From assembly GCA_945957395.1 (NCBI GenBank), contig CAMFKE010000006.1, positions 62,001 to 126,000 on the forward strand: a stretch of 64,000 bases of DNA, written 5' to 3'. This DNA comes from an uncultured Opitutia bacterium. GTDB lineage: Bacteria; Verrucomicrobiota; Verrucomicrobiia; Opitutales; UBA953. The translations under genes were made by a program, and so were the position numbers. Below, piece by piece: positions 1-64,000 of this stretch. The number at the start of each line of letters is the position of its first letter. The stretch's first letter is position 1. Under the pieces are notes generated by a model. That model did not search any database, was not told the DNA's origin, and worked only from the letters and a program-made list of their open reading frames with translations.

Positions 1-1
1 C

Positions 2-3000
2 GACGCCACGCCGGCCGCCGGCGCGGAGGTGCTGCGCCTCGCCGAACGCACGCTCGACGCCTCCGGCGCCGACAGCATCGCCCTGGGCGCTCCCGCCGCG
101 CTGGCCTTCGCCGGCGATGTCTCCCTGTCCGCCCGCCGCGAGCTCACCGTGGTCTCCCCGCGGATTGGCCTTCACGCCGACACGCCCGAGGCGAGCGTCG
201 AGCTGGCCGCGGCCTCGGTGCGCTTCACCGTGTACCCCGAATTGGGCAATGACTCCCAACGCCCCGTGCCGGGCGTGCCCGCCGCCCCCGCCACGCTCAC
301 CGGATCCCTGCTGGTGCGCGGCGGCCTCATCGACATCGTGCAGACGCTCGACCTGGGCGGAGGCGAACTCGGCGGCTTCTCACAGGCCCGCTTCGAGAGC
401 GCCGGCGACATCCGGCTCACCGTGGGCAACGCCGCCACCGCCAAAGTGGGACGCCTGCACTCGGCCGGCGCGCTCACCCTGAGCGCCGCGCAGACCTATG
501 TCACGACCGCCTCCGTCGCCCGCCCCGAAGGGCACGCCGGCTTCCTCGTCAGCTCCGACAGGTCCGTCACCTTCCTGGGCAACGGTGCGCCGGCCCCGGC
601 GCCCTTCTCCTACGGTGAGACGCTCACCGTGTCCGCCCCGGTCATCACGCAGGCCGGCGTGCTGCGCGCCCCGCTGGGCGGCATCCGACTGAACGCCACG
701 GAGTCGCTCACCCTCGCGCCCGGCAGCCTCACCTCGGTGTCCGCCGAGGGCAAGGTCATGCCCATCGGCGCCGTCTCCGGCGGCTTTGTCTCCCCCTTCC
801 CGATTGAGTCGGACCAGGCGACCCTCGACAACCTGCTCTCCAGGCACCCGGGCAAGTCCGTCGAGATGAACGCGCCCACCGTGCGAGTGCTCGCCGGCGC
901 CACGCTCGATGTCTCCGGCGGCGGCGACCTGTCCGCCTACGAGTTCATCCCCGGCAACGGCGGCTCCGCCGACCTGCTCCGGTCCGCCGGCTTCTTCGCC
1001 GTCCTCCCCGGATATGTCACGCCCGGCGCGCCCGTCTACTCCGCCCGCGACCTCGCCGACGGCTCCCTGCGCGTGGGCGACGCCGTGCGACTGGAGGGCG
1101 CCCCCGGTCTCGCCGCCGGCGTGTACACGCTGCTTCCCGCCCACTTCGCCCTGCTTCCCGGCGCCTTCGCCGTCACGCCGTTCGATTCCGGATACGCCGA
1201 CACCCTCGCCTCCACCACACTGCCCGACGGTTCGCACCTGGTGAGCGCGCGTCGCGTCGAAAACCTCGCCGGCACCGGCGACGGCGCCGTCTCCCGCTGG
1301 CGCGTGATGTCGGGCGAGACCATCCGCCGCTACTCGTCCTACAACGAGTACTCTTACGACAAGTTCCTCACCGACGCCACGACCAAGGCCGGCGTGACCA
1401 CGCCCCTGCTCGCCGCCGACGCAGGATCCGTGCTCATCCGCGCAGGATCCGCGCTCGACCTCTCCGGCACCGGCCGCTTCGGCGCCCCCTCCGGCGCGCG
1501 CGCAGGCAGCCTCGACATCGCCGCCGACAAGATCGCCGTGGTCGCCCCGGGCGCCGACGCTCCCGACGGTTTCCTCACGCTCGAGGCCGACTCGCTCAAC
1601 CGCTTCGGCGTGGCCTCCCTGCTGCTGGGCGGCTCGCGCAAAGCCTCCTCCGACGGCGCCTCCGTGCAGGTGTCCGCCTCCGAGGTGCTCCTCGCCAACG
1701 ACGCCGCCTCGGCGCTCACCGTGCCGGACCTCATCCTGGCCGCCACCGACCGCGTGACGCTCGCCGACGACGCCGTGATCCGCGCCTCCGGCGACACGAC
1801 CGGCATCGGCGAATCGCTCGCGTTCACCGGCAACGGCGCCGTGCTGCGCGCCTCGACCTCCGCCTCCGCCACGGGACTCACCCGCACGGGCGCCACCACC
1901 GACTCCGGCACCCTCGTGCTCGGCGAGCGCGTCCGCCTCGCCGCCTCCGGAGCCCTGGTGCTCGAAGGCTCCGCCTCCGTGGAGAACCGCCCCTCCGGGG
2001 TCTTCGAGGCGCCCCGCATCACGCTCGCCAGCGCCCTTGTCAGCGTCGGCGACGCCCCCTCGGGCACGCCCGGCCTGCTCATCACCGGCGACACGCTGGA
2101 ACGCTTCGGCAATGCGGGCGAGCTGATCATCCGCAGCCACAACACCGTCGACTTCCACGGCTCCGCTCAACTGGGCGCCCTCGACGCCGCCGGACGCCCC
2201 CGCGCCGGCAACCTCACGCTCGACGCCGCCGCCCTGCGCGGACTCGGCGGCGAAGGCGACGCCGTGGTGGTGGCCGCCCGCTCGCTCACCCTCGCCAACA
2301 CCTCCGGCGCCACGGCCCCCTCCGCCGGCACCGGCGCCGCCTCGCTCACGCTGCTGGCCGACACCCTCACGCTCGGCAAGGGCGTCTCCGCCCTCGTCGG
2401 CTTCGGCTCCGCCGAGCTGCGCGCCGACACCGTGACGGGCTCCGGCACCGGCGGTCTCGCCCAGGCCGGCGACCTCACCGTGCGCGCCGGCCGCGTGGAG
2501 ACCTCCTCCGGCGCCGACACCACGCTGAGCGCCACCGGCGAGCTCGCGCTCCTTCGCTCCGGCGCCGTCCCGTCCGCCTCCTCCGCCTCGGGCGGCCGTC
2601 TGGCGCTCTCCGGCGCGACGGTGCTCGTGGACACCACCGTCAACGCCGCCTCCGGCATCATCGAGGCGCGCGCCACCTCCGGCGACCTCACGCTGGGCGA
2701 AAACGCCCGAGTGAACGCTACCGGCACGCGCACCGCCTTCTTCGACACCGTGCGTCACGCCGACGCCGGCACCGTGCGCCTCGCCTCCGACACCGGCTCC
2801 GTGCGCCTGCTGGCCGGCTCGCGCGTCGATGTCTCCGCCGCGCCCACCGGCGGCGACGCCGGCACGCTCGAACTGCGCGCCGCCTCCGGCGCCCTCGTCA
2901 TCGAGGGCGGCCTGCTCGCCAACGCCTCCTCCGGACGCGGCGGCTCCTTCACCGCCGATGCGGGCGCGCTCGACGACTTCAACGCGCTCAACCGCTCCCT

Positions 3001-6000
3001 CAACACGGCCGGCTTCACCGCCTCGCGCACCGTGCGCGTGCGCTCCGGCGACCTCACCCTCGCCTCCGGCGAAACGCTCGACGCGCACCGCGTGGACCTG
3101 CGCGCCGACGCCGGCCGCGTGCTGATCGACGGGCGCATCGACGCCTCCGCCGACGAGCGCTTCCGCGACGGCGGCGATGTGAGCGTGCGCGGCGGCTCCG
3201 GCGTGGCGCTGGGCGCCACGGGCTCGATCGACATCGCCACCGCCTACGCCAAGAGCGCGAAGGGCTTCGACACTGCCTCCGGCAAGCTCGCCCTCACCGC
3301 CGACTCCGGCACGGTCTCCCTCGCCTCCGGCTCCACTGTCGACGCCGCCGGCGGCGGCCGCTCGGGCGGCTCGGTCGTGATCACCGCGCAGCGCGACGGC
3401 TCCGGCGTGGCGATCGGCGAATTCGCGGCCCGGGTGCGCGGCCAGCGCGAACTGATTGTGCAGGGACGGCGCGACTACGCCGCCACCTCCGTCACCACCG
3501 CCGTGTACAACACCGCCCTCGGCGACGCGGCCACCTGGATGACCGGCGCCTCCGCGATGGCCGACCGGCTCGGCTCGGGCGTGCGGATCCGCCCCCAGAT
3601 CCGCATCGCGTCCTCGGGCGACCTCACGCTGACCAACGACCTCTCCCTGCACACGCGCCGCTACGACGGCGCCGTCGGCTCGCTGCTGCTGGAATCCACC
3701 GGAGACCTGCGCGTGAACGCCTCGCTTAGCGACGGCTTCTCCTCCGCCGCCACCACCGGCACGCTGTTGACCGGCCCCTCGTGGAGCCTCGGACTCTCCG
3801 CCGGCCGCGACCTGCTGCTGGGCTCCGGCAGCACCGGGCGCATCGTGCGCACCGGCACCGGCGAGCTCACCCTGAGCGCCGGTCGCGACCTGGTGCTGGG
3901 CAATGTGAAGTCCACCGCCTACACCGCCGGATCCAAGGTGCCCGACGCCCCGGGCTACTCGTCCTCCGGCCGTCTAGGCGACTACCCGGTGGACGGCGGC
4001 GACCTCGCCGTGCGCGCCGGCCGCGACATCCTCTCCCCGGTGACCGGCGACTTCCTCACCGCCTGGCAGTTCCGCTACGGCGCCGCCGACACCTCGGGCG
4101 GCCTCACCCTCGATCAGACCAAGGTGGCCCGCCAGACCGGCTGGTCCGTGGTCTTCGCCAACTTCGAACAGGGACTGGGCGCGCTGGGCGGCGGCAATGT
4201 CTCCGTGGCCGCCGGTCGCGACATCCGCGACCTGCCCGTCATGCTGCCCACCACCGGCCAGCAGACCACCGCCGTCGGCGAAAAGGCCGACGCGTCCGCC
4301 GTGGTGGTGCGAGGCGGGGGCAACCTCGACATGCGCGCCGGCCGCGACCTGCTCGGGGGCGTCACGCTCCTGGGCCGCGGCGAGGCCACCCTCGTCGCCG
4401 GCGGCGCCGTGGAGTCGGGTTCCAAGAGCCTTCAGCGCAAGGAGCTCACGCTCGCCTCCAACAACGCCGCCAACTACGAGTCGCGCGACCTGCACGCGCT
4501 TTATGCGCTGAGCGACGCCGCGCTGACGGTGAAGGCGCGCGAGCGCGTGGTCATCGAGGCGGCGCTGGACCCGATGATGATCCCGAGCGTCGCGCAGAAC
4601 CGCACGGCCGCCAACGGCAACAAGATCACCTTCTTCAACAGCTACACCGAGCGCACCGCACTGGAGGTGACGGCCGCCTCCGGCGACATCGTCTACCTCA
4701 ACAACCCGTGGACCGGCGCCGACCTGGCGCGAGGCGCCGTAAGCACGCGCCAGATACACCAGCTCATGAGCGTGCCCGGCACCGGCTCGCTCGTGAACTT
4801 CTCGCACGACCTGCTCTTCACCCCGGGCACGCTGCGACTGAGCGCCCTGCAGGGCGATGTGGCCGTCGAGCACCGTTACGCCTCCCGAACCAACCACGCC
4901 CTGCGCGTGGCGCCGACCACCCGGGGCAACCTCGAACTGCTCGCCGCCGGCGAGCTGCGCACGAACACGCCGATCCTCATGATGGATGTGGCGCCCGAGT
5001 ACCTGCGCGGCGCCGCCTCGCCCATGCAGAACACCACCCAGGGCCCCGCCGGCTCGCTCTCCCTCGCCGCCGCCGAGGTGCCCGGCGTGGCCGCCAACTT
5101 CGGCCGTGGCACGCGCCCCTCGCACGCCGGCGACTCCGCCCCCGCCCTGCTCTACGCGCTCACCGGCGACATCGCGGGCGTCTCCGAACTCGATTCGGGC
5201 CGCTTCATCGTGCAACTGCCCAAGTCGGCCCGCGTGCGCGCCGGCGGCGACATCGCCGATGTGACCTTCGGCTTCCAGCACAACTCTGGCGACGAGTTCT
5301 CGGTGATCTCCGCCGGGCGCGACCTGCTGCGCCCCGATGTGCGCGTGATGGGCTCCGGCGCCCTGTGGGTGCAGGCCGGACGCGACATCGACCTGACGGC
5401 CAAGACCGGCGCGGGTCTCGTGAGCGTGGGCAACATCGGCAACCTCACCACCACCTACGACAAGTCCACCCAGCGCCTGGCCAACACCACCGTGAACACC
5501 GCCCTGGGCACTTCCGGCGCCGACATCACGCTCGTCGCCGGCGCCCCCGACGCCGACTACGCCGGTTTCGCCGCGCGCTACCTCGACCCGGCGCAGTCGT
5601 CCCGCGTGGTGCGCAACTACCTGCCCGAGCTGCGCACCTTCCTCGGCGCCTCCGCCGAGGGCCTTGACGACGCCGGCGTGCTCGCCGCGTTCGCCGCGCT
5701 GCCGGCGGAGAAGGGCCGCACCTTCCTGCTCGATGTGTACTTCACCGAACTGCGCGAGACCGGCATCGATGTGACCAACCCCGACAGCCCGCGCTTCGGC
5801 TCCTATGCGCGCGGTTTCGACGCCGTGAAAGCCCTCTTCGGCGACGCCAAGGACGCCCCGCGCGGCGACATCCGCCTGTTCGGCAAGCCCCTCGCCACGC
5901 GCGAAGGCGGCGACATCCGCGTGCTCGCGCCGCGCGGCGCGGTGGCCATCGACTCGGTGTCCAACCCCGCCTCCGGCTCGCAGGGCATCGTCACGCAGAA

Positions 6001-6634
6001 GGGCGGCGACATCCGCATGATGAGCGGCGGCGACATCGCGCTGGCCAACTCGCGCGTGTTCACCCTGCAGGGCGGCGATGTGCTGATGTGGACCTCCAAG
6101 GGCAGCATCACCGCCGGCTCCGGCTCCTCCACCCTGGCCAAGCCTCCCGCCCTCACCTACTTCGTCGACGCCGACGCCAATGTGCTGCTCAACGCCGGCT
6201 CGCTCCAGACCGGCTCCGGCATCGGCGTGCTCGACGCCAACCGCACCGGCCAGGTGGACAGCCGACTCGACCTCATCGCCCCGGCCGGCACGGTGGACGC
6301 CGGCGACGCCGGCATCCGTTCCGCCGGAGCTATCAACATCGCCGCGCAGACCATCCTGGGCGCCGCCAACATCTCCGCCGGCGGAGCGGTGACCGGCGTG
6401 AGCGCCGCTCCGACCGTCAATGTCGCGGCCGTCGCCTCCGCCAACACCGCCGCGGCCACGACCGCCGGCGGATCACCCGACGCGGCGGAGAAGGCGAGCC
6501 GACAGGCCGCGGGCGCTACGGAATCGGCCGCGTCGCTGTTCTCGGTCGAGGTGCTCGGCTTCGGCGGCGAGGCCGCCGAGGGCGCCGGCACGCGCACCGC
6601 GTCGCTGGCCGACTCGGAAACGACGGGCGCCTGA
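2..6634 (+). CDS. Filamentous haemagglutinin-family exoprotein, 3' part (5' end outside window)
   Basis: The frame is open from the first bases, so the gene starts upstream; about 2,210 residues are visible. The protein is rich in Gly, Ala, Ser, Thr and Asp with recurring short motifs such as AGRDL/AGRDI and GGDIR, the pattern of a right-handed beta-helix exoprotein. The last 500-600 residues (the AGRDIDLT, GNIGNL and NYLPELRTFLG stretches and the repeated GGDI blocks) resemble the conserved C-terminal domain (DUF3739-type) of filamentous haemagglutinin-family proteins. Such proteins are normally exported through a TpsB/FhaC-type outer-membrane pore and act at the surface in adhesion or contact. 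No TpsB gene is visible, so it would have to lie upstream or elsewhere. The 5' end, with signal peptide and secretion domain, cannot be judged here. Confidence 0.85.
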   Translation, partial: DATPAAGAEVLRLAERTLDASGADSIALGAPAALAFAGDVSLSARRELTVVSPRIGLHADTPEASVELAAASVRFTVYPELGNDSQRPVPGVPAAPATLTGSLLVRGGLIDIVQTLDLGGGELGGFSQARFESAGDIRLTVGNAATAKVGRLHSAGALTLSAAQTYVTTASVARPEGHAGFLVSSDRSVTFLGNGAPAPAPFSYGETLTVSAPVITQAGVLRAPLGGIRLNATESLTLAPGSLTSVSAEGKVMPIGAVSGGFVSPFPIESDQATLDNLLSRHPGKSVEMNAPTVRVLAGATLDVSGGGDLSAYEFIPGNGGSADLLRSAGFFAVLPGYVTPGAPVYSARDLADGSLRVGDAVRLEGAPGLAAGVYTLLPAHFALLPGAFAVTPFDSGYADTLASTTLPDGSHLVSARRVENLAGTGDGAVSRWRVMSGETIRRYSSYNEYSYDKFLTDATTKAGVTTPLLAADAGSVLIRAGSALDLSGTGRFGAPSGARAGSLDIAADKIAVVAPGADAPDGFLTLEADSLNRFGVASLLLGGSRKASSDGASVQVSASEVLLANDAASALTVPDLILAATDRVTLADDAVIRASGDTTGIGESLAFTGNGAVLRASTSASATGLTRTGATTDSGTLVLGERVRLAASGALVLEGSASVENRPSGVFEAPRITLASALVSVGDAPSGTPGLLITGDTLERFGNAGELIIRSHNTVDFHGSAQLGALDAAGRPRAGNLTLDAAALRGLGGEGDAVVVAARSLTLANTSGATAPSAGTGAASLTLLADTLTLGKGVSALVGFGSAELRADTVTGSGTGGLAQAGDLTVRAGRVETSSGADTTLSATGELALLRSGAVPSASSASGGRLALSGATVLVDTTVNAASGIIEARATSGDLTLGENARVNATGTRTAFFDTVRHADAGTVRLASDTGSVRLLAGSRVDVSAAPTGGDAGTLELRAASGALVIEGGLLANASSGRGGSFTADAGALDDFNALNRSLNTAGFTASRTVRVRSGDLTLASGETLDAHRVDLRADAGRVLIDGRIDASADERFRDGGDVSVRGGSGVALGATGSIDIATAYAKSAKGFDTASGKLALTADSGTVSLASGSTVDAAGGGRSGGSVVITAQRDGSGVAIGEFAARVRGQRELIVQGRRDYAATSVTTAVYNTALGDAATWMTGASAMADRLGSGVRIRPQIRIASSGDLTLTNDLSLHTRRYDGAVGSLLLESTGDLRVNASLSDGFSSAATTGTLLTGPSWSLGLSAGRDLLLGSGSTGRIVRTGTGELTLSAGRDLVLGNVKSTAYTAGSKVPDAPGYSSSGRLGDYPVDGGDLAVRAGRDILSPVTGDFLTAWQFRYGAADTSGGLTLDQTKVARQTGWSVVFANFEQGLGALGGGNVSVAAGRDIRDLPVMLPTTGQQTTAVGEKADASAVVVRGGGNLDMRAGRDLLGGVTLLGRGEATLVAGGAVESGSKSLQRKELTLASNNAANYESRDLHALYALSDAALTVKARERVVIEAALDPMMIPSVAQNRTAANGNKITFFNSYTERTALEVTAASGDIVYLNNPWTGADLARGAVSTRQIHQLMSVPGTGSLVNFSHDLLFTPGTLRLSALQGDVAVEHRYASRTNHALRVAPTTRGNLELLAAGELRTNTPILMMDVAPEYLRGAASPMQNTTQGPAGSLSLAAAEVPGVAANFGRGTRPSHAGDSAPALLYALTGDIAGVSELDSGRFIVQLPKSARVRAGGDIADVTFGFQHNSGDEFSVISAGRDLLRPDVRVMGSGALWVQAGRDIDLTAKTGAGLVSVGNIGNLTTTYDKSTQRLANTTVNTALGTSGADITLVAGAPDADYAGFAARYLDPAQSSRVVRNYLPELRTFLGASAEGLDDAGVLAAFAALPAEKGRTFLLDVYFTELRETGIDVTNPDSPRFGSYARGFDAVKALFGDAKDAPRGDIRLFGKPLATREGGDIRVLAPRGAVAIDSVSNPASGSQGIVTQKGGDIRMMSGGDIALANSRVFTLQGGDVLMWTSKGSITAGSGSSTLAKPPALTYFVDADANVLLNAGSLQTGSGIGVLDANRTGQVDSRLDLIAPAGTVDAGDAGIRSAGAINIAAQTILGAANISAGGAVTGVSAAPTVNVAAVASANTAAATTAGGSPDAAEKASRQAAGATESAASLFSVEVLGFGGEAAEGAGTRTASLADSETTGA

Positions 6635-6730
6635 GCCCGGGGAAGGCCGCCCCGGCGACTCCCACATGGGTCGCCGGGGCGGACCGGCCCGCGCCTCCAC
6701 AAAGAGAGATCCACCATTCATTCAGCATAC

Positions 6731-7645
6731 ATGCCCACCTCCACCCTCCTGAAAGCCGCCTCGGGCGCGCTGACGAAAGCGCGACCGGCGGAAGTGCTGC
6801 CCGCCAACCCCTTCGTTATCCCCACGCCGGAGAACACCGACCTGAGCTTCCTGACGGTCGCCTCCGACCACCTGCCCTACGCCGTCGAATTCTACGAGAC
6901 GCGCCGACAGCTGCGCGAGGCGGTCGTGCTCAACTACACCAAGCGCAAGGAGCGCGGCCCCGAGGCCTGGGCGGAGCTGGTGGCCGAGGCCTCGGCTTCG
7001 TTCGAGCCCCGCGACTGGATGCTGCCGGCGTGCGAACTGCGCGAGCCCGGCGTGATCAAGGGCATCTACGACTACATCCCCATCGCGCACACCGCCCCGG
7101 AACTCTACTCGCCCGAGCATCGCAAAATCATGCAGGAGAACGGCCGGCGCCCCTGGATGTTCCTCGTCATGCTCAACGCGCGCTGGCACACCGCCGACTC
7201 CTTCCTGCACTGGGTGGACTCCAGCCTCGTGCCCGAGGTCGTGAAATCAGCACGCCACCTGGCCGACACCCACTTCCGCGAAACGACCGGCGAAGGCGCC
7301 CCCGCCCCCGCCTTCCCCGTGCGCCGCCGGCTTCGCCCGCGCGCACGCCCCGCCGCCTCGCGTGCGGATTCGCTGAGCACGCCGCGCCTGCGCGAGCGTC
7401 TGCTGTCGCTGGCGGCGCACCGCATACGCCACAGCGCAGCGCCGGGAGAGCCCCTGCGCGAAAGCTACCGGCGCTACCGCGACGCGCTGCCGCGCGGCGC
7501 CGACGAGCGCGCGAGCTTCACGCAGTTTTGCACGCGCGTGGATCGCGTGGCGTCCGATTCGCGCGCCGATTGGCTGCGTCACTTCGTCTACGAGAGCCGC
7601 CTTCGAGCCGCGCTCGAACAGGGTCTTCTGCACCTGGCCGCCTGA
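6731..7645 (+). CDS. Hypothetical protein, 304 aa
   Basis: Not recognised. It starts about 100 bases after the haemagglutinin-like gene on the same strand, preceded by a pyrimidine/AC-rich leader without a Shine-Dalgarno sequence. The protein has no signal peptide or membrane segment. The N-terminal 170 residues look globular (PRDWMLPACELREPG, YDYIPIAHTAPELY). A basic Arg/Pro/Ala-rich linker at about residues 195-220 leads to a second, helical, Arg-rich half that ends in LEQGLLHLAA. The position behind a giant exoprotein could suggest an accessory role, but nothing in the sequence shows one. The codon pattern matches its neighbours, so it is probably a real gene. Confidence 0.75.
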   Translation: MPTSTLLKAASGALTKARPAEVLPANPFVIPTPENTDLSFLTVASDHLPYAVEFYETRRQLREAVVLNYTKRKERGPEAWAELVAEASASFEPRDWMLPACELREPGVIKGIYDYIPIAHTAPELYSPEHRKIMQENGRRPWMFLVMLNARWHTADSFLHWVDSSLVPEVVKSARHLADTHFRETTGEGAPAPAFPVRRRLRPRARPAASRADSLSTPRLRERLLSLAAHRIRHSAAPGEPLRESYRRYRDALPRGADERASFTQFCTRVDRVASDSRADWLRHFVYESRLRAALEQGLLHLAA

Positions 7646-7789
7646 GCGGGGGCCGACGCGCCGGGCCCGTTTCGCGTGATTAGCGCGGCGGGCGCGGCGA
7701 GGTCCGCGCGGTAATACCTGCCCGGGGTCGCTTGACCGCGGGGGCGCGCGGCGGCAGCGTCGCCGGCGTTTCCGTTTTCCTTAAAAACC

Positions 7790-9031
7790 ATGTCAACGCC
7801 CGACCAACTTCCCGCCCGGCGCATCACGCTGATCGCCGGCATCGCGCTGCAAGCCTGCCTGGGCTCCGTCTACGCCTGGAGCTTCTTCACCAACCTGCTG
7901 CAAAAGCCGCCCTTCGGCTGGAGCAACGGGCAGACCTCGGCCGTGTTCAGCCTGGCCATCGGCTTCCTCGGCCTGACCGCCGCGCTGGTGGGCCCGATGC
8001 TGCCCAAGTGGGGCTACCGCAAGCCCGCCGTCGCCGGCGCCGCGCTCTTCACGCTGGGCCACTTCATCGCCGCCTACGCGCTGCACATCAACAGCCACGC
8101 GCTCGTGTGCCTGGGCTACGGCGTCATCGGCGGCATCGGCATCGGCCTGGGCTATGTGACCAGCGTGTCCGCCACCGCCGCGCGCTACCCGGACAAGAAG
8201 GGCCTCGCCACCGGACTGGTCGTCATGGGCTTCGGCCTCGGCGCGCTCATCATGAGCAAGGTGCTCGCCCCGCAGGCGCTTGCGCTGATGGACGGCGACA
8301 TGACCAAGGTGTTCCTGGCGTTCGGCGCGGTGTTCGCGCTGGCCGCTCCGCTGTCGGCCTCGCTGCTGAGCGCCGAGCCGCCGGCGCCCAAGGGATCGGC
8401 CGACGAACGCAAGCCCGACGAGACCGGCACCTTCGGCATGGTGTGGGGCATGTTCTTCCTCAACTGCCTTTCCGGCCTGGGCATCCTGGCCTTCCAGTCG
8501 CCGCTCATGATCGAGCGCGCCAAGGCCGCCAACGCCGCGCTCACCGACGCGCAGCTGGCGTCCGCCGGCGCCACGCTCATCGCCGTGGCCGCGGTGGCCA
8601 ACGGCGCCGGCCGCTTCATCTGGGGCGGCCTCTCCGACCGCATCGGTCGCGTGAACACCTTCCTGCTCCTGCTCGGCTCGCAGGCCGCGGTCTTCGCGCT
8701 GCTGCCCTCGGTGGCCGACCCGCTGCTCTTCGGCGCGCTCATCTGCTATGTCATGCTCTGCTACGGCGGCGGCTTCGGCACCCTGCCCGCGCTCGTGGGC
8801 GACACCTTCGGCACCGCCCGCATGGGTGTCATCTACGGCCGCCTGCTCACCGCCTGGGGCGCCGCCGGCGTGGCCGGCCCGGCCCTCCTCGGCTACCTCA
8901 AGGACAACCACGGCGCGCAGGCCTCGGTGCTCGCGTTCCGCGGGGGCGCCGCCGCCCTCGCCGCCGGCTTCGTCATCGCCCTGGTGCTGCGCGCCAAGGC
9001 CGCTCGCGACGCCGCGCCCAAGTCGGCCTGA
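7790..9031 (+). CDS. MFS transporter, OFA (oxalate/formate antiporter) family
   Basis: A 413-residue inner-membrane protein with about 12 hydrophobic segments. The N-terminal GSVYAWSFF stretch, the following GWSNGQTSAVFSLAIGFLG segment and the Gly-rich fourth helix region (GGIGIGLGYVTSVSATAARYPDKKGLATGLVV) are characteristic of OFA-family major facilitator proteins. A central hydrophilic loop at about residues 195-215 separates the two six-helix halves. The family moves small carboxylates such as oxalate, formate or lactate/pyruvate; the substrate here cannot be read from sequence. It is followed by a hairpin terminator and then a porin on the same strand. The ATG is preceded by TTCCTTAAAAACC, with no Shine-Dalgarno motif. 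Confidence 0.88.
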   Translation: MSTPDQLPARRITLIAGIALQACLGSVYAWSFFTNLLQKPPFGWSNGQTSAVFSLAIGFLGLTAALVGPMLPKWGYRKPAVAGAALFTLGHFIAAYALHINSHALVCLGYGVIGGIGIGLGYVTSVSATAARYPDKKGLATGLVVMGFGLGALIMSKVLAPQALALMDGDMTKVFLAFGAVFALAAPLSASLLSAEPPAPKGSADERKPDETGTFGMVWGMFFLNCLSGLGILAFQSPLMIERAKAANAALTDAQLASAGATLIAVAAVANGAGRFIWGGLSDRIGRVNTFLLLLGSQAAVFALLPSVADPLLFGALICYVMLCYGGGFGTLPALVGDTFGTARMGVIYGRLLTAWGAAGVAGPALLGYLKDNHGAQASVLAFRGGAAALAAGFVIALVLRAKAARDAAPKSA

Positions 9032-9065
9032 GGCCCTCGCCGGCCCGACGAGGCCCGGCCCGAAA

Positions 9066-9106
9066 CGCACCCGCTCCGGCCCGCCCGGCGCGGGTGCGCC
9101 GTTTTC
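9066..9106 (+). terminator. Rho-independent terminator after the OFA transporter
   Basis: A 9-bp stem (CGCACCCGC at 9066-9074 pairing with GCGGGTGCG at 9090-9098) is followed by GCCGTTTTC. It lies 35 bases after the transporter stop and before the porin leader. Confidence 0.6.
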
Positions 9107-9205
9107 AGAACCGGCCCGGAAAACTCCGACCAACGCATCCGGATAAGGTATTGAAAACCAAACGGTATTTGTTTGGCACCTTGTCGGCCCCATCTCCGGC
9201 CCATC

Positions 9206-10468
9206 ATGAAAAAACTTACCGCCCTCCTGATCACCGCCGCCGCCCTCTGCGGCGCCTCCGCCGCGCACGCGCAGGACAAAGCCACGCTGGACCTTCTCGT
9301 GAAGAAGGGCCTCATCACCCAGGTCGAGGCGGACGAAATCGTCGCCGCGTCGGCGAAGCCGAAGGAGCCGGTGCCGGTGCGCGCGGTGGACTCGTATGTC
9401 TCCGCCATCACGCTGAACGGCTTCGTGCAGGGCCGATACACCTCCATCCACCAGAATGAGAAGAAGAGCGGCGCCTCCGACCCCTCCGCCACCAACGGCT
9501 TCGGCATCCGCCGCGCCACGCTCCTGTTCAACGCCCACCTGAAGGAAGGCTGGAGCCTCTCGCTCGCCCCCGAGTTCGACGGCCCCACCGCCGCCAACGG
9601 CACGCAGACCTTCTACCTCCACCGCGCGGGCGTCCAGCACACCTCCTCCGCCGGCTCGGCCTTCGCCGGACTCAAGCATGTGACCTTCGGTTACGAAGAG
9701 TACAACCTGCCCACCGCCTACGATGTCGTGGAGCGTTCGGCCGCCTCCATGCTGATGGCCTCCAACAACTTCGCCGGCCGCCACATCGGCCTGTTCTGGG
9801 ACGGCAAGATCAAGGACACCGGCTTCACCTACGGCGCCGCGTTCACCAACGCCTCGGTGAACTCGTATGCGCCCACCCGCGCGAACAACGAGCCCGCGCT
9901 GTGGGCCAACGCGGCGTACAAGTTCGACTGCCCCGTCACCGGCGCCAAGGCCACCGTGGGCATCAACACCGGCTACATGGCCGAGCTGACCAACTACAAC
10001 ACGACCGCCAACAACGAGAACCTGTACACCAAGCTCGGCGGCGGCTCCATCCTGGGCCTCAACCCGTACTTCACGCTCGCCGGAGAGAAGGCGACCTTCC
10101 GCTCGGAAATCATCGGATGGGTGGCCAACGGCGACCACGGCGCCCAGGATTACGCGCCCCTCGGCTACAACCTGGCCCTCGCCTACAAGGTCACCGAGTC
10201 CATCGAGCCGGTCGTGCGCTTCAGCCAGCTTAACACCAACGGCATCGGTGTCACCAACGCCGGAGCCGTGTTCAACGCCGACACCACCAACCCCGCCGGC
10301 ACCTTCTACAACGATGTGTGGTCCATCTACGGCGGCGTGAACTACTACATCCTTGAGAACCATCTCAAGCTGCAGTTCGGCTACGACTTCTCCCAGCTCA
10401 CCGACAGCGCCGTGGGCTCCCAGATTGACGCCCACGCCCTGCGCGCCCAGTTGCAGGTCATGTTCTAA
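9206..10468 (+). CDS. Outer-membrane porin (phosphate-selective porin O/P type)
   Basis: The chosen ATG gives a 420-residue protein starting MKKLTALLITAAALCGASAAHAQ, a clear signal peptide cut after AHAQ; an upstream in-frame TTG at 9173 would place 11 residues before it. After a short charged segment (DKATLDLLVKKGLITQVEADEIV), the rest has alternating beta-strand character with many aromatic residues (GFVQGRYTSI, LNPYFTLAGE, YNLALAYK) and ends in LRAQLQVMF. A final Phe is the outer-membrane insertion signal of beta-barrels. This matches phosphate-selective porin O/P-type barrels. The substrate is unknown and phosphate selectivity should not be assumed. A strong terminator follows. Confidence 0.85.
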   Translation: MKKLTALLITAAALCGASAAHAQDKATLDLLVKKGLITQVEADEIVAASAKPKEPVPVRAVDSYVSAITLNGFVQGRYTSIHQNEKKSGASDPSATNGFGIRRATLLFNAHLKEGWSLSLAPEFDGPTAANGTQTFYLHRAGVQHTSSAGSAFAGLKHVTFGYEEYNLPTAYDVVERSAASMLMASNNFAGRHIGLFWDGKIKDTGFTYGAAFTNASVNSYAPTRANNEPALWANAAYKFDCPVTGAKATVGINTGYMAELTNYNTTANNENLYTKLGGGSILGLNPYFTLAGEKATFRSEIIGWVANGDHGAQDYAPLGYNLALAYKVTESIEPVVRFSQLNTNGIGVTNAGAVFNADTTNPAGTFYNDVWSIYGGVNYYILENHLKLQFGYDFSQLTDSAVGSQIDAHALRAQLQVMF

Positions 10469-10512
10469 GGCGCCCCCCGGCGCGCCTCGCTCGCGCCGGG
10501 CACCTTATCCGA

Positions 10513-10546
10513 AAAACGGCGGGCGCACCAAAGCGCCCGCCGTTTT
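10513..10546 (+). terminator. Strong terminator after the porin
   Basis: A perfect 14-bp stem, 10513-10526 with 10533-10546 (AAAACGGCGGGCGC and its complement), has a 6-base loop. The A and T runs at the two ends let it work in both directions. Confidence 0.85.
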
Positions 10547-10564
10547 CCGTTTCACGCGCGGCGT

Positions 10565-10741
10565 GGCGGGCGAGGACGCCCGCGCTCCGGCCGCGTCACT
10601 TCGCGCCCTTCGCGGGCAAATCCGACGGAGCTCACGCCTCCGGCGAAAAGCAAAGGCCCGACCCGGCTCAAACCGGGACGGGCCTTTCTCGCGTATCCGC
10701 CAAGCCCTTACTTGAGCACAGGACCGAAGGTGTCCTTGCCG
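10565..10741. repeat. Direct repeat copy 1: REP-like hairpin, terminator and serS tail
   Basis: This 177-bp block is nearly the same as 11731-11908, with roughly a dozen differences and one 1-base indel. It contains a REP-like hairpin (GCGGGCGAGGACGCCCGC), a terminator hairpin (AAAGGCCCG at 10652-10660 with CGGGCCTTT at 10679-10687) and the last codons of serS in minus-strand orientation. The two copies bracket the lipoprotein gene at 10772-11632. Confidence 0.9.
10708..10741 (-). pseudogene. serS 3'-end remnant
   Basis: Read on the minus strand, this fragment encodes GKDTFGPVLK and a stop, almost identical to the real seryl-tRNA synthetase C-terminus GKDTIGPVLK. It has no start and no upstream synthetase sequence. 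It is therefore a duplicated or displaced gene tail, not a gene. Confidence 0.8.
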
Positions 10742-10771
10742 CCCGGGGCAGGAACGCGCCGTCCACGCCCG

Positions 10772-11632
10772 TCAACGCTTCGGCTCCACGGGGCGCCAGA
10801 ACCGCTCGTCCTTCTCATTCTCATCAAAGATAAAAATATGCGGCAGCGACGAAAGGTCGTCGTCAACAGGAGGCGAAGCGGGAGTGACCTCAATAATGGA
10901 CACCTTTTTTCCTGCAATGGCGCGTCGAATGGAGGGATGAGCCTTGAGCAAATCCTCGGAAACCGTCCCGACTTTGAGTCGCGGCGCCTTCCATTCATTA
11001 TCGTCCACTCGGTGCCGAAGCTCCTCCAACGCCTCGGGCGACGGAGGCACGACCTCGTAGGCGTCCGTCTCGGGCAAACCACGCATCACGGCGAGTCTCG
11101 TTTGAAAACAGAAGTTGGGGGCCGACTGCCAAATCATGCAGTCCCAAAGCGATTCGGAGACGGTGGGATTGCCATAAAACGCCCCCTCTTCGTAGGCCAG
11201 AAGACGGACCTTCCGACCGACATACCCCTTGTTCAGTTCGCGAATCTGCCTGTCGTTCAGTTCGCCCGTTTTCTTACCCGTCTTCATTTCATACAGCGAG
11301 AAGTGGTCCGGCTCTATGTCGACGTCCGAGCCAAACACATAAAAGTGAAGCATTGGCGCCGGGTTGAGCGGATTCCCATCCACCTTTGTCACCTTAAGCA
11401 GATAACTGCCCCAATTCATCTTCGAGCCGAGTTCGTCGCCATCCACGATGGTCGCCTCGATGGTCACCAAGGTGCCAAGTCGGACGCCCAATTCGCCGAT
11501 CACGGCCACGCCGGAGTTGAGCTCCGAAACGCTGACGGCACGCGGTTCGCCTGCGGAAGGTGAACGGCCGGCGCAACCGGCGAGCGCCGCCATGGCGAAG
11601 AAGAGAATCGAGCGAAGCAGGTAGGATTTCAT
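10772..11632 (-). CDS. Putative lipoprotein of unknown function, 286 aa
   Basis: The ATG at 11632 gives MKSYLLRSILFFAMAALAGCAG, a lipoprotein signal peptide with lipobox LAGC; upstream in-frame codons would only bury it. The mature protein begins with a Ser/Ala stretch, then a beta-rich domain (VAVIGELGVRLGTLVTIEATIVDGDEL) with an OB-like look, and ends in a charged tail with a predicted flexible PPVDDD segment. No family was recognised. Its base composition is visibly lower in GC than its neighbours, and it lies between two copies of the serS 3' end, which suggests recent acquisition. It is probably exported and anchored in a membrane facing the periplasm. Confidence 0.75.
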   Translation of the reverse strand: MKSYLLRSILFFAMAALAGCAGRSPSAGEPRAVSVSELNSGVAVIGELGVRLGTLVTIEATIVDGDELGSKMNWGSYLLKVTKVDGNPLNPAPMLHFYVFGSDVDIEPDHFSLYEMKTGKKTGELNDRQIRELNKGYVGRKVRLLAYEEGAFYGNPTVSESLWDCMIWQSAPNFCFQTRLAVMRGLPETDAYEVVPPSPEALEELRHRVDDNEWKAPRLKVGTVSEDLLKAHPSIRRAIAGKKVSIIEVTPASPPVDDDLSSLPHIFIFDENEKDERFWRPVEPKR

Positions 11633-11730
11633 GGGGTAATGCGTGCCGGAGCGAAACCTTGCGCAGCCTTCGGGCAAGCATGCGAAACTCGCCTTTTGCA
11701 CACGCAAGCGCACGCCCTAGAGAACAAGCA

Positions 11731-11908
11731 GGCGGGCGAGGACGCCCGCGCTCCGGCCGCATCAATTCGCGCCCTTCGCGGGCAAATCCGACGGAGCTCA
11801 CGCCTCCGGCGAAAAGCAAAAGGCCCGACCCCGATAAAACCGGGACGGGCCTTTTTCGCGTATCCGCGAAGCGCTTACTTGAGCACGGGGCCGATGGTGT
11901 CCTTGCCG
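11731..11908. repeat. Direct repeat copy 2: REP-like hairpin, terminator and serS tail
   Basis: This is the partner of 10565-10741. Here the block is continuous with the intact serS gene, so its last 34 bases are the functional stop codon and final codons. Just upstream, at 11704-11720, lies GCAAGCGCACGCCCTAG, a short element found again inside mfd at 47741-47757. Confidence 0.9.
11818..11855 (-). terminator. serS terminator
   Basis: The stem is AAAAGGCCCG (11818-11827) with CGGGCCTTTT (11846-11855), with an inner CCCG/CGGG pairing. It lies directly downstream of the serS stop. The A run on the plus strand gives the terminal U run in the minus-strand transcript. Confidence 0.75.
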
Positions 11909-13155
11909 TACCAGCGGCGGAGCGCCTCGGGGATGACCACGGAGCCGTCGGGCTGCAGGTTGTTTTCCAGGATGGCGGCGAGCACGCGGGGGAGGCCGAG
12001 GCCGGAGCCGTTGAGGGTGTGCAGGGTCTCGGGCTTGCCGGTGGCCTTGGAGCGGTAGCGGATGCCGGCGCGGCGGGACTGGAAGTCGGTGAAGTTGGAG
12101 CAGGAGGAGACTTCGAGCCAGCGCTTCTGGCCGCCCGCCCACACTTCCAGGTCGTACTGCTTGGAGTGCGCGAAGCCGATGTCGCCGGTGCAGATGGAGA
12201 GCGTGCGGTAGGGCAGGCCAAGCTTCTGCAGGATGAGCTCGGCGTCCTCGCGCAGCGTCTCGAGCTCGGCGAACGAGGTCTCGGGCGCCACCCACTTCAC
12301 GAGCTCGACCTTGTCGAACTGGTGCAGGCGGTTGAGTCCGCGCACATGCGCGCCCCACGAGCCGGCCTCGCGGCGGAAGCACGGGGTGTAGCCGCAGAAC
12401 TTCACCGGGAGCTGCTCCTCGGGGATGATCTCGTCGCGGTAGAAATTGGTCACGGGCACCTCGGCGGTCGGGATGAGGTACAGGTTGTCCACGCCGGCGT
12501 GGTACATCTGACCTTCCTTGTCGGGCAGCTGGCCGGTGGCCGTGGCCGACGCGGGGTTCACCAGCAGGGGCGCCCACACTTCGCGGTAGCCGCGCTCGCC
12601 GGCGTGCTCGAGGAAGAACTGGATCAGGGCGCGCACGAGGCGGGCCATGTCGCCGACATAGAAGGGGAAGCCGGCGCCGGTCACCTTCACGCCGCGCTGG
12701 AAGTCGATGGCTTCCGAAAACCACGGGATGTCCCAGTGCGGCTTGGCGGCGGCGGAAACGGCGTCGATGTCGCCCCAGGTGGAGTGCACGACATTGTCGG
12801 TCTCCAGCTTGCCCACGGGCACGGAGGCGTGCGGGATGTTGGGCAGCGTGAGGTACACGGCCTTCCACTGCTCCTCGATCTCGGCGGCGGACTTCTCGAG
12901 CTCCTTCACCTTCGCGCCGGCGGCCTTCATCTCGGCCACCTTGGCCTGGAACTCCGGCGTGCCCTTGGGCATGTCGGCCATCGCCTTGTTCGCGGCATTC
13001 TGAGCGGCCTTGGCGGTCTCGGCCTCGGCGATGAGCGCGCGGCGCTTCTCGTCGAGCGCGTAGAACTCGTCGAGCGGCACATCCTTGAACTTCTTCTTGG
13101 CGATGCCGGCGCGCACCAGGTCGGGGTTTTCGCGGAGGAGCTTGAGGTCGAGCAT
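11875..13155 (-). CDS. serS: Seryl-tRNA synthetase
   Basis: A 426-residue cytoplasmic enzyme that charges tRNA-Ser with serine, and also tRNA-Sec where that tRNA is present. The start at 13155 gives MLDLKLLRENPDLVRAGIAKK, the standard SerRS N-terminus; a longer open frame upstream is non-coding. Residues 1-110 form the tRNA-binding helical coiled-coil arm. The class II motifs follow: LIPTAEVPVTNFYRDEII (motif 2 region), CFRREAGSWGAHVRGLNRLHQFDKVELVKW, and motif 3 near the end (NGSGLGLPRVLAAILENN). Length is as expected. It is monocistronic here. Its last codons and terminator are duplicated 1.17 kb downstream. A serine tRNA (CGA) is also present, at 33021. Confidence 0.97.
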   Translation of the reverse strand: MLDLKLLRENPDLVRAGIAKKKFKDVPLDEFYALDEKRRALIAEAETAKAAQNAANKAMADMPKGTPEFQAKVAEMKAAGAKVKELEKSAAEIEEQWKAVYLTLPNIPHASVPVGKLETDNVVHSTWGDIDAVSAAAKPHWDIPWFSEAIDFQRGVKVTGAGFPFYVGDMARLVRALIQFFLEHAGERGYREVWAPLLVNPASATATGQLPDKEGQMYHAGVDNLYLIPTAEVPVTNFYRDEIIPEEQLPVKFCGYTPCFRREAGSWGAHVRGLNRLHQFDKVELVKWVAPETSFAELETLREDAELILQKLGLPYRTLSICTGDIGFAHSKQYDLEVWAGGQKRWLEVSSCSNFTDFQSRRAGIRYRSKATGKPETLHTLNGSGLGLPRVLAAILENNLQPDGSVVIPEALRRWYGKDTIGPVLK

Positions 13156-13240
13156 GGGAGAGTCTGGTAAAAGCCGGGTAGGTATCCGGCCGCCCGCCCC
13201 GCTGGCAAGATTGGAAGCGCCCCGCCCCCGGGCAGGGCAT

Positions 13241-13275
13241 GGAAACGCGGAACGCGGATCTCGGAATGCGGAACC
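13241..13275. repeat. Heptamer-period degenerate repeat
   Basis: Short units of seven bases built on GGAACGC/GGATCTC/GGAATGC follow one another between the serS start and the next gene. On the minus strand they read TTCCGCA TTCCGAG ATCCGCG TTCCGCG, the same family as 15262-15292 and 46700-46720. Confidence 0.7.
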
Positions 13276-13390
13276 GGTGGCGACCGCCCCGATACGCGCC
13301 GCGCAACCCGCAACGGAACGGCCGCAAGGAGACGCAAAACGCGCAAAGGCTCCGGCGACAGACGGGGTGGGATCGGCACATCGCCGGGTG

Positions 13391-15061
13391 ATGCGAGCAG
13401 CCCTTGCGGCTCCCGGAGGCCAATCGGCCAAAGGCTTGCGAACGCTGCACGGAGCGCCATTCCGCTCAATCGCCTCTGCCGCTCATGATGTCCCCCAAAT
13501 TCCTTCTCCCCCCCTGATTCTCACCACCGCCGCAGCCGGCGCCGCCGATAGCGATGCGCCGAATCCGGGCGAGACGACCGCCGCCAAGCCCGCTCGCGCG
13601 AGCGACAACTTCATGAAGGGCGTATCGCTGCGCACACTCAAGCCGCGAACCCAATTCTACGACGAATTCGTCGCCGGGCCCGAGTTCACCGCGCCGCTGC
13701 CATTCAACGGCAAGCCAAGGTTCGCCTTCACCGAATACAAAGACGATCAGGGCACATCGCGATTCCAATACCTCGCCGCCGGCCTGCCCGCGAACAACCC
13801 GCGCCAAGGCGACGCGCCTAAGAACCCCGGCACCGACCGCGGCCCGCTCCTGCGCGTCAACTACGGCGAGCCCATCGTCTTCGGCAAACGCTCCGACGCC
13901 CCGCCGATTCGCATCACCCCCGTCGCCCTCCTCGGGTTTGGCCCGGATCCTTATTCTTACGGCAAGCCTCTCTGGGCAATCGATGCGTCAGGAAATCCGA
14001 TTCCGCAAGACGCCGCCGAAAAGCTCGTACGAGGACTGCCGAACGGCCTCTCCGGATGCTCATTCAGCAAGTTGAACGCTGCAAAACTCGTGATTGTCCT
14101 CGATAGCGACGGAGCGCCGCTGAGCTCAGGAGTCTGCGCCATCCGGCGGGATGACACTGGGGACACGTCGCAACAAGGCATCGAAATCAAAACCCCGGGC
14201 CCTCATAGCGCGCCGCACCGGCGCCTGGCGATTGTCATTCAGCACCCCTTCCACGACGCGCCGCCGGTTTCCGTCGCACTCCAACTTTTCGCCGGCACGC
14301 CCGAATCACTGAAGACACCCGCATACAAAACCGTCGGGGGCGGCAGGTTCACCGTCATGCGCGTGGGCGAAATAGCCCGCAGCACCTGGGCCTGCGGCGG
14401 CATGGGAGCGTACCACTTAGGCGAAAATTCCGACTGGTTGGAAAACTTGAAATCCCAAGCGAAACCGGCGATCCAGCCCCTTCTAAAAACCCCTCCCGAA
14501 GGCCTCCTCGTCTTGGGCGCAACCTGCGATTCAAAGCCTGGGAAAACGGTCTTCTACGCCATCAACGAGGACGCCCCTTCCACGCGATTCGTTCACGACT
14601 CAGACAACCCGGGCAACGACGACAGTCTGGGTGATTTCGGCTCCGGCGCCTCGCATATCCTCGCGTGCGCTGCGGGCGATGCGACCAAGGATCCCGCACC
14701 GCGCCGGCTCCCATACGCCGCGCGAGTGCTTATGAAGTTGCCCGAACTGCCCGGCGAGTGGCCCAATCGCGGCGTCGCCGAACCGCTCGATTGGAAGCTG
14801 AAGATCCCCAAGGGTTATGACGGCAAGCCCTTCGAGCTGCGTAGTTTCGACCTGCGCATTGTATCCGCATTCGCTCCCTACCAATCCGGCACCTCGGTGC
14901 TTATGAACCGCCCGATCACGCCCGGCCCCGACGGCACGCTCACCCTGCGCGAACTGCTCCTCCAGGCGTACGCCCCGGAGATTCGCGAAGGCCACGAGTT
15001 CGAATTCGACCCCGCCGCGCGCCGCATCTCGGCATGCAAGCCGCCCCGCCCCGCCAAGTAA
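13391..15061 (+). CDS. Secreted protein of unknown function, probable frameshift at a C7 tract
   Basis: The uninterrupted frame used here begins at ATG 13391 (556 aa), but its first 41 residues are poor in protein-like features. A better start is ATG 13485 in another frame: [10 protein letters not shown], then a stop after a run of seven C at 13508-13514. One extra C would join it to [13 protein letters not shown] in the main frame, giving a normal signal peptide and a protein of about 525 residues. So either there is a homopolymer error, the gene is phase-variable, or it is decaying. The body ([72 protein letters not shown]) was not recognised. A terminator follows at 15083. Confidence 0.65.
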
Positions 15062-15082
15062 GTCGCGAGACTCGCTCAGACC

Positions 15083-15118
15083 AAGGTCGCCCCTCACCCG
15101 GGCGGCCTTTTGTTTTTT
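15083..15118 (+). terminator. Terminator after the unknown secreted protein gene
   Basis: Stem AAGGTCGCCC (15083-15092) with GGGCGGCCTT (15100-15109), one G-T pair, is followed by TTGTTTTTT. Confidence 0.8.
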
Positions 15119-15381
15119 GGCGGAACGAACCGTCGAGGGGGGGGGCACGGCGGCGCGGCGCCGGCGCCCCCCGGCAGGAAAACCCACTGCCGTCCATCCC
15201 CGGCGCCGGCCTGCGCGCGGCGAGGGCGCCGCGCCCACGACTTGAATCTCCGCCACCGCCTGTTCCGCATTCCGCGTTCCGAGTTCCTCATTTGGCCCGG
15301 CCCGCCTGTCGCCTTTTTGCACTTCCCCGCCCCGGCGAAAAATGCAGGGTCGCGCGCTTTAAACCGAATCTCCGAACGACC
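15119..15381. other. Intergenic leader of pgi with G9 tract and heptamer repeat
   Basis: No gene is seen. The stretch holds a run of nine G at 15137-15145, a GC-rich segment, and a heptamer-period repeat at 15262-15292 (TTCCGCA TTCCGCG TTCCGAG TTCCTCA). The pgi start follows an AC-rich leader without a Shine-Dalgarno motif. Confidence 0.6.
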
Positions 15382-16977
15382 ATGGCCACCACCACCTCCT
15401 CCTGGGACCGCTTCTGCCGATACAACATCGGATTCCCCGAAGTCGGCTTCGCCATCGACATCAGCCGCGTGCCCTTCGGCGACGACTTCCTGGGCCGCAT
15501 GGAGCCTGAGATGAAAAAGGCCTACGCCGCCATGGCCGAGCTGGAGAAGGGCGCCATCGCCAACCCGGACGAGAAGCGCATGGTCGGCCACTACTGGCTG
15601 CGCTCCCCCGAGCTCGCCCCCACGCCCGCCCTGCGCGCGGCCATCGAGGGCGCCGTCTCCGCCATCGAGTCCTTCACCGCCAAGGTGCACGCCGGCGAGG
15701 TCAAGGGCGCCGCGGGCAAGTTCGAATACCTCCTGTGCATCGGCATCGGCGGCTCCGCCCTCGGCCCCCAGTTCGTCGCCGACGCCCTCGGCCAACCGGG
15801 CAAGGACAAGCTGAAGGTCCTCTTCATCGACAACACCGACCCGGACGGCTTCGACCGCGCCTTCGCCGAGCTCGAAGGCAAGCTGGGCAAGACCCTCGCG
15901 GTCGTGACCTCCAAGTCCGGCAGCACGCCCGAGCCGCGCAACGGCATGATCGAAGCGCAGGCGCGCTACGCCAAGGCCGGGCTGGACTTCGCCAAGCACG
16001 CCGTGGCCGTGACCGGCGAAGGCAGCGACCTGGACAAGGCCGCGGTGAAGGCCGGCTTCCTCGCCCGTTTCCCCATGTGGGACTGGGTCGGCGGCCGCAC
16101 CTCCGAACTGTGCGCCGTGGGCCTGCTGCCCGCCGCCCTCCAGGGCCTCGACATCCGCGGCATGCTCGCCGGCGCGCGCAAGATGGACGCGCTCACCCGC
16201 TCCACCGACACCCTGCGCAACCCCGCCGCGCTGCTCGCGCTGATGTGGTGGTTCGAGACCGGGGGCAAGGGCGCCAAGGACATGGTGATCCTCCCCTACA
16301 AGGACCGCCTCCTGCTCCTCTCCCGCTACCTGCAGCAGCTCATCATGGAATCCCTCGGCAAGGAGAAGGACCTCGCCGGCAAGACCGTCAACCAAGGCAT
16401 CTCCGTCTACGGCAACAAGGGTTCCACCGACCAGCACGCCTATGTGCAGCAGCTGCGCGAGGGCGTGAACAACTTCTTCGCCACCTTCATCGAGGTGCTG
16501 CGCGACCGCGACGGCGCCGGCCTGGAAGTCGAGCCCGGCGTGACCTCCGGCGACTACCTGGAAGGCTTCCTGCTGGGCACCCGCGAGGCGCTCACCGAGA
16601 ACGGACGCGCCAGCATCACGCTCACCATCGAATCCGTGTCCGCGCAGTCCGTGGGCGTGCTCATCGCCCTCTTCGAGCGCGCCGTGGGCCTGTACGCCAC
16701 GCTCGCCGGCATCAACGCCTACCACCAGCCCGGCGTCGAGGCGGGCAAGAAGGCCGCCGCCTCGGCGCTCAAGCTGCAGGGCGCCGCCCTGGGAGTGCTG
16801 AGCGCCGCCCCCGGCAAACCCTTCACCGCTTGTGAAATCGCCGCCAAATTGGAACTTGAAGGCCAAGCGGAGCTTATCTTTAAGCTGCTCTCGCATCTGG
16901 CGGCCAACCCGGGCCGCCGCGTGGTCGCCAACCCCGCCGCCGGCATCGCCGGCACGACCTTTACCGTTACCCCCTAA
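15382..16977 (+). CDS. pgi: Glucose-6-phosphate isomerase
   Basis: A 531-residue cytoplasmic enzyme that interconverts glucose 6-phosphate and fructose 6-phosphate in glycolysis and gluconeogenesis. The phosphate-binding [17 protein letters not shown] motif, [19 protein letters not shown], and the late active-site segment [23 protein letters not shown] are all present. The ATG at 15382 gives [15 protein letters not shown]; the open frame extends upstream but that part is repeat and terminator sequence. The C-terminal 60 residues ([34 protein letters not shown]) form an extra small helical domain, as in the longer Pgi forms. The next gene starts 17 bases after the stop, so the two may be cotranscribed. 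Confidence 0.96.
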
Positions 16978-16994
16978 GCGCCCCCCATCCCCGC

Positions 16995-18005
16995 ATGAAC
17001 AAGAAAGTTGTCACAATCCTCTCCGTCGTCGCACTCGCGTTCTCCGTCGCGGCGATGGCCCTTTGGTACACCGGCCAAGGCAAGATCCGGACGGCCATGG
17101 ACAAGCTGACGCCCCTGAGCGAGTTCTACACCGCCCCGGGCACCTTCGAGGCGCGCACCGCCGCCCCCAAGAAGGCCGCCGAAAAGCTCGCCGAAGTGCG
17201 CGCCGAAGGCGCGAAGAAGGACGAGGATATCGCCGCCAAGTCGAGCCGCATCGCCTCGCTGGAAGGCAAGCTCAAGGAGGCCGAATCGCGCGCCGACGAG
17301 CTGCAGGTGAAGAGCACCAACCTTACGCGCGAGCGCGACGACCTGCAGGGCAAGGCCGACGCTCTCCAGACCAAGGCCACGCTGGCCGAGACCAAGGTGA
17401 AGGACCTCGAGGTGCAGATCGCGCACATGGCCGAGACCACCGCCAAGGACAAGGAGGAGCTGCAGAAGCAGATCGACGGGGACAAGAAGAACATGCGCGC
17501 CGAGGTGCTCGCCGCCCGCAAGTTCTACACCCAGATGTACAATTTCGCGACCTCCAAGGGTCTCACCCCCACCCTCTCCAAGGAACCTTGGGAGAAGGGC
17601 GAGAAGGCCGTCGGCCCGCAGTTCATCAAGACCGTGCACATCGGCCAGCTCGTCGGCTTCGACGCGCGCCAGGCGCTGCTGGTGATCAACATCGGCTCCA
17701 CCGCCGGCATCGAGCCCGAGCAGGGCTTCGACTTGGTGATCGCCGACAAGCCGGTGGCCAAGGTGTTCATCGCCGACGTGCTCAACGGCGCCGTCTCCAC
17801 CGCCGTGTACGCCAAGGGCTCCCCCGCCCCCACGCTCACCGTCGGCACCGCCGTGAAGCTCATCCCCTTCGGCGTGATCACCGAGGACGCCGAGGCTCCC
17901 GCCCCGGTGATCAATGTCCCCGCCGCCGGCGCCAAGCCCGCCGCCCCCGAGGCAGCCGGCAAGCCCGAGGAGGCCGCCGCGCCCGCTCCGGCGCCCGCCG
18001 CCTAA
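16995..18005 (+). CDS. Membrane-anchored coiled-coil protein of unknown function
   Basis: A 336-residue protein with one N-terminal hydrophobic segment (VVTILSVVALAFSVAAMALWY) that anchors it to the inner membrane. A long heptad-type coiled coil covers about residues 55-175 (Lys/Glu/Ala-rich, starting near KKAAEKLAEVRAEGAKKDED). A beta-rich globular domain covers about residues 205-300 (AVGPQFIKTVHIGQLVGFDARQALLVINIGSTAGIEPEQGFDLVI), and the tail is Pro/Ala-rich. The overall plan resembles cell-envelope scaffold proteins, and the globular part recalls the short beta-barrel domains of MreC-like or FlgT-like proteins, but no family was recognised. It lies close between pgi and a small lipoprotein gene on the same strand and may be in an operon with them. 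Confidence 0.8.
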   Translation: MNKKVVTILSVVALAFSVAAMALWYTGQGKIRTAMDKLTPLSEFYTAPGTFEARTAAPKKAAEKLAEVRAEGAKKDEDIAAKSSRIASLEGKLKEAESRADELQVKSTNLTRERDDLQGKADALQTKATLAETKVKDLEVQIAHMAETTAKDKEELQKQIDGDKKNMRAEVLAARKFYTQMYNFATSKGLTPTLSKEPWEKGEKAVGPQFIKTVHIGQLVGFDARQALLVINIGSTAGIEPEQGFDLVIADKPVAKVFIADVLNGAVSTAVYAKGSPAPTLTVGTAVKLIPFGVITEDAEAPAPVINVPAAGAKPAAPEAAGKPEEAAAPAPAPAA

Positions 18006-18038
18006 GCCTGTCGATTCACGCTCCGAACGCCCGACGCC

Positions 18039-18197
18039 ATGAAGCCCCTCGCCCTGCTCGCCGCCGCCGCCCTGGCCCTCGCCTGCTCCGGCTGCGAATC
18101 CGAAAAGCCGCACGACTCGCGCCTCCCCGGCGCGCAGCCCGCGGCTTGGGAGCAGACGCTCCCCGGCATGGGTGGCATGGGTACCGGCGTGCGCTAA
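18039..18197 (+). CDS. Small lipoprotein, 52 aa
   Basis: A short open frame begins MKPLALLAAAALALACSGCES. That is a complete lipoprotein signal peptide with Cys at the cleavage site (CSGC; the modified Cys is probably Cys19). The remaining 33 residues are Pro/Gly/Ala-rich and end LPGMGGMGTGVR. It starts 33 bases after the coiled-coil protein gene and is followed 20 bases after its stop by a strong terminator, which makes it the last gene of that transcription unit. Its function is unknown. Short frames like this are easily missed by automatic calling. Confidence 0.65.
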   Translation: MKPLALLAAAALALACSGCESEKPHDSRLPGAQPAAWEQTLPGMGGMGTGVR

Positions 18198-18217
18198 GCG
18201 ACGAACGACTCGCCCTG

Positions 18218-18254
18218 AAAACGGGAGGACGCCCAACGGCGCCTCCCGTTTTTC
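18218..18254 (+). terminator. Terminator after the small lipoprotein gene
   Basis: AAAACGGGAGG (18218-18228) pairs with CCTCCCGTTTT (18242-18252); the loop can add a CGCC/GGCG pairing. A T run follows. Confidence 0.85.
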
Positions 18255-18290
18255 GCGCCCGCCTCCCGGGCCGTCCGCGCCCGTTTCTCA

Positions 18291-18330
18291 TTTTGCCTTT
18301 TGCCTTTTGCCTTCGCGGGCCTAGGCCCGC
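18291..18330. repeat. Heptamer repeat (TTTTGCC)3 and palindrome before rsmI
   Basis: Three exact tandem copies of TTTTGCC plus a partial fourth are followed by the 16-bp perfect palindrome GCGGGCCTAGGCCCGC (18315-18330). The palindrome ends three bases before the rsmI start codon, so it would form part of the leader or could hide the start in a hairpin. Confidence 0.7.
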
Positions 18331-18333
18331 CGC

Positions 18334-19023
18334 ATGTCCGGCTCCCTCCTCGTCGTCGCCACGCCCATCGGCAACCTCGCCGACATCTCCGACCGCGCGC
18401 GCGAGGCGCTCAAATCCGCCTCGGTCATCGCGTGCGAGGACACGCGCAACACTGGCAACCTGCTCAAGCTGCTGGGCATCCACCGCCCGCTCGTGTCCAA
18501 CCACGGCAACAACGAGAAGGAGGTCGCCGCGGCGCTCGCCGACCGCGTGGCCGCGGGCGAGACGGTGGCCGTGGTGTCGGACGCCGGCACGCCCGCCATC
18601 AGCGATCCCGGATTCCGCGTGGTGCGCGAGTGCCGCCGGCGCGGGCTGCCCGTGTCGCCCATCCCCGGGGCGTGCGCCTTCGTCGCCGCGCTGAGCGCGT
18701 CGGGGCTGCCCACGAACGCCTTCGCCTACCACGGGTTCCTCCAGCCCAAGTCGGCCGCGCGTATCCGGTTTTTGGAAACCGTGGCGGCGCAATCCGAGAT
18801 CACGCTCGTGCTCTACGAATCCTGCCACCGCATCGGCTCCTTCGTGGCCGAGATGGCGGAGAAGCTCGGGCCGGACCGCGTGATCTGCGTGGCGCGCGAG
18901 GTGACCAAGCTGCACGAGACCATCCTCGTGGGCCGCGTCGCCGACCTGCTGCCGAAGATGACCGGCAACAACCTGCGCGGCGAGTTCGTCGTCATCATCG
19001 CGCCCAAGGACTTCGCGCTCTGA
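18334..19023 (+). CDS. rsmI: 16S rRNA 2'-O-ribose C1402 methyltransferase
   Basis: A 229-residue tetrapyrrole-methylase-fold enzyme that adds a 2'-O-methyl group to C1402 in the decoding centre of 16S rRNA using S-adenosylmethionine. The N-terminus LLVVATPIGNLADISDRA, the ACEDTRNTGNLL motif, the SDAGTPAISDPG loop and the later ESCHRI and VAREVTKLHET motifs are all RsmI signatures. It is shorter than the E. coli protein because it lacks the C-terminal extension. It ends 19 bases before the stop of the convergent TonB-like gene. The start codon is immediately preceded by a perfect palindrome. Confidence 0.95.
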   Translation: MSGSLLVVATPIGNLADISDRAREALKSASVIACEDTRNTGNLLKLLGIHRPLVSNHGNNEKEVAAALADRVAAGETVAVVSDAGTPAISDPGFRVVRECRRRGLPVSPIPGACAFVAALSASGLPTNAFAYHGFLQPKSAARIRFLETVAAQSEITLVLYESCHRIGSFVAEMAEKLGPDRVICVAREVTKLHETILVGRVADLLPKMTGNNLRGEFVVIIAPKDFAL

Positions 19024-19042
19024 GCGCGGAGCCGACCGGGCG

Positions 19043-19879
19043 CTAGCGCTCGAGGCGGAAAAGGATGTCCACCTCGTACACGCGGGGCGTTCCGGGCTCG
19101 AAACGCCAGCGGCGCTTCACCGTGTCCACCGCCGCGGCGTCCAGCAGCGCGTGCCCCGAGGTGCCCGCCACCTTCGCGACCATCACCCCGCCCTTCGCGT
19201 CCACCGCGAAGCGCACGCTCACCGTGCCCTCGCGCCCCTCGACCACCGCGCGCCGCGGGTACGGCGGCGCCGGCTGACGCCCCGCGCCCACGCCGAAGGC
19301 GAGACGGGCCACCGGCGCGCCGCGCGTGCCGCCGGAGGCGCCGACGGGGGCGTCGGCGCGGACCAGCCCGGAGGCGGCTTCGACACCGGTCACGAGACGC
19401 GCGGGCACGGCCACCGGCACGGCGAACGCCACGGCGGCCCCCTGCGCCAACGCCGACACCGCCGGGGCGGCGGGAGGCGTGTCGTCGGGCGCCGCGATGA
19501 CGCCGGCTGGCTCGTTCTCGGGGGAGGCGGCGCCGGCGGCCTCGGCCTGCGACGCCATGGGCACCTCGATAAGCACCGCGGAGGCCCGGGGGCGGCCGGA
19601 GGCGCCGCCGGCCAAAGCGGGTTCCTCGGGAGCCAGCACCAATCCGGCCACGCCCACGCCGGCCACCGCCACCCAGAGGGAGACGGAAAACAGCGGGGCG
19701 TAGGGGATGGAGGAAGGGCTCAAGGCGGCGTTCTTCGGAACACCTTGAGCGTTCGCGGAGTCGGGGGCGAGACGCGACTCGGCCCGCGCGCGACAAGCCT
19801 GCGGATACGCGGGGGAGGCCGCCGCCCCGGCGCATCGCACTTGCGTCCGGCAGCATTCCCGCTCCCCTGCCCGCCTCAC
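19043..19879 (-). CDS. TonB-like energy transducer
   Basis: The product of up to 278 residues has a hydrophobic segment (LFSVSLWVAVAGVGVAGLVLA) near residues 62-83, then an Ala/Pro/Val-rich periplasmic linker. A C-terminal TonB domain follows (QPAPPYPRRAVVEGREGTVSVRFAVDAKGGVMVAKV...LDAAAVDTVKRRWRFEPG). TonB proteins span the periplasm and couple the proton-motive force, with ExbB/ExbD, to TonB-dependent receptors; no ExbBD or receptor gene is in the window. The start is uncertain: the GTG at 19879 leaves a 60-residue Cys/Arg-rich extension before the membrane segment, and a downstream start is possible. It is divergent from dus with only 14 bases between, if this start is right. Confidence 0.8.
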   Translation of the reverse strand: MRRAGERECCRTQVRCAGAAASPAYPQACRARAESRLAPDSANAQGVPKNAALSPSSIPYAPLFSVSLWVAVAGVGVAGLVLAPEEPALAGGASGRPRASAVLIEVPMASQAEAAGAASPENEPAGVIAAPDDTPPAAPAVSALAQGAAVAFAVPVAVPARLVTGVEAASGLVRADAPVGASGGTRGAPVARLAFGVGAGRQPAPPYPRRAVVEGREGTVSVRFAVDAKGGVMVAKVAGTSGHALLDAAAVDTVKRRWRFEPGTPRVYEVDILFRLER

Positions 19880-19893
19880 CGCACGCCAACGCC

Positions 19894-20979
19894 ATGATCG
19901 CCGCCGCCGAACACGCCCCGCTCCCCGCGCCCATCCGGGCCGGCACGCCCTACACGGCGCTGGCGCCGATGCAGGATGTGACGGGGCTGGGCTTCATGCA
20001 CATCATCGGCGAGTGCGGCGCGCCCGACTGGTTCGTCACCGAGTTCTTCCGCGTGCACGAGACCTCGCGCCCCGAGAAGCACATCCTCGAATCCATCACG
20101 CGCAACGCCACCGGGCGCCCGGTGTTCGCGCAGCTCATCGGCGAGGAGCTGCCGCACATGGTGCGCACCGTGCGCGAGCTGCTGCGCCACCCCGAGGTCG
20201 CCGGCATCGACCTGAACCTGGGCTGCCCCGCACCCAAGGTTTACCGCAAGAATGTCGGCGGCGGACTCCTGCGCGACCTCGCGCATGTGGACCGGCTGCT
20301 GGGCGTCCTGCGCGAGGCGTGCCCCGGCCGGTTCACGGTCAAGACCCGCATCGGGTTCGACCACACCGACGATTTCGAAAAGTTCCTGGAGCTCATCCGG
20401 CGGCACCGTGTGGACCTGCTCACCGTGCACGGTCGCACCGTGAAGGGCCTGTACCGCTCGGCCGTCGACTACGACGCCATCGCGCTGGCCGTGCGCAGCG
20501 TGAGCTGCCCGGTCATCGCCAACGGCGACATCACCTCGGCCGCCAAGGCGCACGCGGTGATGAAGCACACGGGGGCCGCCGGCGTGATGATCGGCCGCCA
20601 CGCCATCCGCAACCCGTGGATATTCCGCCAGGTGCGCGAGAGCTTCTCGGGCGAGCCGGTGTTCCGCCCCACGCTCGGCGATGTGCGCGAGTATGTGGAG
20701 AAACTCATCCCCGGCGTGTGCCAGCCCGACATGACGCCCTTCCGCCACGCCGCGCGCATCAAGAAATTCCTCAACTTCGTGGGCACCGGCGTGGACGCCG
20801 AGGGCGCCTTCCTGCGCGACATGCGCCTGGCGGAGGACCTCGACGCGCTGCGCCGCGTGTGCGACGCGCACCTGGTTGCGCGCGGCAACGCCGACAAGCC
20901 TTTCGCCGACGAGCCCTACGCGGGCGTGATAGCGCGCCCCAACTGCGAAATCCCCGAAACGGGCTGCGGCCTCGACTAG
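19894..20979 (+). CDS. tRNA-dihydrouridine synthase
   Basis: A 361-residue FMN-dependent enzyme that reduces uridines in the D-loop of tRNAs. The TALAPMQDVTGLGFM start, the LNLGCPAPKVYRKNVGGGLLRD motif with its catalytic Cys, the TVKTRIGFDHTDDF strand, the TVHGRTVKGLYR phosphate/FMN segment and PVIANGDITSAAKA are all typical of the Dus family. Which Dus subfamily (A, B or C) this is cannot be decided here, so no gene symbol is given. It ends before a bidirectional terminator shared with nuoF. Confidence 0.93.
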   Translation: MIAAAEHAPLPAPIRAGTPYTALAPMQDVTGLGFMHIIGECGAPDWFVTEFFRVHETSRPEKHILESITRNATGRPVFAQLIGEELPHMVRTVRELLRHPEVAGIDLNLGCPAPKVYRKNVGGGLLRDLAHVDRLLGVLREACPGRFTVKTRIGFDHTDDFEKFLELIRRHRVDLLTVHGRTVKGLYRSAVDYDAIALAVRSVSCPVIANGDITSAAKAHAVMKHTGAAGVMIGRHAIRNPWIFRQVRESFSGEPVFRPTLGDVREYVEKLIPGVCQPDMTPFRHAARIKKFLNFVGTGVDAEGAFLRDMRLAEDLDALRRVCDAHLVARGNADKPFADEPYAGVIARPNCEIPETGCGLD

Positions 20980-21007
20980 GGCCCGGCGAGTCTTCCCGTC
21001 GGACACG

Positions 21008-21046
21008 AAAAAGCCCCGGGCGTCGGATGACGCGCCGGGGCTTTTT
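21008..21046. terminator. Bidirectional terminator between dus and nuoF
   Basis: AAAAAGCCCCGG (21008-21019) pairs with CCGGGGCTTTTT (21035-21046), and an inner GCGTC/GACGC stem closes a GGAT loop. The A and T runs serve both convergent genes. Confidence 0.9.
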
Positions 21047-21055
21047 ATCACGATA

Positions 21056-21072
21056 CTCGAATCTCGTATCTC
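21056..21072. repeat. Inverted heptamer-type repeat at the nuoF stop codon
   Basis: CTCGAATCTCGTATCTC is the exact reverse complement of 22431-22447. It overlaps the nuoF stop codon (21071-21073). Confidence 0.75.
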
Positions 21073-22423
21073 AGATCAGCTTGAGCGTGTACGGGCTCTG
21101 CTCGCCGGCCTTGGCGCGGCGAATGGAGTCGAGGTACTCGTCCTTGAACTTCGGCACGGCGGACTGCACGGGCCACGCCACGGCTTCACCGTGGGCGCAG
21201 ATGGTGCGGCCGGCCACCTGGTTGGCGATGTCGAGCAGCAGCGCGGGGTCCTCCTCGCGGCCCTTGCCGGAGCAGACGCGCTTGGAGATGCGGGAGAGCC
21301 ACAGGGAGCCCTCGCGGCAGGGCGTGCACTGGCCGCAGGTCTCGTGGGCGTAGAAGGCGTTCAGGTTGGCGAGCGCCTGGATCATCTCGACGGAGTCGTC
21401 GAGCACGATGGTGCCGCCTGTGCCCAGGCCGGTGCCGCACGCCGCGATGCTGTTGGAGTCGAGCGGGATGTCCTCGAGGGCCCAGTCGAACTCGGTGCCG
21501 TTGGGGAGCTTGCCCTTGAAGCGTTCGCCGAACTTGAGGATCTTGGTGGAGGAGCCGCCGGGGATGATGGCCTTGAACTTGCGCCCGTCGAGCGGGCCGC
21601 CGCAGAAGTCGTTGAGCAGCTGGCCGAAGGTGGCCTTGCCGGCTTCGATCTCGTAGAGGCCGGGCTTCTTCACGAGGCCGGAGACGCCCCAGATGTGCGT
21701 GCCGGAGTCGCCGGGCACGCCGATCTTGGCGAACTCGGCGCCGCCGAGGGAGACCACATGCTTCACCTGCGCCATGGTCTCGGCGTTGTTCACGATGGTC
21801 GGGCAGTTGTACAGGCCGAGCACCGCGGGGAAGTACGGGGGCTTGATGCGCGGGTAGCCGCGCTTGCCTTCGAGCGACTCGATGAGGCCGGTCTCTTCGC
21901 CGCACACATAGCAGCCGCCGCCGCGGTGCACGACGATCTCGACGGAGTAGTCGGAGCCGAGGATCTTGTCGCCGCAGAGGTTCTTGGCCTTCGCTTCAGC
22001 GATGGCCTTTTCGAGGTACTTGGCGCCGTTCTGGAACTCGCCGCGGATGTAGATGAACGCCTGCTTGGCCTGGATGGCGTAAGCGGTGATCAGCGTGCCC
22101 TCGATGATCTGGTGCGGGTCAAAGTAGATGATCTGGCGGTCCTTGTAGGTGCCGGGCTCGGATTCGTCCGCGTTCACCACGAGGTAGATGGGCTTGCCCG
22201 ACTTGCGGTCGAGGAAGCTCCACTTCATGCCGGTCGGGAAGCCCGCTCCGCCGCGGCCGCGCAGGCCGGAGGCGGTGACTTCTTTGCAGACCTCCTCGGG
22301 CTTCATGGCGAAGGCCTTTTTGAGGGCCTCGTAGCCCCCGTGCTTGAGGTAGCAGTCGATGTCGGGCGTGTAGCCGGGCTTGCCGACGTTGGCGTAGATG
22401 AGGCGGCGTTCCTGAACAGACAT
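21071..22423 (-). CDS. nuoF: NADH-quinone oxidoreductase subunit F
   Basis: A 450-residue peripheral subunit of complex I that carries the NADH site, FMN and one 4Fe-4S cluster. The NADH/FMN glycine-rich loop GLRGRGGAGFPTGMKW, NADESEPGTYKDRQI, the ETGLIESLEGKRGYPRIKPPYFPA region, and the cluster motif CGQCTPCREG with a distal Cys in TICAHGEA are all present. It forms a two-gene unit with nuoE, whose stop lies 34 bases upstream. No other nuo genes are in the window, so the rest of complex I is encoded elsewhere, or the pair serves another NADH-linked complex such as a hydrogenase. The start and stop codons are bracketed by inverted copies of one 17-bp repeat. Confidence 0.95.
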   Translation of the reverse strand: MSVQERRLIYANVGKPGYTPDIDCYLKHGGYEALKKAFAMKPEEVCKEVTASGLRGRGGAGFPTGMKWSFLDRKSGKPIYLVVNADESEPGTYKDRQIIYFDPHQIIEGTLITAYAIQAKQAFIYIRGEFQNGAKYLEKAIAEAKAKNLCGDKILGSDYSVEIVVHRGGGCYVCGEETGLIESLEGKRGYPRIKPPYFPAVLGLYNCPTIVNNAETMAQVKHVVSLGGAEFAKIGVPGDSGTHIWGVSGLVKKPGLYEIEAGKATFGQLLNDFCGGPLDGRKFKAIIPGGSSTKILKFGERFKGKLPNGTEFDWALEDIPLDSNSIAACGTGLGTGGTIVLDDSVEMIQALANLNAFYAHETCGQCTPCREGSLWLSRISKRVCSGKGREEDPALLLDIANQVAGRTICAHGEAVAWPVQSAVPKFKDEYLDSIRRAKAGEQSPYTLKLI

Positions 22424-22430
22424 GAGATTC

Positions 22431-22447
22431 GAGATACGAGATTCGAG
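22431..22447. repeat. Inverted heptamer-type repeat at the nuoF start codon
   Basis: GAGATACGAGATTCGAG lies in a run of GAGATTC/GAGATAC/GAGATTC units that begins beside the nuoF ATG (22423). It matches the copy at 21056-21072 in inverted orientation and forms most of the nuoE-nuoF spacer. Confidence 0.75.
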
Positions 22448-22457
22448 AGGTGCCGGT

Positions 22458-23012
22458 TTAGAAGTTCCACTCGGGCGAGCCGAGGGAGGCGGGGCGCTTG
22501 CCGATGTTGTCGGCCGCGACGGTCTCGCGGATGTGCTTCACGAGCTCGCCGACCTTTTGCTCGCCGGCGACATTTTCAAAGAGGGCGTCGGAGGTCTGCA
22601 CGACCGGGCCGGGGCCGCACTGCGCGATGCACTCGACGAACTCGAGGGTCACGGCGCCGTCGGCGGTGGTCTCGCCGCGCTTGATGCCGAACTCCTTCTC
22701 GAGGGCCTCCATCGTGTGGTAGGAGCCGCGCAGAGCGCAGGAGAGGGTGCGGCACACGCGCACGTGCTGCTTGCCGATGGGCTGCAGCTTGAACATCGGG
22801 TAGAAGGTCACCACCTCGTAGACCTGCATGGGGGTGACGCCGATCTTGGCGGCGACCCATTCCATGGTGTCGTTGGAGATCCAGCCGAGAGTCTCCTGCG
22901 CGAGGTGCAGCAGGGGAAGGCAGGCGCTGCGCTTCTGCGGGTACTTGGCGATGATGGCGTCGGCCGTGGCGTCGAGCGCGGCGAGGCGGGGCTTGTGGTC
23001 GGTGGAGGACAT
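22458..23012 (-). CDS. nuoE: NADH-quinone oxidoreductase subunit E
   Basis: A 184-residue thioredoxin-like 2Fe-2S subunit of complex I that pairs with NuoF. The N-terminal helical segment (ACLPLLHLAQETLGWIS...VAAKIGVTPMQVYEVVTFYPMF) and the four cluster ligands in CRTLSC and CIAQCG are conserved. Length is normal for the family. It is followed on the same strand by nuoF. The spacer upstream, toward the MFS gene, contains heptamer repeats. Confidence 0.95.
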   Translation of the reverse strand: MSSTDHKPRLAALDATADAIIAKYPQKRSACLPLLHLAQETLGWISNDTMEWVAAKIGVTPMQVYEVVTFYPMFKLQPIGKQHVRVCRTLSCALRGSYHTMEALEKEFGIKRGETTADGAVTLEFVECIAQCGPGPVVQTSDALFENVAGEQKVGELVKHIRETVAADNIGKRPASLGSPEWNF

Positions 23013-23077
23013 GGGCCGGGAGGCTGGAAAAGTTAAGAGCGGAACCGTGCGTCGGGCGGGTTGCTAGGCAAGCGCGG

Positions 23078-23203
23078 AACAAGGGATTGCGGATTGCGGA
23101 ACGCGGATTGTGGAAGGAACTGCCGATGCGTAACGCGGAACAGGGCGTGCGCGGCCGTTTACAAAAAGGCTCCGGTGCGCCGTCCCGAGTTCCGCGTTCC
23201 CTT
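23078..23203. repeat. Heptamer-repeat spacer between nuoE and the UMF1 transporter gene
   Basis: Two runs of 7-base units face each other. GATTGCG-type units occupy 23084-23120 and TTCCGCG-type units occupy 23186-23203. GGAACGCGGA (23098-23107) and TCCGCGTTCC (23191-23200) are exact inverted copies, so the spacer could fold into a long hairpin. Confidence 0.7.
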
Positions 23204-23204
23204 C

Positions 23205-24500
23205 CTAGGCCGCGCTGCGCTCGGCGCGGCGGGCGAGCGCCAGGAACACGAGGCCGGCGAGGAAGAGCAGGGCGAGCGAGGCGAACCCGGCGCGGGCCAG
23301 CGAGGCGGCGGATTTCTCGACCACGAACAATCCGGCGGCCCAGGCGAGCAACGGGCCCAGCACGGTGGAGCACTTGCCGATCATCGAGTAGAACCCGAAG
23401 AAGGCGGTCTCGCGACCGGCCGGGATGAGGCTCGCGTAGTAGCTGCGCGAGAGAGCCTGCACGCCGCCCTGCACCATGCCCACCATGGCCGCGAGCACCA
23501 TCAGCGGCGTCACGGTCAGCCCAACCAGGTGCAAATCGCCCGGGGTGAGACGCGAGCCGTAGGTGGTGACCACCAGGTAGAATCCGAGCGCCAGGGCGAT
23601 CATGGGGCGCGCCCCCACCCGCCCGGCGAGCCAGCCGAAGCCCAGCGCGCACGGCACGCCGAAGATCTGCACGACAAAGAACGCCTTGAGCACCTCGCCG
23701 GGCGTGAAGCCGACGGATTCGCCCAGGTAGGCGGCGGTGGCGACCACCGTGCTCACGCCGTCGATGTAGAAGATGTACGCGAGCAGGAAGCGCCGCAGCG
23801 GCTTGATCGCCCAGATTTCCTTGAGCGTGCGCCAGGCTTCGGCCACGCCGGCCTTGGCCAGCGCGAGCGGCGGCATGGGCGCGTGCAGCGTGGCCTTGTC
23901 GGCGTGGCGCGTGAGCAGCGGCAGCGCGAAAAGCAGCCACCACAACCCGGCGAACCCGAATATCCACGGGGCGCTCTGCGCGGCGCTCGAGAACAGGTCC
24001 TGCGTGGCGGCCAGGGCGACGAGCATGAGCACGCCCGCCACATAGCCGAAGGAGAACGCCAGCCCGCTGACCGTGTGCCGCTCCGCCGGCTCGGCGACCT
24101 CGGTGAGCATGGCGTCGTAGAAGATGTTGCCGCAGAAGAAACAGGCCGCCCCGGCGATATACACGAGCGAGGCGCCCCACCAGCAACCGGCGGGCACGAA
24201 ACCCAGCGCCACGGTGAGCAGCGCCCCGGCCACGGCGATGCGCCGCAGCAAACGCAGCCTCAGGCCGCCCGCCTCGGCGGCGCCGGCGAGCACCGGCGCG
24301 ACGAACGCGACGAGCAGGCTGGCCAACGAAAGCGTGAGGCAGAAGGCGGTGTGCGCGCCGTCGGCCGGCAAACCGGAGGCCCACAGGCTCTTGTAAAGGC
24401 GGGGGAAGACCAGCGCGAGCACCGCCATGGCGAACGCCGTGTTGGCGAAATCGTACAGCGCCCAGCGCAGGGCGGGCGGCGTGAGGGCGCGTTTCAACAT
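23205..24500 (-). CDS. MFS transporter, UMF1 / Atg22-like family
   Basis: A 431-residue inner-membrane protein with about 12 hydrophobic segments. The N-terminus MLKRALTPPALRWALYDFANTAFAMAV carries the RWALYDFANTAF signature of the UMF1 (Atg22-like) branch of the major facilitator superfamily. The GNIFYDAMLTEVA and QALSRSYYASLIPAGRETAFFGFYSMIGK segments of that branch are also present. The start at 24500 is chosen because the 22 upstream in-frame residues are Arg-rich and non-conserved in character. Members of this branch are mostly of unknown substrate, though the yeast relative exports amino acids. It is divergent from the thioesterase gene. Confidence 0.9.
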   Translation of the reverse strand: MLKRALTPPALRWALYDFANTAFAMAVLALVFPRLYKSLWASGLPADGAHTAFCLTLSLASLLVAFVAPVLAGAAEAGGLRLRLLRRIAVAGALLTVALGFVPAGCWWGASLVYIAGAACFFCGNIFYDAMLTEVAEPAERHTVSGLAFSFGYVAGVLMLVALAATQDLFSSAAQSAPWIFGFAGLWWLLFALPLLTRHADKATLHAPMPPLALAKAGVAEAWRTLKEIWAIKPLRRFLLAYIFYIDGVSTVVATAAYLGESVGFTPGEVLKAFFVVQIFGVPCALGFGWLAGRVGARPMIALALGFYLVVTTYGSRLTPGDLHLVGLTVTPLMVLAAMVGMVQGGVQALSRSYYASLIPAGRETAFFGFYSMIGKCSTVLGPLLAWAAGLFVVEKSAASLARAGFASLALLFLAGLVFLALARRAERSAA

Positions 24501-24622
24501 CGCGCCGCATTCAGAGCTTCGGCGCGCCGGAGGGAAGCGCGAAGAGATCCTCGCGCGCCTTCGCATCTACGGCCTCGCCTCCGCCCGCCGGCGCCGCACC
24601 GTGGCGCGCAAGGCACCCCGAC

Positions 24623-25072
24623 ATGACCGACTTCCGCAACCCGCCCCCGGGGCTCTTCGTTCACCGCACGCGCATCTGGTTCGACGAACTCGACGCCCTC
24701 GGCGTGCTGCACCACTCCCGCTTCGTTTACCACCTCGAACGCGCCCAAAAGGCGCTCTTCGCCTCGGTGATGGGCGTGGACACGCTGGACCCGCAGGTCG
24801 CCCCCGACATCTACGCGCTCGTGCGCAACCTGGAGCTCAACTACACCGCCCCCATCGCCGGCGAGTGCGAGGTGCTCATCGCCCTGCGCGTGCTGCGCGT
24901 GCGCGCCGCCGGACTCACCGTCGCCTTTGAATTCCGCTCGGCGGACGGCGCCACGCTGCACTGCCACGGCACCCGAACCACCTGCCGCATGAGCGCGGAC
25001 ACCCGAGCCCCGGCCGTGTGGACGCCCGAGTTCCGCGCCCGCCACGAGGCGCTCATCACCCCCGCCCCATGA
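24623..25072 (+). CDS. Acyl-CoA thioesterase, YbgC-like hotdog fold
   Basis: A 149-residue hotdog-fold protein. HRTRIWFDELDALGVLHHSRFVYHLERAQ corresponds to the conserved YbgC/4-hydroxybenzoyl-CoA thioesterase segment; the Asp before the central helix is the usual catalytic residue. Family members hydrolyse acyl-CoA thioesters in the cytoplasm, often linked to envelope lipid metabolism. The chain length preference is not visible. The stop overlaps the start of the next gene (ATGA), which points to translational coupling. Confidence 0.85.
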   Translation: MTDFRNPPPGLFVHRTRIWFDELDALGVLHHSRFVYHLERAQKALFASVMGVDTLDPQVAPDIYALVRNLELNYTAPIAGECEVLIALRVLRVRAAGLTVAFEFRSADGATLHCHGTRTTCRMSADTRAPAVWTPEFRARHEALITPAP

Positions 25073-25404
25073 CCCTTTTGCCGCCGACGCCCCCGGTCCC
25101 GCCGCAGGCCGCCGAGCCGCCCGCGCGGCCCCTGTTCGAGCGCGGCGCGCTCGCCTGGCTCATCGCGGTGGACGCGCTGTGGACGCTGCCGGAGGTGGGC
25201 GCACTGGTCGCGGCGCCCCTGCTCGCGCCGATTTGCTTCATCCTCACGGCCGCCCCGATCTGGCGCATCCAACGCCGAGAGGGTGACACGCGCACGCGCG
25301 CGTGCGCGAAGGCCGCCCTGTGCGGCGTGCTCGCCGCACTGCCCTTCCCCGTCTGCGGCACCGCCTTCGGCGCCGCCATGCTCGCGCTGGCCGCCCGCCG
25401 ATAG
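25069..25404 (+). CDS. Small membrane protein, 111 aa
   Basis: Starts in the ATGA overlap with the thioesterase stop. The first 25 residues are Pro-rich (LLPPTPPVPPQAAEPPARP). Two or three hydrophobic segments follow: LAWLIAVDALWTLPEVGALVAAPLLAPICFILTAAPI and AALCGVLAALPFPVCGTAFGAAMLALAA. A short charged loop (RRIQRREGDTRTR-like) sits between them. No family was recognised. Coupling to the thioesterase suggests a shared role at the membrane, but this is inference. Confidence 0.7.
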   Translation: MTLLPPTPPVPPQAAEPPARPLFERGALAWLIAVDALWTLPEVGALVAAPLLAPICFILTAAPIWRIQRREGDTRTRACAKAALCGVLAALPFPVCGTAFGAAMLALAARR

Positions 25405-25508
25405 GGGGCCGGAGGAAAAGCCGGGGGACCGGATAAGAGGCTTGCCCATGCCCCGGCATGTGCAATTTCCTGCGCCGCCAACCAACTTAACAGATACTTC
25501 GCATACCC

Positions 25509-26933
25509 ATGCGCCAACGCTCCCGTCACACCAAAATCACTTTCACCCTCGGCCCCGCTTCCGCCAAGCCCGAGGTGATCGACCAGATCCTTCTCATGGG
25601 CGGCGACGTCTGCCGCCTCAACATGGCGCACGCCGACCATGACACCGTCCGCCGCAATGTCGGCATGATCCGCGAAGCCTCCAAGCGCACCGGTCGCGAA
25701 GTGGCCATCATGATGGACATCAAGGGCCCCGAGATCCGCACCGCCGCCCGCAAGGAAGCGCTGGACCTCAAGATCGGCGACACCCTCGACATGGGCGTGG
25801 ACCCCAACTGCAAGGAGGAGGAAGGCATCGCGCTGGCCGTGGTGAACTACCCCCTGCTCGTTCGCGACGTGCCCCACGGCGGCCTCGTGCTCGTGGACAA
25901 CGGCCTCATCCAGCTTCGCGTCGTCGAGAAGCGCGCCGACCGCCTGCGCTGCCGCGTCGAGCAGCCCGGCAAGCTCGGCCCCACCCGCCGCCATGTGAAC
26001 CTGCCCGGCGTGAAGGTCGAACTGCCCGCCCTCACCGAAAAGGACCTCGCCGACGTGGCCGTCGGCGTGGAAGTCGGCATCGACTTCATCGCCCTCTCCT
26101 TCTGCCGCGAAGCCGCCGATGTGGAAGCCCTGCGCGATGTGCTCAACAAGCACGGCTCGAAGGCCGGCATCATTTCCAAGATCGAGGACCAGTCCGCGAT
26201 CGCCAACCTCGACGGCATCATCAAGGCCTCCGACGCGCTCATGGTGGCCCGCGGCGACCTCGGCATCGAAGTCCCCTACGAGACGCTGCCGCTCATCCAG
26301 AAGCGCGCCGTGGAGACCTGCATCCGTTACCACAAGCCGGTCATCGTCGCCACGCACATGCTGGAGTCCATGATCGAGAACCCGGTGCCCACCCGCGCCG
26401 AGGTGACCGACGTGGCCAACGCCGTGTTCGAGCAGACCGACAGCGTGATGCTCTCGGGCGAAACCGCCCAGGGTAAGCACCCGCTGAAGTGCCTCGAGGT
26501 GATGACCAAGATCTCCGAGAAGGTGGAATCGACCCGCCCCACCGGCCTGAACTCCGATGTGATCATCGAGGAGCCCAAGCACAAGATGATGAAGGCCGCC
26601 GCCCAGCTCGCGCTGGATGTGGGCAACTCCGCCATCATCGCCTTCACCCGCAACGGCGCCAAGCTTCGCCTGCTCGCCTCGCTGCGCCCCAACGGCGTGC
26701 CCCTCTTCGCCTTCACCGACGACATCCAGCTGGCCCGCCAGCTGCGCCTGGTCTGGGGCGTCGAGCCCATGGTGATGAAGTTCTCCGTGGACCCCGAGCA
26801 GAACGTGCAGGAAGCCATCCGCCAGCTGCGCGTGAACGGCTGGGTGCACCGCAACGACAACCTCGTCATCGCGACGAATGTCATCGTGGGCGACCGCATC
26901 GTGGACTCGCTCCAGCTTCGCCAGGTCCAGTAA
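25509..26933 (+). CDS. pyk: Pyruvate kinase
   Basis: A 474-residue glycolytic enzyme that makes ATP and pyruvate from phosphoenolpyruvate and ADP. The core barrel motifs are present: MDIKGPEIRT, ISKIEDQSAIANLDGII with the catalytic Lys/Glu region, MVARGDLGIEVPYE, and THMLESMIENPVPTRAEVTDVANAVFEQTDSVMLSGETA. The C-terminal domain (about residues 350-474) is complete. An unusual feature lies in the monovalent-cation site: the common NFSHG is NMAHA (Asn38, Ala40) and the common DTKGPEIRT is DIKGPEIRT (Ile71), while Glu75, usually tied to K+ dependence, is kept. The gene is monocistronic with a terminator 26 bases after the stop. No Shine-Dalgarno motif precedes the ATG. Confidence 0.95.
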   Translation: MRQRSRHTKITFTLGPASAKPEVIDQILLMGGDVCRLNMAHADHDTVRRNVGMIREASKRTGREVAIMMDIKGPEIRTAARKEALDLKIGDTLDMGVDPNCKEEEGIALAVVNYPLLVRDVPHGGLVLVDNGLIQLRVVEKRADRLRCRVEQPGKLGPTRRHVNLPGVKVELPALTEKDLADVAVGVEVGIDFIALSFCREAADVEALRDVLNKHGSKAGIISKIEDQSAIANLDGIIKASDALMVARGDLGIEVPYETLPLIQKRAVETCIRYHKPVIVATHMLESMIENPVPTRAEVTDVANAVFEQTDSVMLSGETAQGKHPLKCLEVMTKISEKVESTRPTGLNSDVIIEEPKHKMMKAAAQLALDVGNSAIIAFTRNGAKLRLLASLRPNGVPLFAFTDDIQLARQLRLVWGVEPMVMKFSVDPEQNVQEAIRQLRVNGWVHRNDNLVIATNVIVGDRIVDSLQLRQVQ

Positions 26934-26958
26934 GGACTTTCGCGATACGCGAAACAAA

Positions 26959-26992
26959 GAAGGCCGCCTCGGGAAACCGGGCGGCCTTTTTA
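26959..26992 (+). terminator. pyk terminator
   Basis: GAAGGCCGCC pairs with GGCGGCCTTT, with a loop of TCGGGAAACC-type sequence, followed by a T run. It uses the same stem sequence as the terminators at 15083, 35892 and 38613. Confidence 0.85.
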
Positions 26993-26993
26993 T

Positions 26994-27075
26994 TGCGGAT
27001 CGAGGATTGCGGATTGGGTGACGTGGCTTTGGGGAACGGGGTGTCGGGTGCCCGTTTCGCAATCCGCAATCGAGG
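26994..27075. repeat. Heptamer-repeat spacer between pyk and rsmG
   Basis: GATTGCGGATTG at 27005-27016 and its exact inverted copy CAATCCGCAATC at 27060-27071 flank a GC-rich centre. The units have a 7-base period of the ATTGCGG type, also found at 23084 and inside mfd. Confidence 0.75.
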
Positions 27076-27076
27076 G

Positions 27077-27820
27077 TCAGGCGGCGGGCGTTTCGGGGGC
27101 TTCCGGTTCCGTCTTCGCAGGTTCTGCGGTCGTCGTTCCGGGTTCCGAGTTCGATTCCGCCTCGGGCTTCTTCGCGCGGTTCAGGGAATTCGTGCGGTAG
27201 TGCAGGATGTACTTTTCGAAGAAGTACTCGTCGTTCTCGAGGGTCGGCTGGATCTCGAAGGTGAAGTCGGGGCGCACGCCCATCGCCTCGCGCTCCGGCT
27301 CCAGCGGGCCGCCCTTCCAGTAGAGCAGGCCGTTGTCGTGCGAGTGCTTGGCGCCCTTGCGGATGAGCCCCTTGGTGAGCTGCACGAACGCCGGCAGCGC
27401 GGTGACCGCGCGTCCGGTGACGAAGTCGTACTCCTTCTTGATTGTCTCCACACGCGCGTTGATCACCTCGACATTGCGCAGCTTCAGACGCTCCACGATG
27501 TCCTTCACCACGAGGATCTTCTTGCCCACCGAGTCCACGAGCGTGAACCGGCACTCCGGGTAGAGCACGGACAGGATGAGGCCGGGGAAACCGCCGCCGG
27601 TGCCCACATCGATCACGCGAGCGCCGTCCATGAGCTTGAGGAATTTCACGGCGCAAAGGCAGGGCGCGTAGTGGTGCCACTCCAGGTTGTCGATGTCCTT
27701 GCGGGAAACCAGGTTGATCTTGGCGTTCCACTCGCGGTGCAACGCCGCCATGCGGGTGAGCAGCTCCCACTGCTGCGCGGTGATTTCGGGAAAGTGCGGT
27801 TTGACGCGGTCGAAGGACAT
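27077..27820 (-). CDS. rsmG: 16S rRNA (guanine527-N7)-methyltransferase, with C-terminal extension
   Basis: A 247-residue AdoMet-dependent methyltransferase acting on G527 of 16S rRNA. The chosen ATG gives MSFDRVKPHFPEITAQQWELLTRM. The AdoMet site VIDVGTGGGFPGLILSVLYPECRFTLVDSVGKKILVVKDI and the NARVE/VTGRAVTALP region are canonical. The enzyme normally ends at about 210 residues. Here an acidic, Pro/Thr/Glu-rich tail of about 30 residues follows RTNSLNRAKKPE. The DNA of that tail (GTTCCGGGTTCCGAGTTCG on the plus strand) resembles the neighbouring heptamer-repeat sequence, so the extension may have come from repeat DNA. Confidence 0.92.
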   Translation of the reverse strand: MSFDRVKPHFPEITAQQWELLTRMAALHREWNAKINLVSRKDIDNLEWHHYAPCLCAVKFLKLMDGARVIDVGTGGGFPGLILSVLYPECRFTLVDSVGKKILVVKDIVERLKLRNVEVINARVETIKKEYDFVTGRAVTALPAFVQLTKGLIRKGAKHSHDNGLLYWKGGPLEPEREAMGVRPDFTFEIQPTLENDEYFFEKYILHYRTNSLNRAKKPEAESNSEPGTTTAEPAKTEPEAPETPAA

Positions 27821-27987
27821 GGCGCGAAGGCCAAGGGGGAATGCGCGCAGGGTAAAGCGTAAAGGAGGCGCCCGCAGGGTCGCACCCCCGGGCATAACTT
27901 CCCCCGGTTTCGCATTCCCGCCCGCCGCCCTTTCGCCATGAATCCGCCGTCCCCTTTCCGCCCCTTACCTTTAAAAGCCCCCCATCG

Positions 27988-29286
27988 ATGGAAGTTTTCC
28001 GCATCCAAGGCGGCCGCGCCCTCAACGGCGAAGTGCGCGTCAACGGCGCCAAGAACGCCGCCCTGCCCCTGCTCGCCGCCACCCTGCTCACCCGCGAGAC
28101 CTGCGTGCTGCGCAACGTGCCCGACCTCAGCGATGTGCGCTTCATGATCGAGATCCTGCGCCACCACGGCGCGCGCGTGGAGACGCCCGCGCCGGGCGTG
28201 GTGAGCGTGACGGCCGAGTCGGTGCATCCGCATACGCCTTACGAGCTGGTGAAGAAGATGCGTGCCTCCATCTGCCTTCTCGGCCCGCTCGTGGGCCGCC
28301 TGAAGATGGCCGACATCGCCCAGCCCGGAGGCTGCGTGATCGGCACGCGCCCCATCGACCTGCACCTCAAGGGCCTTTCCCGACTGGGCTGCACCATGAC
28401 CCAACACGCCGGATACATCACCGTCGACGCCACCAACGCGCGTGGCGGGCGCGTGTTCCTGGGCGGCCCCAGCGGCAGCACCGTCACCGGCACCTCCAAC
28501 CTCGTCATGGCCGCCGTGCTCACGCCCGGAGTGACCGTCATCGACTGCGCGGCGTGCGAACCGGAGGTGGTGGATGTGTGCGTGATGCTCTCCCGAATGG
28601 GCGCCAAAATCGAGGGCCTCGGCGGCCCCACCCTGCGCATCACCGGCGTGGAAAGCCTGCGCGGCGTCACCCACGAGGTCGTCTCCGACCGCATCGAGGC
28701 CGGCACCTACGCCATCGCCGCGGCCATGTCCGGCGGCGAGATCGTCGTGCGCGGCGCCAAGGCCGACCACCTCGGCGCCTTCCTCGACAAGTTCGAGGAG
28801 GCCGGAGCGGACTTCGACATCCTCGACGCCGACACGCTGCGCGTGCGCGGCTCGGCCGGCCGGCTCAAGCCGGTGGACATCACCACGCTGCCGCACCCGA
28901 GCTTCCCCACCGACCTGCAGGCGCAGTTCACCGCCATGCTCACGCTGGCCGGCGGCGCCTCCACCATCACGGAGCGCATCTACCCGAACCGCTTCATGCA
29001 CGTGCCCGAGCTCAACCGCATGGGCGCCAACATCGCCGTCGAGGGCCCCTGCGCCGTCATCCGCGGCGCCACCGCCCTGTCCGGAGCGCCCGTCATGGCG
29101 TCCGACCTGCGCGCGTCCGCCGCGCTCATCCTCGCCGGCCTCGTGGCGCGCGGGGAGACCTGGGTGCAGCGCATCTACCACCTCGACCGCGGTTACGAGC
29201 GCTTCGACGAGCGCCTCGCGGCCCTCGGCGCGTCCGTCGAGCGACTGCGGCAATCGGCCATGCCGGCCGACCTGCGCGGCGAGTGA
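27988..29286 (+). CDS. murA: UDP-N-acetylglucosamine 1-carboxyvinyltransferase
   Basis: A 432-residue cytoplasmic enzyme that transfers enolpyruvate from phosphoenolpyruvate to UDP-GlcNAc, the first committed step of peptidoglycan synthesis. The N-terminal [24 protein letters not shown], the active-site loop [18 protein letters not shown] with the catalytic Cys at about residue 116 (the fosfomycin target), [19 protein letters not shown] and the C-terminal [20 protein letters not shown] are all canonical. The catalytic Cys, rather than Asp, predicts a fosfomycin-sensitive enzyme. It is divergent from rsmG, and the start is preceded by AC-rich sequence. Confidence 0.97.
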
Positions 29287-29401
29287 AGGGGACCACCCGG
29301 AAGAGGCTCCTCGCGCCGCCCCGAATCCGCCTCCGGCCCGCTTTGCCCGTTGACTCGCGCCCTTCGCGAAACACGGTCGCCTCCGCTTTTTATCACACCC
29401 C

Positions 29402-31114
29402 ATGCTGAACCGCCACCTCCTCCCCGCTTCCGCCCTGGTCGCCGCCGCCTTCATCGCCGGCTGCGCTTCCTACGACAAGACCGTCGCCCAGGAAGTGTCC
29501 GTCAAGTCCACCCCCGACGAAGCCACCGTGAGCATCAACGGGCAGGCCATGGACAAAACGACCGACACCTCGTTCGTGCTCAACCGCGACCAGGACTATG
29601 TCATCGAGATTTCCAAGAGCGGCTACAAGACCGCGTCCGTTCGCGTGAACCACCGCGCCCTCAGCGAGCCCGCCGAAGGCGCCCCCAAGTTTGAACTCGA
29701 GACCACCGACATCGCCGTGACCCTCGAGGAGGAGCCCGCCGCCGTCGCCGCCCGCGAGGCCGCCGCCAAGGCCGAAGCCGACGCCAAGGCCGCCGCCGTT
29801 CAGGCCGAGGCCGACGCCAAGGCCCTCGAAGCCAAGGTCGAGGCCGACAAGGTCGCCGCCGAGCAGGCCAAGGCCGCCGAAGCCGCCAAGGCCGAAGCCG
29901 ACGCCAAGGCCGCCGCCGAGAAGGCCGAGGCCGAAAAGGCCGCCATGTTCACCGCCGCCGAACAGGCCGCCGCCGAAATCGCCGCCAAGCGCGACGCCGC
30001 CAAGACCGCCGTGGCCGCCGCCGAGGACGCCGCCGAAGCCTCCCGCGACGCCGCCAAGACCTCCTTCTCCAAGGCCGAAAAGGCCGGCGACCTCGCCAAG
30101 GACGCCGAAGACGAACTCGCCGCCGCCACCAAGGCGCTTGAGAAGGCCCGCGAACGCGCCTCCGCCACCGACGAAGGCTTCTTCGCCTCCCTCTTCTCCA
30201 CCTCCCCCGAGTCCGCCCTGGACAGCGCCGACGAAGCCGTGGCCGACACCGAGGCCACCCTCGCCAAGGCCGCCGAGCGCGTCGCCAAGGCCACCGAAGC
30301 CGCCGCCGCCTCCACCGCGGCCTCCGCCGCCGCGGTCACCGCCATCGAGACCGCCTCCTCCGCCGTCGCCAAGGCCGACGCCGCCGACAAGTTCTCCGAC
30401 GACATCGCCGAGGCCAAGCAGGACGCCGAAGCCGCCGACGCCCAGGCCAAGGCCGCCGCCGACGCCCTCGCCGCCGCCAACGCCCGCATCGCCAAGGTCA
30501 CCGCCGACACCGCCGCCGTGAAGGCCGAGGTCGCCGCCCTGCGCGCCAACCTCGACGGCGTGAAGGCCGAAGCCGCCGCCAAGGCCGAGAAGGACAAGGC
30601 TGACGCCGCCGCCGCCGAAAAGGCCGCCGAGGAAGCCAAGCTCAAGGCCGAGGCCGACGCCAAGGCCGCCGCCGAGAAGGCCGAGGCCGACGCCAAGGCC
30701 GCCGCCGAGAAGGCCGAAGCCGAAGCCAAGGCCAAGGCGGAAGCCGAGAAGGCCGCCCCGGCCGAAGCCGAAAAGGCTCCCGCCGCCGTCGCCCCCGTCG
30801 CCCCCGTCGCCCCCGCCGCTCCCGCCGCTCCTGCCGCCGACACCGAACTGAAGAAGGCCAACGAAGAGCTGGCCGCCGCCAAGGAGACCATCGCCAAGAC
30901 CGAAGCCGAGAAGGCCGCGCTGACCGCCAAGGTCGCCGAACTGGAAGCCAAGGTCGCCGAGCTTCAGGCCAAGCCCGCCGCCGTGTCCGCGGACACCAAG
31001 GGCCTGACCGCCACCGATGTGTTCGCCCGCTACAAGGCGCTTCGCAAGAAGTACGCCGCCGGCGAGCTCACCAACGAGGAATACGCCAAGCGCGTGGCGG
31101 AAATCACCCGCTAA
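29402..31114 (+). CDS. PEGA-domain lipoprotein with long Ala/Lys/Glu coiled coil and SHOCT-like end
   Basis: A 570-residue protein. MLNRHLLPASALVAAAFIAGCAS is a lipoprotein signal with lipobox IAGC. Residues about 30-105 look like a PEGA domain (VSVKSTPDEATVSINGQAM...VIEISKSGYKTASVRVNHR). Residues about 115-480 are extremely Ala/Lys/Glu-rich, with repeated AEADAKAAAEKAE blocks, and should form a long helix or coiled coil. A Pro/Ala/Val linker (APVAPVAPAAPAAPAA) separates a second short coiled coil. The final 30 residues (VFARYKALRKKYAAGELTNEEYAKRVAEI) resemble a SHOCT domain. It is probably a periplasmic structural or envelope-spacing protein. A long antisense frame within it is a by-product of the codon bias. 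Confidence 0.8.
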   Translation: MLNRHLLPASALVAAAFIAGCASYDKTVAQEVSVKSTPDEATVSINGQAMDKTTDTSFVLNRDQDYVIEISKSGYKTASVRVNHRALSEPAEGAPKFELETTDIAVTLEEEPAAVAAREAAAKAEADAKAAAVQAEADAKALEAKVEADKVAAEQAKAAEAAKAEADAKAAAEKAEAEKAAMFTAAEQAAAEIAAKRDAAKTAVAAAEDAAEASRDAAKTSFSKAEKAGDLAKDAEDELAAATKALEKARERASATDEGFFASLFSTSPESALDSADEAVADTEATLAKAAERVAKATEAAAASTAASAAAVTAIETASSAVAKADAADKFSDDIAEAKQDAEAADAQAKAAADALAAANARIAKVTADTAAVKAEVAALRANLDGVKAEAAAKAEKDKADAAAAEKAAEEAKLKAEADAKAAAEKAEADAKAAAEKAEAEAKAKAEAEKAAPAEAEKAPAAVAPVAPVAPAAPAAPAADTELKKANEELAAAKETIAKTEAEKAALTAKVAELEAKVAELQAKPAAVSADTKGLTATDVFARYKALRKKYAAGELTNEEYAKRVAEITR

Positions 31115-31134
31115 GCCCGTATCCCCGCTTATCG

Positions 31135-31170
31135 AAAACCGGCCCGGATTCGGGCCGGTTTTCTTTTTTT
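31135..31170 (+). terminator. Terminator after the PEGA lipoprotein gene
   Basis: A perfect 12-bp stem (AAAACCGGCCCG at 31135-31146 with CGGGCCGGTTTT at 31151-31162), GATT loop and T run. Confidence 0.9.
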
Positions 31171-31295
31171 CATCGGCAAAGCCCGACCCTCTCTTTCGGC
31201 TTCAATCTTTCCGCGCGACAGGCTACCCAAGTCGGCCGATTCGGGTTCACTCCCACGCCTTCCCACTTCTTCAACCCACCCCCGTCACCAGACCC

Positions 31296-32390
31296 ATGAG
31301 CGAGACTCTTCAACGCACGCCCCTCTTCGACTTCCATGTGCGCCACGGCGCGCGCATCGTGCCCTTCGCCGGGTGGGAGATGCCCGTGCAGTACACCTCC
31401 ATCATCGAGGAGCACAACGCCGTGCGCCAGAAGGCCGGCCTCTTCGATGTCTCCCACATGGGCGAGTGCCGCGTGACCGGCCCCGACTCCGCGCGTTTCC
31501 TCGACCGCGTGATGACCAACGCCATGGGCACCATCAAGCCCGGCGCCGCCCGCTACACCGTCATGTGCCAGCCCGACGGCGGCTGCGTGGACGACCTCAT
31601 CGTGTATCGCGTTTCCGAACACGAGTTCTTCATCTGCCTCAACGCCGGCAACGCCAGGAAGGACATCGCCTGGATGCAGGCCCAGGCCAAGGCCGAAGGC
31701 TTCAATGTCACCGTCAAGGACGAGTGCGCCGACTGGGCCCAGATCGCCATCCAGGGCCCCCTCGCCGAGAAGATCCTCGCCACGCTGACCAAGGCCGACC
31801 TGCCCGCCATCAAGCGCTTCGCCTACGCCGTCGACACCGTCGCGGGCGTGGCCGGCTGCATCATCTCGCGCACCGGATACACCGGCTCGCCCGGCTTCGA
31901 AGTCTACATCCCCGCCGCCGGCGCCGACGCCGTGGCCGAGGCGGTCTTCACCGCCGGCAAGCCCGAAGGCCTGCTCCTCACCGGCCTGGGCTGCCGTGAC
32001 TCGCTGCGCCTCGAAGCCTGCTACCCCCTCTACGGCCACGAGATCTCCGAGACCATCTCGCCCCTCCAGGGCGGCCTCGGCTGGGTCGTGAAGCTCGACA
32101 AGTCCCCCGCCTTCATCGGCCAGGAGGCGCTCAAGGCCCAAGCCGCCGCGCTCCCCTCCAAGGTCGTGTTCTTCAAGCTCAACGACCGCCGCATCGCGCG
32201 CCAGGACACGCCCGTGCTCGCCGGCGACAAGGTCGTGGGCCGCGTGCTCTCCGGCACCCTCTCGCCCCTGCTCAACCAGCCCATCGGCTCGGCCCTCGTG
32301 GACACCGCCGCCCTCTCCGGCGAACTCGCCGTGGACCTGCGCGGCAACAAGGTGCCCGTCACCCTCGTCCCCGAACCCTTCTTCAAATAA
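31296..32390 (+). CDS. gcvT: Glycine cleavage system T protein (aminomethyltransferase)
   Basis: A 364-residue enzyme of the glycine cleavage complex. It takes the aminomethyl group from lipoylated GcvH and transfers a methylene group to tetrahydrofolate, releasing ammonia. LFDFHVRHGARIVPFAGWEMPVQY, AGLFDVSHMGECRV, the GYTGSPGFEVYIP motif and RDSLRLEACYPLYGHE are typical. The start at 31296 is chosen because the upstream frame runs back through a terminator. gcvH follows 111 bases downstream on the same strand; gcvP is not in the window. No glycine-riboswitch core was seen in the 130-base leader. Confidence 0.95.
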   Translation: MSETLQRTPLFDFHVRHGARIVPFAGWEMPVQYTSIIEEHNAVRQKAGLFDVSHMGECRVTGPDSARFLDRVMTNAMGTIKPGAARYTVMCQPDGGCVDDLIVYRVSEHEFFICLNAGNARKDIAWMQAQAKAEGFNVTVKDECADWAQIAIQGPLAEKILATLTKADLPAIKRFAYAVDTVAGVAGCIISRTGYTGSPGFEVYIPAAGADAVAEAVFTAGKPEGLLLTGLGCRDSLRLEACYPLYGHEISETISPLQGGLGWVVKLDKSPAFIGQEALKAQAAALPSKVVFFKLNDRRIARQDTPVLAGDKVVGRVLSGTLSPLLNQPIGSALVDTAALSGELAVDLRGNKVPVTLVPEPFFK

Positions 32391-32399
32391 AGCAGGTGA

Positions 32400-32499
32400 C
32401 AGTGGAGAGGTGAAAGTTGATAGAGGAAGCACCCGCTTCACCGGTCAACAGAACCACTTCGCCCCCTCTCGACTCACAACTCTCAACTCACAACTCATT
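32400..32499. repeat. Heptamer-repeat spacer between gcvT and gcvH
   Basis: Units of about seven bases (GTGACAG TGGAGAG GTGAAAG TTGATAG) start the spacer. A second run, CAACTCT CAACTCA CAACTCA-type units at 32471-32497, ends a few bases before the gcvH ATG. The two halves are partly complementary, so a loose hairpin is possible. Confidence 0.7.
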
Positions 32500-32501
32500 C
32501 C

Positions 32502-32882
32502 ATGAGCAACGTCCCCGCCAACCTCAAGTACACCAAGGACCACGAGTGGGTCCTCATCAACGCCGACGGCACCGTCACCGTGGGCATCACCGACTACGCC
32601 CAGACCTCCCTCGGCGACGTCACCTTCTGCGACCTGCCCAAGGTCGGCGACACCTTCTCGCAGCACGACACCTTCGGCGCCGTGGAATCCGTGAAGGCCG
32701 CCTCGGACCTGTACATCCCCGTCTCCGGCGAGATCATCGCCGTGAACGGCGAGGTGAACTCCGCGCCCGAGCTGGTGAACAAGGACCCGTACGGCGCCGC
32801 CTGGATGATCAAGGTGAAGCCCGCCAACGCCGCCGAGCTCGCCGGCCTGCTCGACGCCGCCGCGTACACCGCCATCCTCTGA
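32502..32882 (+). CDS. gcvH: Glycine cleavage system H protein
   Basis: A 126-residue lipoyl carrier that shuttles the aminomethyl and methylamine intermediates between GcvP, GcvT and the Lpd protein. LKYTKDHEWV at the N-terminus and the lipoylation site VESVKAASD (Lys65) are diagnostic. Length is normal. It is probably cotranscribed with gcvT, although the spacer is made of heptamer repeats that reach nearly to the start codon. Confidence 0.96.
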   Translation: MSNVPANLKYTKDHEWVLINADGTVTVGITDYAQTSLGDVTFCDLPKVGDTFSQHDTFGAVESVKAASDLYIPVSGEIIAVNGEVNSAPELVNKDPYGAAWMIKVKPANAAELAGLLDAAAYTAIL

Positions 32883-33020
32883 GCCTCGCCCTCGCGCGAG
32901 TCCCTCCGCACACGGCGCCCCGGTTCGTCCCGGGCGCCGTGTCGCGTTTCGGGACATCTTGAGAAAACGGTTTTTCCGCGCTTGCCATGGCGGGCGGCGT
33001 CCCTTTTGTGCCGCGCTCAC

Positions 33021-33109
<89 letters not shown>

Positions 33110-33112
33110 TTT

Positions 33113-33147
33113 AAAACCCGGCATTCCATTCGGATGCCGGGTTTTTT
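33113..33147 (+). terminator. Terminator after tRNA-Ser
   Basis: AAAACCCGGCAT (33113-33124) pairs with ATGCCGGGTTTT (33134-33145), then more T. Confidence 0.88.
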
Positions 33148-33206
33148 GCGCCCCGCTTTTTCGATTCGCCCGGCGTGGGACCGCCGCCCAATTTGCGCGC
33201 TTCCCC

Positions 33207-35870
33207 ATGATTCGATTCCCATTCCGTGTCACGCTCCTGGCCGCCGCCTCGCTGGGCGTCGCCGCTCAGGCCGCCGACTTGGCGACCCCGCCGCCGGCAA
33301 CAGCCGATACCCCCGCGAAGCCCGCGCGCGCCCATATCGTGGGCAAGGTCACGGACGCCGCCGGCAAGCCCGTGGAGGGCGCCGTGGTGTTCGTGGACAC
33401 CGCCTGGCCGAAGGTGGGCCTGGGCGTGCTGTGCCCGTCCTGTTATGCCGATTGCGCAAAGCAGACGACCTCCGGGCCGGGCGGAGACTTCCGCCTCGAC
33501 GACCTCGACCCTGCTCTGGGCTTCAACCTGCTCATCGCCGCGAAGGGCTTCGCGCCTACGACCGTCACCGTGCGCAACCCCGGCGCAAAAACGGTGGTCG
33601 CCACGCTCGCCGCGCGTGCCGGAGGCGAGACGGCCGATAAGCGCGCCACCGGGCGCATCCTGGACCCGCAGGGGCACCCGGTTCACGGCGCGACCGTGGA
33701 GCGCATTTCGATTTGGAGAAACAACAGCAGCACCTCCTCGGACCGCTCGGTGGAGTCGGTGGCGGTGAGCGATGCCGACGGGCGCTTCGCCCTCTTTGGC
33801 ACTCAATCCTTCGACAACCTCCGGGTGCGCATCCGGGCTCGCGGGTGCGCCCCGCGCACCGAGACGCTACCGCCCGGCGACACGCCGCAGGAAATCCGAT
33901 TGCAGGAGGGCACGACGGTCACCGGTCGCCTCGTGCGCGACGGCCTTCCCGTGGCCGGCGCCCAGGTCGGGCTGATTCAAAAGGACCGTTGGGTCAAAAC
34001 CTTCGTGGGAGAGCAGAGAGCGGCGACGGACAAGGACGGACGCTTCACCTTCTACAGCATGCCGCCCAATCAGGAGTGGCGCCTGTACGGCATCTCGGAC
34101 TCGCTCAAAGGCCTTGGCGCCGTCGCGCCTCGCGGGATTTGCACCCCGGCGAACGAGGGCACGCTGGCGGTCGGTGACATCGCGCTCATCCCCGGGCATG
34201 TGGTGGCCGGACGAGTGCGTCTCACGGATGGCAAGCCGGTGCCGCCGCACACGCGCCTCATGCTAACTCGCGACGACGCGTGGGATCAGGTGATCGTGGA
34301 ATTGGACGCCGAGGGGCGCTTCCGCCTGGAGCATGCCCCGGCAGGCGTGGTGAAACTGAGTGTCGGGCTTGAGGATTACCGTCCGAGCGCAGCCAACGCC
34401 TCGTTGGAAGACAGCATTTCCATTCGCGGCGACCTGACGGCGGACAAGACCGACCTCGTGCTGGAATACGAGCCCGGCAAATTCGGTTCGAACTGGAAAC
34501 CCGTCTCGGAGCGTCCGTTGGCCGGCGCGGAAGCCGCGTTCGACCGGCCGCCTCCGCTGCCGGGCAAGGGCGCGATGCAGGCCGCGCGCGACGCCGCCGC
34601 ATTGCGCGAGCGCCAACGCCAAGAGCATTTGAAGAAGCGAGCGGCGACGCCGAGCCGGTTCAGTGGGGTGGCCACGCAGGACGCCGAGGGAAAGATGCCT
34701 ATCTCCGGCGCCAAAGTGACGGTCGTGGCGGCGTATTCAAAAAAGCCTGACGAAGGGCTCGATCAGCTCTCCGATTCGCCCTGGGTGGGGCAGGTTCGCG
34801 TGACCGACGCGAGCGGCGCCTTCGATTTCGGCGAACTCGATCCCGAGCTGTCGTTGGTCGCCGAAGTTTCGGCGCCAGGACGAATCACCACTACGACTCA
34901 GTCCGGCTTCGGCCGCGTCGTGCTGAAGGCGCGCACGCCGTCGAACACGCCCCCGCTGCGCGGGGTGATCGTGGACGCCGCCGGCGCCCCCGTGTCCAAC
35001 GCCCGCGTGATGCTGCGCACGACCGACCGTAGCAGCGTCACCGAGTATGCGCGCGAATCTGAGGCGTCGCGTGCGGAGAGCGACGACGCCGGCCGATTCA
35101 CGCTGGAGGACATCGGCTCGTGCGACCGCGCCAGCATTGAAGTGCGAGCGCCCGGATTCGCCCCCATGGTCGCCGCGCGTCTGGCACCCGGGGCAACCGA
35201 GAACACGGTGAAACTCGGGCGCGGCGGGCGCATCGCCGGCCGCCTGGTGAAGGAGGGCAAGCCTCTTGCGGGTATCACCGTAGTCTCGGAGGAGGTCAGC
35301 AAGTCCTCCGCCACACACCTGGATTCGGTCTGCGCCGTCACGGACGCCGACGGCCGCTTCGTCTTCGAACACCTGCCGGTGGACCGCGAGTTGGCTGTTT
35401 ATGCCGCAGCCAACTCCGTGGCGGCACACGGCGTGCATCAGGCCATCCGGCTGAATCCGTTGGGCGAGGGCGACTCTCGCGACTTGGGCGAGCTGGCCGT
35501 GACACGCGGCGTGACGCTCGCCGGCCGCGTCTACCTCAAGGATGGCAAGGTTGATGAGAATTTGAGCGTGTCGATCGGGCCGCTGGACTTGTGGGCGGCG
35601 CAGAAGGTGCCGTGCGACCCGGCCGGCCGGTTCAGCGCGCAGGTGCCCCCCGGGCCGGTTCGAGTTCAGGTGAACACCTATTATCATCACCTGACCCTGC
35701 GTAACCGCGGGCGTGGCACGAATTACCCCAACGCGGTGGAGGGCCGGCTGGACGCCGACAAGACCGACCTGCTCATCGAGCTCGCTCCCGGTCGGGAGCC
35801 CTCGCCGGACGAGTTGACCCTCGGGCCGTTGCGCGGCGCCGAGCGCGCCTCGGACGCGTCGCGCGAGTGA
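33207..35870 (+). CDS. Secreted protein with repeated carboxypeptidase-regulatory-like domains
   Basis: An 887-residue protein with signal peptide [22 protein letters not shown]. The mature part is a string of beta-sandwich modules of the carboxypeptidase regulatory-like type. They are recognised by repeats such as [93 protein letters not shown] and [18 protein letters not shown], each followed by a DADGRF-type turn. A Lys/Arg/Glu-rich segment near residues 445-475 separates two groups of modules. It is probably extracellular or periplasmic; no enzyme domain is seen. Codon use is somewhat less biased than in the housekeeping genes nearby. Confidence 0.8.
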
Positions 35871-35891
35871 TCTTTGCCGGGTGACAGCAAC

Positions 35892-35922
35892 AAGGCCGCC
35901 CCGAGTCGGGGCGGCCTTTGCT
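35892..35922. terminator. Bidirectional terminator
   Basis: A 12-bp stem (AAGGCCGCCCCG at 35892-35903 with CGGGGCGGCCTT at 35907-35918) with a 3-base loop, between two convergent genes. Confidence 0.85.
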
Positions 35923-35947
35923 TTGCCGTACCGTTGCGCTTGTCGGA

Positions 35948-36493
35948 TCAGCGGGAGGCGCCGGCCTTGCGCAGGGCGACAAGGAAGTCGGAAGTCATCT
36001 CGCGGGCCACCTTGCGCACCTCGCGAGGCAGGCCGCTGTCCACGCTGGCGGAGGCGCCGCGCTCGAGGGACCAGACCTCGGCCATCACGGTCTCGCGGTT
36101 GCGAATGACGGTGACCTGGTCGCGCACGGAGAGGTTCACGCGCGCGGCGAAGCGGCCGGAGGAACGGTCGAACTGCACATCGAGGCGCAGGACGGGGATG
36201 CGGTCGGATTCGCCGGGGGCGCTGTCGCGCAGAAGCACGCCGGAGCGGCGCAGTTCGAGCTCCACGGCGTCGCGCAGTTCGGTGCGCAATTCGGCGTCCT
36301 CGGGGCGGGCGCCCTCGGAGATGCCGACATCGAGCTGCACCTGATTGATGCCGCGCAGAACGGCGTTGCGAGCGGCCTCGGCGGCGATGAAGGAGGGCAC
36401 GGGCGGCGTGCGCGTCGTGACCGGGGCCTCCTGGGCGCCCAGCGGGGCGACGAGGGTGCCGAGGCAAACGAGGGGGAGCAGGGTGTGTCGCAT
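35948..36493 (-). CDS. Secreted protein of unknown function, 181 aa
   Basis: [21 protein letters not shown] is a signal peptide cut near GAQ-EA. The mature protein is predicted alpha/beta ([40 protein letters not shown], then [34 protein letters not shown]), a layout seen in small periplasmic proteins of unknown role. It ends with helix [20 protein letters not shown]. No family was recognised. It is convergent with the carboxypeptidase-like gene across a shared terminator and divergent from fhs. Confidence 0.75.
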
Positions 36494-36804
36494 GGGAAAG
36501 TGACGGGGGGGTGGCCCGCGCAGACTGGAGCGCGCGCGACGAGGCGCAAACCCGCCCCGTGCCGCCGCGGAATTTCACCGCTCTTAAAGATGGGGAAGTC
36601 CCGGCCGGGGAAAGCCCGCACCTCGCGCCGACCGCCGCCGGCCTGAGCCGGACGCCCGGATTTCGAAATCCGGCAAGGCGAGCGCGGGTGTTTTCATGCC
36701 AACCCTTGATACGAACGGCCCGGGAAAACGACCGGCGTAACGCAAATGCGAATTGCCGCGCCGGAAGGCGCCACCTAAGCCCCGCGCCCGAAAAACACAC
36801 GCCC
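36494..36804. other. Divergent upstream region of the secreted-protein gene and fhs, with an 18-bp palindrome
   Basis: No gene is seen in these 311 bases. A perfect palindrome, CCGGATTTCGAAATCCGG, lies at 36656-36673, about 130 bases before the fhs start. It could be an operator or a small hairpin. No tetrahydrofolate-riboswitch core was recognised. Confidence 0.5.
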
Positions 36805-38472
36805 ATGCCGTCGGACATCGAAATCGCCCAGGCCGCCAAGATGCAGCGCATCGTGAAGGTGGCCGAAAAGCTCGGAATCCCCGAGGAACACCTGGAGCCC
36901 TACGGCCACTACAAGGCCAAGGTCGACCTGGCGTATGTGGATTCCCTGAAGGACCGCCCGGACGGCAAGCTCGTGCTCGTCACCGCCATCTCGCCCACGC
37001 CCGCCGGCGAGGGCAAGACCACCACCACCGTGGGCATGGGCGACGCCCTCAACCATATCGGCAAGAAGGCCATCATCGCCCTGCGCGAGCCCTCGCTGGG
37101 GCCCGTGTTCGGCATGAAGGGCGGCGCCGCCGGCGGCGGCCACGCGCAGGTGGTGCCCATGGAGGACATCAACCTGCACTTCACCGGCGACTTCAACGCC
37201 ATCCAGCTCGCGAACAACCTGCTCGCGGCGATGATCGACAACCACATCCACCAGGGCAACGAGCTGGGCATCGATGTGCGCCGCGTCACCTGGAAGCGCG
37301 TGCTGGACATGAACGACCGCGCCCTGCGCGACATCACCGTCGCGCTCGGCGGCGTGTCCAACGGGTACCCGCGTCAGGACGGCTTCGACATCGTCGTGGC
37401 GTCCGAGGTGATGGCCATCTTCTGCCTGGCCACCTCGCTCGACGACCTGAAGGAGCGCCTGGGCAACATCGTCGTGGGCCACACGACGGCGCGCAAGCCG
37501 GTCACGGCGCGCGACCTGAAGGCGCACGGCGCGATGACCGTGCTGCTCAAGGACGCGTTCAAGCCCAACCTGGTGCAGACGCTGGAGAACAACCCGGCGT
37601 TCATCCACGGCGGCCCCTTCGCCAACATCGCGCACGGCTGCAATTCCGTCATCGCCACCAAGGCGGCGCTCAAGCTCGCCGACTATGTGGTGCTCGAAGC
37701 CGGCTTCGGCGCCGACCTGGGCGCGGAGAAGTTCATCGACATCAAGTGCCGCAAAAGCGGCCTGCGCCCCTCGGCCGCCGTCATCGTGGCCACCGTGCGC
37801 GCGCTCAAGCACCACGGCGGCTGCGACGCCAAGTCGCTCACCGTCGAGAACCTCGACGCGCTGGGCAAGGGCATCGTGAACCTGGCGCGCCATGTGGAGA
37901 ATGTGTCCGGCGTGCACAACCTGCCCTGCGTGGTGTCCATCAACCGCTTCAACACCGACACCGACGCGGAAATCGCGCTCATCCGGGAGCACATGGACAG
38001 CCTCGGCGTGCGCGTCGTGCTCGCCACGCACTGGGGCGAAGGCGGCAAGGGCGCGGCCGAGCTGGCCCGCACCGTGGTCGAGCTGTGCGACAACCCGAGC
38101 GCCGTGCGCTTCGTGTACGAGGACGCCGACACGCTGCGCGAGAAGATCACCAAGATCGCCAAGAGCATCTACCGCGCCGAATCGGTCACCGCCGACGCCA
38201 AGATCTGGGCGCAGATCCAGAAGCTGCAGGACGACGGCTACGGCCACTACCCTGTGTGCGTGGCGAAGACCCAGTACTCGTTCTCCACCAACCCCAAGCT
38301 GCTCGGCGCGCCCGAAGGCCACTCGCTCGACATCCGCGAGGTGCGCCTGGCCGCCGGCGCCGAGTTCATCGTCATGGTCTGCGGCGACATCATGACCATG
38401 CCCGGTCTGCCCAAAATCCCCTCGGCCGAGAAGATCGACCTGGTGGACGGCAAGGTGGTCGGGCTGTTCTGA
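36805..38472 (+). CDS. fhs: Formate-tetrahydrofolate ligase
   Basis: A 555-residue cytoplasmic enzyme that makes 10-formyltetrahydrofolate from formate, ATP and tetrahydrofolate. The nucleotide-binding loop [58 protein letters not shown] and [28 protein letters not shown] are hallmark segments. The start [16 protein letters not shown] at 36805 is preceded by AC-rich sequence without a Shine-Dalgarno motif. Together with gcvT/gcvH at 31-33 kb it connects glycine and formate to the folate one-carbon pool. It is followed by a repeat hairpin and a terminator. Confidence 0.97.
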
Positions 38473-38490
38473 GTCGGCGGCGGCATGCCG

Positions 38491-38605
38491 CGACTCAGAA
38501 GTGTGAAGTGAGAATGGTGAAGATGAGAGGTGAGACCGTCGCACGCGCCTATCGAAAACGCGTAAGCACGGGATGCATTTCACACTTCGCCATTCTCACT
38601 TCTTA
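38491..38605. repeat. Heptamer-repeat hairpin after fhs
   Basis: A run of units AAGTGTG AAGTGAG AATGGTG AAGATGA GAGGTGA (38499-38535) faces an inverted run ending at 38602. GAAGTGAGAATGGTGAAG (38505-38522) and CTTCGCCATTCTCACTTC (38585-38602) pair over 18 bases with a single G-T-type mismatch. Together they could form a large hairpin around a 60-base centre. Confidence 0.8.
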
Positions 38606-38612
38606 TTTCCGC

Positions 38613-38641
38613 AAGGCCGCCCCACCCGGGCGGCCTTTTTT
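38613..38641 (+). terminator. fhs terminator
   Basis: AAGGCCGCCC (38613-38622) pairs with GGGCGGCCTT (38628-38637), followed by T6. It sits just behind the heptamer hairpin. Confidence 0.85.
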
Positions 38642-38773
38642 GCGGCGGCGTCCGGGCGCGCGCCCGGCCCGGGAATACATGCGCCTCGACAAGTGCGCCG
38701 GCGGTCGCACACCGACCCAACGGTTTCGCGCCCCCGGGGATTCCTCCCGGGCTTCGCGTTGCCGTTTCCGCCC

Positions 38774-41005
38774 ATGCCCGACACCATCCGCCTGCGCGAC
38801 ATTCCGCGCGACCTGCTCTCCGGCCTCGTCGTCTTCCTCGTGGCGCTGCCGCTGTGCCTGGGCATCGCCCTTGCCTCGGGAGCCCCGGTGCTTTCCGGCA
38901 TCATCGCCGGAGCGGTGGGCGGCATCGTGGTGGGCCTGCTGAGCGGCTCGCAGATCAGCGTGAGCGGACCCGCCGCCGGACTTTCCGCCGTGGTGCTCGC
39001 GCAGATCGACCGGCTGGGCGGCCTCAACGGGGGCGGTTTCGAGGCGTTCCTGATGTGCGTGGTGCTCGCCGGCGTGTTCCAGATGGTGTTCGGCGCGCTG
39101 CGCGCCGGTTTCTTCGCCAACTACATCCCGACGAATGTGATCCGCGGCCTGCTCGCCGCCATCGGCATCATCATCATCCTCAAGCAGGCGCCGAACCTCA
39201 TCGGCTACAGCCCGTCGCACGGGGTGACGCTGAGCTTCTTCGACCTGGGCGGGGGCAACACCTTCTCGAACCTGTTCGCCATCAGCGTGTTGCCCGGTGC
39301 CCTGTTCATCGGGGTCGCCTCGGTCGCGCTCATCCTCCTTTGGGAGAACACGCGACTGAAGCGCCTGCCGTTGCCGTCCGCGCTCATCGCGGTCATCGCG
39401 GCGGTGGCGATCAACGAGGCGTTCCTGGCCGCCGGCAGCGCGCTGGCGGTGACGGGAAAAGGGTACCTGATCAACCTGCCCACCGGCATCCTGGAATCGC
39501 CCAAGTCGTTCCTGCGCTTCCCCGATTTCTCCCGCATCGGCGAATCCGCCGTGCTGCTCGGCGCGCTCACGCTCGCGGCGGTGGCGTCGCTGGAGACGCT
39601 CCTGAACCTGGAGGCCGCCGACAAGTTCGACCCGCGCAAGCGCGTCTCGCCGCCCAACCGCGAGCTGTTCGCGCAGGGGGCGGGCAACATCGCGTCGGGC
39701 CTGCTGGGCGGCCTGCCGGTCACCTCGGTGATCATCCGCAGCTCGGTGAACGCCACGGCGGGCGCGCGCACGCGCCTTTCCGCCATCTTCCACGGCGTGC
39801 TGCTGGTGGTGGCCATCCTGCTGCTCACGCCGCTGCTCAACCGCATCCCGCTGGCCGCGCTGGCGGCCATCCTGGTGGTGACCGGCTTCAAACTCGCGAG
39901 CCCGCGCCACTTCGTGAAGCTCTACCGGGAGGGCTGGAACCAGTTCCTGCCGTTCGTCTTCACCATCGTCGCCATCATCTTCACCGACCTGCTGCTGGGC
40001 ATCATGATCGGCCTGGGCGTGAGTATCGCCTTCATCCTGCACAACAACCTGCGACGCGGCATCCATGTGGTGAAGGAGCACCATGCCGTCGGCGATGTCA
40101 CCCGCCTCGAGCTTCCCGAGCAGGTCACCTTCCTCAACCGCGCCGTGCTCGCCACCGCCTTTGAGAAACTCCCTTCGGGCACGAATGTCGCCATCGACGC
40201 GCGCACGACCGCCTACATCGACCCGGACATCCACGCCCTCATCCTGAAGTTCCGCGACGAGGACGCTCCGGCGCGCGGGCTGACCGTGAGCCTGCTGGGC
40301 TTCAAGAACCGCTACGACATCGAGGACACCGTGCAGTTCGTGGACGAGAGCTCGCGCGAGATGCAGTCGCAGCTCACGCCGCAGCGCGTGCTGGAGATCC
40401 TGCGCGAGGGCAACGCGCGCTTCGTGAAGGGCGAGCGCCTCTACCGCGACCTGGCCCGCCAGATGAACGCGCTGGGCGAAGGGCGCCCGCCGCTGGCCGC
40501 CATCCTGGCGTGCAGCGACGCGCGCGCCTCCACCGAGCTCATCTTCGACCTCGGCCTGGGCGACATCTTCAGCATCCGCCTCGCCGGCAACATCCCCGGG
40601 CAGAAGGCGCTCGGCAGCATGGAGTTCGCCTGCCTGCGCAAGGGCGCCAAGGTCGTGCTCGTGCTCGGCCACACCGACTGCGACGCCGTCGCCTCGGCCT
40701 GCGAACGCCTCGCGCCGCCGGCCACCGTGCCCACGGGCGCCTTCGACCACTTCGACTGCATCACCGGCCCCATCGGCGGCGCCGCGCACGAGGAGTGCGA
40801 GGCCTCCGGCGTGACGCTCTCTCCGGCCGTGGCGCCGGCGGCGGATTTCGTGGACCGGGTGAGCGCGCGCAATGTGCGGCGCACGCTCGACTACATCCGG
40901 GCGAACAGCCCGTCGCTGCGCGAGATGGCCGAATGCGGCGAGATCGCGCTGGTGGGCGGCATGTACGATGTGAAGTCAGGACGGGTCGAGTTCTTCACGG
41001 CCTGA
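38774..41005 (+). CDS. SulP-family anion transporter fused to a beta carbonic anhydrase
   Basis: A 743-residue three-part protein. Residues 1 to about 425 form a SulP permease with about 10-12 membrane segments (SGLVVFLVALPLCLGIALASGAP, SGPAAGLSAVV, LLGGLPVTSVIIRSSVNATAGARTRLSAIFHG). Residues about 440-530 look like a STAS-type domain. Residues about 540-743 are a beta carbonic anhydrase with all zinc and catalytic residues visible: Cys580 and Asp582 in ACSDAR, His633 and Cys636 in GHTDC. SulP-carbonic anhydrase fusions are known and are thought to move bicarbonate while hydrating CO2 at the membrane. Another carbonic anhydrase gene follows 59 bases downstream. The start at 38774 avoids repeat and terminator DNA upstream. 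Confidence 0.93.
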   Translation: MPDTIRLRDIPRDLLSGLVVFLVALPLCLGIALASGAPVLSGIIAGAVGGIVVGLLSGSQISVSGPAAGLSAVVLAQIDRLGGLNGGGFEAFLMCVVLAGVFQMVFGALRAGFFANYIPTNVIRGLLAAIGIIIILKQAPNLIGYSPSHGVTLSFFDLGGGNTFSNLFAISVLPGALFIGVASVALILLWENTRLKRLPLPSALIAVIAAVAINEAFLAAGSALAVTGKGYLINLPTGILESPKSFLRFPDFSRIGESAVLLGALTLAAVASLETLLNLEAADKFDPRKRVSPPNRELFAQGAGNIASGLLGGLPVTSVIIRSSVNATAGARTRLSAIFHGVLLVVAILLLTPLLNRIPLAALAAILVVTGFKLASPRHFVKLYREGWNQFLPFVFTIVAIIFTDLLLGIMIGLGVSIAFILHNNLRRGIHVVKEHHAVGDVTRLELPEQVTFLNRAVLATAFEKLPSGTNVAIDARTTAYIDPDIHALILKFRDEDAPARGLTVSLLGFKNRYDIEDTVQFVDESSREMQSQLTPQRVLEILREGNARFVKGERLYRDLARQMNALGEGRPPLAAILACSDARASTELIFDLGLGDIFSIRLAGNIPGQKALGSMEFACLRKGAKVVLVLGHTDCDAVASACERLAPPATVPTGAFDHFDCITGPIGGAAHEECEASGVTLSPAVAPAADFVDRVSARNVRRTLDYIRANSPSLREMAECGEIALVGGMYDVKSGRVEFFTA

Positions 41006-41064
41006 GCCGGAGGCGTGGTTCTTTGGGCTTGGTCGCCCCGCGCCGGCCGCTCAATCTGCCCGGC

Positions 41065-41700
41065 ATGGCCAAGCAACCTGAAGAGATCATTCGCTCCAAC
41101 CGCGATTGGGCCGCGGAAAAGCTTTCCGCCAACCCTTCCTATTTCCGCGACATGGCGCGCGGGCAATCCCCGCAGTTCCTCTGGATCGGCTGCTCCGACT
41201 CGCGCGTGCCCGCCGAGGACATCACCGGATCCTCCCCCGGCGAGCTGTTCGTGGCGCGCAATGTGGCCAACCTGGTGGTGCACACGGACATGAACCTCAT
41301 GTCCGTCATCGAGTACGCCGTCACCCAGCTGAAGGTGCAGCACATCGTGGTGTGCGGCCACACCGACTGCGGCGGCGTGCGCGCGGCGATGTCGCCCAAG
41401 AGCTACGGCATGATCGACAAGTGGCTGCGCAACATCCGCGACCTGGCCTATGCGCACAGGGCGGAACTGGAACCCCTGTCGCCGGAGGCGCGCGAGCGCC
41501 GGCTCATCGAGCTCAATGTCATCGAGCAGGCGCGCAACCTCACGCACAGCTGCATCGTGCAGCGCGCCTGGAACCGCGGGCGCGACCTCACCATCCACGG
41601 CTGGCTCTACGAGATGGAGACCGGCCTGCTGCGCGACCTCATCGCCATCGACAAGGCCTTCCCCATCCCCGAAGCCTACCGCTACGACTTCAGCGCCTGA
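41065..41700 (+). CDS. can: Beta carbonic anhydrase
   Basis: A 211-residue cytoplasmic zinc enzyme that interconverts CO2 and bicarbonate. Zinc ligands Cys43, His99 and Cys102 and the catalytic Asp45/Arg47 pair (CSDSRVP, CGHTDCGGVRAAM) match the E. coli Can arrangement almost position for position. SPGELFVARNVANLV and NVIEQARNL are also typical. It probably forms an operon with the SulP-carbonic anhydrase fusion upstream. Its last 19 bases overlap the 3' end of the convergent regulator gene. Confidence 0.95.
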   Translation: MAKQPEEIIRSNRDWAAEKLSANPSYFRDMARGQSPQFLWIGCSDSRVPAEDITGSSPGELFVARNVANLVVHTDMNLMSVIEYAVTQLKVQHIVVCGHTDCGGVRAAMSPKSYGMIDKWLRNIRDLAYAHRAELEPLSPEARERRLIELNVIEQARNLTHSCIVQRAWNRGRDLTIHGWLYEMETGLLRDLIAIDKAFPIPEAYRYDFSA

Positions 41701-42623
41701 CGCGCCCGGGGGCGCCGCCCCCGTTTCGCACCTTCCGAACCGGCGGCCTTGGCGGAGACCGAGCCGCGTTCGCGCAGGGAGCGCGGCGACACGCCGTGCA
41801 CGGCCTTGAAGGCGCGGTTGAACTGGGAAATGGACTGGAAACCCGAGTCGTAGGCGATCTCGGTCACATTGCGGCCCGTGGTGAGCAGCAGCTTCCTGGC
41901 CTGCTCGGTGCGCAGGCGCGTCAGGTACTCGTTGAAAGGCAGGCCCGTGCTGTGGTGGAAAAGCCGGCTGAGGTGCGCGACGCTCACGCTCAGCCTCTCG
42001 GCCACGGCGGATAGCGACAGCGGCTCGGCGTAGTGTTCGCGTGCGAGCGCGCAGGCCTTCTCGATGACCTCCGGCAGCCGCTTTTCCGGATGCGCCAGGT
42101 TGTCCGTGATGATCAGCGCCAGCTGGGTGGCCACCAGCTCCAACAGACGCACCAGCGCGGCCTCCCGCGCCGGCTCGCACACGGGCGCCTCCGCCAGCAA
42201 TTGCGCCCATTTCTCCGCATCCGGGCAGATTTCCGCCGCCCGCACGGACGCCGGCTCGGGCGCGAGACCCTCGGCCCGTGCGGACAGATAGCCGCCGAAA
42301 ACGAAATAGCCGAAGACCTGACCGCCCACGCGCAGCGGCACCGCCGTCTCGCGCCCCCCGGCGTCGCACACCTCGTGCGCGGCGCCCTCCATGGCGCGCT
42401 CCAGCGCCCGCTGCAGGCACGCCGTGCACCGGCGCCGACCGCTCTCCGAGGAACGCATGAAGCGGCACAAGGCGTTTTCCGACTCCGCGGCGTCGCCCTG
42501 CCCCAGCGGCCCGACGAAACGCACGGTGACGCCCGTGGCCAAACGAATGCTCTCCAGATGCTCCCGCAGCGCGGGCAGTTTGCTGATGCGCTCAAAGAGC
42601 GCCTGGCGGATGAGGGTCGGCAT
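41682..42623 (-). CDS. AraC-family regulator with PocR sensor domain
   Basis: A 313-residue transcription factor. Residues about 10-150 match a PocR-type sensory domain: a Cys-rich patch (ALCRFMRSSESGRRRCTACLQRALERA) and the GGRETAVPLRVGGQVFGYFVFGGYL core. Residues about 190-290 are a double helix-turn-helix AraC domain (PLSLSAVAERLSVSVAHLSRLFHHSTGLPFNEYLTRLRTEQARKLLLTTGRNVTEIAYDSGFQSISQFNRAFKAVHGVSP). PocR domains bind small hydrocarbon-type ligands in some regulators. It is divergent from the DUF4914 gene, which it may control. It overlaps the carbonic anhydrase 3' end by 19 bases. The tail is Arg/Lys-rich. Confidence 0.9.
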   Translation of the reverse strand: MPTLIRQALFERISKLPALREHLESIRLATGVTVRFVGPLGQGDAAESENALCRFMRSSESGRRRCTACLQRALERAMEGAAHEVCDAGGRETAVPLRVGGQVFGYFVFGGYLSARAEGLAPEPASVRAAEICPDAEKWAQLLAEAPVCEPAREAALVRLLELVATQLALIITDNLAHPEKRLPEVIEKACALAREHYAEPLSLSAVAERLSVSVAHLSRLFHHSTGLPFNEYLTRLRTEQARKLLLTTGRNVTEIAYDSGFQSISQFNRAFKAVHGVSPRSLRERGSVSAKAAGSEGAKRGRRPRARQALKS

Positions 42624-42831
42624 GGGCTCGGGCCGGACGCGGTTTCTCGCGCCCGCCGCACCCCTCCAAATTGCCGACCGCGCCGGTTGCCATCAAAAAA
42701 CGCGCAGTCTTTGACATAAATTGCACAGCTTGAGGCCTCTTCATCCGGTATCCTGCACGGGTCCCGCAGGCACAGTGAGCCTTGAAGACAGCAGGCTCAC
42801 GGCGGGGACAAACCACACACCAAAACCACAC

Positions 42832-44757
42832 ATGAAAAAGACAAGCAAGACCCCCGGCGTCCGCGTTCCCGGCATCCCCTTCCAGGTCCCCGCAGAAGCG
42901 GCGGCCATCCTGAAGGCCGCCCCGAAGGTGACGCTGGCCTCCTCCGTCAACCAACTGGTCGACTTCGCCGTCAAAGACGCCGACGCCACCGGCTGGCAGC
43001 ATGTCGGTTATGAAGTGCCCGGCCGCGGCTTCGTGCAGGAGGCCAAGGTCTGCCGCGTGAAGAACGGCATCGCGGCGAACTACCTGGAGCCCTACATGCG
43101 CCGTCGCGACCCGGACTGCATGGTGATCGGCGACGCCAAGCCCACCGACAAGCCCACCTACCGCGAGTGGTTCGGCTGCGAGTTCGACGGCATGCGCGCC
43201 GACACCTTCGAGTGGCTCTCCAAGCAGCCCGTGGCGGTCTTCGCCTTCCACGCCGGCGGCGCCGGCAAGAGCGCCGACGCCATGGTGATCGCCCCGGACA
43301 ACGCGGGCTTCTTCGCCCTCGGCCTGGCCCAGCTCCAGGGCATCCTCGCCCCCGAGGAGATTCCCGCGAACTTCAACCCCCGCGTGGTCATCTATGTGGC
43401 TCCCCCCTTCCGCCACACCCAGTTCAAGGGCAAGCAGATCGTCGTGCACAACCGCCTCGACGACGGCCACGAGCTCTTCAGCTACAACCTGTACCCCGGC
43501 CCCAGCGCCAAGAAGGGCATCTACGGCGTCCTCCTCACCGTCGGTGAGAAGGAAAACTGGATTACCACGCACTGTTCCACCGCGCTGGTCACCTCGCCCT
43601 ACGACAACCGCATCGTCATCACCCACGAGGGCGCCAGCGGCGGCGGCAAGAGCGAGATGCTCGAGCACCCGCACCGCCAGCGCGACGGCTCCCTGCTGCT
43701 GGGGCGCAACCTCGTGACCGGAGAGGAGCGCACGCTCACCCTCCCGCGCACCTGCGATGTACGCCCCGTCACCGACGACATGGCGCTGTGCCACCCGTCG
43801 CTGGACAAGGGCCGCGGCAAGCTCTCGCTGATGGACGCCGAAAACGCCTGGTTCATGCGCGTGAACCACATCACGCGCTACGGCATCGACCCGCACATGG
43901 AGGAGCTCACCACGCACCCGTCGGAGCCCCTGCTGTTCCTCAACATCGACGCCCAGCCCGGCTCCACCGCGCTCATCTGGGAACACATCATGGACGCCCC
44001 GGGCAAGCCCTGCCCGAACCCCCGCGTGGTCATCCCCCGCCACATCATCCCCGATGTGGTGGACGGCTCGGTGGAGGTGGACATCCGCAGCTTCGGCGTG
44101 CGCTGCCCCCCCTGCACCAAGGCCAAGCCCACCTACGGCATCATCGGCCTCATGCATGTGCTGCCCCCGGCCCTCGCCTGGCTCTGGCGCCTCGTCGCCC
44201 CCCGCGGCCACGCCAACCCCAGCATCGTCTCCTCCGAAGGCATGTCGTCCGAAGGCGTGGGCTCCTACTGGCCCTTCGCCACCGGCCGTCGCGTCGACCA
44301 GGCGAACCTGCTGCTTGAGCAGATGGTGAAGACCCCCGAGGTGCGCTACCTGCTGCTGCCCAACCAGCATGTCGGCGCCTGGGAAGTCAGCTTCATGCCG
44401 CAGTGGATCGCCCGCGAGTACCTCACCCGCCGCGGCGGCGCCCGCTTCCGCCGCAGCGCCATGAAGGACAGCCGCTGCGCGCTCCTCGGCTACACCCCCG
44501 GCAAGCTCACCGTCGAAAACCGCGAGATCGGCGACTGGATGTTCGAGGTCGACTCGCAGCCCGAAGTGGGCCCCGAGGCCTACGACGCCGGCGCCGCCAT
44601 GCTCCAGGATTTCTTCGAGAGCGAACTGCGCCAGTTCCTCGTGCCCGAGCTGCACCCGCTGGGCCGCAGCATCATCGAGTGCTGCCTGAACAAGGGCTCG
44701 CTCGCCGACTACGAGAAGCTCCTGCCCGGCCACGAGACCCTCATCGAGGGCGAATAA
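42832..44757 (+). CDS. DUF4914 family protein with P-loop (PEP-carboxykinase-like)
   Basis: A 641-residue protein whose many conserved segments match the DUF4914 family as I know it: NGIAANYLEPYMRRRDPDCMVIGD, RVVIYVAPPFRHTQFKGKQIVVHNRLDDGHELFSYNLYPGPSAKKGIYGVLL, VTDDMALCHPSL, NHITRYGIDP, MHVLPPALAWLWRLVAPRGHANPSI, EGVGSYWPFATGRRVDQANLLLEQ and LHPLGRSIIECCLN. HEGASGGGKSEM is a phosphate-binding loop of the kind found in PEP carboxykinases, so a nucleotide-dependent kinase or carboxykinase-like activity is plausible. No biochemical function is established to my knowledge. It is divergently paired with a PocR/AraC regulator. The start follows the AC-rich leader AAAACCACAC. Confidence 0.85.
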   Translation: MKKTSKTPGVRVPGIPFQVPAEAAAILKAAPKVTLASSVNQLVDFAVKDADATGWQHVGYEVPGRGFVQEAKVCRVKNGIAANYLEPYMRRRDPDCMVIGDAKPTDKPTYREWFGCEFDGMRADTFEWLSKQPVAVFAFHAGGAGKSADAMVIAPDNAGFFALGLAQLQGILAPEEIPANFNPRVVIYVAPPFRHTQFKGKQIVVHNRLDDGHELFSYNLYPGPSAKKGIYGVLLTVGEKENWITTHCSTALVTSPYDNRIVITHEGASGGGKSEMLEHPHRQRDGSLLLGRNLVTGEERTLTLPRTCDVRPVTDDMALCHPSLDKGRGKLSLMDAENAWFMRVNHITRYGIDPHMEELTTHPSEPLLFLNIDAQPGSTALIWEHIMDAPGKPCPNPRVVIPRHIIPDVVDGSVEVDIRSFGVRCPPCTKAKPTYGIIGLMHVLPPALAWLWRLVAPRGHANPSIVSSEGMSSEGVGSYWPFATGRRVDQANLLLEQMVKTPEVRYLLLPNQHVGAWEVSFMPQWIAREYLTRRGGARFRRSAMKDSRCALLGYTPGKLTVENREIGDWMFEVDSQPEVGPEAYDAGAAMLQDFFESELRQFLVPELHPLGRSIIECCLNKGSLADYEKLLPGHETLIEGE

Positions 44758-44789
44758 GACCGGCGCCGCGCGCCCCGTCAAAACACGCC

Positions 44790-44822
44790 ACCCGCATCCG
44801 GCTTCCGGATGCGGGTGTTTTG
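44790..44822 (+). terminator. Terminator after the DUF4914 gene
   Basis: ACCCGCATCCGG (44790-44801) pairs with CCGGATGCGGGT (44805-44816) around a CTT loop, followed by GTTTT. Confidence 0.88.
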
Positions 44823-44865
44823 TCGCCGGACCTCGGCGCCGCGCCTCGTGGTCGGCGGGCGCGAA

Positions 44866-44899
44866 AAGGCCCGCCGGATTCCTCCGGCGGGCCTTCTTT
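44866..44899 (-). terminator. carA terminator
   Basis: A 13-bp stem AAGGCCCGCCGGA / TCCGGCGGGCCTT (44866-44878 with 44883-44895) just downstream of the carA stop; the A run supplies the U run on the minus strand. Confidence 0.85.
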
Positions 44900-44919
44900 C
44901 GCAATTCGGCGGGGCCGGA

Positions 44920-46074
44920 TTACTTCACGACCTTGGCGACGAGCTGGTAGAAGTCCTCGAAGAGCGCGTCGGCCTCGGAGGGGCCGGGGCCGGCTTCGGG
45001 GTGGTACTGCACGGAGAACACCGGCTTGTCCTTCAGGCGCAGGCCCGCGACGGTGCCGTCGTTGAGGTTGCGCTCGGTGATCACGGCGCCGGCGGCCTCG
45101 AGGGTCTCGGGGATGGCGGCGTAGCCGTGGTTCTGGGCGGTGATGGACACCACGCCGGTCTCGCTGTTCTTGACCGGCTGGTTGCCGCCGCGGTGGCCGA
45201 ACTTGAGCTTGTAGGTCTTCGCGCCGATGGCGTGCGTGATGAGCTGGTGGCCCAGGCAGATGCCGAAGATGGGCTTACCGGTGGCGATCAGCGCGTTCAC
45301 ATTCTTGTGCGCGTAGTCGAGGGCGGCGGGGTCGCCGGGGCCGTTCGAGAGGAACACCGCGTCGGGCTTGATGGCGAGCAGGTCGGCGGCCGGGGCGGTG
45401 GCGGGGAACACGTGCACTTCGAAGCCGGTGTGCTGCAGCTTCTTGAAAATGGAGGTCTTCGCGCCGAAGTCGTACGCGGCCAGCTTGTACACCTTGCGGT
45501 CCTGCTTCACGCGGTTGAGGTGCGTGCCGGGCACCGAGAACGGCGCGCACTCGGCGTCGCCGGCCTTGAAGGCATGGGCCTTCGCGCAGGTCACTTCCTT
45601 CACGAAGTCGACGCCCTCGAAGCCCTTCCACTCGCGGGCGCGCTTCACGGCCTCCTCGTCGGAAATGTTTTCGGTGGAGATGCACGCCTTCATCACGCCG
45701 GCCGAGCGCAGCTTCTTGGTGATGGCGCGGGTGTCCACGCCCTCGATGCCGGGGATGCCGTGCTTTTCCAGGTAGGTGGACAGGTCGGTCGTCGCGCGCC
45801 AGTTCGACACGATGGGCGAGAGCTCGCGCACCACGAAGCCGTAGGCCTTGGGGCCGGCGGACTCGATGTCCTCCTCGTTCACGCCGTAGTTGCCGATCTG
45901 CGTGGCCGTCATGGTCACGATCTGGCCCGAGTACGACGGGTCGGTCAGGATTTCCTGGTAGCCGGTCATGCTGGTGTTGAACACCGCTTCACCGACGACC
46001 GTCTTAACGGCGCCAAAGGCGCGTCCACGAAAGACGCTACCATCTTCAAGAGCGAGAACTGCATGACGGGTCAT
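44920..46074 (-). CDS. carA: Carbamoyl-phosphate synthase small subunit
   Basis: A 384-residue glutaminase subunit that supplies ammonia to CarB for carbamoyl phosphate, used in arginine and pyrimidine synthesis. The N-terminus AVLALEDGSVFRGRAFGA, NTSMTGYQEILTDPSYSGQIVTMT, the class I glutamine amidotransferase nucleophile GICLGHQ (Cys273) and the VSITAQNHGYAA and QYHPEAGPGPSEA motifs with catalytic His and Glu are all present. The start at 46074 is the first one consistent with the family; longer frames upstream are unlike CarA. carB is not in the window. It is transcribed alone and is divergent from a small coiled-coil gene. Confidence 0.96.
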   Translation of the reverse strand: MTRHAVLALEDGSVFRGRAFGAVKTVVGEAVFNTSMTGYQEILTDPSYSGQIVTMTATQIGNYGVNEEDIESAGPKAYGFVVRELSPIVSNWRATTDLSTYLEKHGIPGIEGVDTRAITKKLRSAGVMKACISTENISDEEAVKRAREWKGFEGVDFVKEVTCAKAHAFKAGDAECAPFSVPGTHLNRVKQDRKVYKLAAYDFGAKTSIFKKLQHTGFEVHVFPATAPAADLLAIKPDAVFLSNGPGDPAALDYAHKNVNALIATGKPIFGICLGHQLITHAIGAKTYKLKFGHRGGNQPVKNSETGVVSITAQNHGYAAIPETLEAAGAVITERNLNDGTVAGLRLKDKPVFSVQYHPEAGPGPSEADALFEDFYQLVAKVVK

Positions 46075-46233
46075 GGTGCCGGAGAAAACCGCATCGCACC
46101 CGGCAGTGAAGGCTTTTTTGGAAAAACTTTGAAAAAGCCTCGCAAGGCCGCTTCGCCACTGGGCCGGCCCTTGGCGCAAGTCGCGCTCGCCACCCGCGCC
46201 CAACCCTGAAATCTGCCGCCTGAAACCTCCCTT

Positions 46234-46515
46234 ATGAAATCCGCCTACGAACTCGCCATGGAACGCCTCGCCGCCAAGGACGGCGCGCTCAAGCCGCTCA
46301 CCGACGAGCAGAAGCGCCGCATGGCCGACCTCGACACGCGACTGAAGGCCAAGATCGCCGAGCGCGAAATCGCCGTGGCCAAGGCCGAAGCCGACGCTCG
46401 CGCGCGCGGCGAATACGAATCCGCCCTCGCCCACCGCGAACTCTTCCGCCGCGAACGCGCCGGACTCGAGGCCGACTGCGAATCCGCCAAAGAGCGCATC
46501 CGCAACGAGGCATAG
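46234..46515 (+). CDS. Small charged coiled-coil protein, 93 aa
   Basis: A highly charged helical protein (KSAYELAMERLAAKDGALKPLTDEQKRRMADLDTRLKAKIAEREIAVAKAEADARARGE...) with no signal peptide and no membrane segment. Such a sequence should form a single long helix or coiled-coil dimer. It is not assignable to a known family from sequence alone. It lies divergently from carA and ends in a spacer of heptamer repeats before mfd. Confidence 0.7.
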   Translation: MKSAYELAMERLAAKDGALKPLTDEQKRRMADLDTRLKAKIAEREIAVAKAEADARARGEYESALAHRELFRRERAGLEADCESAKERIRNEA

Positions 46516-46557
46516 CCGCCCGCCGTGGCATGCGCGTCCCGCGCATGTCGGCGGACG

Positions 46558-46720
46558 AGATTTCAGGTTTCAGGATTCAGGAAGCCACCGTCCGAGTTGT
46601 CTTCAGGTTTTACGCCCCATCCGCCCCATTCATCCTCCACGGCTTTCCCTCTTTCCTGAAATCTGAACTCTGAACCCTGAAACCTCGGCGGATTCATTCC
46701 GCGTTCCGAGTTCCGAATTC
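46558..46720. repeat. Heptamer-repeat spacer before mfd
   Basis: TTTCAGG-type units at 46561-46583 face CTGAAAT CTGAACT CTGAACC CTGAAAC units at 46656-46684, which is the inverted orientation. A second run of TTCCGCG TTCCGAG TTCCGAA type (46700-46720) ends four bases before the mfd ATG and so forms its ribosome-binding region. Confidence 0.8.
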
Positions 46721-46723
46721 CCC

Positions 46724-49700
46724 ATGTCCACCGTCAACCGCCCCCGCTTCCTTGCCGGCATGCCCGAGGCCGCCGCCGGGGCGGCCGTGGCGTCGTTGCT
46801 GACGGATGCCGGCGCGCGCGTGCTGGTGCTGCTTTCCCATAATCTCGGCCGGGCCGAGGCCGTGGCCGAGGACACGGGCTTCTACGCCGCCCTGCGCGGA
46901 TTGACCGCGCCGGACATGACCGCCCTGCCGCCCGCCGGCGAAGAGGGGGCCGGCGCCTTCGAATCCGAGTGCGACATGCTGGCCGCGCTCGCGGCGCTGC
47001 GAGCCGCGAGGCCAAGGCAAAGTGCAGAGTGCAAAACGCAGAAGGGCGAGCGGGAGGCCGTTTCGAAGGAGGTCGCGGAATCCAATCCGCAATCTGCAAT
47101 CCGCAATCCGCAATCGTCCGCCTCGTGTCTCCTCCTAGCCACCTCCCCCGAGGCGCTGCTGCGCCCCTGCCCCGGCCGCGAATCCGCCGAGCGCGCGGAG
47201 GTCGTGTTGCGGCCCGGGATGCGCACGCCGTTGCGCGGGCTGGTCGAGACGCTCGCCAAGGACTTCGACTACGACCACGAGGCGCTGTGCGAGTCGCCCG
47301 GCCAGTTCGCCGTGCGCGGCGGCATCGTGGACGTGTACCCGTTGAACGCGCATGCGCCGGTGCGCATCGACTTCTTCGGCGACGAGATCGAAAGTCTGCG
47401 CGTGTTCGACCCCGTCTCGCAGCGCAGCGAGGGCGAACCGCTCCGCGAACTCCTCATCGCCGCGCCCGTGGCGGAATCCGGCGAGGCGCGCCCCGGAGCC
47501 TTTTTCGAGCACCTGCCGCCTGATACGCTCTTCGTGTGGCTGGAACCGGCCGATGCGCCGTCCGGCTGGCCCGTCGAGCCCGCGTCGTTGCCGCGCGCCA
47601 TGCTCTCGCAGCTGGAGGAGCCCCCGGCGTGGTTTGTCGGGACGAAGGACGCGGGACGAAAGACGAAGGCGGGCGAGGACGCCCGCGCTCCGGCAGAACA
47701 TGAGGGCGAAATCGGATGTGCTCCGGCCGAACCGGCACGCGCAAGCGCGCGCCCTACGGAGAAGGAGACATCCTCTCGAATCTCGCCTCTCGAATCTCGC
47801 GTCTCCCTCGCCGACTGGTCGGGCGAATCGCTGGAATTCTACGCCGCCGAACCGGACGCCGCAGTGTTCGGATTGGAGCGACTGGAGGAGGCCGGGCGAC
47901 TGCGCGCCGGACTGCTGCGCCGCCTCGCCGTCTGGCGCGCCGAAGGCCGTCGCGTGCTGCTGGTGTGCGAAACGGCCGGCGGCGTCGAGCGCCTGCGCGA
48001 AATCGTCGCCGAGCAGAAGGAGGACTGGCTCACCGCTCCCGAACCCGCTGCGCCGGAGGTGAAATCTAAAGGCCGTGGTCGCGCAAAGAAATCAGCCTCG
48101 AAATCGGGCTCGGACGCCAATCCGCAATCCGCGATCCGCAATCCGCAATCCCTGTCCGCCTCGAACCGGGCCCTCGCCGAGTTCTCCCCCGAATACTTCA
48201 CCGGCCGCATTTCCGAAGGCTTCGCGCTGCCCGCCGGGCGGCCCGCCGCCGAGTTGGGCGCACCACAGGGGTTCGTCGTGTGCACCGAGCGCGAGCTGTT
48301 CGGGCGCGGTCGGCGCCGGCCGCCCGCGCTGCGCACGCGCCGACTGCCGAACAAGTCGCGCCTCGACCAGATTCTGGATTTTCACGAGCTGGCGGACGGC
48401 GACCTGCTCGTGCACCTCAAGCACGGCGTGTGCCGCTACCGGGGCATCACGAAGCTCGAACTGCGCGGGCAGGGCGAGGAGGTGGTGTCGTTGGAGTTCG
48501 CCGACAATGTCACGATGCACACGCCGCTGCGCGAGGCGCACCTGCTCTCGCGCTATGTCGGCCTGACGAAAGTTTCCCCGCGCCTGGGCAAGATCGGTTC
48601 GGACGGCTGGCAGAAGACCCGCAAGGCCGCCGAGGCCGCGACCGTCGACATCGCCGCGGACCTGCTTCGGCTGCAGGCGCGCCGACAGGCCGTGCCCGGT
48701 CACGCCTTCCCGCTCGACGCCGACACGCCCTGGCTGGGCGAGTTCGAGCGCGCCTTCCCGTACCGCGAGACGCCCGACCAGTCCAAGGCCATCGTGGACA
48801 CGAAGGCCGACATGGAGCGCCCGTTCCCCATGGACCGGCTCGTGTGCGGCGATGTCGGATACGGCAAGACCGAGGTCGCCATCCGCGCGGCGTTCAAGGC
48901 GGTGCTCGGCGGCCGCCAGGTGGCGCTGCTGTGCCCGACCACCGTGCTCGCCCAGCAGCACTACAACACCTTCCGCGAGCGCTTCGCGAACTTCCCCGTG
49001 TCGGTGGAGCTGCTCAGCCGTTTCCGCAAGCCCGCGCAGCGCGCGAAGGTGGCCGCGGCGTTCAACGCCGGCAGCGTGGACATCGTGGTGGGCACGCACG
49101 CGCTGCTCGCGCACTCCATTCACCCGCCCAAGCTCGGGCTGGCCATCATCGACGAGGAGCACCGGTTCGGCGTGCGCCACAAGGAGGCGTTCAAGCGCCT
49201 GCGCGAGAATGTCGATGTGCTCGCCATGTCGGCCACGCCGATCCCGCGCACCCTGTACATGGCGCTCATGGGCGCGCGCGACCTGTCCGTCATCGAGACG
49301 CCGCCCAAGGAGCGACTGCCCATCCGCACGGTCGTGAAAGCCTACGACCCGAAGCTCGTGGAACAGGCCATCCGCTACGAGGTCGGTCGCGGTGGCCAGG
49401 TGTTTTACCTGCACAACCGGGTGGAGACCATCGAGTCGGTCGCATCTCGACTGCGCGACATGCTGCCGGGCATGCGCATCGGCGTCGGCCACGGCCAGAT
49501 GGACGAGGAGGACCTGGAGGACATGATGACGCGGTTCGTGGCGGGCGATTTCGATGTGCTCGTGTGCACGACCATCATCGAGACCGGCCTGGACATCCCG
49601 AACTGCAACACGCTCATCATCGAGGGCGCCGACCGCTTCGGGCTTTCCCAACTCTATCAGCTGCGCGGGCGCGTGGGGCGGTTCAACCGCCAGGCGTACG

Positions 49701-50449
49701 CGTACCTGCTGCTGCACAAGCACGCCTCCATGCTCGACCCGGCGCGCCGCCGGCTGGGCGCCATACGCCAGTTCAACCAGCTCGGCGCGGGCTTCCGCAT
49801 CGCCATGCGCGACCTCGAGCTGCGCGGCGCCGGCAACCTGCTCGGGCGCGAGCAGTCCGGGCACATCGCCGGCGTGGGCTTCGAGCTGTACTGCCAGCTG
49901 CTGCGCCAGAGCGTGAGCCGCCTGCGCGGCGAAAAGGAATCCTCCGCCGTGCGCGCCGAGGTGCGCCTCGACTTCGTGCAGTACTCGCACCTGCCGGATT
50001 CAGGCGCGCGCGACGCCGACCTGGGCTACGAGACCCTGCGCGCCGAGGAGCTGGAGGGTTCCCGCTGCGCCGACATCGTGGCCACGCTGCCCGCCCCTTA
50101 CATCAACGAGGTGCGCCTGCGCGTGGACGCCTTCCGACGGCTCGCCATGGCCGCCTCCGTGGACGAGGTTCGCGACATCGCCGCCGCGCTGGAGGACCGT
50201 TTCGGCAAGCCGCCCGCGGAGGCGAAGGCTTTCCTGCTCATCTGCGAACTCCGCTGCCTGGCCGAGTCGCGCGGCATCGTCGCGGTGGAGACCGAGGCCG
50301 GCCGGCTGAAGTGCAAGCTGGCCCGCCCGCGGCCCGACGGTTCCCAGTACCTCAAGGTCGGCGCCAATTTCCCGCGTCTGGAAAAGAGCGACCCGTTCAG
50401 GCGACTGGAGGAGATCCGGTCCTTCCTGCTACGGCAGGCGAAGGCGTGA
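46724..50449 (+). CDS. mfd: Transcription-repair coupling factor with three repeat-derived insertions
   Basis: A 1,241-residue DNA translocase that frees RNA polymerase stalled at lesions and recruits UvrA. The N-terminal UvrB-like modules ([41 protein letters not shown]), the RNA-polymerase-interaction domain near residue 550 ([35 protein letters not shown]), the Walker [12 protein letters not shown] (about residue 708), [24 protein letters not shown] and the C-terminal TRCF domain ([13 protein letters not shown]) are intact. The protein is longer than the usual about 1,150 residues. Three extra segments lie at about residues 99-131, 306-362 and 446-477, where the DNA is heptamer repeat (twice encoding [11 protein letters not shown]) and REP-like hairpin. 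The catalytic core is free of them. Confidence 0.95.
47017..47116. repeat. Heptamer repeats inside mfd, insertion 1
   Basis: GCAAAGT GCAGAGT GCAAAAC GCAGAAG units (47017-47046) and CCGCAAT-type units (47093-47116) lie in frame and encode the segment ending [11 protein letters not shown]. The same units occur in intergenic spacers at 23084 and 26994. Confidence 0.8.
47639..47807. repeat. Composite repeat island inside mfd, insertion 2
   Basis: ACGAAGG-type heptamers (47639-47668) are followed by the REP-like hairpin GCGGGCGAGGACGCCCGC (within 47668-47694), the GCAAGCGCGCGCCCTAC element (47741-47757), and TCTCGAA TCTCGCC TCTCGAA TCTCGCG heptamers (47774-47805). All read through in frame. Confidence 0.85.
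48119..48152. repeat. Heptamer repeats inside mfd, insertion 3
   Basis: Four and a half units of the CCGCAAT type encode a second [11 protein letters not shown] segment, preceded by a Lys/Ser/Gly-rich stretch. Confidence 0.8.
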
Positions 50450-50456
50450 AAACGGC

Positions 50457-50493
50457 GAAGCGGCGCGCCGGAGCCGGCACGCCGCTTCGTCTT
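50457..50493. terminator. Terminator between mfd and the convergent small secreted gene
   Basis: GAAGCGGCG (50457-50465) pairs with CGCCGCTTC (50480-50488), with an inner CCGG/CCGG pairing. Only a weak T run follows on the plus strand. Confidence 0.6.
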
Positions 50494-50509
50494 CGTAAGT
50501 GAAATACGC

Positions 50510-50824
50510 TTACTTGCGCTTGTTCTTGGCCGCCTTCTTTGCGGCCTCCGCAGCCTTGCGCGCGGCGGCGACCTCCTTGCGGGCCTCCTCCAGCTTGGCC
50601 TTGGCGGCCTCCACGGCGGCCTTGTCGACAGGGGCCTTGGCCTGGGCGGCAGCATGCTCCTTGGAGGCCTCCTTGAACTTCTTCTGCGCTTCGCGCACGG
50701 CGGCGTCTTCCGCCGATTCGTCGGACTTGGAGCCCGCGGTCTTCTCGGTCTTGGCCTGAGCGCAGGGCGCCGCAACGAACACGGAGCCGAGGGCGAGCAG
50801 GAGGGCGATGAAGAGATGTTTCAT
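50510..50824 (-). CDS. Small secreted Ala/Lys-rich helical protein (paralogue A)
   Basis: A 104-residue product. MKHLFIALLLALGSVFVAAPCAQA is a signal peptide. The mature part (about 80 residues) is a highly charged helix: SDESAEDAAVREAQKKFKEASKEHAAAQAKAPVDKAAVEAAKAKLEEARKEVAAARKAAEAAKK. It is similar over its whole length to the product of the next gene (50916-51233): both have the order signal peptide, a xDxxAVxxAQKK segment, AAAQA/AAQAR, and PVDKAAVEAAKAKLEEA versus PADKAGVEAAKAKLDEA. The two are tandem duplicates on the same strand. Function is unknown; periplasmic or outer-membrane-associated packing proteins have this look. Confidence 0.8.
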   Translation of the reverse strand: MKHLFIALLLALGSVFVAAPCAQAKTEKTAGSKSDESAEDAAVREAQKKFKEASKEHAAAQAKAPVDKAAVEAAKAKLEEARKEVAAARKAAEAAKKAAKNKRK

Positions 50825-50915
50825 GAGTGGGGTTGGGAGAGGGGATTGAGACAATCCTGCCACGCTAGGCGCGCAATCCCGAAAAAACGCTCGCGAGGGC
50901 ATCGCGCCACGCGGG

Positions 50916-51233
50916 CTACTTCTGCTTCTTCTTGGCCGCCTCAAAGGCCTTCTTGCGCGTTTCACTCAGGGCCTTGGTCGCCTCGTCCAACTTGGCCTTG
51001 GCGGCCTCCACACCGGCCTTGTCAGCGGGCATCCTGGCCTGCGCGGCCTGATACTCCTTCGCCGCCTCCGCGCGCTTCTTCTGCGCCGCCTCGACGGCGG
51101 GGTCATCGGACACATCAATGGACTTCATGACGCGATTGCGGTTGTTGCGCGTGCTCGCGGAAGCGTCGGACGCCACAAAAACCAAGGCCAGGGCCACAAG
51201 GAGCGGGAGAGCAAAACGGGAAAAACTGAGCAT
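50916..51233 (-). CDS. Small secreted Ala/Lys-rich helical protein (paralogue B)
   Basis: A 105-residue product beginning MLSFSRFALPLLVALALVFVASDASA, a signal peptide. The mature part shows DDPAVEAAQKKRAEAAKEYQAAQARMPADKAGVEAAKAKLDEATKALSETRKKAFEAAKKKQK, clearly homologous to the product of 50510-50824. The start at 51233 is chosen because longer upstream frames are not signal-like. The two copies are separated by about 90 bases. The second copy is more diverged at the N-terminus. Function is unknown. Confidence 0.8.
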   Translation of the reverse strand: MLSFSRFALPLLVALALVFVASDASASTRNNRNRVMKSIDVSDDPAVEAAQKKRAEAAKEYQAAQARMPADKAGVEAAKAKLDEATKALSETRKKAFEAAKKKQK

Positions 51234-51426
51234 CGGATTAAGACAAGTGATGGGGTTAGGACCCGCATCCTGATGAGGCCGAGGGGCCATGCGCAAGGCG
51301 CTCCACATCGCCCGCCCCAGGTCAAATCCGCGCACCAGCCGCATCAATGCAGGGACGCGCCCACCCGGAGCCCTCCGCCCTGCCGTTTTCCAGGAACCCA
51401 CCCCGAGCAGCCCTGTTGCCCCCCTC

Positions 51427-53280
51427 ATGAAATCGTACGCAGCCCTCGCCGCCGCACTCACCCTATTCGCCCACACCGGCGCCCACGCCCAGTCCACGAC
51501 CGCCGTGGACGCGACCGCGCTGACCAAGTCCGCCACCGCCTCGGATTCCAGATTCTTCACCGACGAACTCTTCAGCGCCCTGCGCCCCGGAGTGACCGCC
51601 GCGCAGGTGGCCGGCATGAAGTCCCCCTTCCTGCGCGCGCTCGCCGAATCCATGCTGAAGGGCGAACACGCCGCGCAGTGGCGCGTGGCGCTCGCCGAAC
51701 CCTACCTGCCCGTGGGCACGGTGGCCAAGGAACTCAAGACCAACGCTTACAGTCGCTTCGAAAACCCGGTCGGCCTGTGCTTCAAGGCGGGCGAGCAGGT
51801 CGTGATCTTCGTCGGCGACACCAAGGGGGAAAAGCTCGCGCTGAAGGTGCACAGCTTCGGCCGCGAGGCCGCCTCGCACACCTACGCGCTCACCCCGGGC
51901 GCCAATGTCCTCACCATGCGCGGCCACGGCAACGCCTACCTCGAATACTTCACCGAAAACGCCGCCAAGGCCCCCGCCGTCACCGTGCACATCGCTTCCG
52001 GCGGCGCGGCGCAGGGCGTGTTCGACATCACCCGCAAGCATACCAACGCCGACTGGAAGAAGCTCCTCGCGAGCGACGCCGGCGAGATTCTCGACATCCG
52101 AGGAACCCGCGTGCAGCTCGCCTACCCCGTGGCCACCCTGCGCAAGGTGTGCCCGGAAAAGGGCGTCGAGCTCATCCGACTCTACGACGAGATCATCGGC
52201 CACCAGCACGCCATCATGGGCCTGGACAAGCACGGCCGCACCCCGAAGAACCGCATGTTCGGCCGCGTCATCTGGCGCGGCTACATGCACGCCGACGGCA
52301 CCGGCGCCGCCTTCCACGACAACACCCTCGGCTCGGTCGCCAACCCGGACCGACTGCCCGCCGCCGCCTGGGGCGTCGCGCACGAGTTCGGCCATGTCAA
52401 CCAGACGCGCCCGGGCATGAAGTGGGTGTCCACCACCGAGGTGACCAACAACATCTTCTCCTCCTGGACCAACTTTCGCCTCAACCCGTCCGACATGCGC
52501 CTGGAACATGAACGCTGCGACGCCAACGACGGCCTCGGCGGCGTGGCGGGCGGCCGCTTCAACTCGTTCCTGAATGCGGCGCTCGTGGCCAAGGAGAACT
52601 GGCTGTGCCAGTACGGCCCCGACAAGCGCACCGGCTACGAGAACGGCGGCGACCACTTCGTGAAGCTCGTGCCGATGTGGCAGCTCCAGCTCTATTTCGG
52701 CGAAGCCGGTTTCGGCAACCGCGACTTCTACGCCGACATCTTCGAGACCGTGCGCAAGACGGACGAATCCAAGCTCTCCAACGGCCGCCTTCAGCTTAAC
52801 TTCATGAAGAACGCCTGCGACTCGGCCCGCCAGGACCTCACCGACTTCTTCCGGCTCACAGGCATGCTCAAGCCCATCGACCGCGAACTGGACGACTACA
52901 CGCGCGGCCAGCTCACCATCACCGAGGCCGACTGCGCGGAGCTCGCCGCCTACGCGCGCCGCTACCCGAAGCCCGCGAGCACCGTCATCTTCTACATGAG
53001 CGCCAACTCGGTGGAGGCCTTCAAGAAGCGCCTGCCCGTCTCCGGCACAGCCGAACGGGGCGTCTCCGGCGAGGGAGCGAAGCGCACCATCTCGCATGCC
53101 GCCTGGAAAAACGCCGTGGCGTTCGAGACCTACAAGGGCGCCGAACTCGTCCGCGTCGCCATGGTCGGCACCGGCTTCAAGGACAACTCCGCCACGCTCG
53201 TGGCCTTCCCCGAAGGCGCCACGCGCATCGAGGCCGTCTCCTGGAACGGCACCCGCTCGCTCGTCACCGGCAAACGATAA
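51427..53280 (+). CDS. Secreted M60-type (enhancin-like) metallopeptidase
   Basis: A 617-residue protein with signal peptide MKSYAALAAALTLFAHTGAHA. The zinc motif HEFGHVNQ (His319, Glu320, His323) with a downstream Glu338 (STTEVTNN) matches the HExxH plus distal Glu pattern of peptidase family M60 (enhancin-like), whose bacterial members cut mucin-type glycoproteins. The N-terminal about 200 residues are a beta-rich domain (VGLCFKAGEQVVIFVGDTKGEKLALKVHSFGREA). The C-terminal about 60 residues (ISHAAWKNAVAFETYKGAELVRVAMVGTGFKDNSATLVAFPEG) form a second beta domain. Its substrate is not determined here. It lies upstream of a shared terminator. Confidence 0.85.
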   Translation: MKSYAALAAALTLFAHTGAHAQSTTAVDATALTKSATASDSRFFTDELFSALRPGVTAAQVAGMKSPFLRALAESMLKGEHAAQWRVALAEPYLPVGTVAKELKTNAYSRFENPVGLCFKAGEQVVIFVGDTKGEKLALKVHSFGREAASHTYALTPGANVLTMRGHGNAYLEYFTENAAKAPAVTVHIASGGAAQGVFDITRKHTNADWKKLLASDAGEILDIRGTRVQLAYPVATLRKVCPEKGVELIRLYDEIIGHQHAIMGLDKHGRTPKNRMFGRVIWRGYMHADGTGAAFHDNTLGSVANPDRLPAAAWGVAHEFGHVNQTRPGMKWVSTTEVTNNIFSSWTNFRLNPSDMRLEHERCDANDGLGGVAGGRFNSFLNAALVAKENWLCQYGPDKRTGYENGGDHFVKLVPMWQLQLYFGEAGFGNRDFYADIFETVRKTDESKLSNGRLQLNFMKNACDSARQDLTDFFRLTGMLKPIDRELDDYTRGQLTITEADCAELAAYARRYPKPASTVIFYMSANSVEAFKKRLPVSGTAERGVSGEGAKRTISHAAWKNAVAFETYKGAELVRVAMVGTGFKDNSATLVAFPEGATRIEAVSWNGTRSLVTGKR

Positions 53281-53301
53281 GGCCCGATTCGACCTCGAAA
53301 C

Positions 53302-53335
53302 AAAAAGGCCCGCCGTCACCGGCGGGCCTTTTTTG
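53302..53335. terminator. Bidirectional terminator
   Basis: AAGGCCCGCC (53305-53314) pairs with GGCGGGCCTT (53321-53330), with A and T runs on both sides, between the M60 gene and the convergent transporter gene. Confidence 0.88.
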
Positions 53336-53358
53336 CGGATGATCCGTGAACGCGAGGT

Positions 53359-53955
53359 TTAGCGGATGACGGGGGAGCCGAAGGGCAGGATCGTGCGGCC
53401 GGCGGTCTCGTTCACGATGATGGCGGTCAGCATGTAGAGGGCGCTGAGGGCGCAGAAGATGAGCTCCCAGGCGGCGACCGTCTTCACGGTGCCGGCGAGG
53501 CTTTCGTTACCCGCGTGCTTCAGGAAGAACTCGGCGGAGAGGAGGAAGAAGCCGAGGGCGAGGGTGAAGAAGGTCACGGTCATGGCGCGGTGGATGCGCA
53601 GGGCGCCGGCGAGCATGATGGTGGTGTAGCCGCCCCACACGAGGAGGTAGAGCGCCATGTCGATCGGGGCGGCCTTCCACAGACCGAACTGATTGCCGAA
53701 CCAGATGCCGCACAGCGAGATCCAGAACGCGCCGTAGGCGGTGAAGGCGGAGAAGCCGAAGCTGTTGCCGAGGGACTTTTCCATCAGGCCGGCGATGAGC
53801 TGGGCGGTGCCGCCGAAGATGAGGCCCATCCAGACCACGGGGCCCAGGCCGATCCAGCCGAGGTTGTGGAACTGCAGGAGCAGCGTGGTCATGCCGAAGC
53901 CGGCGAGGCCGACGACGGCGGGGTTGCCTTGTTTGGTGGAGGTGGTGTCTGCCAT
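53359..53955 (-). CDS. Acetate/succinate transporter, SatP (GPR1/FUN34/YaaH) family
   Basis: A 198-residue inner-membrane protein with six hydrophobic segments. [23 protein letters not shown] near the N-terminus is the family signature (NPAPLGL-type), and [33 protein letters not shown] is the second conserved block. Members are proton-coupled acetate or succinate uptake proteins. The exact substrate is unproven. The start at 53955 is chosen because upstream sequence shows no membrane-protein character. It is divergent from menB. Confidence 0.9.
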
Positions 53956-54190
53956 GTTTGTGCGGTGTAAAAAGTTCGCGAGGCAGGAGGCGCATGACGC
54001 GCGGGGCGTCAACGACATACATCGGCGGCCTGTCCCGAAAACCGGACCGGGGGCAAACCCGCCACGCCGAATCCCGCCCGGGCCGCCATCCGCGCGCCTC
54101 CGGGAAAATATTCCTACCCGCGCCCGCCCGACGCCCCCGCCCGCTTTTGCCTTTCGTCCCGCGCCGTTCGCCGTTCTCTGGGCCGCTCCT

Positions 54191-55048
54191 ATGAGCAACA
54201 CCGCCGCCGCAATCCCCGCTTGGAAAAAAGTCCGCGAGTTCAACGACATCGTCTACGAGAAGGCCGAAGGCATCGCCAAGGTGACCATCAACCGCCCCCA
54301 CCGCCGCAACGCCTTCACCCCCGACACCGTCGCCGAGCTCATCACCGCCTTCCGCGACGCCTGGGACGACACCTCCGTGGGCGTCGTGCTGCTGACCGGA
54401 TTCAACCCGCAGACCGACGGCAAGTTCGCCTTCTGCTCGGGCGGCGACCAGAACATCCGCGGCGACAAGAAGGGCGGCTATGTGGGCAAGGACGGCGTGC
54501 CCCGTCTCAACGTGCTGGAGCTGCAGCGCATCATCCGCACCATGCCCAAGGTGGTCATCGCGCTCGTCGCCGGCTACGCCATCGGCGGCGGCCATGTCCT
54601 GCATGTGATCTGCGACCTGTCGCTCGCCGCCGACAACGCGGTGTTCGGCCAGACCGGCCCCAAGGTGGGCAGCTTCGACGGCGGCTTCGGCTCCTCCTAC
54701 CTCGCCTCCATCGTGGGCCAGAAGAAGGCGCGCGAAATCTGGTACCTGTGCCGCCAGTACGACGCCAAGCAGGCGCTCGACATGGGCCTGGTGAACGCCG
54801 TCGTGCCCTACGAGCGACTGGAGGCCGAGGGCGTCCAGTGGGCGCGCGAAATCCTCACCAAGAGCCCGCTCGCCATCCGTTGCCTGAAGTCCGCGTTCAA
54901 CGCCGACATCGACGGCCAGGCGGGCATCCAGGAGCTCTCCGGCAACGCCACCCTGCTCTATTACCTCACGGAAGAGGGCAACGAGGGTAAGCGCGCGTAC
55001 TGCGAGAAGCGCCGCCCCGAGTTCATCAAGTTCCCCTGGCTGCCCTGA
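54191..55048 (+). CDS. menB: 1,4-dihydroxy-2-naphthoyl-CoA synthase
   Basis: A 285-residue crotonase-fold enzyme that closes the ring of o-succinylbenzoyl-CoA in menaquinone synthesis. The oxyanion-hole and active-site segments [39 protein letters not shown] and [20 protein letters not shown] are MenB-specific, and [33 protein letters not shown] is the typical C-terminus. It suggests menaquinone-based respiration. No other men genes are near. It is preceded by pyrimidine-rich sequence without a Shine-Dalgarno motif and followed by a terminator. Confidence 0.96.
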
Positions 55049-55084
55049 GCGGAGCGGACAAGCGGCACACAGCATGTCCGACGA

Positions 55085-55118
55085 GGGCCGGGAGCGCCAA
55101 AGGCGCCCCGGCCTTTTT
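55085..55118 (+). terminator. menB terminator
   Basis: GGGCCGGG-A-GCGCC pairs with GGCGC-CCCGGCC around an AAA loop, followed by a T5 run. Confidence 0.8.
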
Positions 55119-55781
55119 CTTTTCACCCACGCGCCATCGCGCCGCAACCCGCGCCGGCGCTGAAATCAAGCACACCGCGCACGATTCGCCCACCGACACC
55201 GGGCCGCATTTTTGCAATTTCAGACAAGCGCAAGTCCCGGCTGCAAACTCGCGCAAGCCGCATTTAAGCTGAACTCCACGAGCACCGCCGCATTTCGTGC
55301 ATACAAACGCAACACCGTCGCCACGGCGCAGGCACGGAACCCTCAAGCCACCCGCAACCCCGCACAAAATCTAGCCGGGACGAAATCGCGACATCCTCGC
55401 CACACACCGAGCCGCACCACCGGGAAAAGATTCCGCGAATATCCGCAAAAAATCGCACCACACCATAGCCTCACGCAAGCCCACTTGGAGCAAAACGGGC
55501 CAAACAACCCCGACGCAGCCAAGGAAAACAGGCCCTACAGCCTAACAAAGGCAAGGGGCATACACCCCGGGTTTTTCGCAAGAACTTGTCAAATCCGGAA
55601 GACACCAACGTGGCATGATTTGCCGCCAAACGCGCTTAAATCCTTGTTTTCAAGCAACCAAAGTGGTCCCGATTTTTGCAAAAACCACAAAATAAACGCC
55701 CACCCACTGTCATTATCGCTTCGACAAGCGCTCCAAGGACTGCATCACTCACCGGCCTAACAACTCAACACACGCAGCACC
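55119..55781. other. Long, less GC-rich leader upstream of the ParA-like gene
   Basis: No convincing gene is seen in these 663 bases; an open frame at 55212-55760 has no protein-like features. The strand is rich in A and C and visibly lower in GC than the rest of the window. It contains three copies of GCCGCATTT (55203-55211, 55257-55265, 55287-55295) and two of ATTTTTGCAA (55208-55217, 55672-55681). These could be protein-binding sites, a centromere-like or regulatory region, or part of an untranslated RNA. Confidence 0.55.
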
Positions 55782-56684
55782 ATGGCCCGCAAAATCGCGT
55801 TCATCAACTACAAGGGTGGCGTCGGCAAGACCTCCCTCATCGTCAACACCGCCGCCTGCCTGGCCAAGATGGGCAACCGCGTGCTGCTCATCGACCTCGA
55901 CACCCAGTCGAACGCCTCCATCTGGCTGATGCGCCTGGAACGCTGGAACAAGGTCAACGAGACCGGCGAAGGCGCCGTGTACTCCATCTTCGACCCGGGA
56001 AAACAGACCCTCGCCGACTGCATCGTGCAGGATGTCGTCGAATCCAAGGACGGCGAAAAGCTCCTCCCCGGCCTCGACCTCCTCCCCACCACATTCAACC
56101 TCGTCGACCTCGAGTCCGAGTACAAGGGCGACCCGCAGCGCCCCCATTACCTGATCTTCCACGAGCAGCTCCAGGCCATCGAAGCCAACTACGACTACAT
56201 CGTCTTCGACTGCCCCCCCAACATCCTTCGCGCCTCCCAGCTTGGAATCTTCTCCGCCAACGAGGTCTATGTGCCCTCCAACCCGGACGCCCTCTCCCTC
56301 ATCGGCTTCACCCTGCTCGTCGAGAAGCTGCTGATGTTCAACGCCCGCTCCGCCTCCTTCCGCAAGCCCGGCATGGGCGTCCCCGCCCAGGTCGAAGGCA
56401 TCATCTTCAACTCCATCAAGCAGGGCGTGGACATCGAGGTGCCCAAGATGCGCATGCAGCTTCGCCTCAACCAGTACCGCAAGGCCAAGCGCGTCTCCCA
56501 GCGCGCCCGCATCCTCGACACGCAGGTGCGCGACGCCACCGTCGTGCGCCGCGCCGTCACCCTCGGTCTGCCCGTCATCTTCGTGTCCCAGACCGCCGAC
56601 GAGGGAGACAATGTCTCCGCCGATTACATCAACCTGGCGGCAGAGATTCATAAGAATGCGCTTGCCGACGCCTCCGTCGCTTAA
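55782..56684 (+). CDS. ParA/MinD-like ATPase (orphan)
   Basis: A 300-residue cytoplasmic ATPase. The deviant Walker A motif KGGVGKTS with its signature Lys (residues 11-17), LLIDLDTQSN and DCPPNILRASQLGIFSANEVYVPSNPDALSLIGFT are diagnostic of the ParA/MinD group, whose members position plasmids, chromosomes, protein clusters or organelles by patterned ATP-driven dimerisation. No ParB homologue or plasmid gene is near, so this is not an ordinary chromosome-partition pair. It begins a three-gene unit on the same strand, with the next start 47 bases after its stop. The ATG follows a long AC-rich leader. Confidence 0.9.
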   Translation: MARKIAFINYKGGVGKTSLIVNTAACLAKMGNRVLLIDLDTQSNASIWLMRLERWNKVNETGEGAVYSIFDPGKQTLADCIVQDVVESKDGEKLLPGLDLLPTTFNLVDLESEYKGDPQRPHYLIFHEQLQAIEANYDYIVFDCPPNILRASQLGIFSANEVYVPSNPDALSLIGFTLLVEKLLMFNARSASFRKPGMGVPAQVEGIIFNSIKQGVDIEVPKMRMQLRLNQYRKAKRVSQRARILDTQVRDATVVRRAVTLGLPVIFVSQTADEGDNVSADYINLAAEIHKNALADASVA

Positions 56685-56731
56685 GACGGTCGCGGGCTTA
56701 ACCGCCTAAACCCTTCAGCTCGTATTCCTTT

Positions 56732-58075
56732 ATGGCAGAAGCACCCCAAGAGCCGCCCGCCTTCAAGACCACCGCCGCCCAATGGGATGCGGTGCGACTG
56801 AAGATCGCCGTCAGCGACCACGCCGAGACCTCGCTGAACACCCTGGCGCAGCTCGTGGGGTTCGACAACTGGCCGCTGAAGTCCGCTGACGAATCCCCGG
56901 CCAAGTACATCGAGCTCTCGCTCGACGAGCTTCGCCTCATGCCGGGCTTCAACCAGCGCCCCAAGCTCATCGACCAGCTCTACTTCATCCTGAAGAACAC
57001 GCTGGCCGACGACGCCCTGGCCGCGGGCCCCGCTCCGGCCCCGGCACCCGCCCCGGCACCCGCGCCCAAGGCGCGCCCCGCCGCGGGCTGCAAGACCACG
57101 CCCGCCCAGTGGGACAAGGTCCGCAGGGCGTTCACGAAGTCGCTCATGATCGACATGCGCCTTTCCAGCCTCGCCGAGAACCTCGAGCTGGAAGGCTGGC
57201 CCATCGACGGCGACGACGAGACCCCCTCCAAGTACCTGGACTTCTCGCTCGATGAACTCGCGGTGATGACCGAGTTCCACGGCAAGCCCGCCCGCATCGA
57301 CCTGCTTTTCAAAATCCTCAACGAAAACCTCTCCCAGGACGAGGAATTCGAGGACATGGTGATTCCGATCAACCAGAACCTCGATAAGACCGATGTGCTC
57401 CTGCAGGTCCTGCGCAAACGCGAGATCCCCCTGGAGTATCCGTTCAAGCTGCTGGTTCTGCCCAAGAATGTCCGCGAGACCGCCCCGGCGGAAGCCGTGA
57501 AGACGCTCGGCCAGTTCGTGCAGTTCTACCAGAAAATCTCCGAAAAGGGCGTCGTGCTCGGCGAGATCAAGACGATCCTCCAAGCCATATCTTCCGGCGA
57601 CGAGCCGAGACTGGCGACCTGGATGCCCTATCGCCCCGGCGCCACCGGCTTCCACCTCATCGAGGCCGTCGCCCTCATCGTCAAGTCGCTCGACCAGGAA
57701 ACGCTGAAGGCCCTGCTCAAGAAGTATGGCAAGAAGCTGGATGCCGCCGACGACTACGCGCTCAAATCCTCCTGGCAGGAAATCTCCCGCAAGGGCGAAG
57801 CCGTCATCCAGGCGGCCATGCCCGGCCTCGCCGAATGGTTCACGGAGGACATCGCCGAAGTTCAGCGCATCCTCGGTGCCGGCGAATCCATGGATCTCGA
57901 CCGCTACCTGCTCCCGCTCGGCGACTCCGACCTGGAACTGATTGTAGCCCACGCGCTCATTCAGCACTGCCAGACGAAGGCAACCGCCGCTGCCCGGACC
58001 GCCTCAGCCCCCTCCGCCCCCCGGGAGCCCCAAGGCATACTGGGTAGAATCCTCTCCCTCTTCGGCCGTAAATAG
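56732..58075 (+). CDS. Unrecognised protein with duplicated N-terminal repeat, ParA-cassette partner
   Basis: A 447-residue protein of unknown family. Two similar units of about 70 residues occupy about residues 10-88 and 120-200: FKTTAAQWDAVRLKIAV...PLKSADESPAKYIELSLDELRLM and CKTTPAQWDKVRRAFTK...PIDGDDETPSKYLDFSLDELAVM. A Pro/Ala repeat linker (APAPAPAPAPAP) lies between them. The C-terminal half (from about residue 205) is a single helical domain (DVLLQVLRKREIPLEYPFKLLVLPKNVRET, SWQEISRKGEAVIQAAMPGLAEWFTED). The extreme C-terminus GILGRILSLFGRK looks amphipathic and could bind membrane. Its place after a ParA ATPase suggests a partner or cargo adaptor. Confidence 0.8.
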   Translation: MAEAPQEPPAFKTTAAQWDAVRLKIAVSDHAETSLNTLAQLVGFDNWPLKSADESPAKYIELSLDELRLMPGFNQRPKLIDQLYFILKNTLADDALAAGPAPAPAPAPAPAPKARPAAGCKTTPAQWDKVRRAFTKSLMIDMRLSSLAENLELEGWPIDGDDETPSKYLDFSLDELAVMTEFHGKPARIDLLFKILNENLSQDEEFEDMVIPINQNLDKTDVLLQVLRKREIPLEYPFKLLVLPKNVRETAPAEAVKTLGQFVQFYQKISEKGVVLGEIKTILQAISSGDEPRLATWMPYRPGATGFHLIEAVALIVKSLDQETLKALLKKYGKKLDAADDYALKSSWQEISRKGEAVIQAAMPGLAEWFTEDIAEVQRILGAGESMDLDRYLLPLGDSDLELIVAHALIQHCQTKATAAARTASAPSAPREPQGILGRILSLFGRK

Positions 58076-58135
58076 TTTTTCAAAAAAAGCCGGACCTTCA
58101 ACGCGCCTTCTCTCATTCCAGCAAGGCGACCCCCC

Positions 58136-58720
58136 ATGACCTACCGCGAACTCGAAGCCTGGCGCACGAAGCACAATGTCCCCGACACCTGGTGGGTTTC
58201 GGTGGACGGAGCCGTGCAGGAATCCACCTTCGCCCTCGTCGACGCCTTGCAGATTAAGAGCCAGTCGCCGGATTTGCAGGTGGCTGTCCTGAACAACATC
58301 TACGCGAACCAGCCGAATCCGTCCTGGGTGGACCTCACCATCCAGACCGTGCATGTCACTCGCGCCGCCGGCGAGCCCGCGCCGAAGGCTGAGCCCGCCA
58401 AAGCCGAGCCCGCCAAGGAGGCGCCCGCGGCTTCCGCCGCCGCCATCCCCGCGGATTTCCTGGAAAAGTTCAACGCGCTGCTGGCCGAAGTGGAGACGCT
58501 CAAGCGCGAGGTCGCCGGAGTGAAGAAGATCACCGACACCTACAAGGACTCGTTCGCCGAGGCCAAGGCCATCCTGGATGAGCGCGAAGCCTTTCTCGAA
58601 ATGAGCGAAGCCCAGCTGTTCGAGAAAGCCCAGAAGCAGGAAGTGCGAAACACCGAGCTCGAGCAGCTCAAGGAGAACCTCGACAAGCGCGAAGCCCTCC
58701 TCAAGAGCCGCGAAGGCTGA
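58136..58720 (+). CDS. Unrecognised N-domain plus coiled-coil protein, ParA-cassette partner
   Basis: A 194-residue protein starting 60 bases after the previous stop. Residues 1-80 form a small alpha/beta domain (MTYRELEAWRTKHNVPDTWWVSVDGAVQESTFALVDALQIKSQ...NPSWVDLTIQTVHVTRA). An Ala/Pro/Lys/Glu linker follows (PAPKAEPAKAEPAKEAPAA). The last about 90 residues are a coiled coil (FLEKFNALLAEVETLKREVAGVKKITDTYKDSF...LEQLKENLDKREALLKSREG). The domain was not recognised. It is the last gene of the ParA unit and ends at a strong terminator. A structural or adaptor role is plausible but inferred. Confidence 0.8.
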   Translation: MTYRELEAWRTKHNVPDTWWVSVDGAVQESTFALVDALQIKSQSPDLQVAVLNNIYANQPNPSWVDLTIQTVHVTRAAGEPAPKAEPAKAEPAKEAPAASAAAIPADFLEKFNALLAEVETLKREVAGVKKITDTYKDSFAEAKAILDEREAFLEMSEAQLFEKAQKQEVRNTELEQLKENLDKREALLKSREG

Positions 58721-58747
58721 TTCGCGAGCAGCGAAGCTTATCACGGG

Positions 58748-58781
58748 AAAAGGCGCCGGATGAAAATCCGGCGCCTTTTTC
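58748..58781 (+). terminator. Terminator of the ParA-like unit
   Basis: A perfect 13-bp stem (AAAAGGCGCCGGA at 58748-58760 with TCCGGCGCCTTTT at 58767-58779) and a T run. Confidence 0.92.
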
Positions 58782-58842
58782 TTCACCTTATCTCGACTTG
58801 CGCCGGCGAGCCGCCCGACAGGGACCGACCGGCCAAGCCGCC

Positions 58843-60267
58843 TCACCGGGAAAGCACCGCGGGCTCGCCCGCGATTTCCACGACGACGACGGAGACCACC
58901 GGATCGGGCGCCACTGCGGGGAGCGACACCGTCGCGCCGGCAGGCGAAGCGCTCACCGCCAGAGGGGTCGCGCCCGCATCGGCCAGCATGTAGGCCCGAC
59001 TCACCTTGTTGGAAACCGGGACGAGCAGGCGTCCGTCACGAGGCCACTCGAAAACATGCAGGAACAGCTTGCCCGGCTTGCGCGTGCGCCGGCCTTTGAA
59101 CGGCAATTTTGAGAAGGGGGAGGCGCCCGTGCCATGGATGGCCGTCGCGTTCACCTTCATCCAGGCGGCGAATTGCTCCAAACGGTCGGCCGCCGAGGGA
59201 ACTATCTCGCCGTCGGCATTCGGGCCGATGTTCAGGAGCAGATTGCCGCCCTTGCTGCTCACATCGACAAGTTCGCGCAGCAGCTCGGGGAATGGTCGGA
59301 ACTTGGCATGCCGGTCATAGCCCCAGTTCTTCGGCGGCTGCATGGTCTGACAGGTTTCCCAATCGATGCCGGGCAGCCCCGTGGGCGGGATTTCCCCTTC
59401 GGGCGAGATGTAATCACCCGCGAGCGTGTAACTGTACGCGTTGCCGACGGCGAAGCCGTACTCGGGCTGCGGCGGCTTGTATCCGGAACGGTTGTTGATC
59501 ACGAGGCTCGGCTGCAACTTGCGCAGGTGGGCCTCGAGCTCCCTGCCATCCTCGGAGTTCCAGGCCTTGTCCCAGGTGCCGTCCAGCCAGATCATGCCGA
59601 TTTCGCCATATCCGGTGAAGAGCTCCTTCAGTTGAGGGAAGAGATAGTCCTTCTTGAAGCGCTCCTTGTCGGGCTTGCCCGTGCGCAGGTCATTGAAACT
59701 TTGCCCGGGCCAGTCGGGATGGTGCCAATCCATCACCGAGTGATAGATGCAGAACTTGACGCCCTCCTCCCGGCATGCGTCGGCCAGCGGCTTCAGCAAG
59801 TCGCCCCCGTAGGGAGTGATGGCGATGTTCCAGTCGTCGTTCAACTTGGTCGGCCAGAGGCAGAACCCGTCATGATGCTTGGTGGTGATGCAGATGTACC
59901 GGACACCCGCCGCCTTGATCCGTCGGACCCAGGCGCGCGCGTCGTACTTCGAGGGATTCCACTTTTGGGCCAGCGGCATGTACACCGATGCGGGGATTTG
60001 AAAACGCTCCTGTATCCACTCCGCGCCGAAACGCGTTCGCTTGCCCTCCCACTCCCCGGCAAGCCGGGAATACGGGCCCCAGTGGATGAACATGCCAAAA
60101 CGCGCCTCGCGGAACCAGGACATCCGCCGGTCCCGCTCCGCCGCAGTCTCGCGGAAGTCGGACCGGCTCTCGTCAACCGGCTCGGCGGCGGTTGCGAAGG
60201 CGGAGGCGCTCAGCGCGAGCCACCCGGCGAGGGCGACACGCAAAGACCAAGGTGACTTGGCTTTCAT
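58843..60267 (-). CDS. Alpha-L-fucosidase, GH29 (first copy)
   Basis: A 474-residue exported enzyme; MKAKSPWSLRVALAGWLALSASAFATAAEP is a signal peptide (ATG at 60267; a TTG 12 bases earlier adds MPFH). The GH29 signatures are clear: WFREARFGMFIHWGPYS, YICITTKHHDGFCLWPTK, and the nucleophile Asp229 in IGMIWLDGTWD. It releases terminal L-fucose by a retaining mechanism. The C-terminal about 80 residues form a beta domain that lines the active site in this family. Its gene lies 39 bases downstream of the second fucosidase gene on the same strand and is probably in the same operon. Confidence 0.93.
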   Translation of the reverse strand: MKAKSPWSLRVALAGWLALSASAFATAAEPVDESRSDFRETAAERDRRMSWFREARFGMFIHWGPYSRLAGEWEGKRTRFGAEWIQERFQIPASVYMPLAQKWNPSKYDARAWVRRIKAAGVRYICITTKHHDGFCLWPTKLNDDWNIAITPYGGDLLKPLADACREEGVKFCIYHSVMDWHHPDWPGQSFNDLRTGKPDKERFKKDYLFPQLKELFTGYGEIGMIWLDGTWDKAWNSEDGRELEAHLRKLQPSLVINNRSGYKPPQPEYGFAVGNAYSYTLAGDYISPEGEIPPTGLPGIDWETCQTMQPPKNWGYDRHAKFRPFPELLRELVDVSSKGGNLLLNIGPNADGEIVPSAADRLEQFAAWMKVNATAIHGTGASPFSKLPFKGRRTRKPGKLFLHVFEWPRDGRLLVPVSNKVSRAYMLADAGATPLAVSASPAGATVSLPAVAPDPVVSVVVVEIAGEPAVLSR

Positions 60268-60306
60268 ATGAAACGGCAAGCGATGCTTGGGGCCCTAAGC
60301 GCGACC

Positions 60307-62118
60307 TCACTTGCCCACGGCTCGGATCTCGGCGATCACAGGCGTGTCCGAGGCGTCGCTGATGGTGACGCGGATTTTGGAGGCCTTCACGCCATTGAGC
60401 GTCACCTCGGCCTGGCCGGAGAAGTTCGTCTCGGTACCCTCGCCGACCTTGACCCACTTGCCGCCGGAGAGCAGCTCGATGGTGTAGCCGCGGGTGCGAC
60501 GATACGGCGCGTCCGAGAACACCACCTTGTTCAGCGTGTGCTCCTCCTTCAGGTCCACCGTCGCGACGGCGCTGCGCGCCTTTTCCGCGGCAGCCCAGAT
60601 CGTCTGCTCCTTTCCGTCCGTGATGTTCTTGGGCGCAAGCTCGGGACGCCCTTCCCACACGGAGGAAACCTCAACAGGCATGCCCTCGGTCAGCGAAACC
60701 GTCGAGCTCGTGGAGTTGATCGCGGGCAGCGTCATCGCCGTGCGGTCAAGCGTGAGCTCCACGACCGCCGCCGGCCCGAAGCTGCGACGACCGCGCGGGA
60801 TGTGCACGGACCATGTTCCGCCCTTGTCGGCGAGCTCCAGCGGAGCCCCGCTGGTGAGCATCCTGGCGGACTTCACCTTCGCCCTCAGCGCGGGCAGCTC
60901 CAGCGTGCCGTTGGCGGGAAGGTTCTGGACGAAGAGAAACACCTTGTCGCCCTTGCGCGTGGAGACGCCCCAGGGGCCCGGCTTCCAAGGGCCGCCGCGG
61001 GTGCCGTACACGGCTTCGGCGTGCTGCTCCATCCAGAGCCCGATGACACGCAGGGCCGCGGCATCCTCCGGATCGATGGTGCCGTCCTCGCGCGGGCCGA
61101 CGCCCAGAAGCAGACCGCCGTCGCGTCCGATGCAGTCGATGAACTTGGTCAGCACATCGTCGCGGGTGCGCACGGGCCAGTTGTATTGGTCCTTGATCCA
61201 GGACCAGCTGCCGCAGGGGTTCTTGCGCAGGTTGTAGCAGTTGTCCCAGGCCTTCTCCATGTAGAACTCGCCGGTGTCCATCTCGCGGGCCTGATAGTCG
61301 CCCACCGGATCGGGGCCGTGCCAGAAGGAGCCGGTCCAGGAGCAGACGGGACCGCCGTTGGACTTCGCGTCGATGCGGTTGCCCATCAGGGTTTCCGGCT
61401 GAAGCTTGCGCATGTACTCGTACATCTCCTTGCCGTCCGCGTGAGTCCAGGAGTCCTCCCAGTGGCCGTCGAACCAGATGCATCCGACTTTCCCATACTT
61501 GGTGAGAAGCTCCTTCATGTGCGGCTTGAACACCTCGTTCTTGTAGGCGGTGAGGTCGGCGCCCTTGTTCGCCTTGTAGCGGGGATTCACCCAATCGAGC
61601 ACCGAGTAGTAGAGGCAGAACTGCACCTTCGAGCCGTTGCAGGCCTCGGCGACCTCCCGGACATAGTCGCGCCGCCACGGGGTTTTCATGATCGTCCAAT
61701 CCGGGATGCCCGGGTCGACCTGCGTATCCCACATGGCGAAGCCATCGTGATGCTTGGGCACGACCACCGCATAGCGGATGCCGGCTTCCTCGAAGAGCTT
61801 CACCCACTTCTTCGCGTCGAAGTTCTTCGGGTTGAACTGCTTCGGCAGGCTCATGTAGAGGCCCTTATCCACCTTCGGCATGTCGCCCATGTTCTGGCGC
61901 ATGATCCAGGACACCTCCCCGCCGCAAAGCACGGAGGGCGTCCAGTGCAGGAAGACGCCGAACTTGGCGTCGCGGAACCACTTCGCGCGCGCATCATAAT
62001 CGGACTGCGACTCCCTGAAGGCGTCGAAACCGGCGGGCGCCGGAGGCGGCTGGGGCAGTGGCGCGGCTTGAGCGGCGAGAGCGGCAAGGGCGGCCGCGGC
62101 GAGGAGGTGGCTTTTCAT
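60307..62118 (-). CDS. Alpha-L-fucosidase, GH29, with C-terminal carbohydrate-binding domain (second copy)
   Basis: A 603-residue exported enzyme with signal peptide MKSHLLAAAALAALAAQA. The GH29 catalytic domain shows KWFRDAKFGVFLHWTPSVL, YAVVVPKHHDGFAMWDTQ and the nucleophile Asp217 in VGCIWFDGHWEDSW. From about residue 460 a discoidin / F5-8 type C (CBM32-like) module follows (ITDGKEQTIWAAAEKARSAVATVDLKEEHTLNKVVFSDAPYRRTRGYTIELLSGGKWVKV). The domain probably holds the enzyme on fucosylated glycan. A XylR-like regulator gene lies upstream on the same strand. The two GH29 proteins differ in length and add-on domain, so they may have different linkage preferences. Confidence 0.92.
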   Translation of the reverse strand: MKSHLLAAAALAALAAQAAPLPQPPPAPAGFDAFRESQSDYDARAKWFRDAKFGVFLHWTPSVLCGGEVSWIMRQNMGDMPKVDKGLYMSLPKQFNPKNFDAKKWVKLFEEAGIRYAVVVPKHHDGFAMWDTQVDPGIPDWTIMKTPWRRDYVREVAEACNGSKVQFCLYYSVLDWVNPRYKANKGADLTAYKNEVFKPHMKELLTKYGKVGCIWFDGHWEDSWTHADGKEMYEYMRKLQPETLMGNRIDAKSNGGPVCSWTGSFWHGPDPVGDYQAREMDTGEFYMEKAWDNCYNLRKNPCGSWSWIKDQYNWPVRTRDDVLTKFIDCIGRDGGLLLGVGPREDGTIDPEDAAALRVIGLWMEQHAEAVYGTRGGPWKPGPWGVSTRKGDKVFLFVQNLPANGTLELPALRAKVKSARMLTSGAPLELADKGGTWSVHIPRGRRSFGPAAVVELTLDRTAMTLPAINSTSSTVSLTEGMPVEVSSVWEGRPELAPKNITDGKEQTIWAAAEKARSAVATVDLKEEHTLNKVVFSDAPYRRTRGYTIELLSGGKWVKVGEGTETNFSGQAEVTLNGVKASKIRVTISDASDTPVIAEIRAVGK

Positions 62119-62261
62119 GGGGAAGAGGTGTGGAAGATTAACCAAGTGTGACGCTCCGTACCCCGCGCAAAACGACGGAGTTCCTCTGTCGTCCGTTTTT
62201 GCCTTCTTTGACTCAGTCTTTCCCGTCCGAGCACCCCGACGATCCGACTGGCGCCGGAAGC

Positions 62262-63389
62262 TCAGTCCTTGCGCCGACGACGCTCCGCGAAGCATCCGGG
62301 AGACACCCCGACGATCCGACGGAAGGCGTAGGTGAAGCCTCGCACGGAATCGAAGCCGACCTGCGCCGCCACATACTCGATTTTCTCCCCGGCCGCGAGA
62401 CGCGCCCGGGCCTCCTCCATGCGCACTTCCAAAAAACGCTTCGCCACGCCGGCGCCGAGGTTCGCGAGGAAGGCCCTCTCCAGCGTCGCCTTGGAAACGC
62501 CCAGGCGCCTCGCGAGCTCGGGCACGGAAGGCGGATCGCCCACGCTGCCGCGCATCATCTCCAACGCTCGCGCACACAACGGGTCGCCGCCCGTCTCCCC
62601 CGCCGTGGATTCGCGCTCGATGACGACGCCCGGGGCGAACGGACGCACCGTGCCGGGCTCGGCCTTCCCCGAAATCATGTCCAGCAGCAGTTCGGCGGCG
62701 GCGCACGACCAACCTCGGTAGTCGATGTCGATGGTGCTGATCGGAACCGGGGCCACGCGGCTCACCAGCTCCCGATTCGCGAAACCGAGGATATAGACAT
62801 CCCCCGGCACCTTCAGATTGGCGCGCTCCGCGGCGTCCAGAGCGAGCCTGGCCCACTCGTCGGTGGAGCCGAAAACGGCGACCGGCCGCGGCATGGACAA
62901 AAGACTCTCGGCCAGCCGCGACGCCGCGGCGGAATCCATGCCGCCGGTCAGGCAGCGCCCGACGGGCCTCGCGTCCGAGGACAACTCCGAACGAAACACC
63001 TCCCAGCGCGCGTCATGATTCCATCGCCGGCTCCCGGCGACGAACAGGAAGGAGGCCGCAGGCAAGCGCCGCAGTCGGGCGGCGGCGATCCGCGCGACCA
63101 TTTCGCAGTCGTCCGGGACGCGCCCCCAGTTTTTATTTTCCGGATACGCCAGGGAAAGCTCGACCACGGGGCCGGCAAAGGCGTCGGTGAAGCGGCGAAC
63201 GGGGTGCCCCGGATCGGGAAGTATCCCCACGATGCCGGCCACAGGCCGCTCGAAAAAGCTGTCGACGGTGTCGGCGTTGAGCAGCGCCGTGTCATAGCCA
63301 TGGCGCATCAGCAGACTCTGCGCCCCTTCGTGCAACGACTCGAGATACCAGTGAAACGCTAACAGTATCAGGGGGCGAGGATGACTCAT
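62262..63389 (-). CDS. XylR-like transcriptional regulator (LacI-type sensor plus AraC DNA-binding domain)
   Basis: A 375-residue regulator. The N-terminal about 265 residues form a periplasmic-binding-like sensor (LILLAFHWYLESLHEGAQSLLMRHGYDTALLNAD, PVAVFGSTDEWARLALDAAERANLKVPGDVYILGFANRELVSRVAPVPISTIDIDYRGWS). The C-terminal about 105 residues are an AraC-type double helix-turn-helix (PSVPELARRLGVSKATLERAFLANLGAGVAKRFLEVRMEEARARLAAGEKIEYVAAQVGFDSVRGFTYAFRRIVGVSP). This domain order is that of XylR from E. coli and its relatives. The adjacent fucosidase genes suggest control of fucose-glycan use. The start at 63389 is the first one with a LacI-like N-terminus. Confidence 0.9.
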   Translation of the reverse strand: MSHPRPLILLAFHWYLESLHEGAQSLLMRHGYDTALLNADTVDSFFERPVAGIVGILPDPGHPVRRFTDAFAGPVVELSLAYPENKNWGRVPDDCEMVARIAAARLRRLPAASFLFVAGSRRWNHDARWEVFRSELSSDARPVGRCLTGGMDSAAASRLAESLLSMPRPVAVFGSTDEWARLALDAAERANLKVPGDVYILGFANRELVSRVAPVPISTIDIDYRGWSCAAAELLLDMISGKAEPGTVRPFAPGVVIERESTAGETGGDPLCARALEMMRGSVGDPPSVPELARRLGVSKATLERAFLANLGAGVAKRFLEVRMEEARARLAAGEKIEYVAAQVGFDSVRGFTYAFRRIVGVSPGCFAERRRRKD

Positions 63390-63477
63390 GGCGGCGAAAA
63401 CGCGCGAAGGGGCGATCACCCCGAAAACCTGCCTCCGTTCCGTCTTGTTCCAAGGAGATTCGCCCAAAGACGACGCG

Positions 63478-64000
63478 TCAGCGGATGAGCATGGCGTCGC
63501 CGTAGCTGTAGAACCTGTACCGCTCGCGCACCGCGAGCTCGTAGAGCGCCTTGAGCCGGGCGATGCCATCGGTCGAGCCGGGGGAGAGGAACGCAGAAAC
63601 CAGGCACATGAGCGTACTGCGCGGCAGGTGGAAATTCGTCAGCAGCATGTCGGCCCCGCAAAGGGCCTGAGGCGGATACACATAAAGGTTCGCGTCGTCG
63701 GCGTAGTCGCCGTGCGAATCGGGAGTCAGCGCGCCCCGGGCGTGCTTGCGGCAGAAGTCCTCGGCCGCGCGCAAGGCGGTCGTGCCCACGGCGAGTCGCG
63801 GCCCGGCGGAGCGGTCGAGCAGGGCGACGGCCGTGCGATGCGGGATCGTCCATCGCTCGGAGTGGATGGCATGGTCCTCCACACGCTCGGACTCGATGGG
63901 CTTGAAGGTCCCCAACCCCACGGCGAGCGTGAGGTCGAACGAGGCGTTGCCGCGCCGATCCAGCTCGGCCAGCACCTCCGGAGTGAAATGCAGTCCCGCC
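63478..64000 (-). CDS. queA: S-adenosylmethionine:tRNA ribosyltransferase-isomerase, C-terminal part (cut by window end)
   Basis: The last about 174 residues are visible and the 5' end lies past the window edge. QueA makes epoxyqueuosine in tRNA anticodons (wobble guanine) using the ribosyl part of AdoMet. GLHFTPEVLAELD at the window edge, LAVGLGTFKPIESERVEDHAIHSER, RLAVGTTALRAAE, LTNFHLPRSTLMCLVSAF and the C-terminal ALYELAVRERYRFYSYGDAMLI are characteristic. It ends 88 bases upstream of the regulator start on the same strand. Confidence 0.93.
   Translation of the reverse strand, partial: AGLHFTPEVLAELDRRGNASFDLTLAVGLGTFKPIESERVEDHAIHSERWTIPHRTAVALLDRSAGPRLAVGTTALRAAEDFCRKHARGALTPDSHGDYADDANLYVYPPQALCGADMLLTNFHLPRSTLMCLVSAFLSPGSTDGIARLKALYELAVRERYRFYSYGDAMLIR

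Follow-up and report, generated by a model that had tools for sequence, protein, structure and literature searches.

Paired seven-nucleotide repeat arrays of one polarity as possible arms of small insertion units in an Opitutia genome and other bacteria

Degenerate tandem repeats with a period of seven nucleotides recur between the genes of an uncultured Opitutia bacterium, and most of these runs are the arms of a pair, in which a 20–180-nt core has a G-rich unit 5′ of it and the complement of that unit 3′ of it. We believe, with a probability of roughly 0.55, that these runs form the ends, or arms, of small non-coding insertion units of ~80–250 bp, the arms being maintained by 7-nt slippage or re-copying. 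The fixed direction of the arrays, together with the arm-core-arm insertions, points to a common way of making them.

Results

Period-7 arrays in the window and in the genome

The survey covered a 64,000-nt window (contig C6, 62001–126000, the whole stretch of DNA that was analysed) plus 1.99 Mb of the 2.79 Mb assembly of the same genome. Runs built from 7-nt units had been noted at a dozen or more places in the window by a first-pass annotation, and they are present there, most being detected by Tandem Repeats Finder as period-7 arrays (at 13244, 15263, 18291, 22424, 23084, 26992, 32472, 46562, 46656, 46697, 47017, 47083, 47772 and 48118). The period-7 runs at 21056, 32400 and 38499 are irregular and were seen by eye. 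When an array was required to have at least 16 of 18 matches at a given lag, the window contained nine clusters at lag 7, one at lag 6 and none at lag 8. The 1.99 Mb yielded a strong excess of lag 7 (52 sites) over lags 6 and 8 (13 and 1), with three each at lags 5 and 10, and an order-5 Markov control sequence yielded no lag-7 site. With a score threshold of 14 as a second criterion, the counts were 53, 15, 1, 15 and 38 at lags 7, 6, 8, 9 and 14, respectively. The tandem period-7 arrays occur beyond chance, as does the class of heptanucleotide long simple-sequence repeats described by Mrazek.

After arrays were divided into genic and intergenic with a simple gene caller, those at lag 7 were 13-fold denser between genes (301/Mb) than within them (23/Mb). 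Intergenic densities at lags 6, 8 and 9 were 4, 31 and 48/Mb, and the arrays at lags 6, 9 and 12 were almost all or mainly genic. Perfect heptamer arrays of 53–55 nt open three contigs, so the assembly probably breaks at long arrays and their count is too low. The period had initially been described as always seven; period 7 is indeed kept, but a 14-nt alternation is frequent as well, and long arrays of this genome are more similar to themselves at lag 14 (0.84) than at lag 7 (0.77). In other bacteria, similarity along the arrays declines slowly with distance (0.86, 0.85, 0.80 and 0.78 at lags 7–28).

Position of arrays relative to genes

Arms lie mostly 0–40 nt from the flanking genes. On the plus strand of the window, a G-type heptad array (AACGCGG/GGAATGC, 13241–13274) lies just 3′ of a plus-strand gene, its partner being degenerate or missing; a C-type array (TTCCGCA/TTCCGCG, 15262–15292) lies upstream of the plus-strand gene at 15382; and a further C-type array, (TTTTGCC)3.3 at 18284–18316, is followed 20 nt downstream by the plus-strand gene at 18334. 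The minus-strand gene nuoF has a C-type array (GAATCTC/GTATCTC, 21052–21072, +) filling the gap at its stop codon and a G-type array (GAGATTC/GAGATAC, 22424–22449, +) directly at its start codon. An irregular G-type array (GAAGTGT/GAAGTGA, 38496–38536, +), recognised by eye only, falls under the detection threshold.

Complete arm-core-arm units, which are assigned to no strand, are found at four intergenic sites of the window. Between convergent genes at 23084–23205, a G-type arm (GGATTGC/GGAACGC, 23084–23115) is separated by the core from a C-type arm at ~23184–23205 (GAGTTCCGCGTTCC). The unit at 26992–27077, which matches the exact convergent pattern, consists of an ATTGCGG arm (26992–27017), a core of ~40 nt and a CGCAATC arm (27058–27077), and adjoins an ordinary, complete intrinsic terminator at ~26955–26992. 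The gap between gcvT and the next gene is filled by a unit at 32400–32498 with a weak G-type arm (32400–32432) and a strong C-type arm (CAACTCA/CAACTCT, 32466–32498), an ATG following 3 nt on. The unit at 46558–46685 has a TTTCAGG arm (46558–46584), a ~70-nt core and a CCTGAAA arm (46655–46685); a second C-type array (TTCCGCG/TTCCGAG, 46695–46722, +) then abuts the mfd ATG at 46724.

Arrays were found in 15 tandem, 5 divergent and 5 convergent gaps, compared to 464, 185 and 135 gaps of these classes, roughly as expected from the frequency of each class. With no preference for a gap class and an ordinary terminator adjoining one unit, we rejected a terminator role as a general explanation; an intrinsic terminator has a GC stem with a T run and avoids divergent gaps, and the arms here lack a T run. 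In divergent gaps, both genes lie no more than ~20 nt from the arms, which would place the promoters in the core, and such cores might be native.

The paired arms have one polarity

That some runs form inverted pairs had been noticed at the outset and was confirmed. The G-rich units of left arms include GGATTGC, GGAATGC, AAGGCAA, GAAGGGT, GTTTTCA, AGGTTTC, GAGATGC and others; as the first-pass annotation had it, units vary in sequence between loci, but they are not unrelated sequences, each being of fixed orientation. Counting arrays with an inverted partner within 300 nt, we obtained a polarity of 44:1 in this genome (21 + 23 arms vs 1) and 120:9 at 125 loci of other bacteria from about ten phyla (62 + 58 arms vs 9), counts that are not independent observations since each pair can count once per arm. 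In a test free of unit classification, ATTGCGGATT-N(30-60)-AATCCGCAAT occurred in 6 of 289 genomes of the phylum and its mirror (reversed) order in none of the 289. Arrays that lack a recognisable partner lay with C-type at the right gap edge and G-type at the left in a ratio of 27:6, and typed intergenic arrays in two closed genomes of a related genus kept the rule 9:0. Where gaps lack arrays, the sequence ahead of start codons is generally skewed towards C, with little skew in convergent gaps, so the skew explains only part of the upstream polarity.

Both arms of a pair draw on one unit family. A permutation test on 58 pairs detected no match in unit order between the arms (mean rank fraction 0.49, p = 0.30), and in-register hairpin copying was rejected on this result.

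An exact (CAATCCG)3 scan of bacterial genome contigs matched more than 119 stretches, from Acidobacteria, Verrucomicrobia, Planctomycetota, Chloroflexi, Gemmatimonadetes, Bacteroidetes, Nitrospirae, Nitrospinota, Latescibacteria, Hydrogenedentota, Sumerlaeota, Deltaproteobacteria and others. The loci bearing these units, from which the 120:9 polarity count was taken, span at least a dozen phyla. The runs had been proposed to represent a class analogous to the cyanobacterial STRR in another phylum; such a class does exist outside cyanobacteria, but it is spread over at least a dozen phyla and is not specific to one more.

Occupied and empty sites in a related genus

Three distinct orthologous junctions were aligned in g23, a genus of the same order with 21 species. 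Locus 1 is empty in G156, G188, G324, G335 and G337, with 16–20 nt between the anchors, and carries a heptamer pair in G307, with 153 nt between them. In G307 a 145-nt arm-core-arm unit separates two genes that in G156 share an ATGA overlap. G331 has a single arm at this place, and G321, G334, G336 and G329 have other repeats, either an arm pair with a 9–10-nt period (ACCACGGAATACACGG...TTCGTGTCCATTCGTGGT) or a TGTAG-type palindrome. Locus 1 speaks against native intergenic cores, the congeners there having next to no gap.

At locus 2, G332 and G326 are empty, two species have palindromes and nine have heptamer pairs, with a CAAGNNN unit in five of these and CCAAANN units in four. The flank of G328, in the CCAAANN group, is 91% identical to that of G156, yet the content of the locus differs. 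Within g23, most differences between orthologous arms are point substitutions at the variable letters, and the arms keep a near-constant unit number; one 7-nt loss was seen in the species-level comparison of G156 with G334. Neither of the outcomes named in the first-pass annotation as refuting its reading was obtained: period 7 clearly exceeds periods 6 and 8, and the runs do not stay at conserved positions. Whole arm-core-arm units are gained and lost at the orthologous junctions. Sites both occupied and empty, as in MITEs, are found in this related genus.

Cores are shared by a minority of units, and arms are rewritten around them

An iterative profile seeded by C6:166061–166200 retrieved more than 20 related units. 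A profile of the core only retrieved eight dispersed copies with heptad arms, one of which has one arm and one decayed. Compared with these cores, sister genera match in the arms only, the cores being absent. The copies at C10:11550 and C10:13070 have cores that are 94% identical over 66 nt and left arms of different type (GAAGGCA vs GAGGTGG), the rewritten arm keeping its length and polarity; similarly, C1:259856 and C6:234779 have a common core with AAGGCAT and AAGTGAG arms, respectively. In these copies the arms have turned over more rapidly than the core, with period, polarity and length kept. A dispersed homologue (E<1e-5) exists for only about 20 of the 115 inner stretches, leaving ~95 with none, so most units are not demonstrably copies and may form locally. 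Dispersed copies with common internal sequence, another property of MITEs, were found for this minority of units.

Three units appear to lie inside mfd

Judging from gene and protein comparison, three arm-core-arm units appear to lie within mfd. The candidate insertion at 47014–47117 (~aa 98–131) comprises a GCAAAGT/GCAGAGT arm, a short core and a CAATCCG arm. The one at 47636–47806 (~aa 305–362) comprises a GACGAAG arm, a ~100-nt core and a GAATCTC arm, and its core holds two small GC-rich palindromes that are found again elsewhere in the genome. At 48115–48153 (+; ~aa 465–476) there is a C-type CAATCCG array whose left arm is not recognisable. The first two are, like the intergenic units, of no assigned strand. 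All three segments (aa 98–131, 305–362 and ~465–476) are in-frame here and missing from the Mfd of relatives, which are ~67% identical and in which the linkers concerned vary in length anyway. Such insertions may account for part of the linker variation in proteins like Mfd.

A separate observation concerns the insertion at 47014–47117, whose relation to the dispersed family is weak and mostly arm-based.

Structure and mobiliser searches

Taken singly, copies fold into long stems that contain inner hairpins. Nine close copies gave a consensus stem with nine pairs showing double changes, at an unfavourable covariation term (+1.3), and a 16-copy alignment gave no consensus structure; on these grounds an RNA structure conserved over all copies was rejected. 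Only tRNAs scored above the Rfam gathering score in the window, L094, L032 and L038. The Y1 transposase of REP elements (PF01797) gave no hit in this genome while control searches were positive, and RAYT/REP mobilisation was rejected on its absence. This search for a transposase (PF01797) revealed no transposase or carrier for the units. The terminal repeats of the units are degenerate arms only, and no target-site duplication was evident at the one junction inspected.

Discussion

In the layout that we favour for the insertion units, a core lies between a G-rich heptad arm and a heptad arm of complementary vocabulary. Such units would originate at gene junctions or be inserted there, and at times within genes, and their movement would use trans-acting or host replication and repair functions. 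Once a unit is inserted, 7-nt slippage might both maintain and rewrite its arms, or the nascent 3′ end might be re-primed to the same effect while DNA is synthesised. Pairing of one arm with the other in any 7-nt register would help this process, and would thereby leave the arms with a common vocabulary and not a common unit order. DNA synthesis probably sets the period, in line with Mrazek's proposal for heptamers. A mechanism that enforces the period, for example slippage or templated copying, had been suggested from the start. Something does keep the period, but slippage alone gives no polarity, pairing or unit-wise gain and loss, and fails on the shared cores; templated copying is a possible source of the arrays.

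Ordinary replication slippage as the entire explanation would generate heptanucleotide microsatellites wherever coding constraint is absent, the 7 nt being the DNA segment held by DNA polymerase and pairing and polarity being by-products. The standing of heptamers as the commonest 5–11-nt repeat class in most genomes, as cited from Mrazek, is in keeping with this, as are the slow drop in similarity along arrays of other bacteria, the 7-nt loss between G156 and G334 and the perfect ~50-nt arrays at three contig ends. We consider it unlikely, as it predicts neither inverted pairing of one polarity nor the near-constant unit number of orthologous arms, and accounts neither for whole units being gained or lost, arms and core together, nor for dispersed copies whose core is shared. 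Distinctly improbable, in our judgement, are selected DNA or RNA hairpins, in which the arms would be the stem of a terminator, mRNA stabiliser or coupling regulator, free in sequence as long as pairing is kept. The arms are unmatched in unit order, the covariation term is unfavourable and the larger alignment lacks a consensus, convergent gaps are not enriched over divergent ones, and units also lie within genes and, in one case, beside the complete terminator at 26955–26992; these weigh against the long stems of single copies, the double changes in the nine-copy consensus and the hairpin made by heptads in P6b of the Nostoc tRNA-Leu intron (PMC3488679).

Dedicated end synthesis would have an enzyme extend both 3′ ends of a fragment, or of break flanks, by error-prone repeated copying of a short template (telomerase-like or by re-priming), the product being inserted. 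The strict polarity outward from the core would follow, and so would a vocabulary that is the same at both ends in differing order, variable letters at fixed unit positions (CAAGNNN) and the recurrence of units across phyla. Even so, we regard it as highly unlikely: our searches found no enzyme or template, orthologous arms change mainly by point substitution, and the many unit families speak against one template. A broader conjecture, which we hold to be quite unlikely, is that one widespread bacterial process makes small insertions whose ends grow outward on both 3′ ends in degenerate 7-nt steps of one polarity, by a machine re-priming every seven nucleotides, and that the heptamers of cyanobacteria, Xanthomonas and Beggiatoaceae are all its products.

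Heptamers are cited as the most abundant 5–11-nt repeat class in most prokaryotes (Mrazek 2007, cited in PMC4679880), with the proposal that 7 nt fits the segment held by DNA polymerase (cited in PMC4679880 and PMC4692102). The GGGAATC arrays of Xanthomonas are described as including 70–75 close pairs oriented convergently (Rehm et al. 2015, PMC4692102), the same polarity as that found here. Those arrays resemble ours in being degenerate heptads (GGGANTN, usually ~four units), mostly intergenic, that turn over in length and sequence between species; the study treats one unit family, studied as G-quadruplex, and is not known to report common cores, empty sites or other phyla. The units of this genome (GGATTGC, GGAATGC, AGGCAAA, GTTTTCA and others in our census) do not follow (GGGANTN)n. 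TAACTGA heptamers occur in marine Beggiatoaceae, cyanobacteria and Bacteroidetes (MacGregor 2015, PMC4679880) as forward direct repeats before start codons, which fits the C-type rule here. Theirs is one fixed unit with related heptamers rare and inverted arrangements nearly absent, whereas the arrays here are degenerate and mostly paired. P6b of the Nostoc tRNA-Leu intron has degenerate heptanucleotide repeats on both sides of its stem (PMC3488679). The period of 7 and the degenerate units of the cyanobacterial STRR and Nostoc P6b repeats are shared by the arrays here. A class consensus of such repeats, GATTTDN, resembles GATTTCG of this genome. Unlike the inserted arm-core-arm units, these repeats have been described as intron structure or as fingerprinting markers. 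REP, BIME and REPIN elements are, like the units here, short, non-autonomous and palindromic, dispersed at gene ends and rapid in turnover; the units differ from them in the absence of PF01797 and in their make-up, with heptad arms around unrelated cores in place of a conserved REP and its tetranucleotide.

The heptamer excess, the Xanthomonas convergent pairs, the Beggiatoaceae TAACTGA repeats and the Nostoc P6b hairpins are already known. In the open-licence literature we found nothing on such repeats in Verrucomicrobia and no prior report of the cross-phylum polarity rule, occupied and empty sites, common cores or arm rewriting. Over decades, scattered reports of heptamer repeats have offered slippage as the only cause; the polarity rule across about ten phyla and the occupied and empty sites tie them to an insertion process, against slippage alone, and the question of why seven becomes testable in closed genomes of one genus.

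Repeats accompanying the heptamer arrays

Three contigs of the genome containing the window (G000) start within perfect (CCTTCCA)n/(GTGGAAG)n arrays, which occupy C2:1-55, C8:1-53 and C11:1-53. Longer heptamer arrays therefore appear to have been break points of the G000 assembly. Intergenic gaps of this genome without arrays showed a general C-rich skew immediately 5' of start codons, on both strands.

Within the window, two palindromes, GGGCGAGGACGCCCGCGCTCCGG and GGCACGCGCAAGCGCGCGCCCTACGG (47670-47770), both small and GC-rich, lie in the core of mfd insertion 2, an in-frame segment with a heptamer arm on either side of its core; each palindrome has further copies in G000 at 90-100% identity. 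Elsewhere, a heptamer arm immediately follows a canonical intrinsic terminator, GGCCGCCTCGGGAAACCGGGCGGCCTTTTT (26955-26992). Long coding repeats of low complexity (Ala/Glu/Lys; 3, 9, 15, 18 and 33 nt) occur in the gene at 29402-31114 and bear no relation to the heptamers. In the product of the gene at 38573-41005, a carbonic anhydrase domain is fused to a SulP-type (bicarbonate/sulfate) transporter.

Two other kinds of repeat were observed at gene junctions of the related genus g23. At junctions L301, L304, L310 and L344 there was a second class of arm pair, with a period of 9-10 nt and the pattern ACCACGGATNNACACGGAT...ATCCGTG...GTGGT, whose gene junctions and polarity were identical to those of the heptamer pairs. 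In regions L298, L288 and L319, a dispersed palindromic repeat of ~80 nt, present in dozens of copies in each g23 genome, took the place of heptamer units at the same junctions; its types were GTAGGAGCCTGC..., TGTAGGGCGGGATC... and GGTGGAGCG...CGCTCCACC.

Follow-up and report, generated by a model that had tools for sequence, protein, structure and literature searches.

Reading frames at the start of an orphan gene

The window, by which we mean the whole 64,000-nucleotide stretch of DNA from an uncultured Opitutae bacterium that was analysed, carries an orphan gene with a run of seven C residues near its start. Upstream of this gene lies a minus-strand gene (11875-13155) that, judging by its protein, we take to be serS, and its downstream neighbour is a phosphoglucose isomerase gene (15382-16977; Pfam PGI, E 5.8e-54). 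From the ATG at 13485 on the plus strand, the frame-0 codons read ATG ATG TCC CCC AAA TTC CTT CTC CCC CCC TGA. The C run, at 13508-13514, is exactly seven bases long, and the TGA (13515-13517) stands directly 3' of it. The long frame is open from 13085 to the TAA at 15059-15061 and is entered from base 13514; one extra C or a -1 slip joins frame 0 to it. As at a phase-variable locus, a repeat tract sits near the gene start and its length sets the frame. An earlier note on this DNA had described the ATG at 13485, the short frame, the C7 tract and the TGA exactly as they stand in the sequence, and its claim that one more C leads into the long frame is confirmed, as that frame reads on from 13514. 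The features of the locus are the following.

13485-13517, plus strand: likely true gene start in frame 0, ten codons and then TGA (codon log-odds +4.85 bits over the 10 codons)
13508-13514, plus strand: C7 tract, read in frame 0 as C_CCC_CCC and followed by TGA; best switch point between the frames
13514-15061, plus strand: main part of the orphan gene, read in the other frame (515 codons, then TAA); at its C-terminal end weakly similar to two paralogues of the same genome
13391-13513, plus strand: alternative in-frame N-terminus from ATG 13391, requiring no frame break; disfavoured (codon log-odds -33 bits, less hydrophobic)
13613-13615, plus strand: first in-frame ATG past the C7 tract; disfavoured as a start (the 33 codons preceding it score +13 bits as coding)
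15083-15109, plus strand: terminator-like stem with a T-rich tail, about 20 bases 3' of the stop codon; a weak sign (4 such sites in 13100-15450 versus 3.0±1.9 in shuffles)

Codon statistics argue for a gene that begins in frame 0 and continues in the long frame. With a final codon model trained on ten genes of the window, the ten frame-0 codons at 13485-13514 scored as coding, whereas the long frame scored -12.5 bits over the same stretch. Among 564 stop-free windows of ten codons, taken from both strands of the intergenic region 13160-13484, 1 attained the frame-0 score; the figure is rough because these windows overlap. The ten training genes, which as part of the model are no independent reference, scored from -5.1 to 12.5 over their own first ten codons. 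Downstream of the tract, the 33 codons at its 3' side scored +13 bits, and across the gene body, which is open for 515 codons, the other two forward frames fell below -570 bits. The long open body, set against the other frames, suggests recent activity of the gene.

The position of the break was examined with a switch-point scan, in which the score for joining the two frames peaked (+4.8) with the switch inside C7. An earlier C5 tract (13492-13496) was ruled out as the break point, the join score being down to -7.1 there. A two-base skip in C7 scored 4.7, so the scan does not fix the size of the step. The frame-0 segment is short, at ten codons, and the join was not selected when a frame-aware gene model was applied to the window; that model placed the gene start at 14732, because the codon use of this gene is atypical. 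The frame join at C7 is better than chance, and the frame break there looks real. These results support the earlier proposal that the gene starts at 13485 and that its frame is broken at C7, and we infer that the gene functions in its joined form.

By itself, the C7 tract is at chance level. The window contains 5 runs of C or G of at least seven bases, compared with 4.54±2.04 expected from 50 second-order Markov simulations, and exact C7 runs number 135 in the 2.79-Mb genome (67 on one strand and 68 on the other), so the tract is neither longer nor commoner than chance predicts. C7 followed by TGA occurs once in the genome; by our arithmetic, base composition alone would yield one or two such cases from 135 runs.

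Relatives and predicted export of the gene product

We searched for relatives of the orphan protein at several levels. A protein search of 57 genomes (its own and 56 relatives) gave matches in its own genome only (1/57), as did a profile search of 372 genomes sampled from the order, its own included (1/372). A peptide-pattern scan of a genome contig collection returned 17 pattern matches and no relative, and a DNA pattern from the 3' side of the tract found nothing in a viral contig collection; entries from this genome or a very close one may be missing from the results of both scans. As these searches found no orthologue outside its own genome, the normal length of the tract cannot be read from relatives. 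In a test of synteny, the surroundings of relatives of the upstream gene (80 loci, with flanks of up to 4 kb and many of them shorter) contained no match to the orphan gene or to the six other window genes tested. The best 80 of 319 matches of the serS-like protein were headed by metagenome-assembled Opitutae and other Verrucomicrobia, at no more than 79% identity, which places the bacterium in that group as an uncultured member.

Within its own genome, the orphan protein matches two paralogues weakly at its C terminus (E 7.6e-6 and 1.9e-4; 32% and 31% identity). Similarity between the two paralogues extends along most of their length (34% identity, E 1.6e-66), and so far the two appear to form a family private to this genome. 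They lie on contig C5 of this genome (G000), at 10846-12342 and 84824-86275, and have no match in the other genomes among the 372 of the order. No Pfam or NCBIfam family was found for the orphan protein, the Pfam matches of the paralogues are no better than weak (E 0.076 and 0.16), and a search for a solved structural relative of the orphan protein returned none. A single-sequence AlphaFold model of the orphan protein was too poor to use (mean pLDDT 36.6).

The N-termini bear on where the gene begins and where its product goes. An 11-residue stretch in the joined N-terminus reached a hydrophobicity of 1.79, compared with 1.10 for the N-terminus from ATG 13391. All five reference N-termini compared are more hydrophobic (2.06 to 2.82) than the joined one, and two prolines fall in the hydrophobic part of the joined signal. 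Both paralogues start with hydrophobic segments (2.06 and 2.5), given the start codons that we chose for them. Judged from these N-termini alone, the product of the orphan gene is probably exported. No promoter-like site was found in 13100-15450.

Two further observations concern the surroundings of the gene. Similar stretches, GGAACGCGGA and its complement, were seen by eye in opposite orientation at 13241-13275 and 15262-15290, in the flanking intergenic regions, and are perhaps a dispersed intergenic repeat. Elsewhere in the window, 33207-35870 encodes an 887-residue protein with repeated carboxypeptidase-regulatory-like domains (Pfam CarboxypepD_reg, 6 stretches); its codon score of 175 bits is low for its length.

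Explanations for the break at the C7 tract

On balance, we favour the explanation that the break is an ordinary, non-programmed one-base difference at the start of the orphan gene, either a consensus error or a slippage allele. The gene would encode a lineage-specific, probably exported protein starting at ATG 13485 (or 13488), whose eighth to tenth codons would cross a C homopolymer that in the record is one base off a frame-keeping length. On this view, either the consensus contains a one-off error or the sequenced cells carry a slippage allele, which would leave the gene off or decaying. We infer that it is not a programmed switch. The present data do not discriminate between a single consensus error and a single slippage allele. 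The matter bears mainly on annotation, as the record probably misplaces or lacks the start of the protein.

A homopolymer error was one of the two options offered in the earlier note. If such errors were a general problem of the assembly, similar breaks would be expected elsewhere, and none was seen in the 191,353 bases covered by our frame-break scan (the window plus 20 stretches): the called frame shifts lying within 16 bases of a run of at least six numbered 0 of 20 at cost 14 and 0 of 6 at cost 20. Several of the called shifts sit, by eye, at ordinary overlapping gene ends. In control runs on 18 window genes, seven of them training genes, removal of one base in mid-gene was detected in 18 of 18 cases. 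For a base removed at codon 10, detection fell to 11 of 18 genes at cost 14 and 9 of 18 at cost 20, so that breaks near gene starts, such as that at C7, are often missed. We also examined 40 exact C7 runs, of which 4 lie in the window; the other 36 are all those listed for contigs 2 and 4. Coding signal was present on both sides of 11 of them, and the frame was kept in all 11. Among the others, 9 had coding signal only after the run, 3 only before it, and 17, including the tract at 13508-13514, gave weak or unclear signal. Thus, a general assembly problem was not found, while a one-off consensus error stays a candidate.

The case resembles the orphan singletons of the GeneTack survey of frame transitions (PMC3711429) in that a frame transition interrupts an otherwise open gene with no homologues in other genomes. 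It differs from them in having weak paralogues in its own genome and in the lack of any other homopolymer-linked break in the part of the assembly tested. According to the survey, 33% of orphan singletons should be gene overlaps, and sequencing errors together with indel mutations should account for the other 67%.

An alternative without any frame break is that ribosomes initiate in the long frame, using ATG 13391, TTG 13436 or some other codon as the start, and that the ATG at 13485 arose by chance within a C-rich leader. We regard this as doubtful. It would accord with a long frame that is open back to 13085, and with the frequent occurrence of poly-C just before called starts in the stretches we examined, which had been picked for long runs. 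It would also accord with the absence, by eye, of a Shine-Dalgarno sequence before ATG 13485, although none was seen before ten reference genes either (20 bases each, by eye). Against it, the codons from the upstream starts to the tract score -33 bits (ATG 13391) and -24 bits (TTG 13436), whereas the ten frame-0 codons score as coding. Moreover, the product from ATG 13391 would have no marked hydrophobic segment at its start, unlike the paralogues.

Phase variation, the other option of the earlier note, would have slipped-strand mispairing alter the length of the C tract and thereby switch an exported protein on and off. Such an arrangement would be consistent with the position of C7 at codons 8-10 of a probably exported protein, and with the presence in this genome of C tracts of 9 to 13 bases, including a C13 tract four codons into a MATE gene. 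In addition, for the cultured Verrucomicrobium Akkermansia muciniphila, PMC3048395 reports long homopolymers at gene ends and proposes possible phase variation. Like homopolymer contingency loci, that is, phase-variable surface genes and the Akkermansia candidates of that paper, the present locus has a C tract close to the beginning of a gene whose product is probably exported. Unlike them, it has a tract of 7 bases only, of a length that is common and at chance frequency in its own genome, with no variation seen and no related locus for comparison. No length variant came to light, and no orthologue emerged from the 57 genomes, the 372 genomes sampled from the order or the contig pattern scan. 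We found nothing in support of phase variation at this tract, and we consider it unlikely. If sequencing reads showed mixed tract lengths, this uncultured Opitutae bacterium would be a further case of exported proteins being switched through homopolymer slippage, a mode of switching that, according to PMC3711429, has been studied mainly in pathogens.

The least likely explanation, and one not listed in the earlier note beside phase variation and error, is programmed -1 ribosomal frameshifting on C_CCC_CCC before the TGA, by which a fraction of ribosomes would enter the long frame. The sequence CT[C_CCC_CCC]_TGA contains an X_XXZ_ZZN heptamer in register, and the required shift is -1. PMC4066793 names C_CCC_CCC as one of the motifs at which -1 frameshifting in E. 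coli is most efficient. The locus is like the heptamers described there in having the motif in register with a stop codon directly 3' of it, and unlike them in that no stimulatory structure was found and no upstream stimulator was seen: the 86 bases 3' of the tract fold ordinarily (z 0.34, with 122 of 200 shuffles as good, in a test of pseudoknot-free folds), and inspection by eye revealed no Shine-Dalgarno-like stimulator on the 5' side. Register and direction would fit by chance perhaps once in six by rough arithmetic. We hold frameshifting to be highly improbable.

Other poly-C tracts in the genome

Runs of up to C13 are present in this genome. Among the 20 stretches, which were picked for long runs, 20 of 25 runs of at least eight bases fell outside model-called genes and 5 of 25 inside them. 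The C13 tract (C2:79755-79767) lies in a MATE transporter gene (L018:3244-4635, equivalent to C2:79743-81134; Pfam MatE, E 1.2e-39), where it begins four codons after the ATG with the frame open. Of its 34 matches in other genomes, 31 start at residue 10 or beyond, past the tract, and by eye the stretch from the tract to residue 18 contains no in-frame start codon. The C13 tract would be a better candidate for phase variation than the C7 tract of the orphan gene. We rate as very unlikely the possibility of a group of poly-C contingency loci, including those of the exported orphan protein and the C13 MATE transporter, through which the bacterium would vary its cell surface and transport by slipped-strand phase variation.

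Nine of the poly-C runs outside called genes, 8 to 11 bases long and on the coding strand, lie 14 to 76 bases before called gene starts; given how the stretches were picked, these pre-start counts are a lead and not a rate. They are found at loci L014, L016, L017, L022 (two runs), L025, L026, L027 and L030, and the run at L026 ends its contig. In the window, a G9 run occupies 15137-15145, between the orphan gene and the phosphoglucose isomerase gene.
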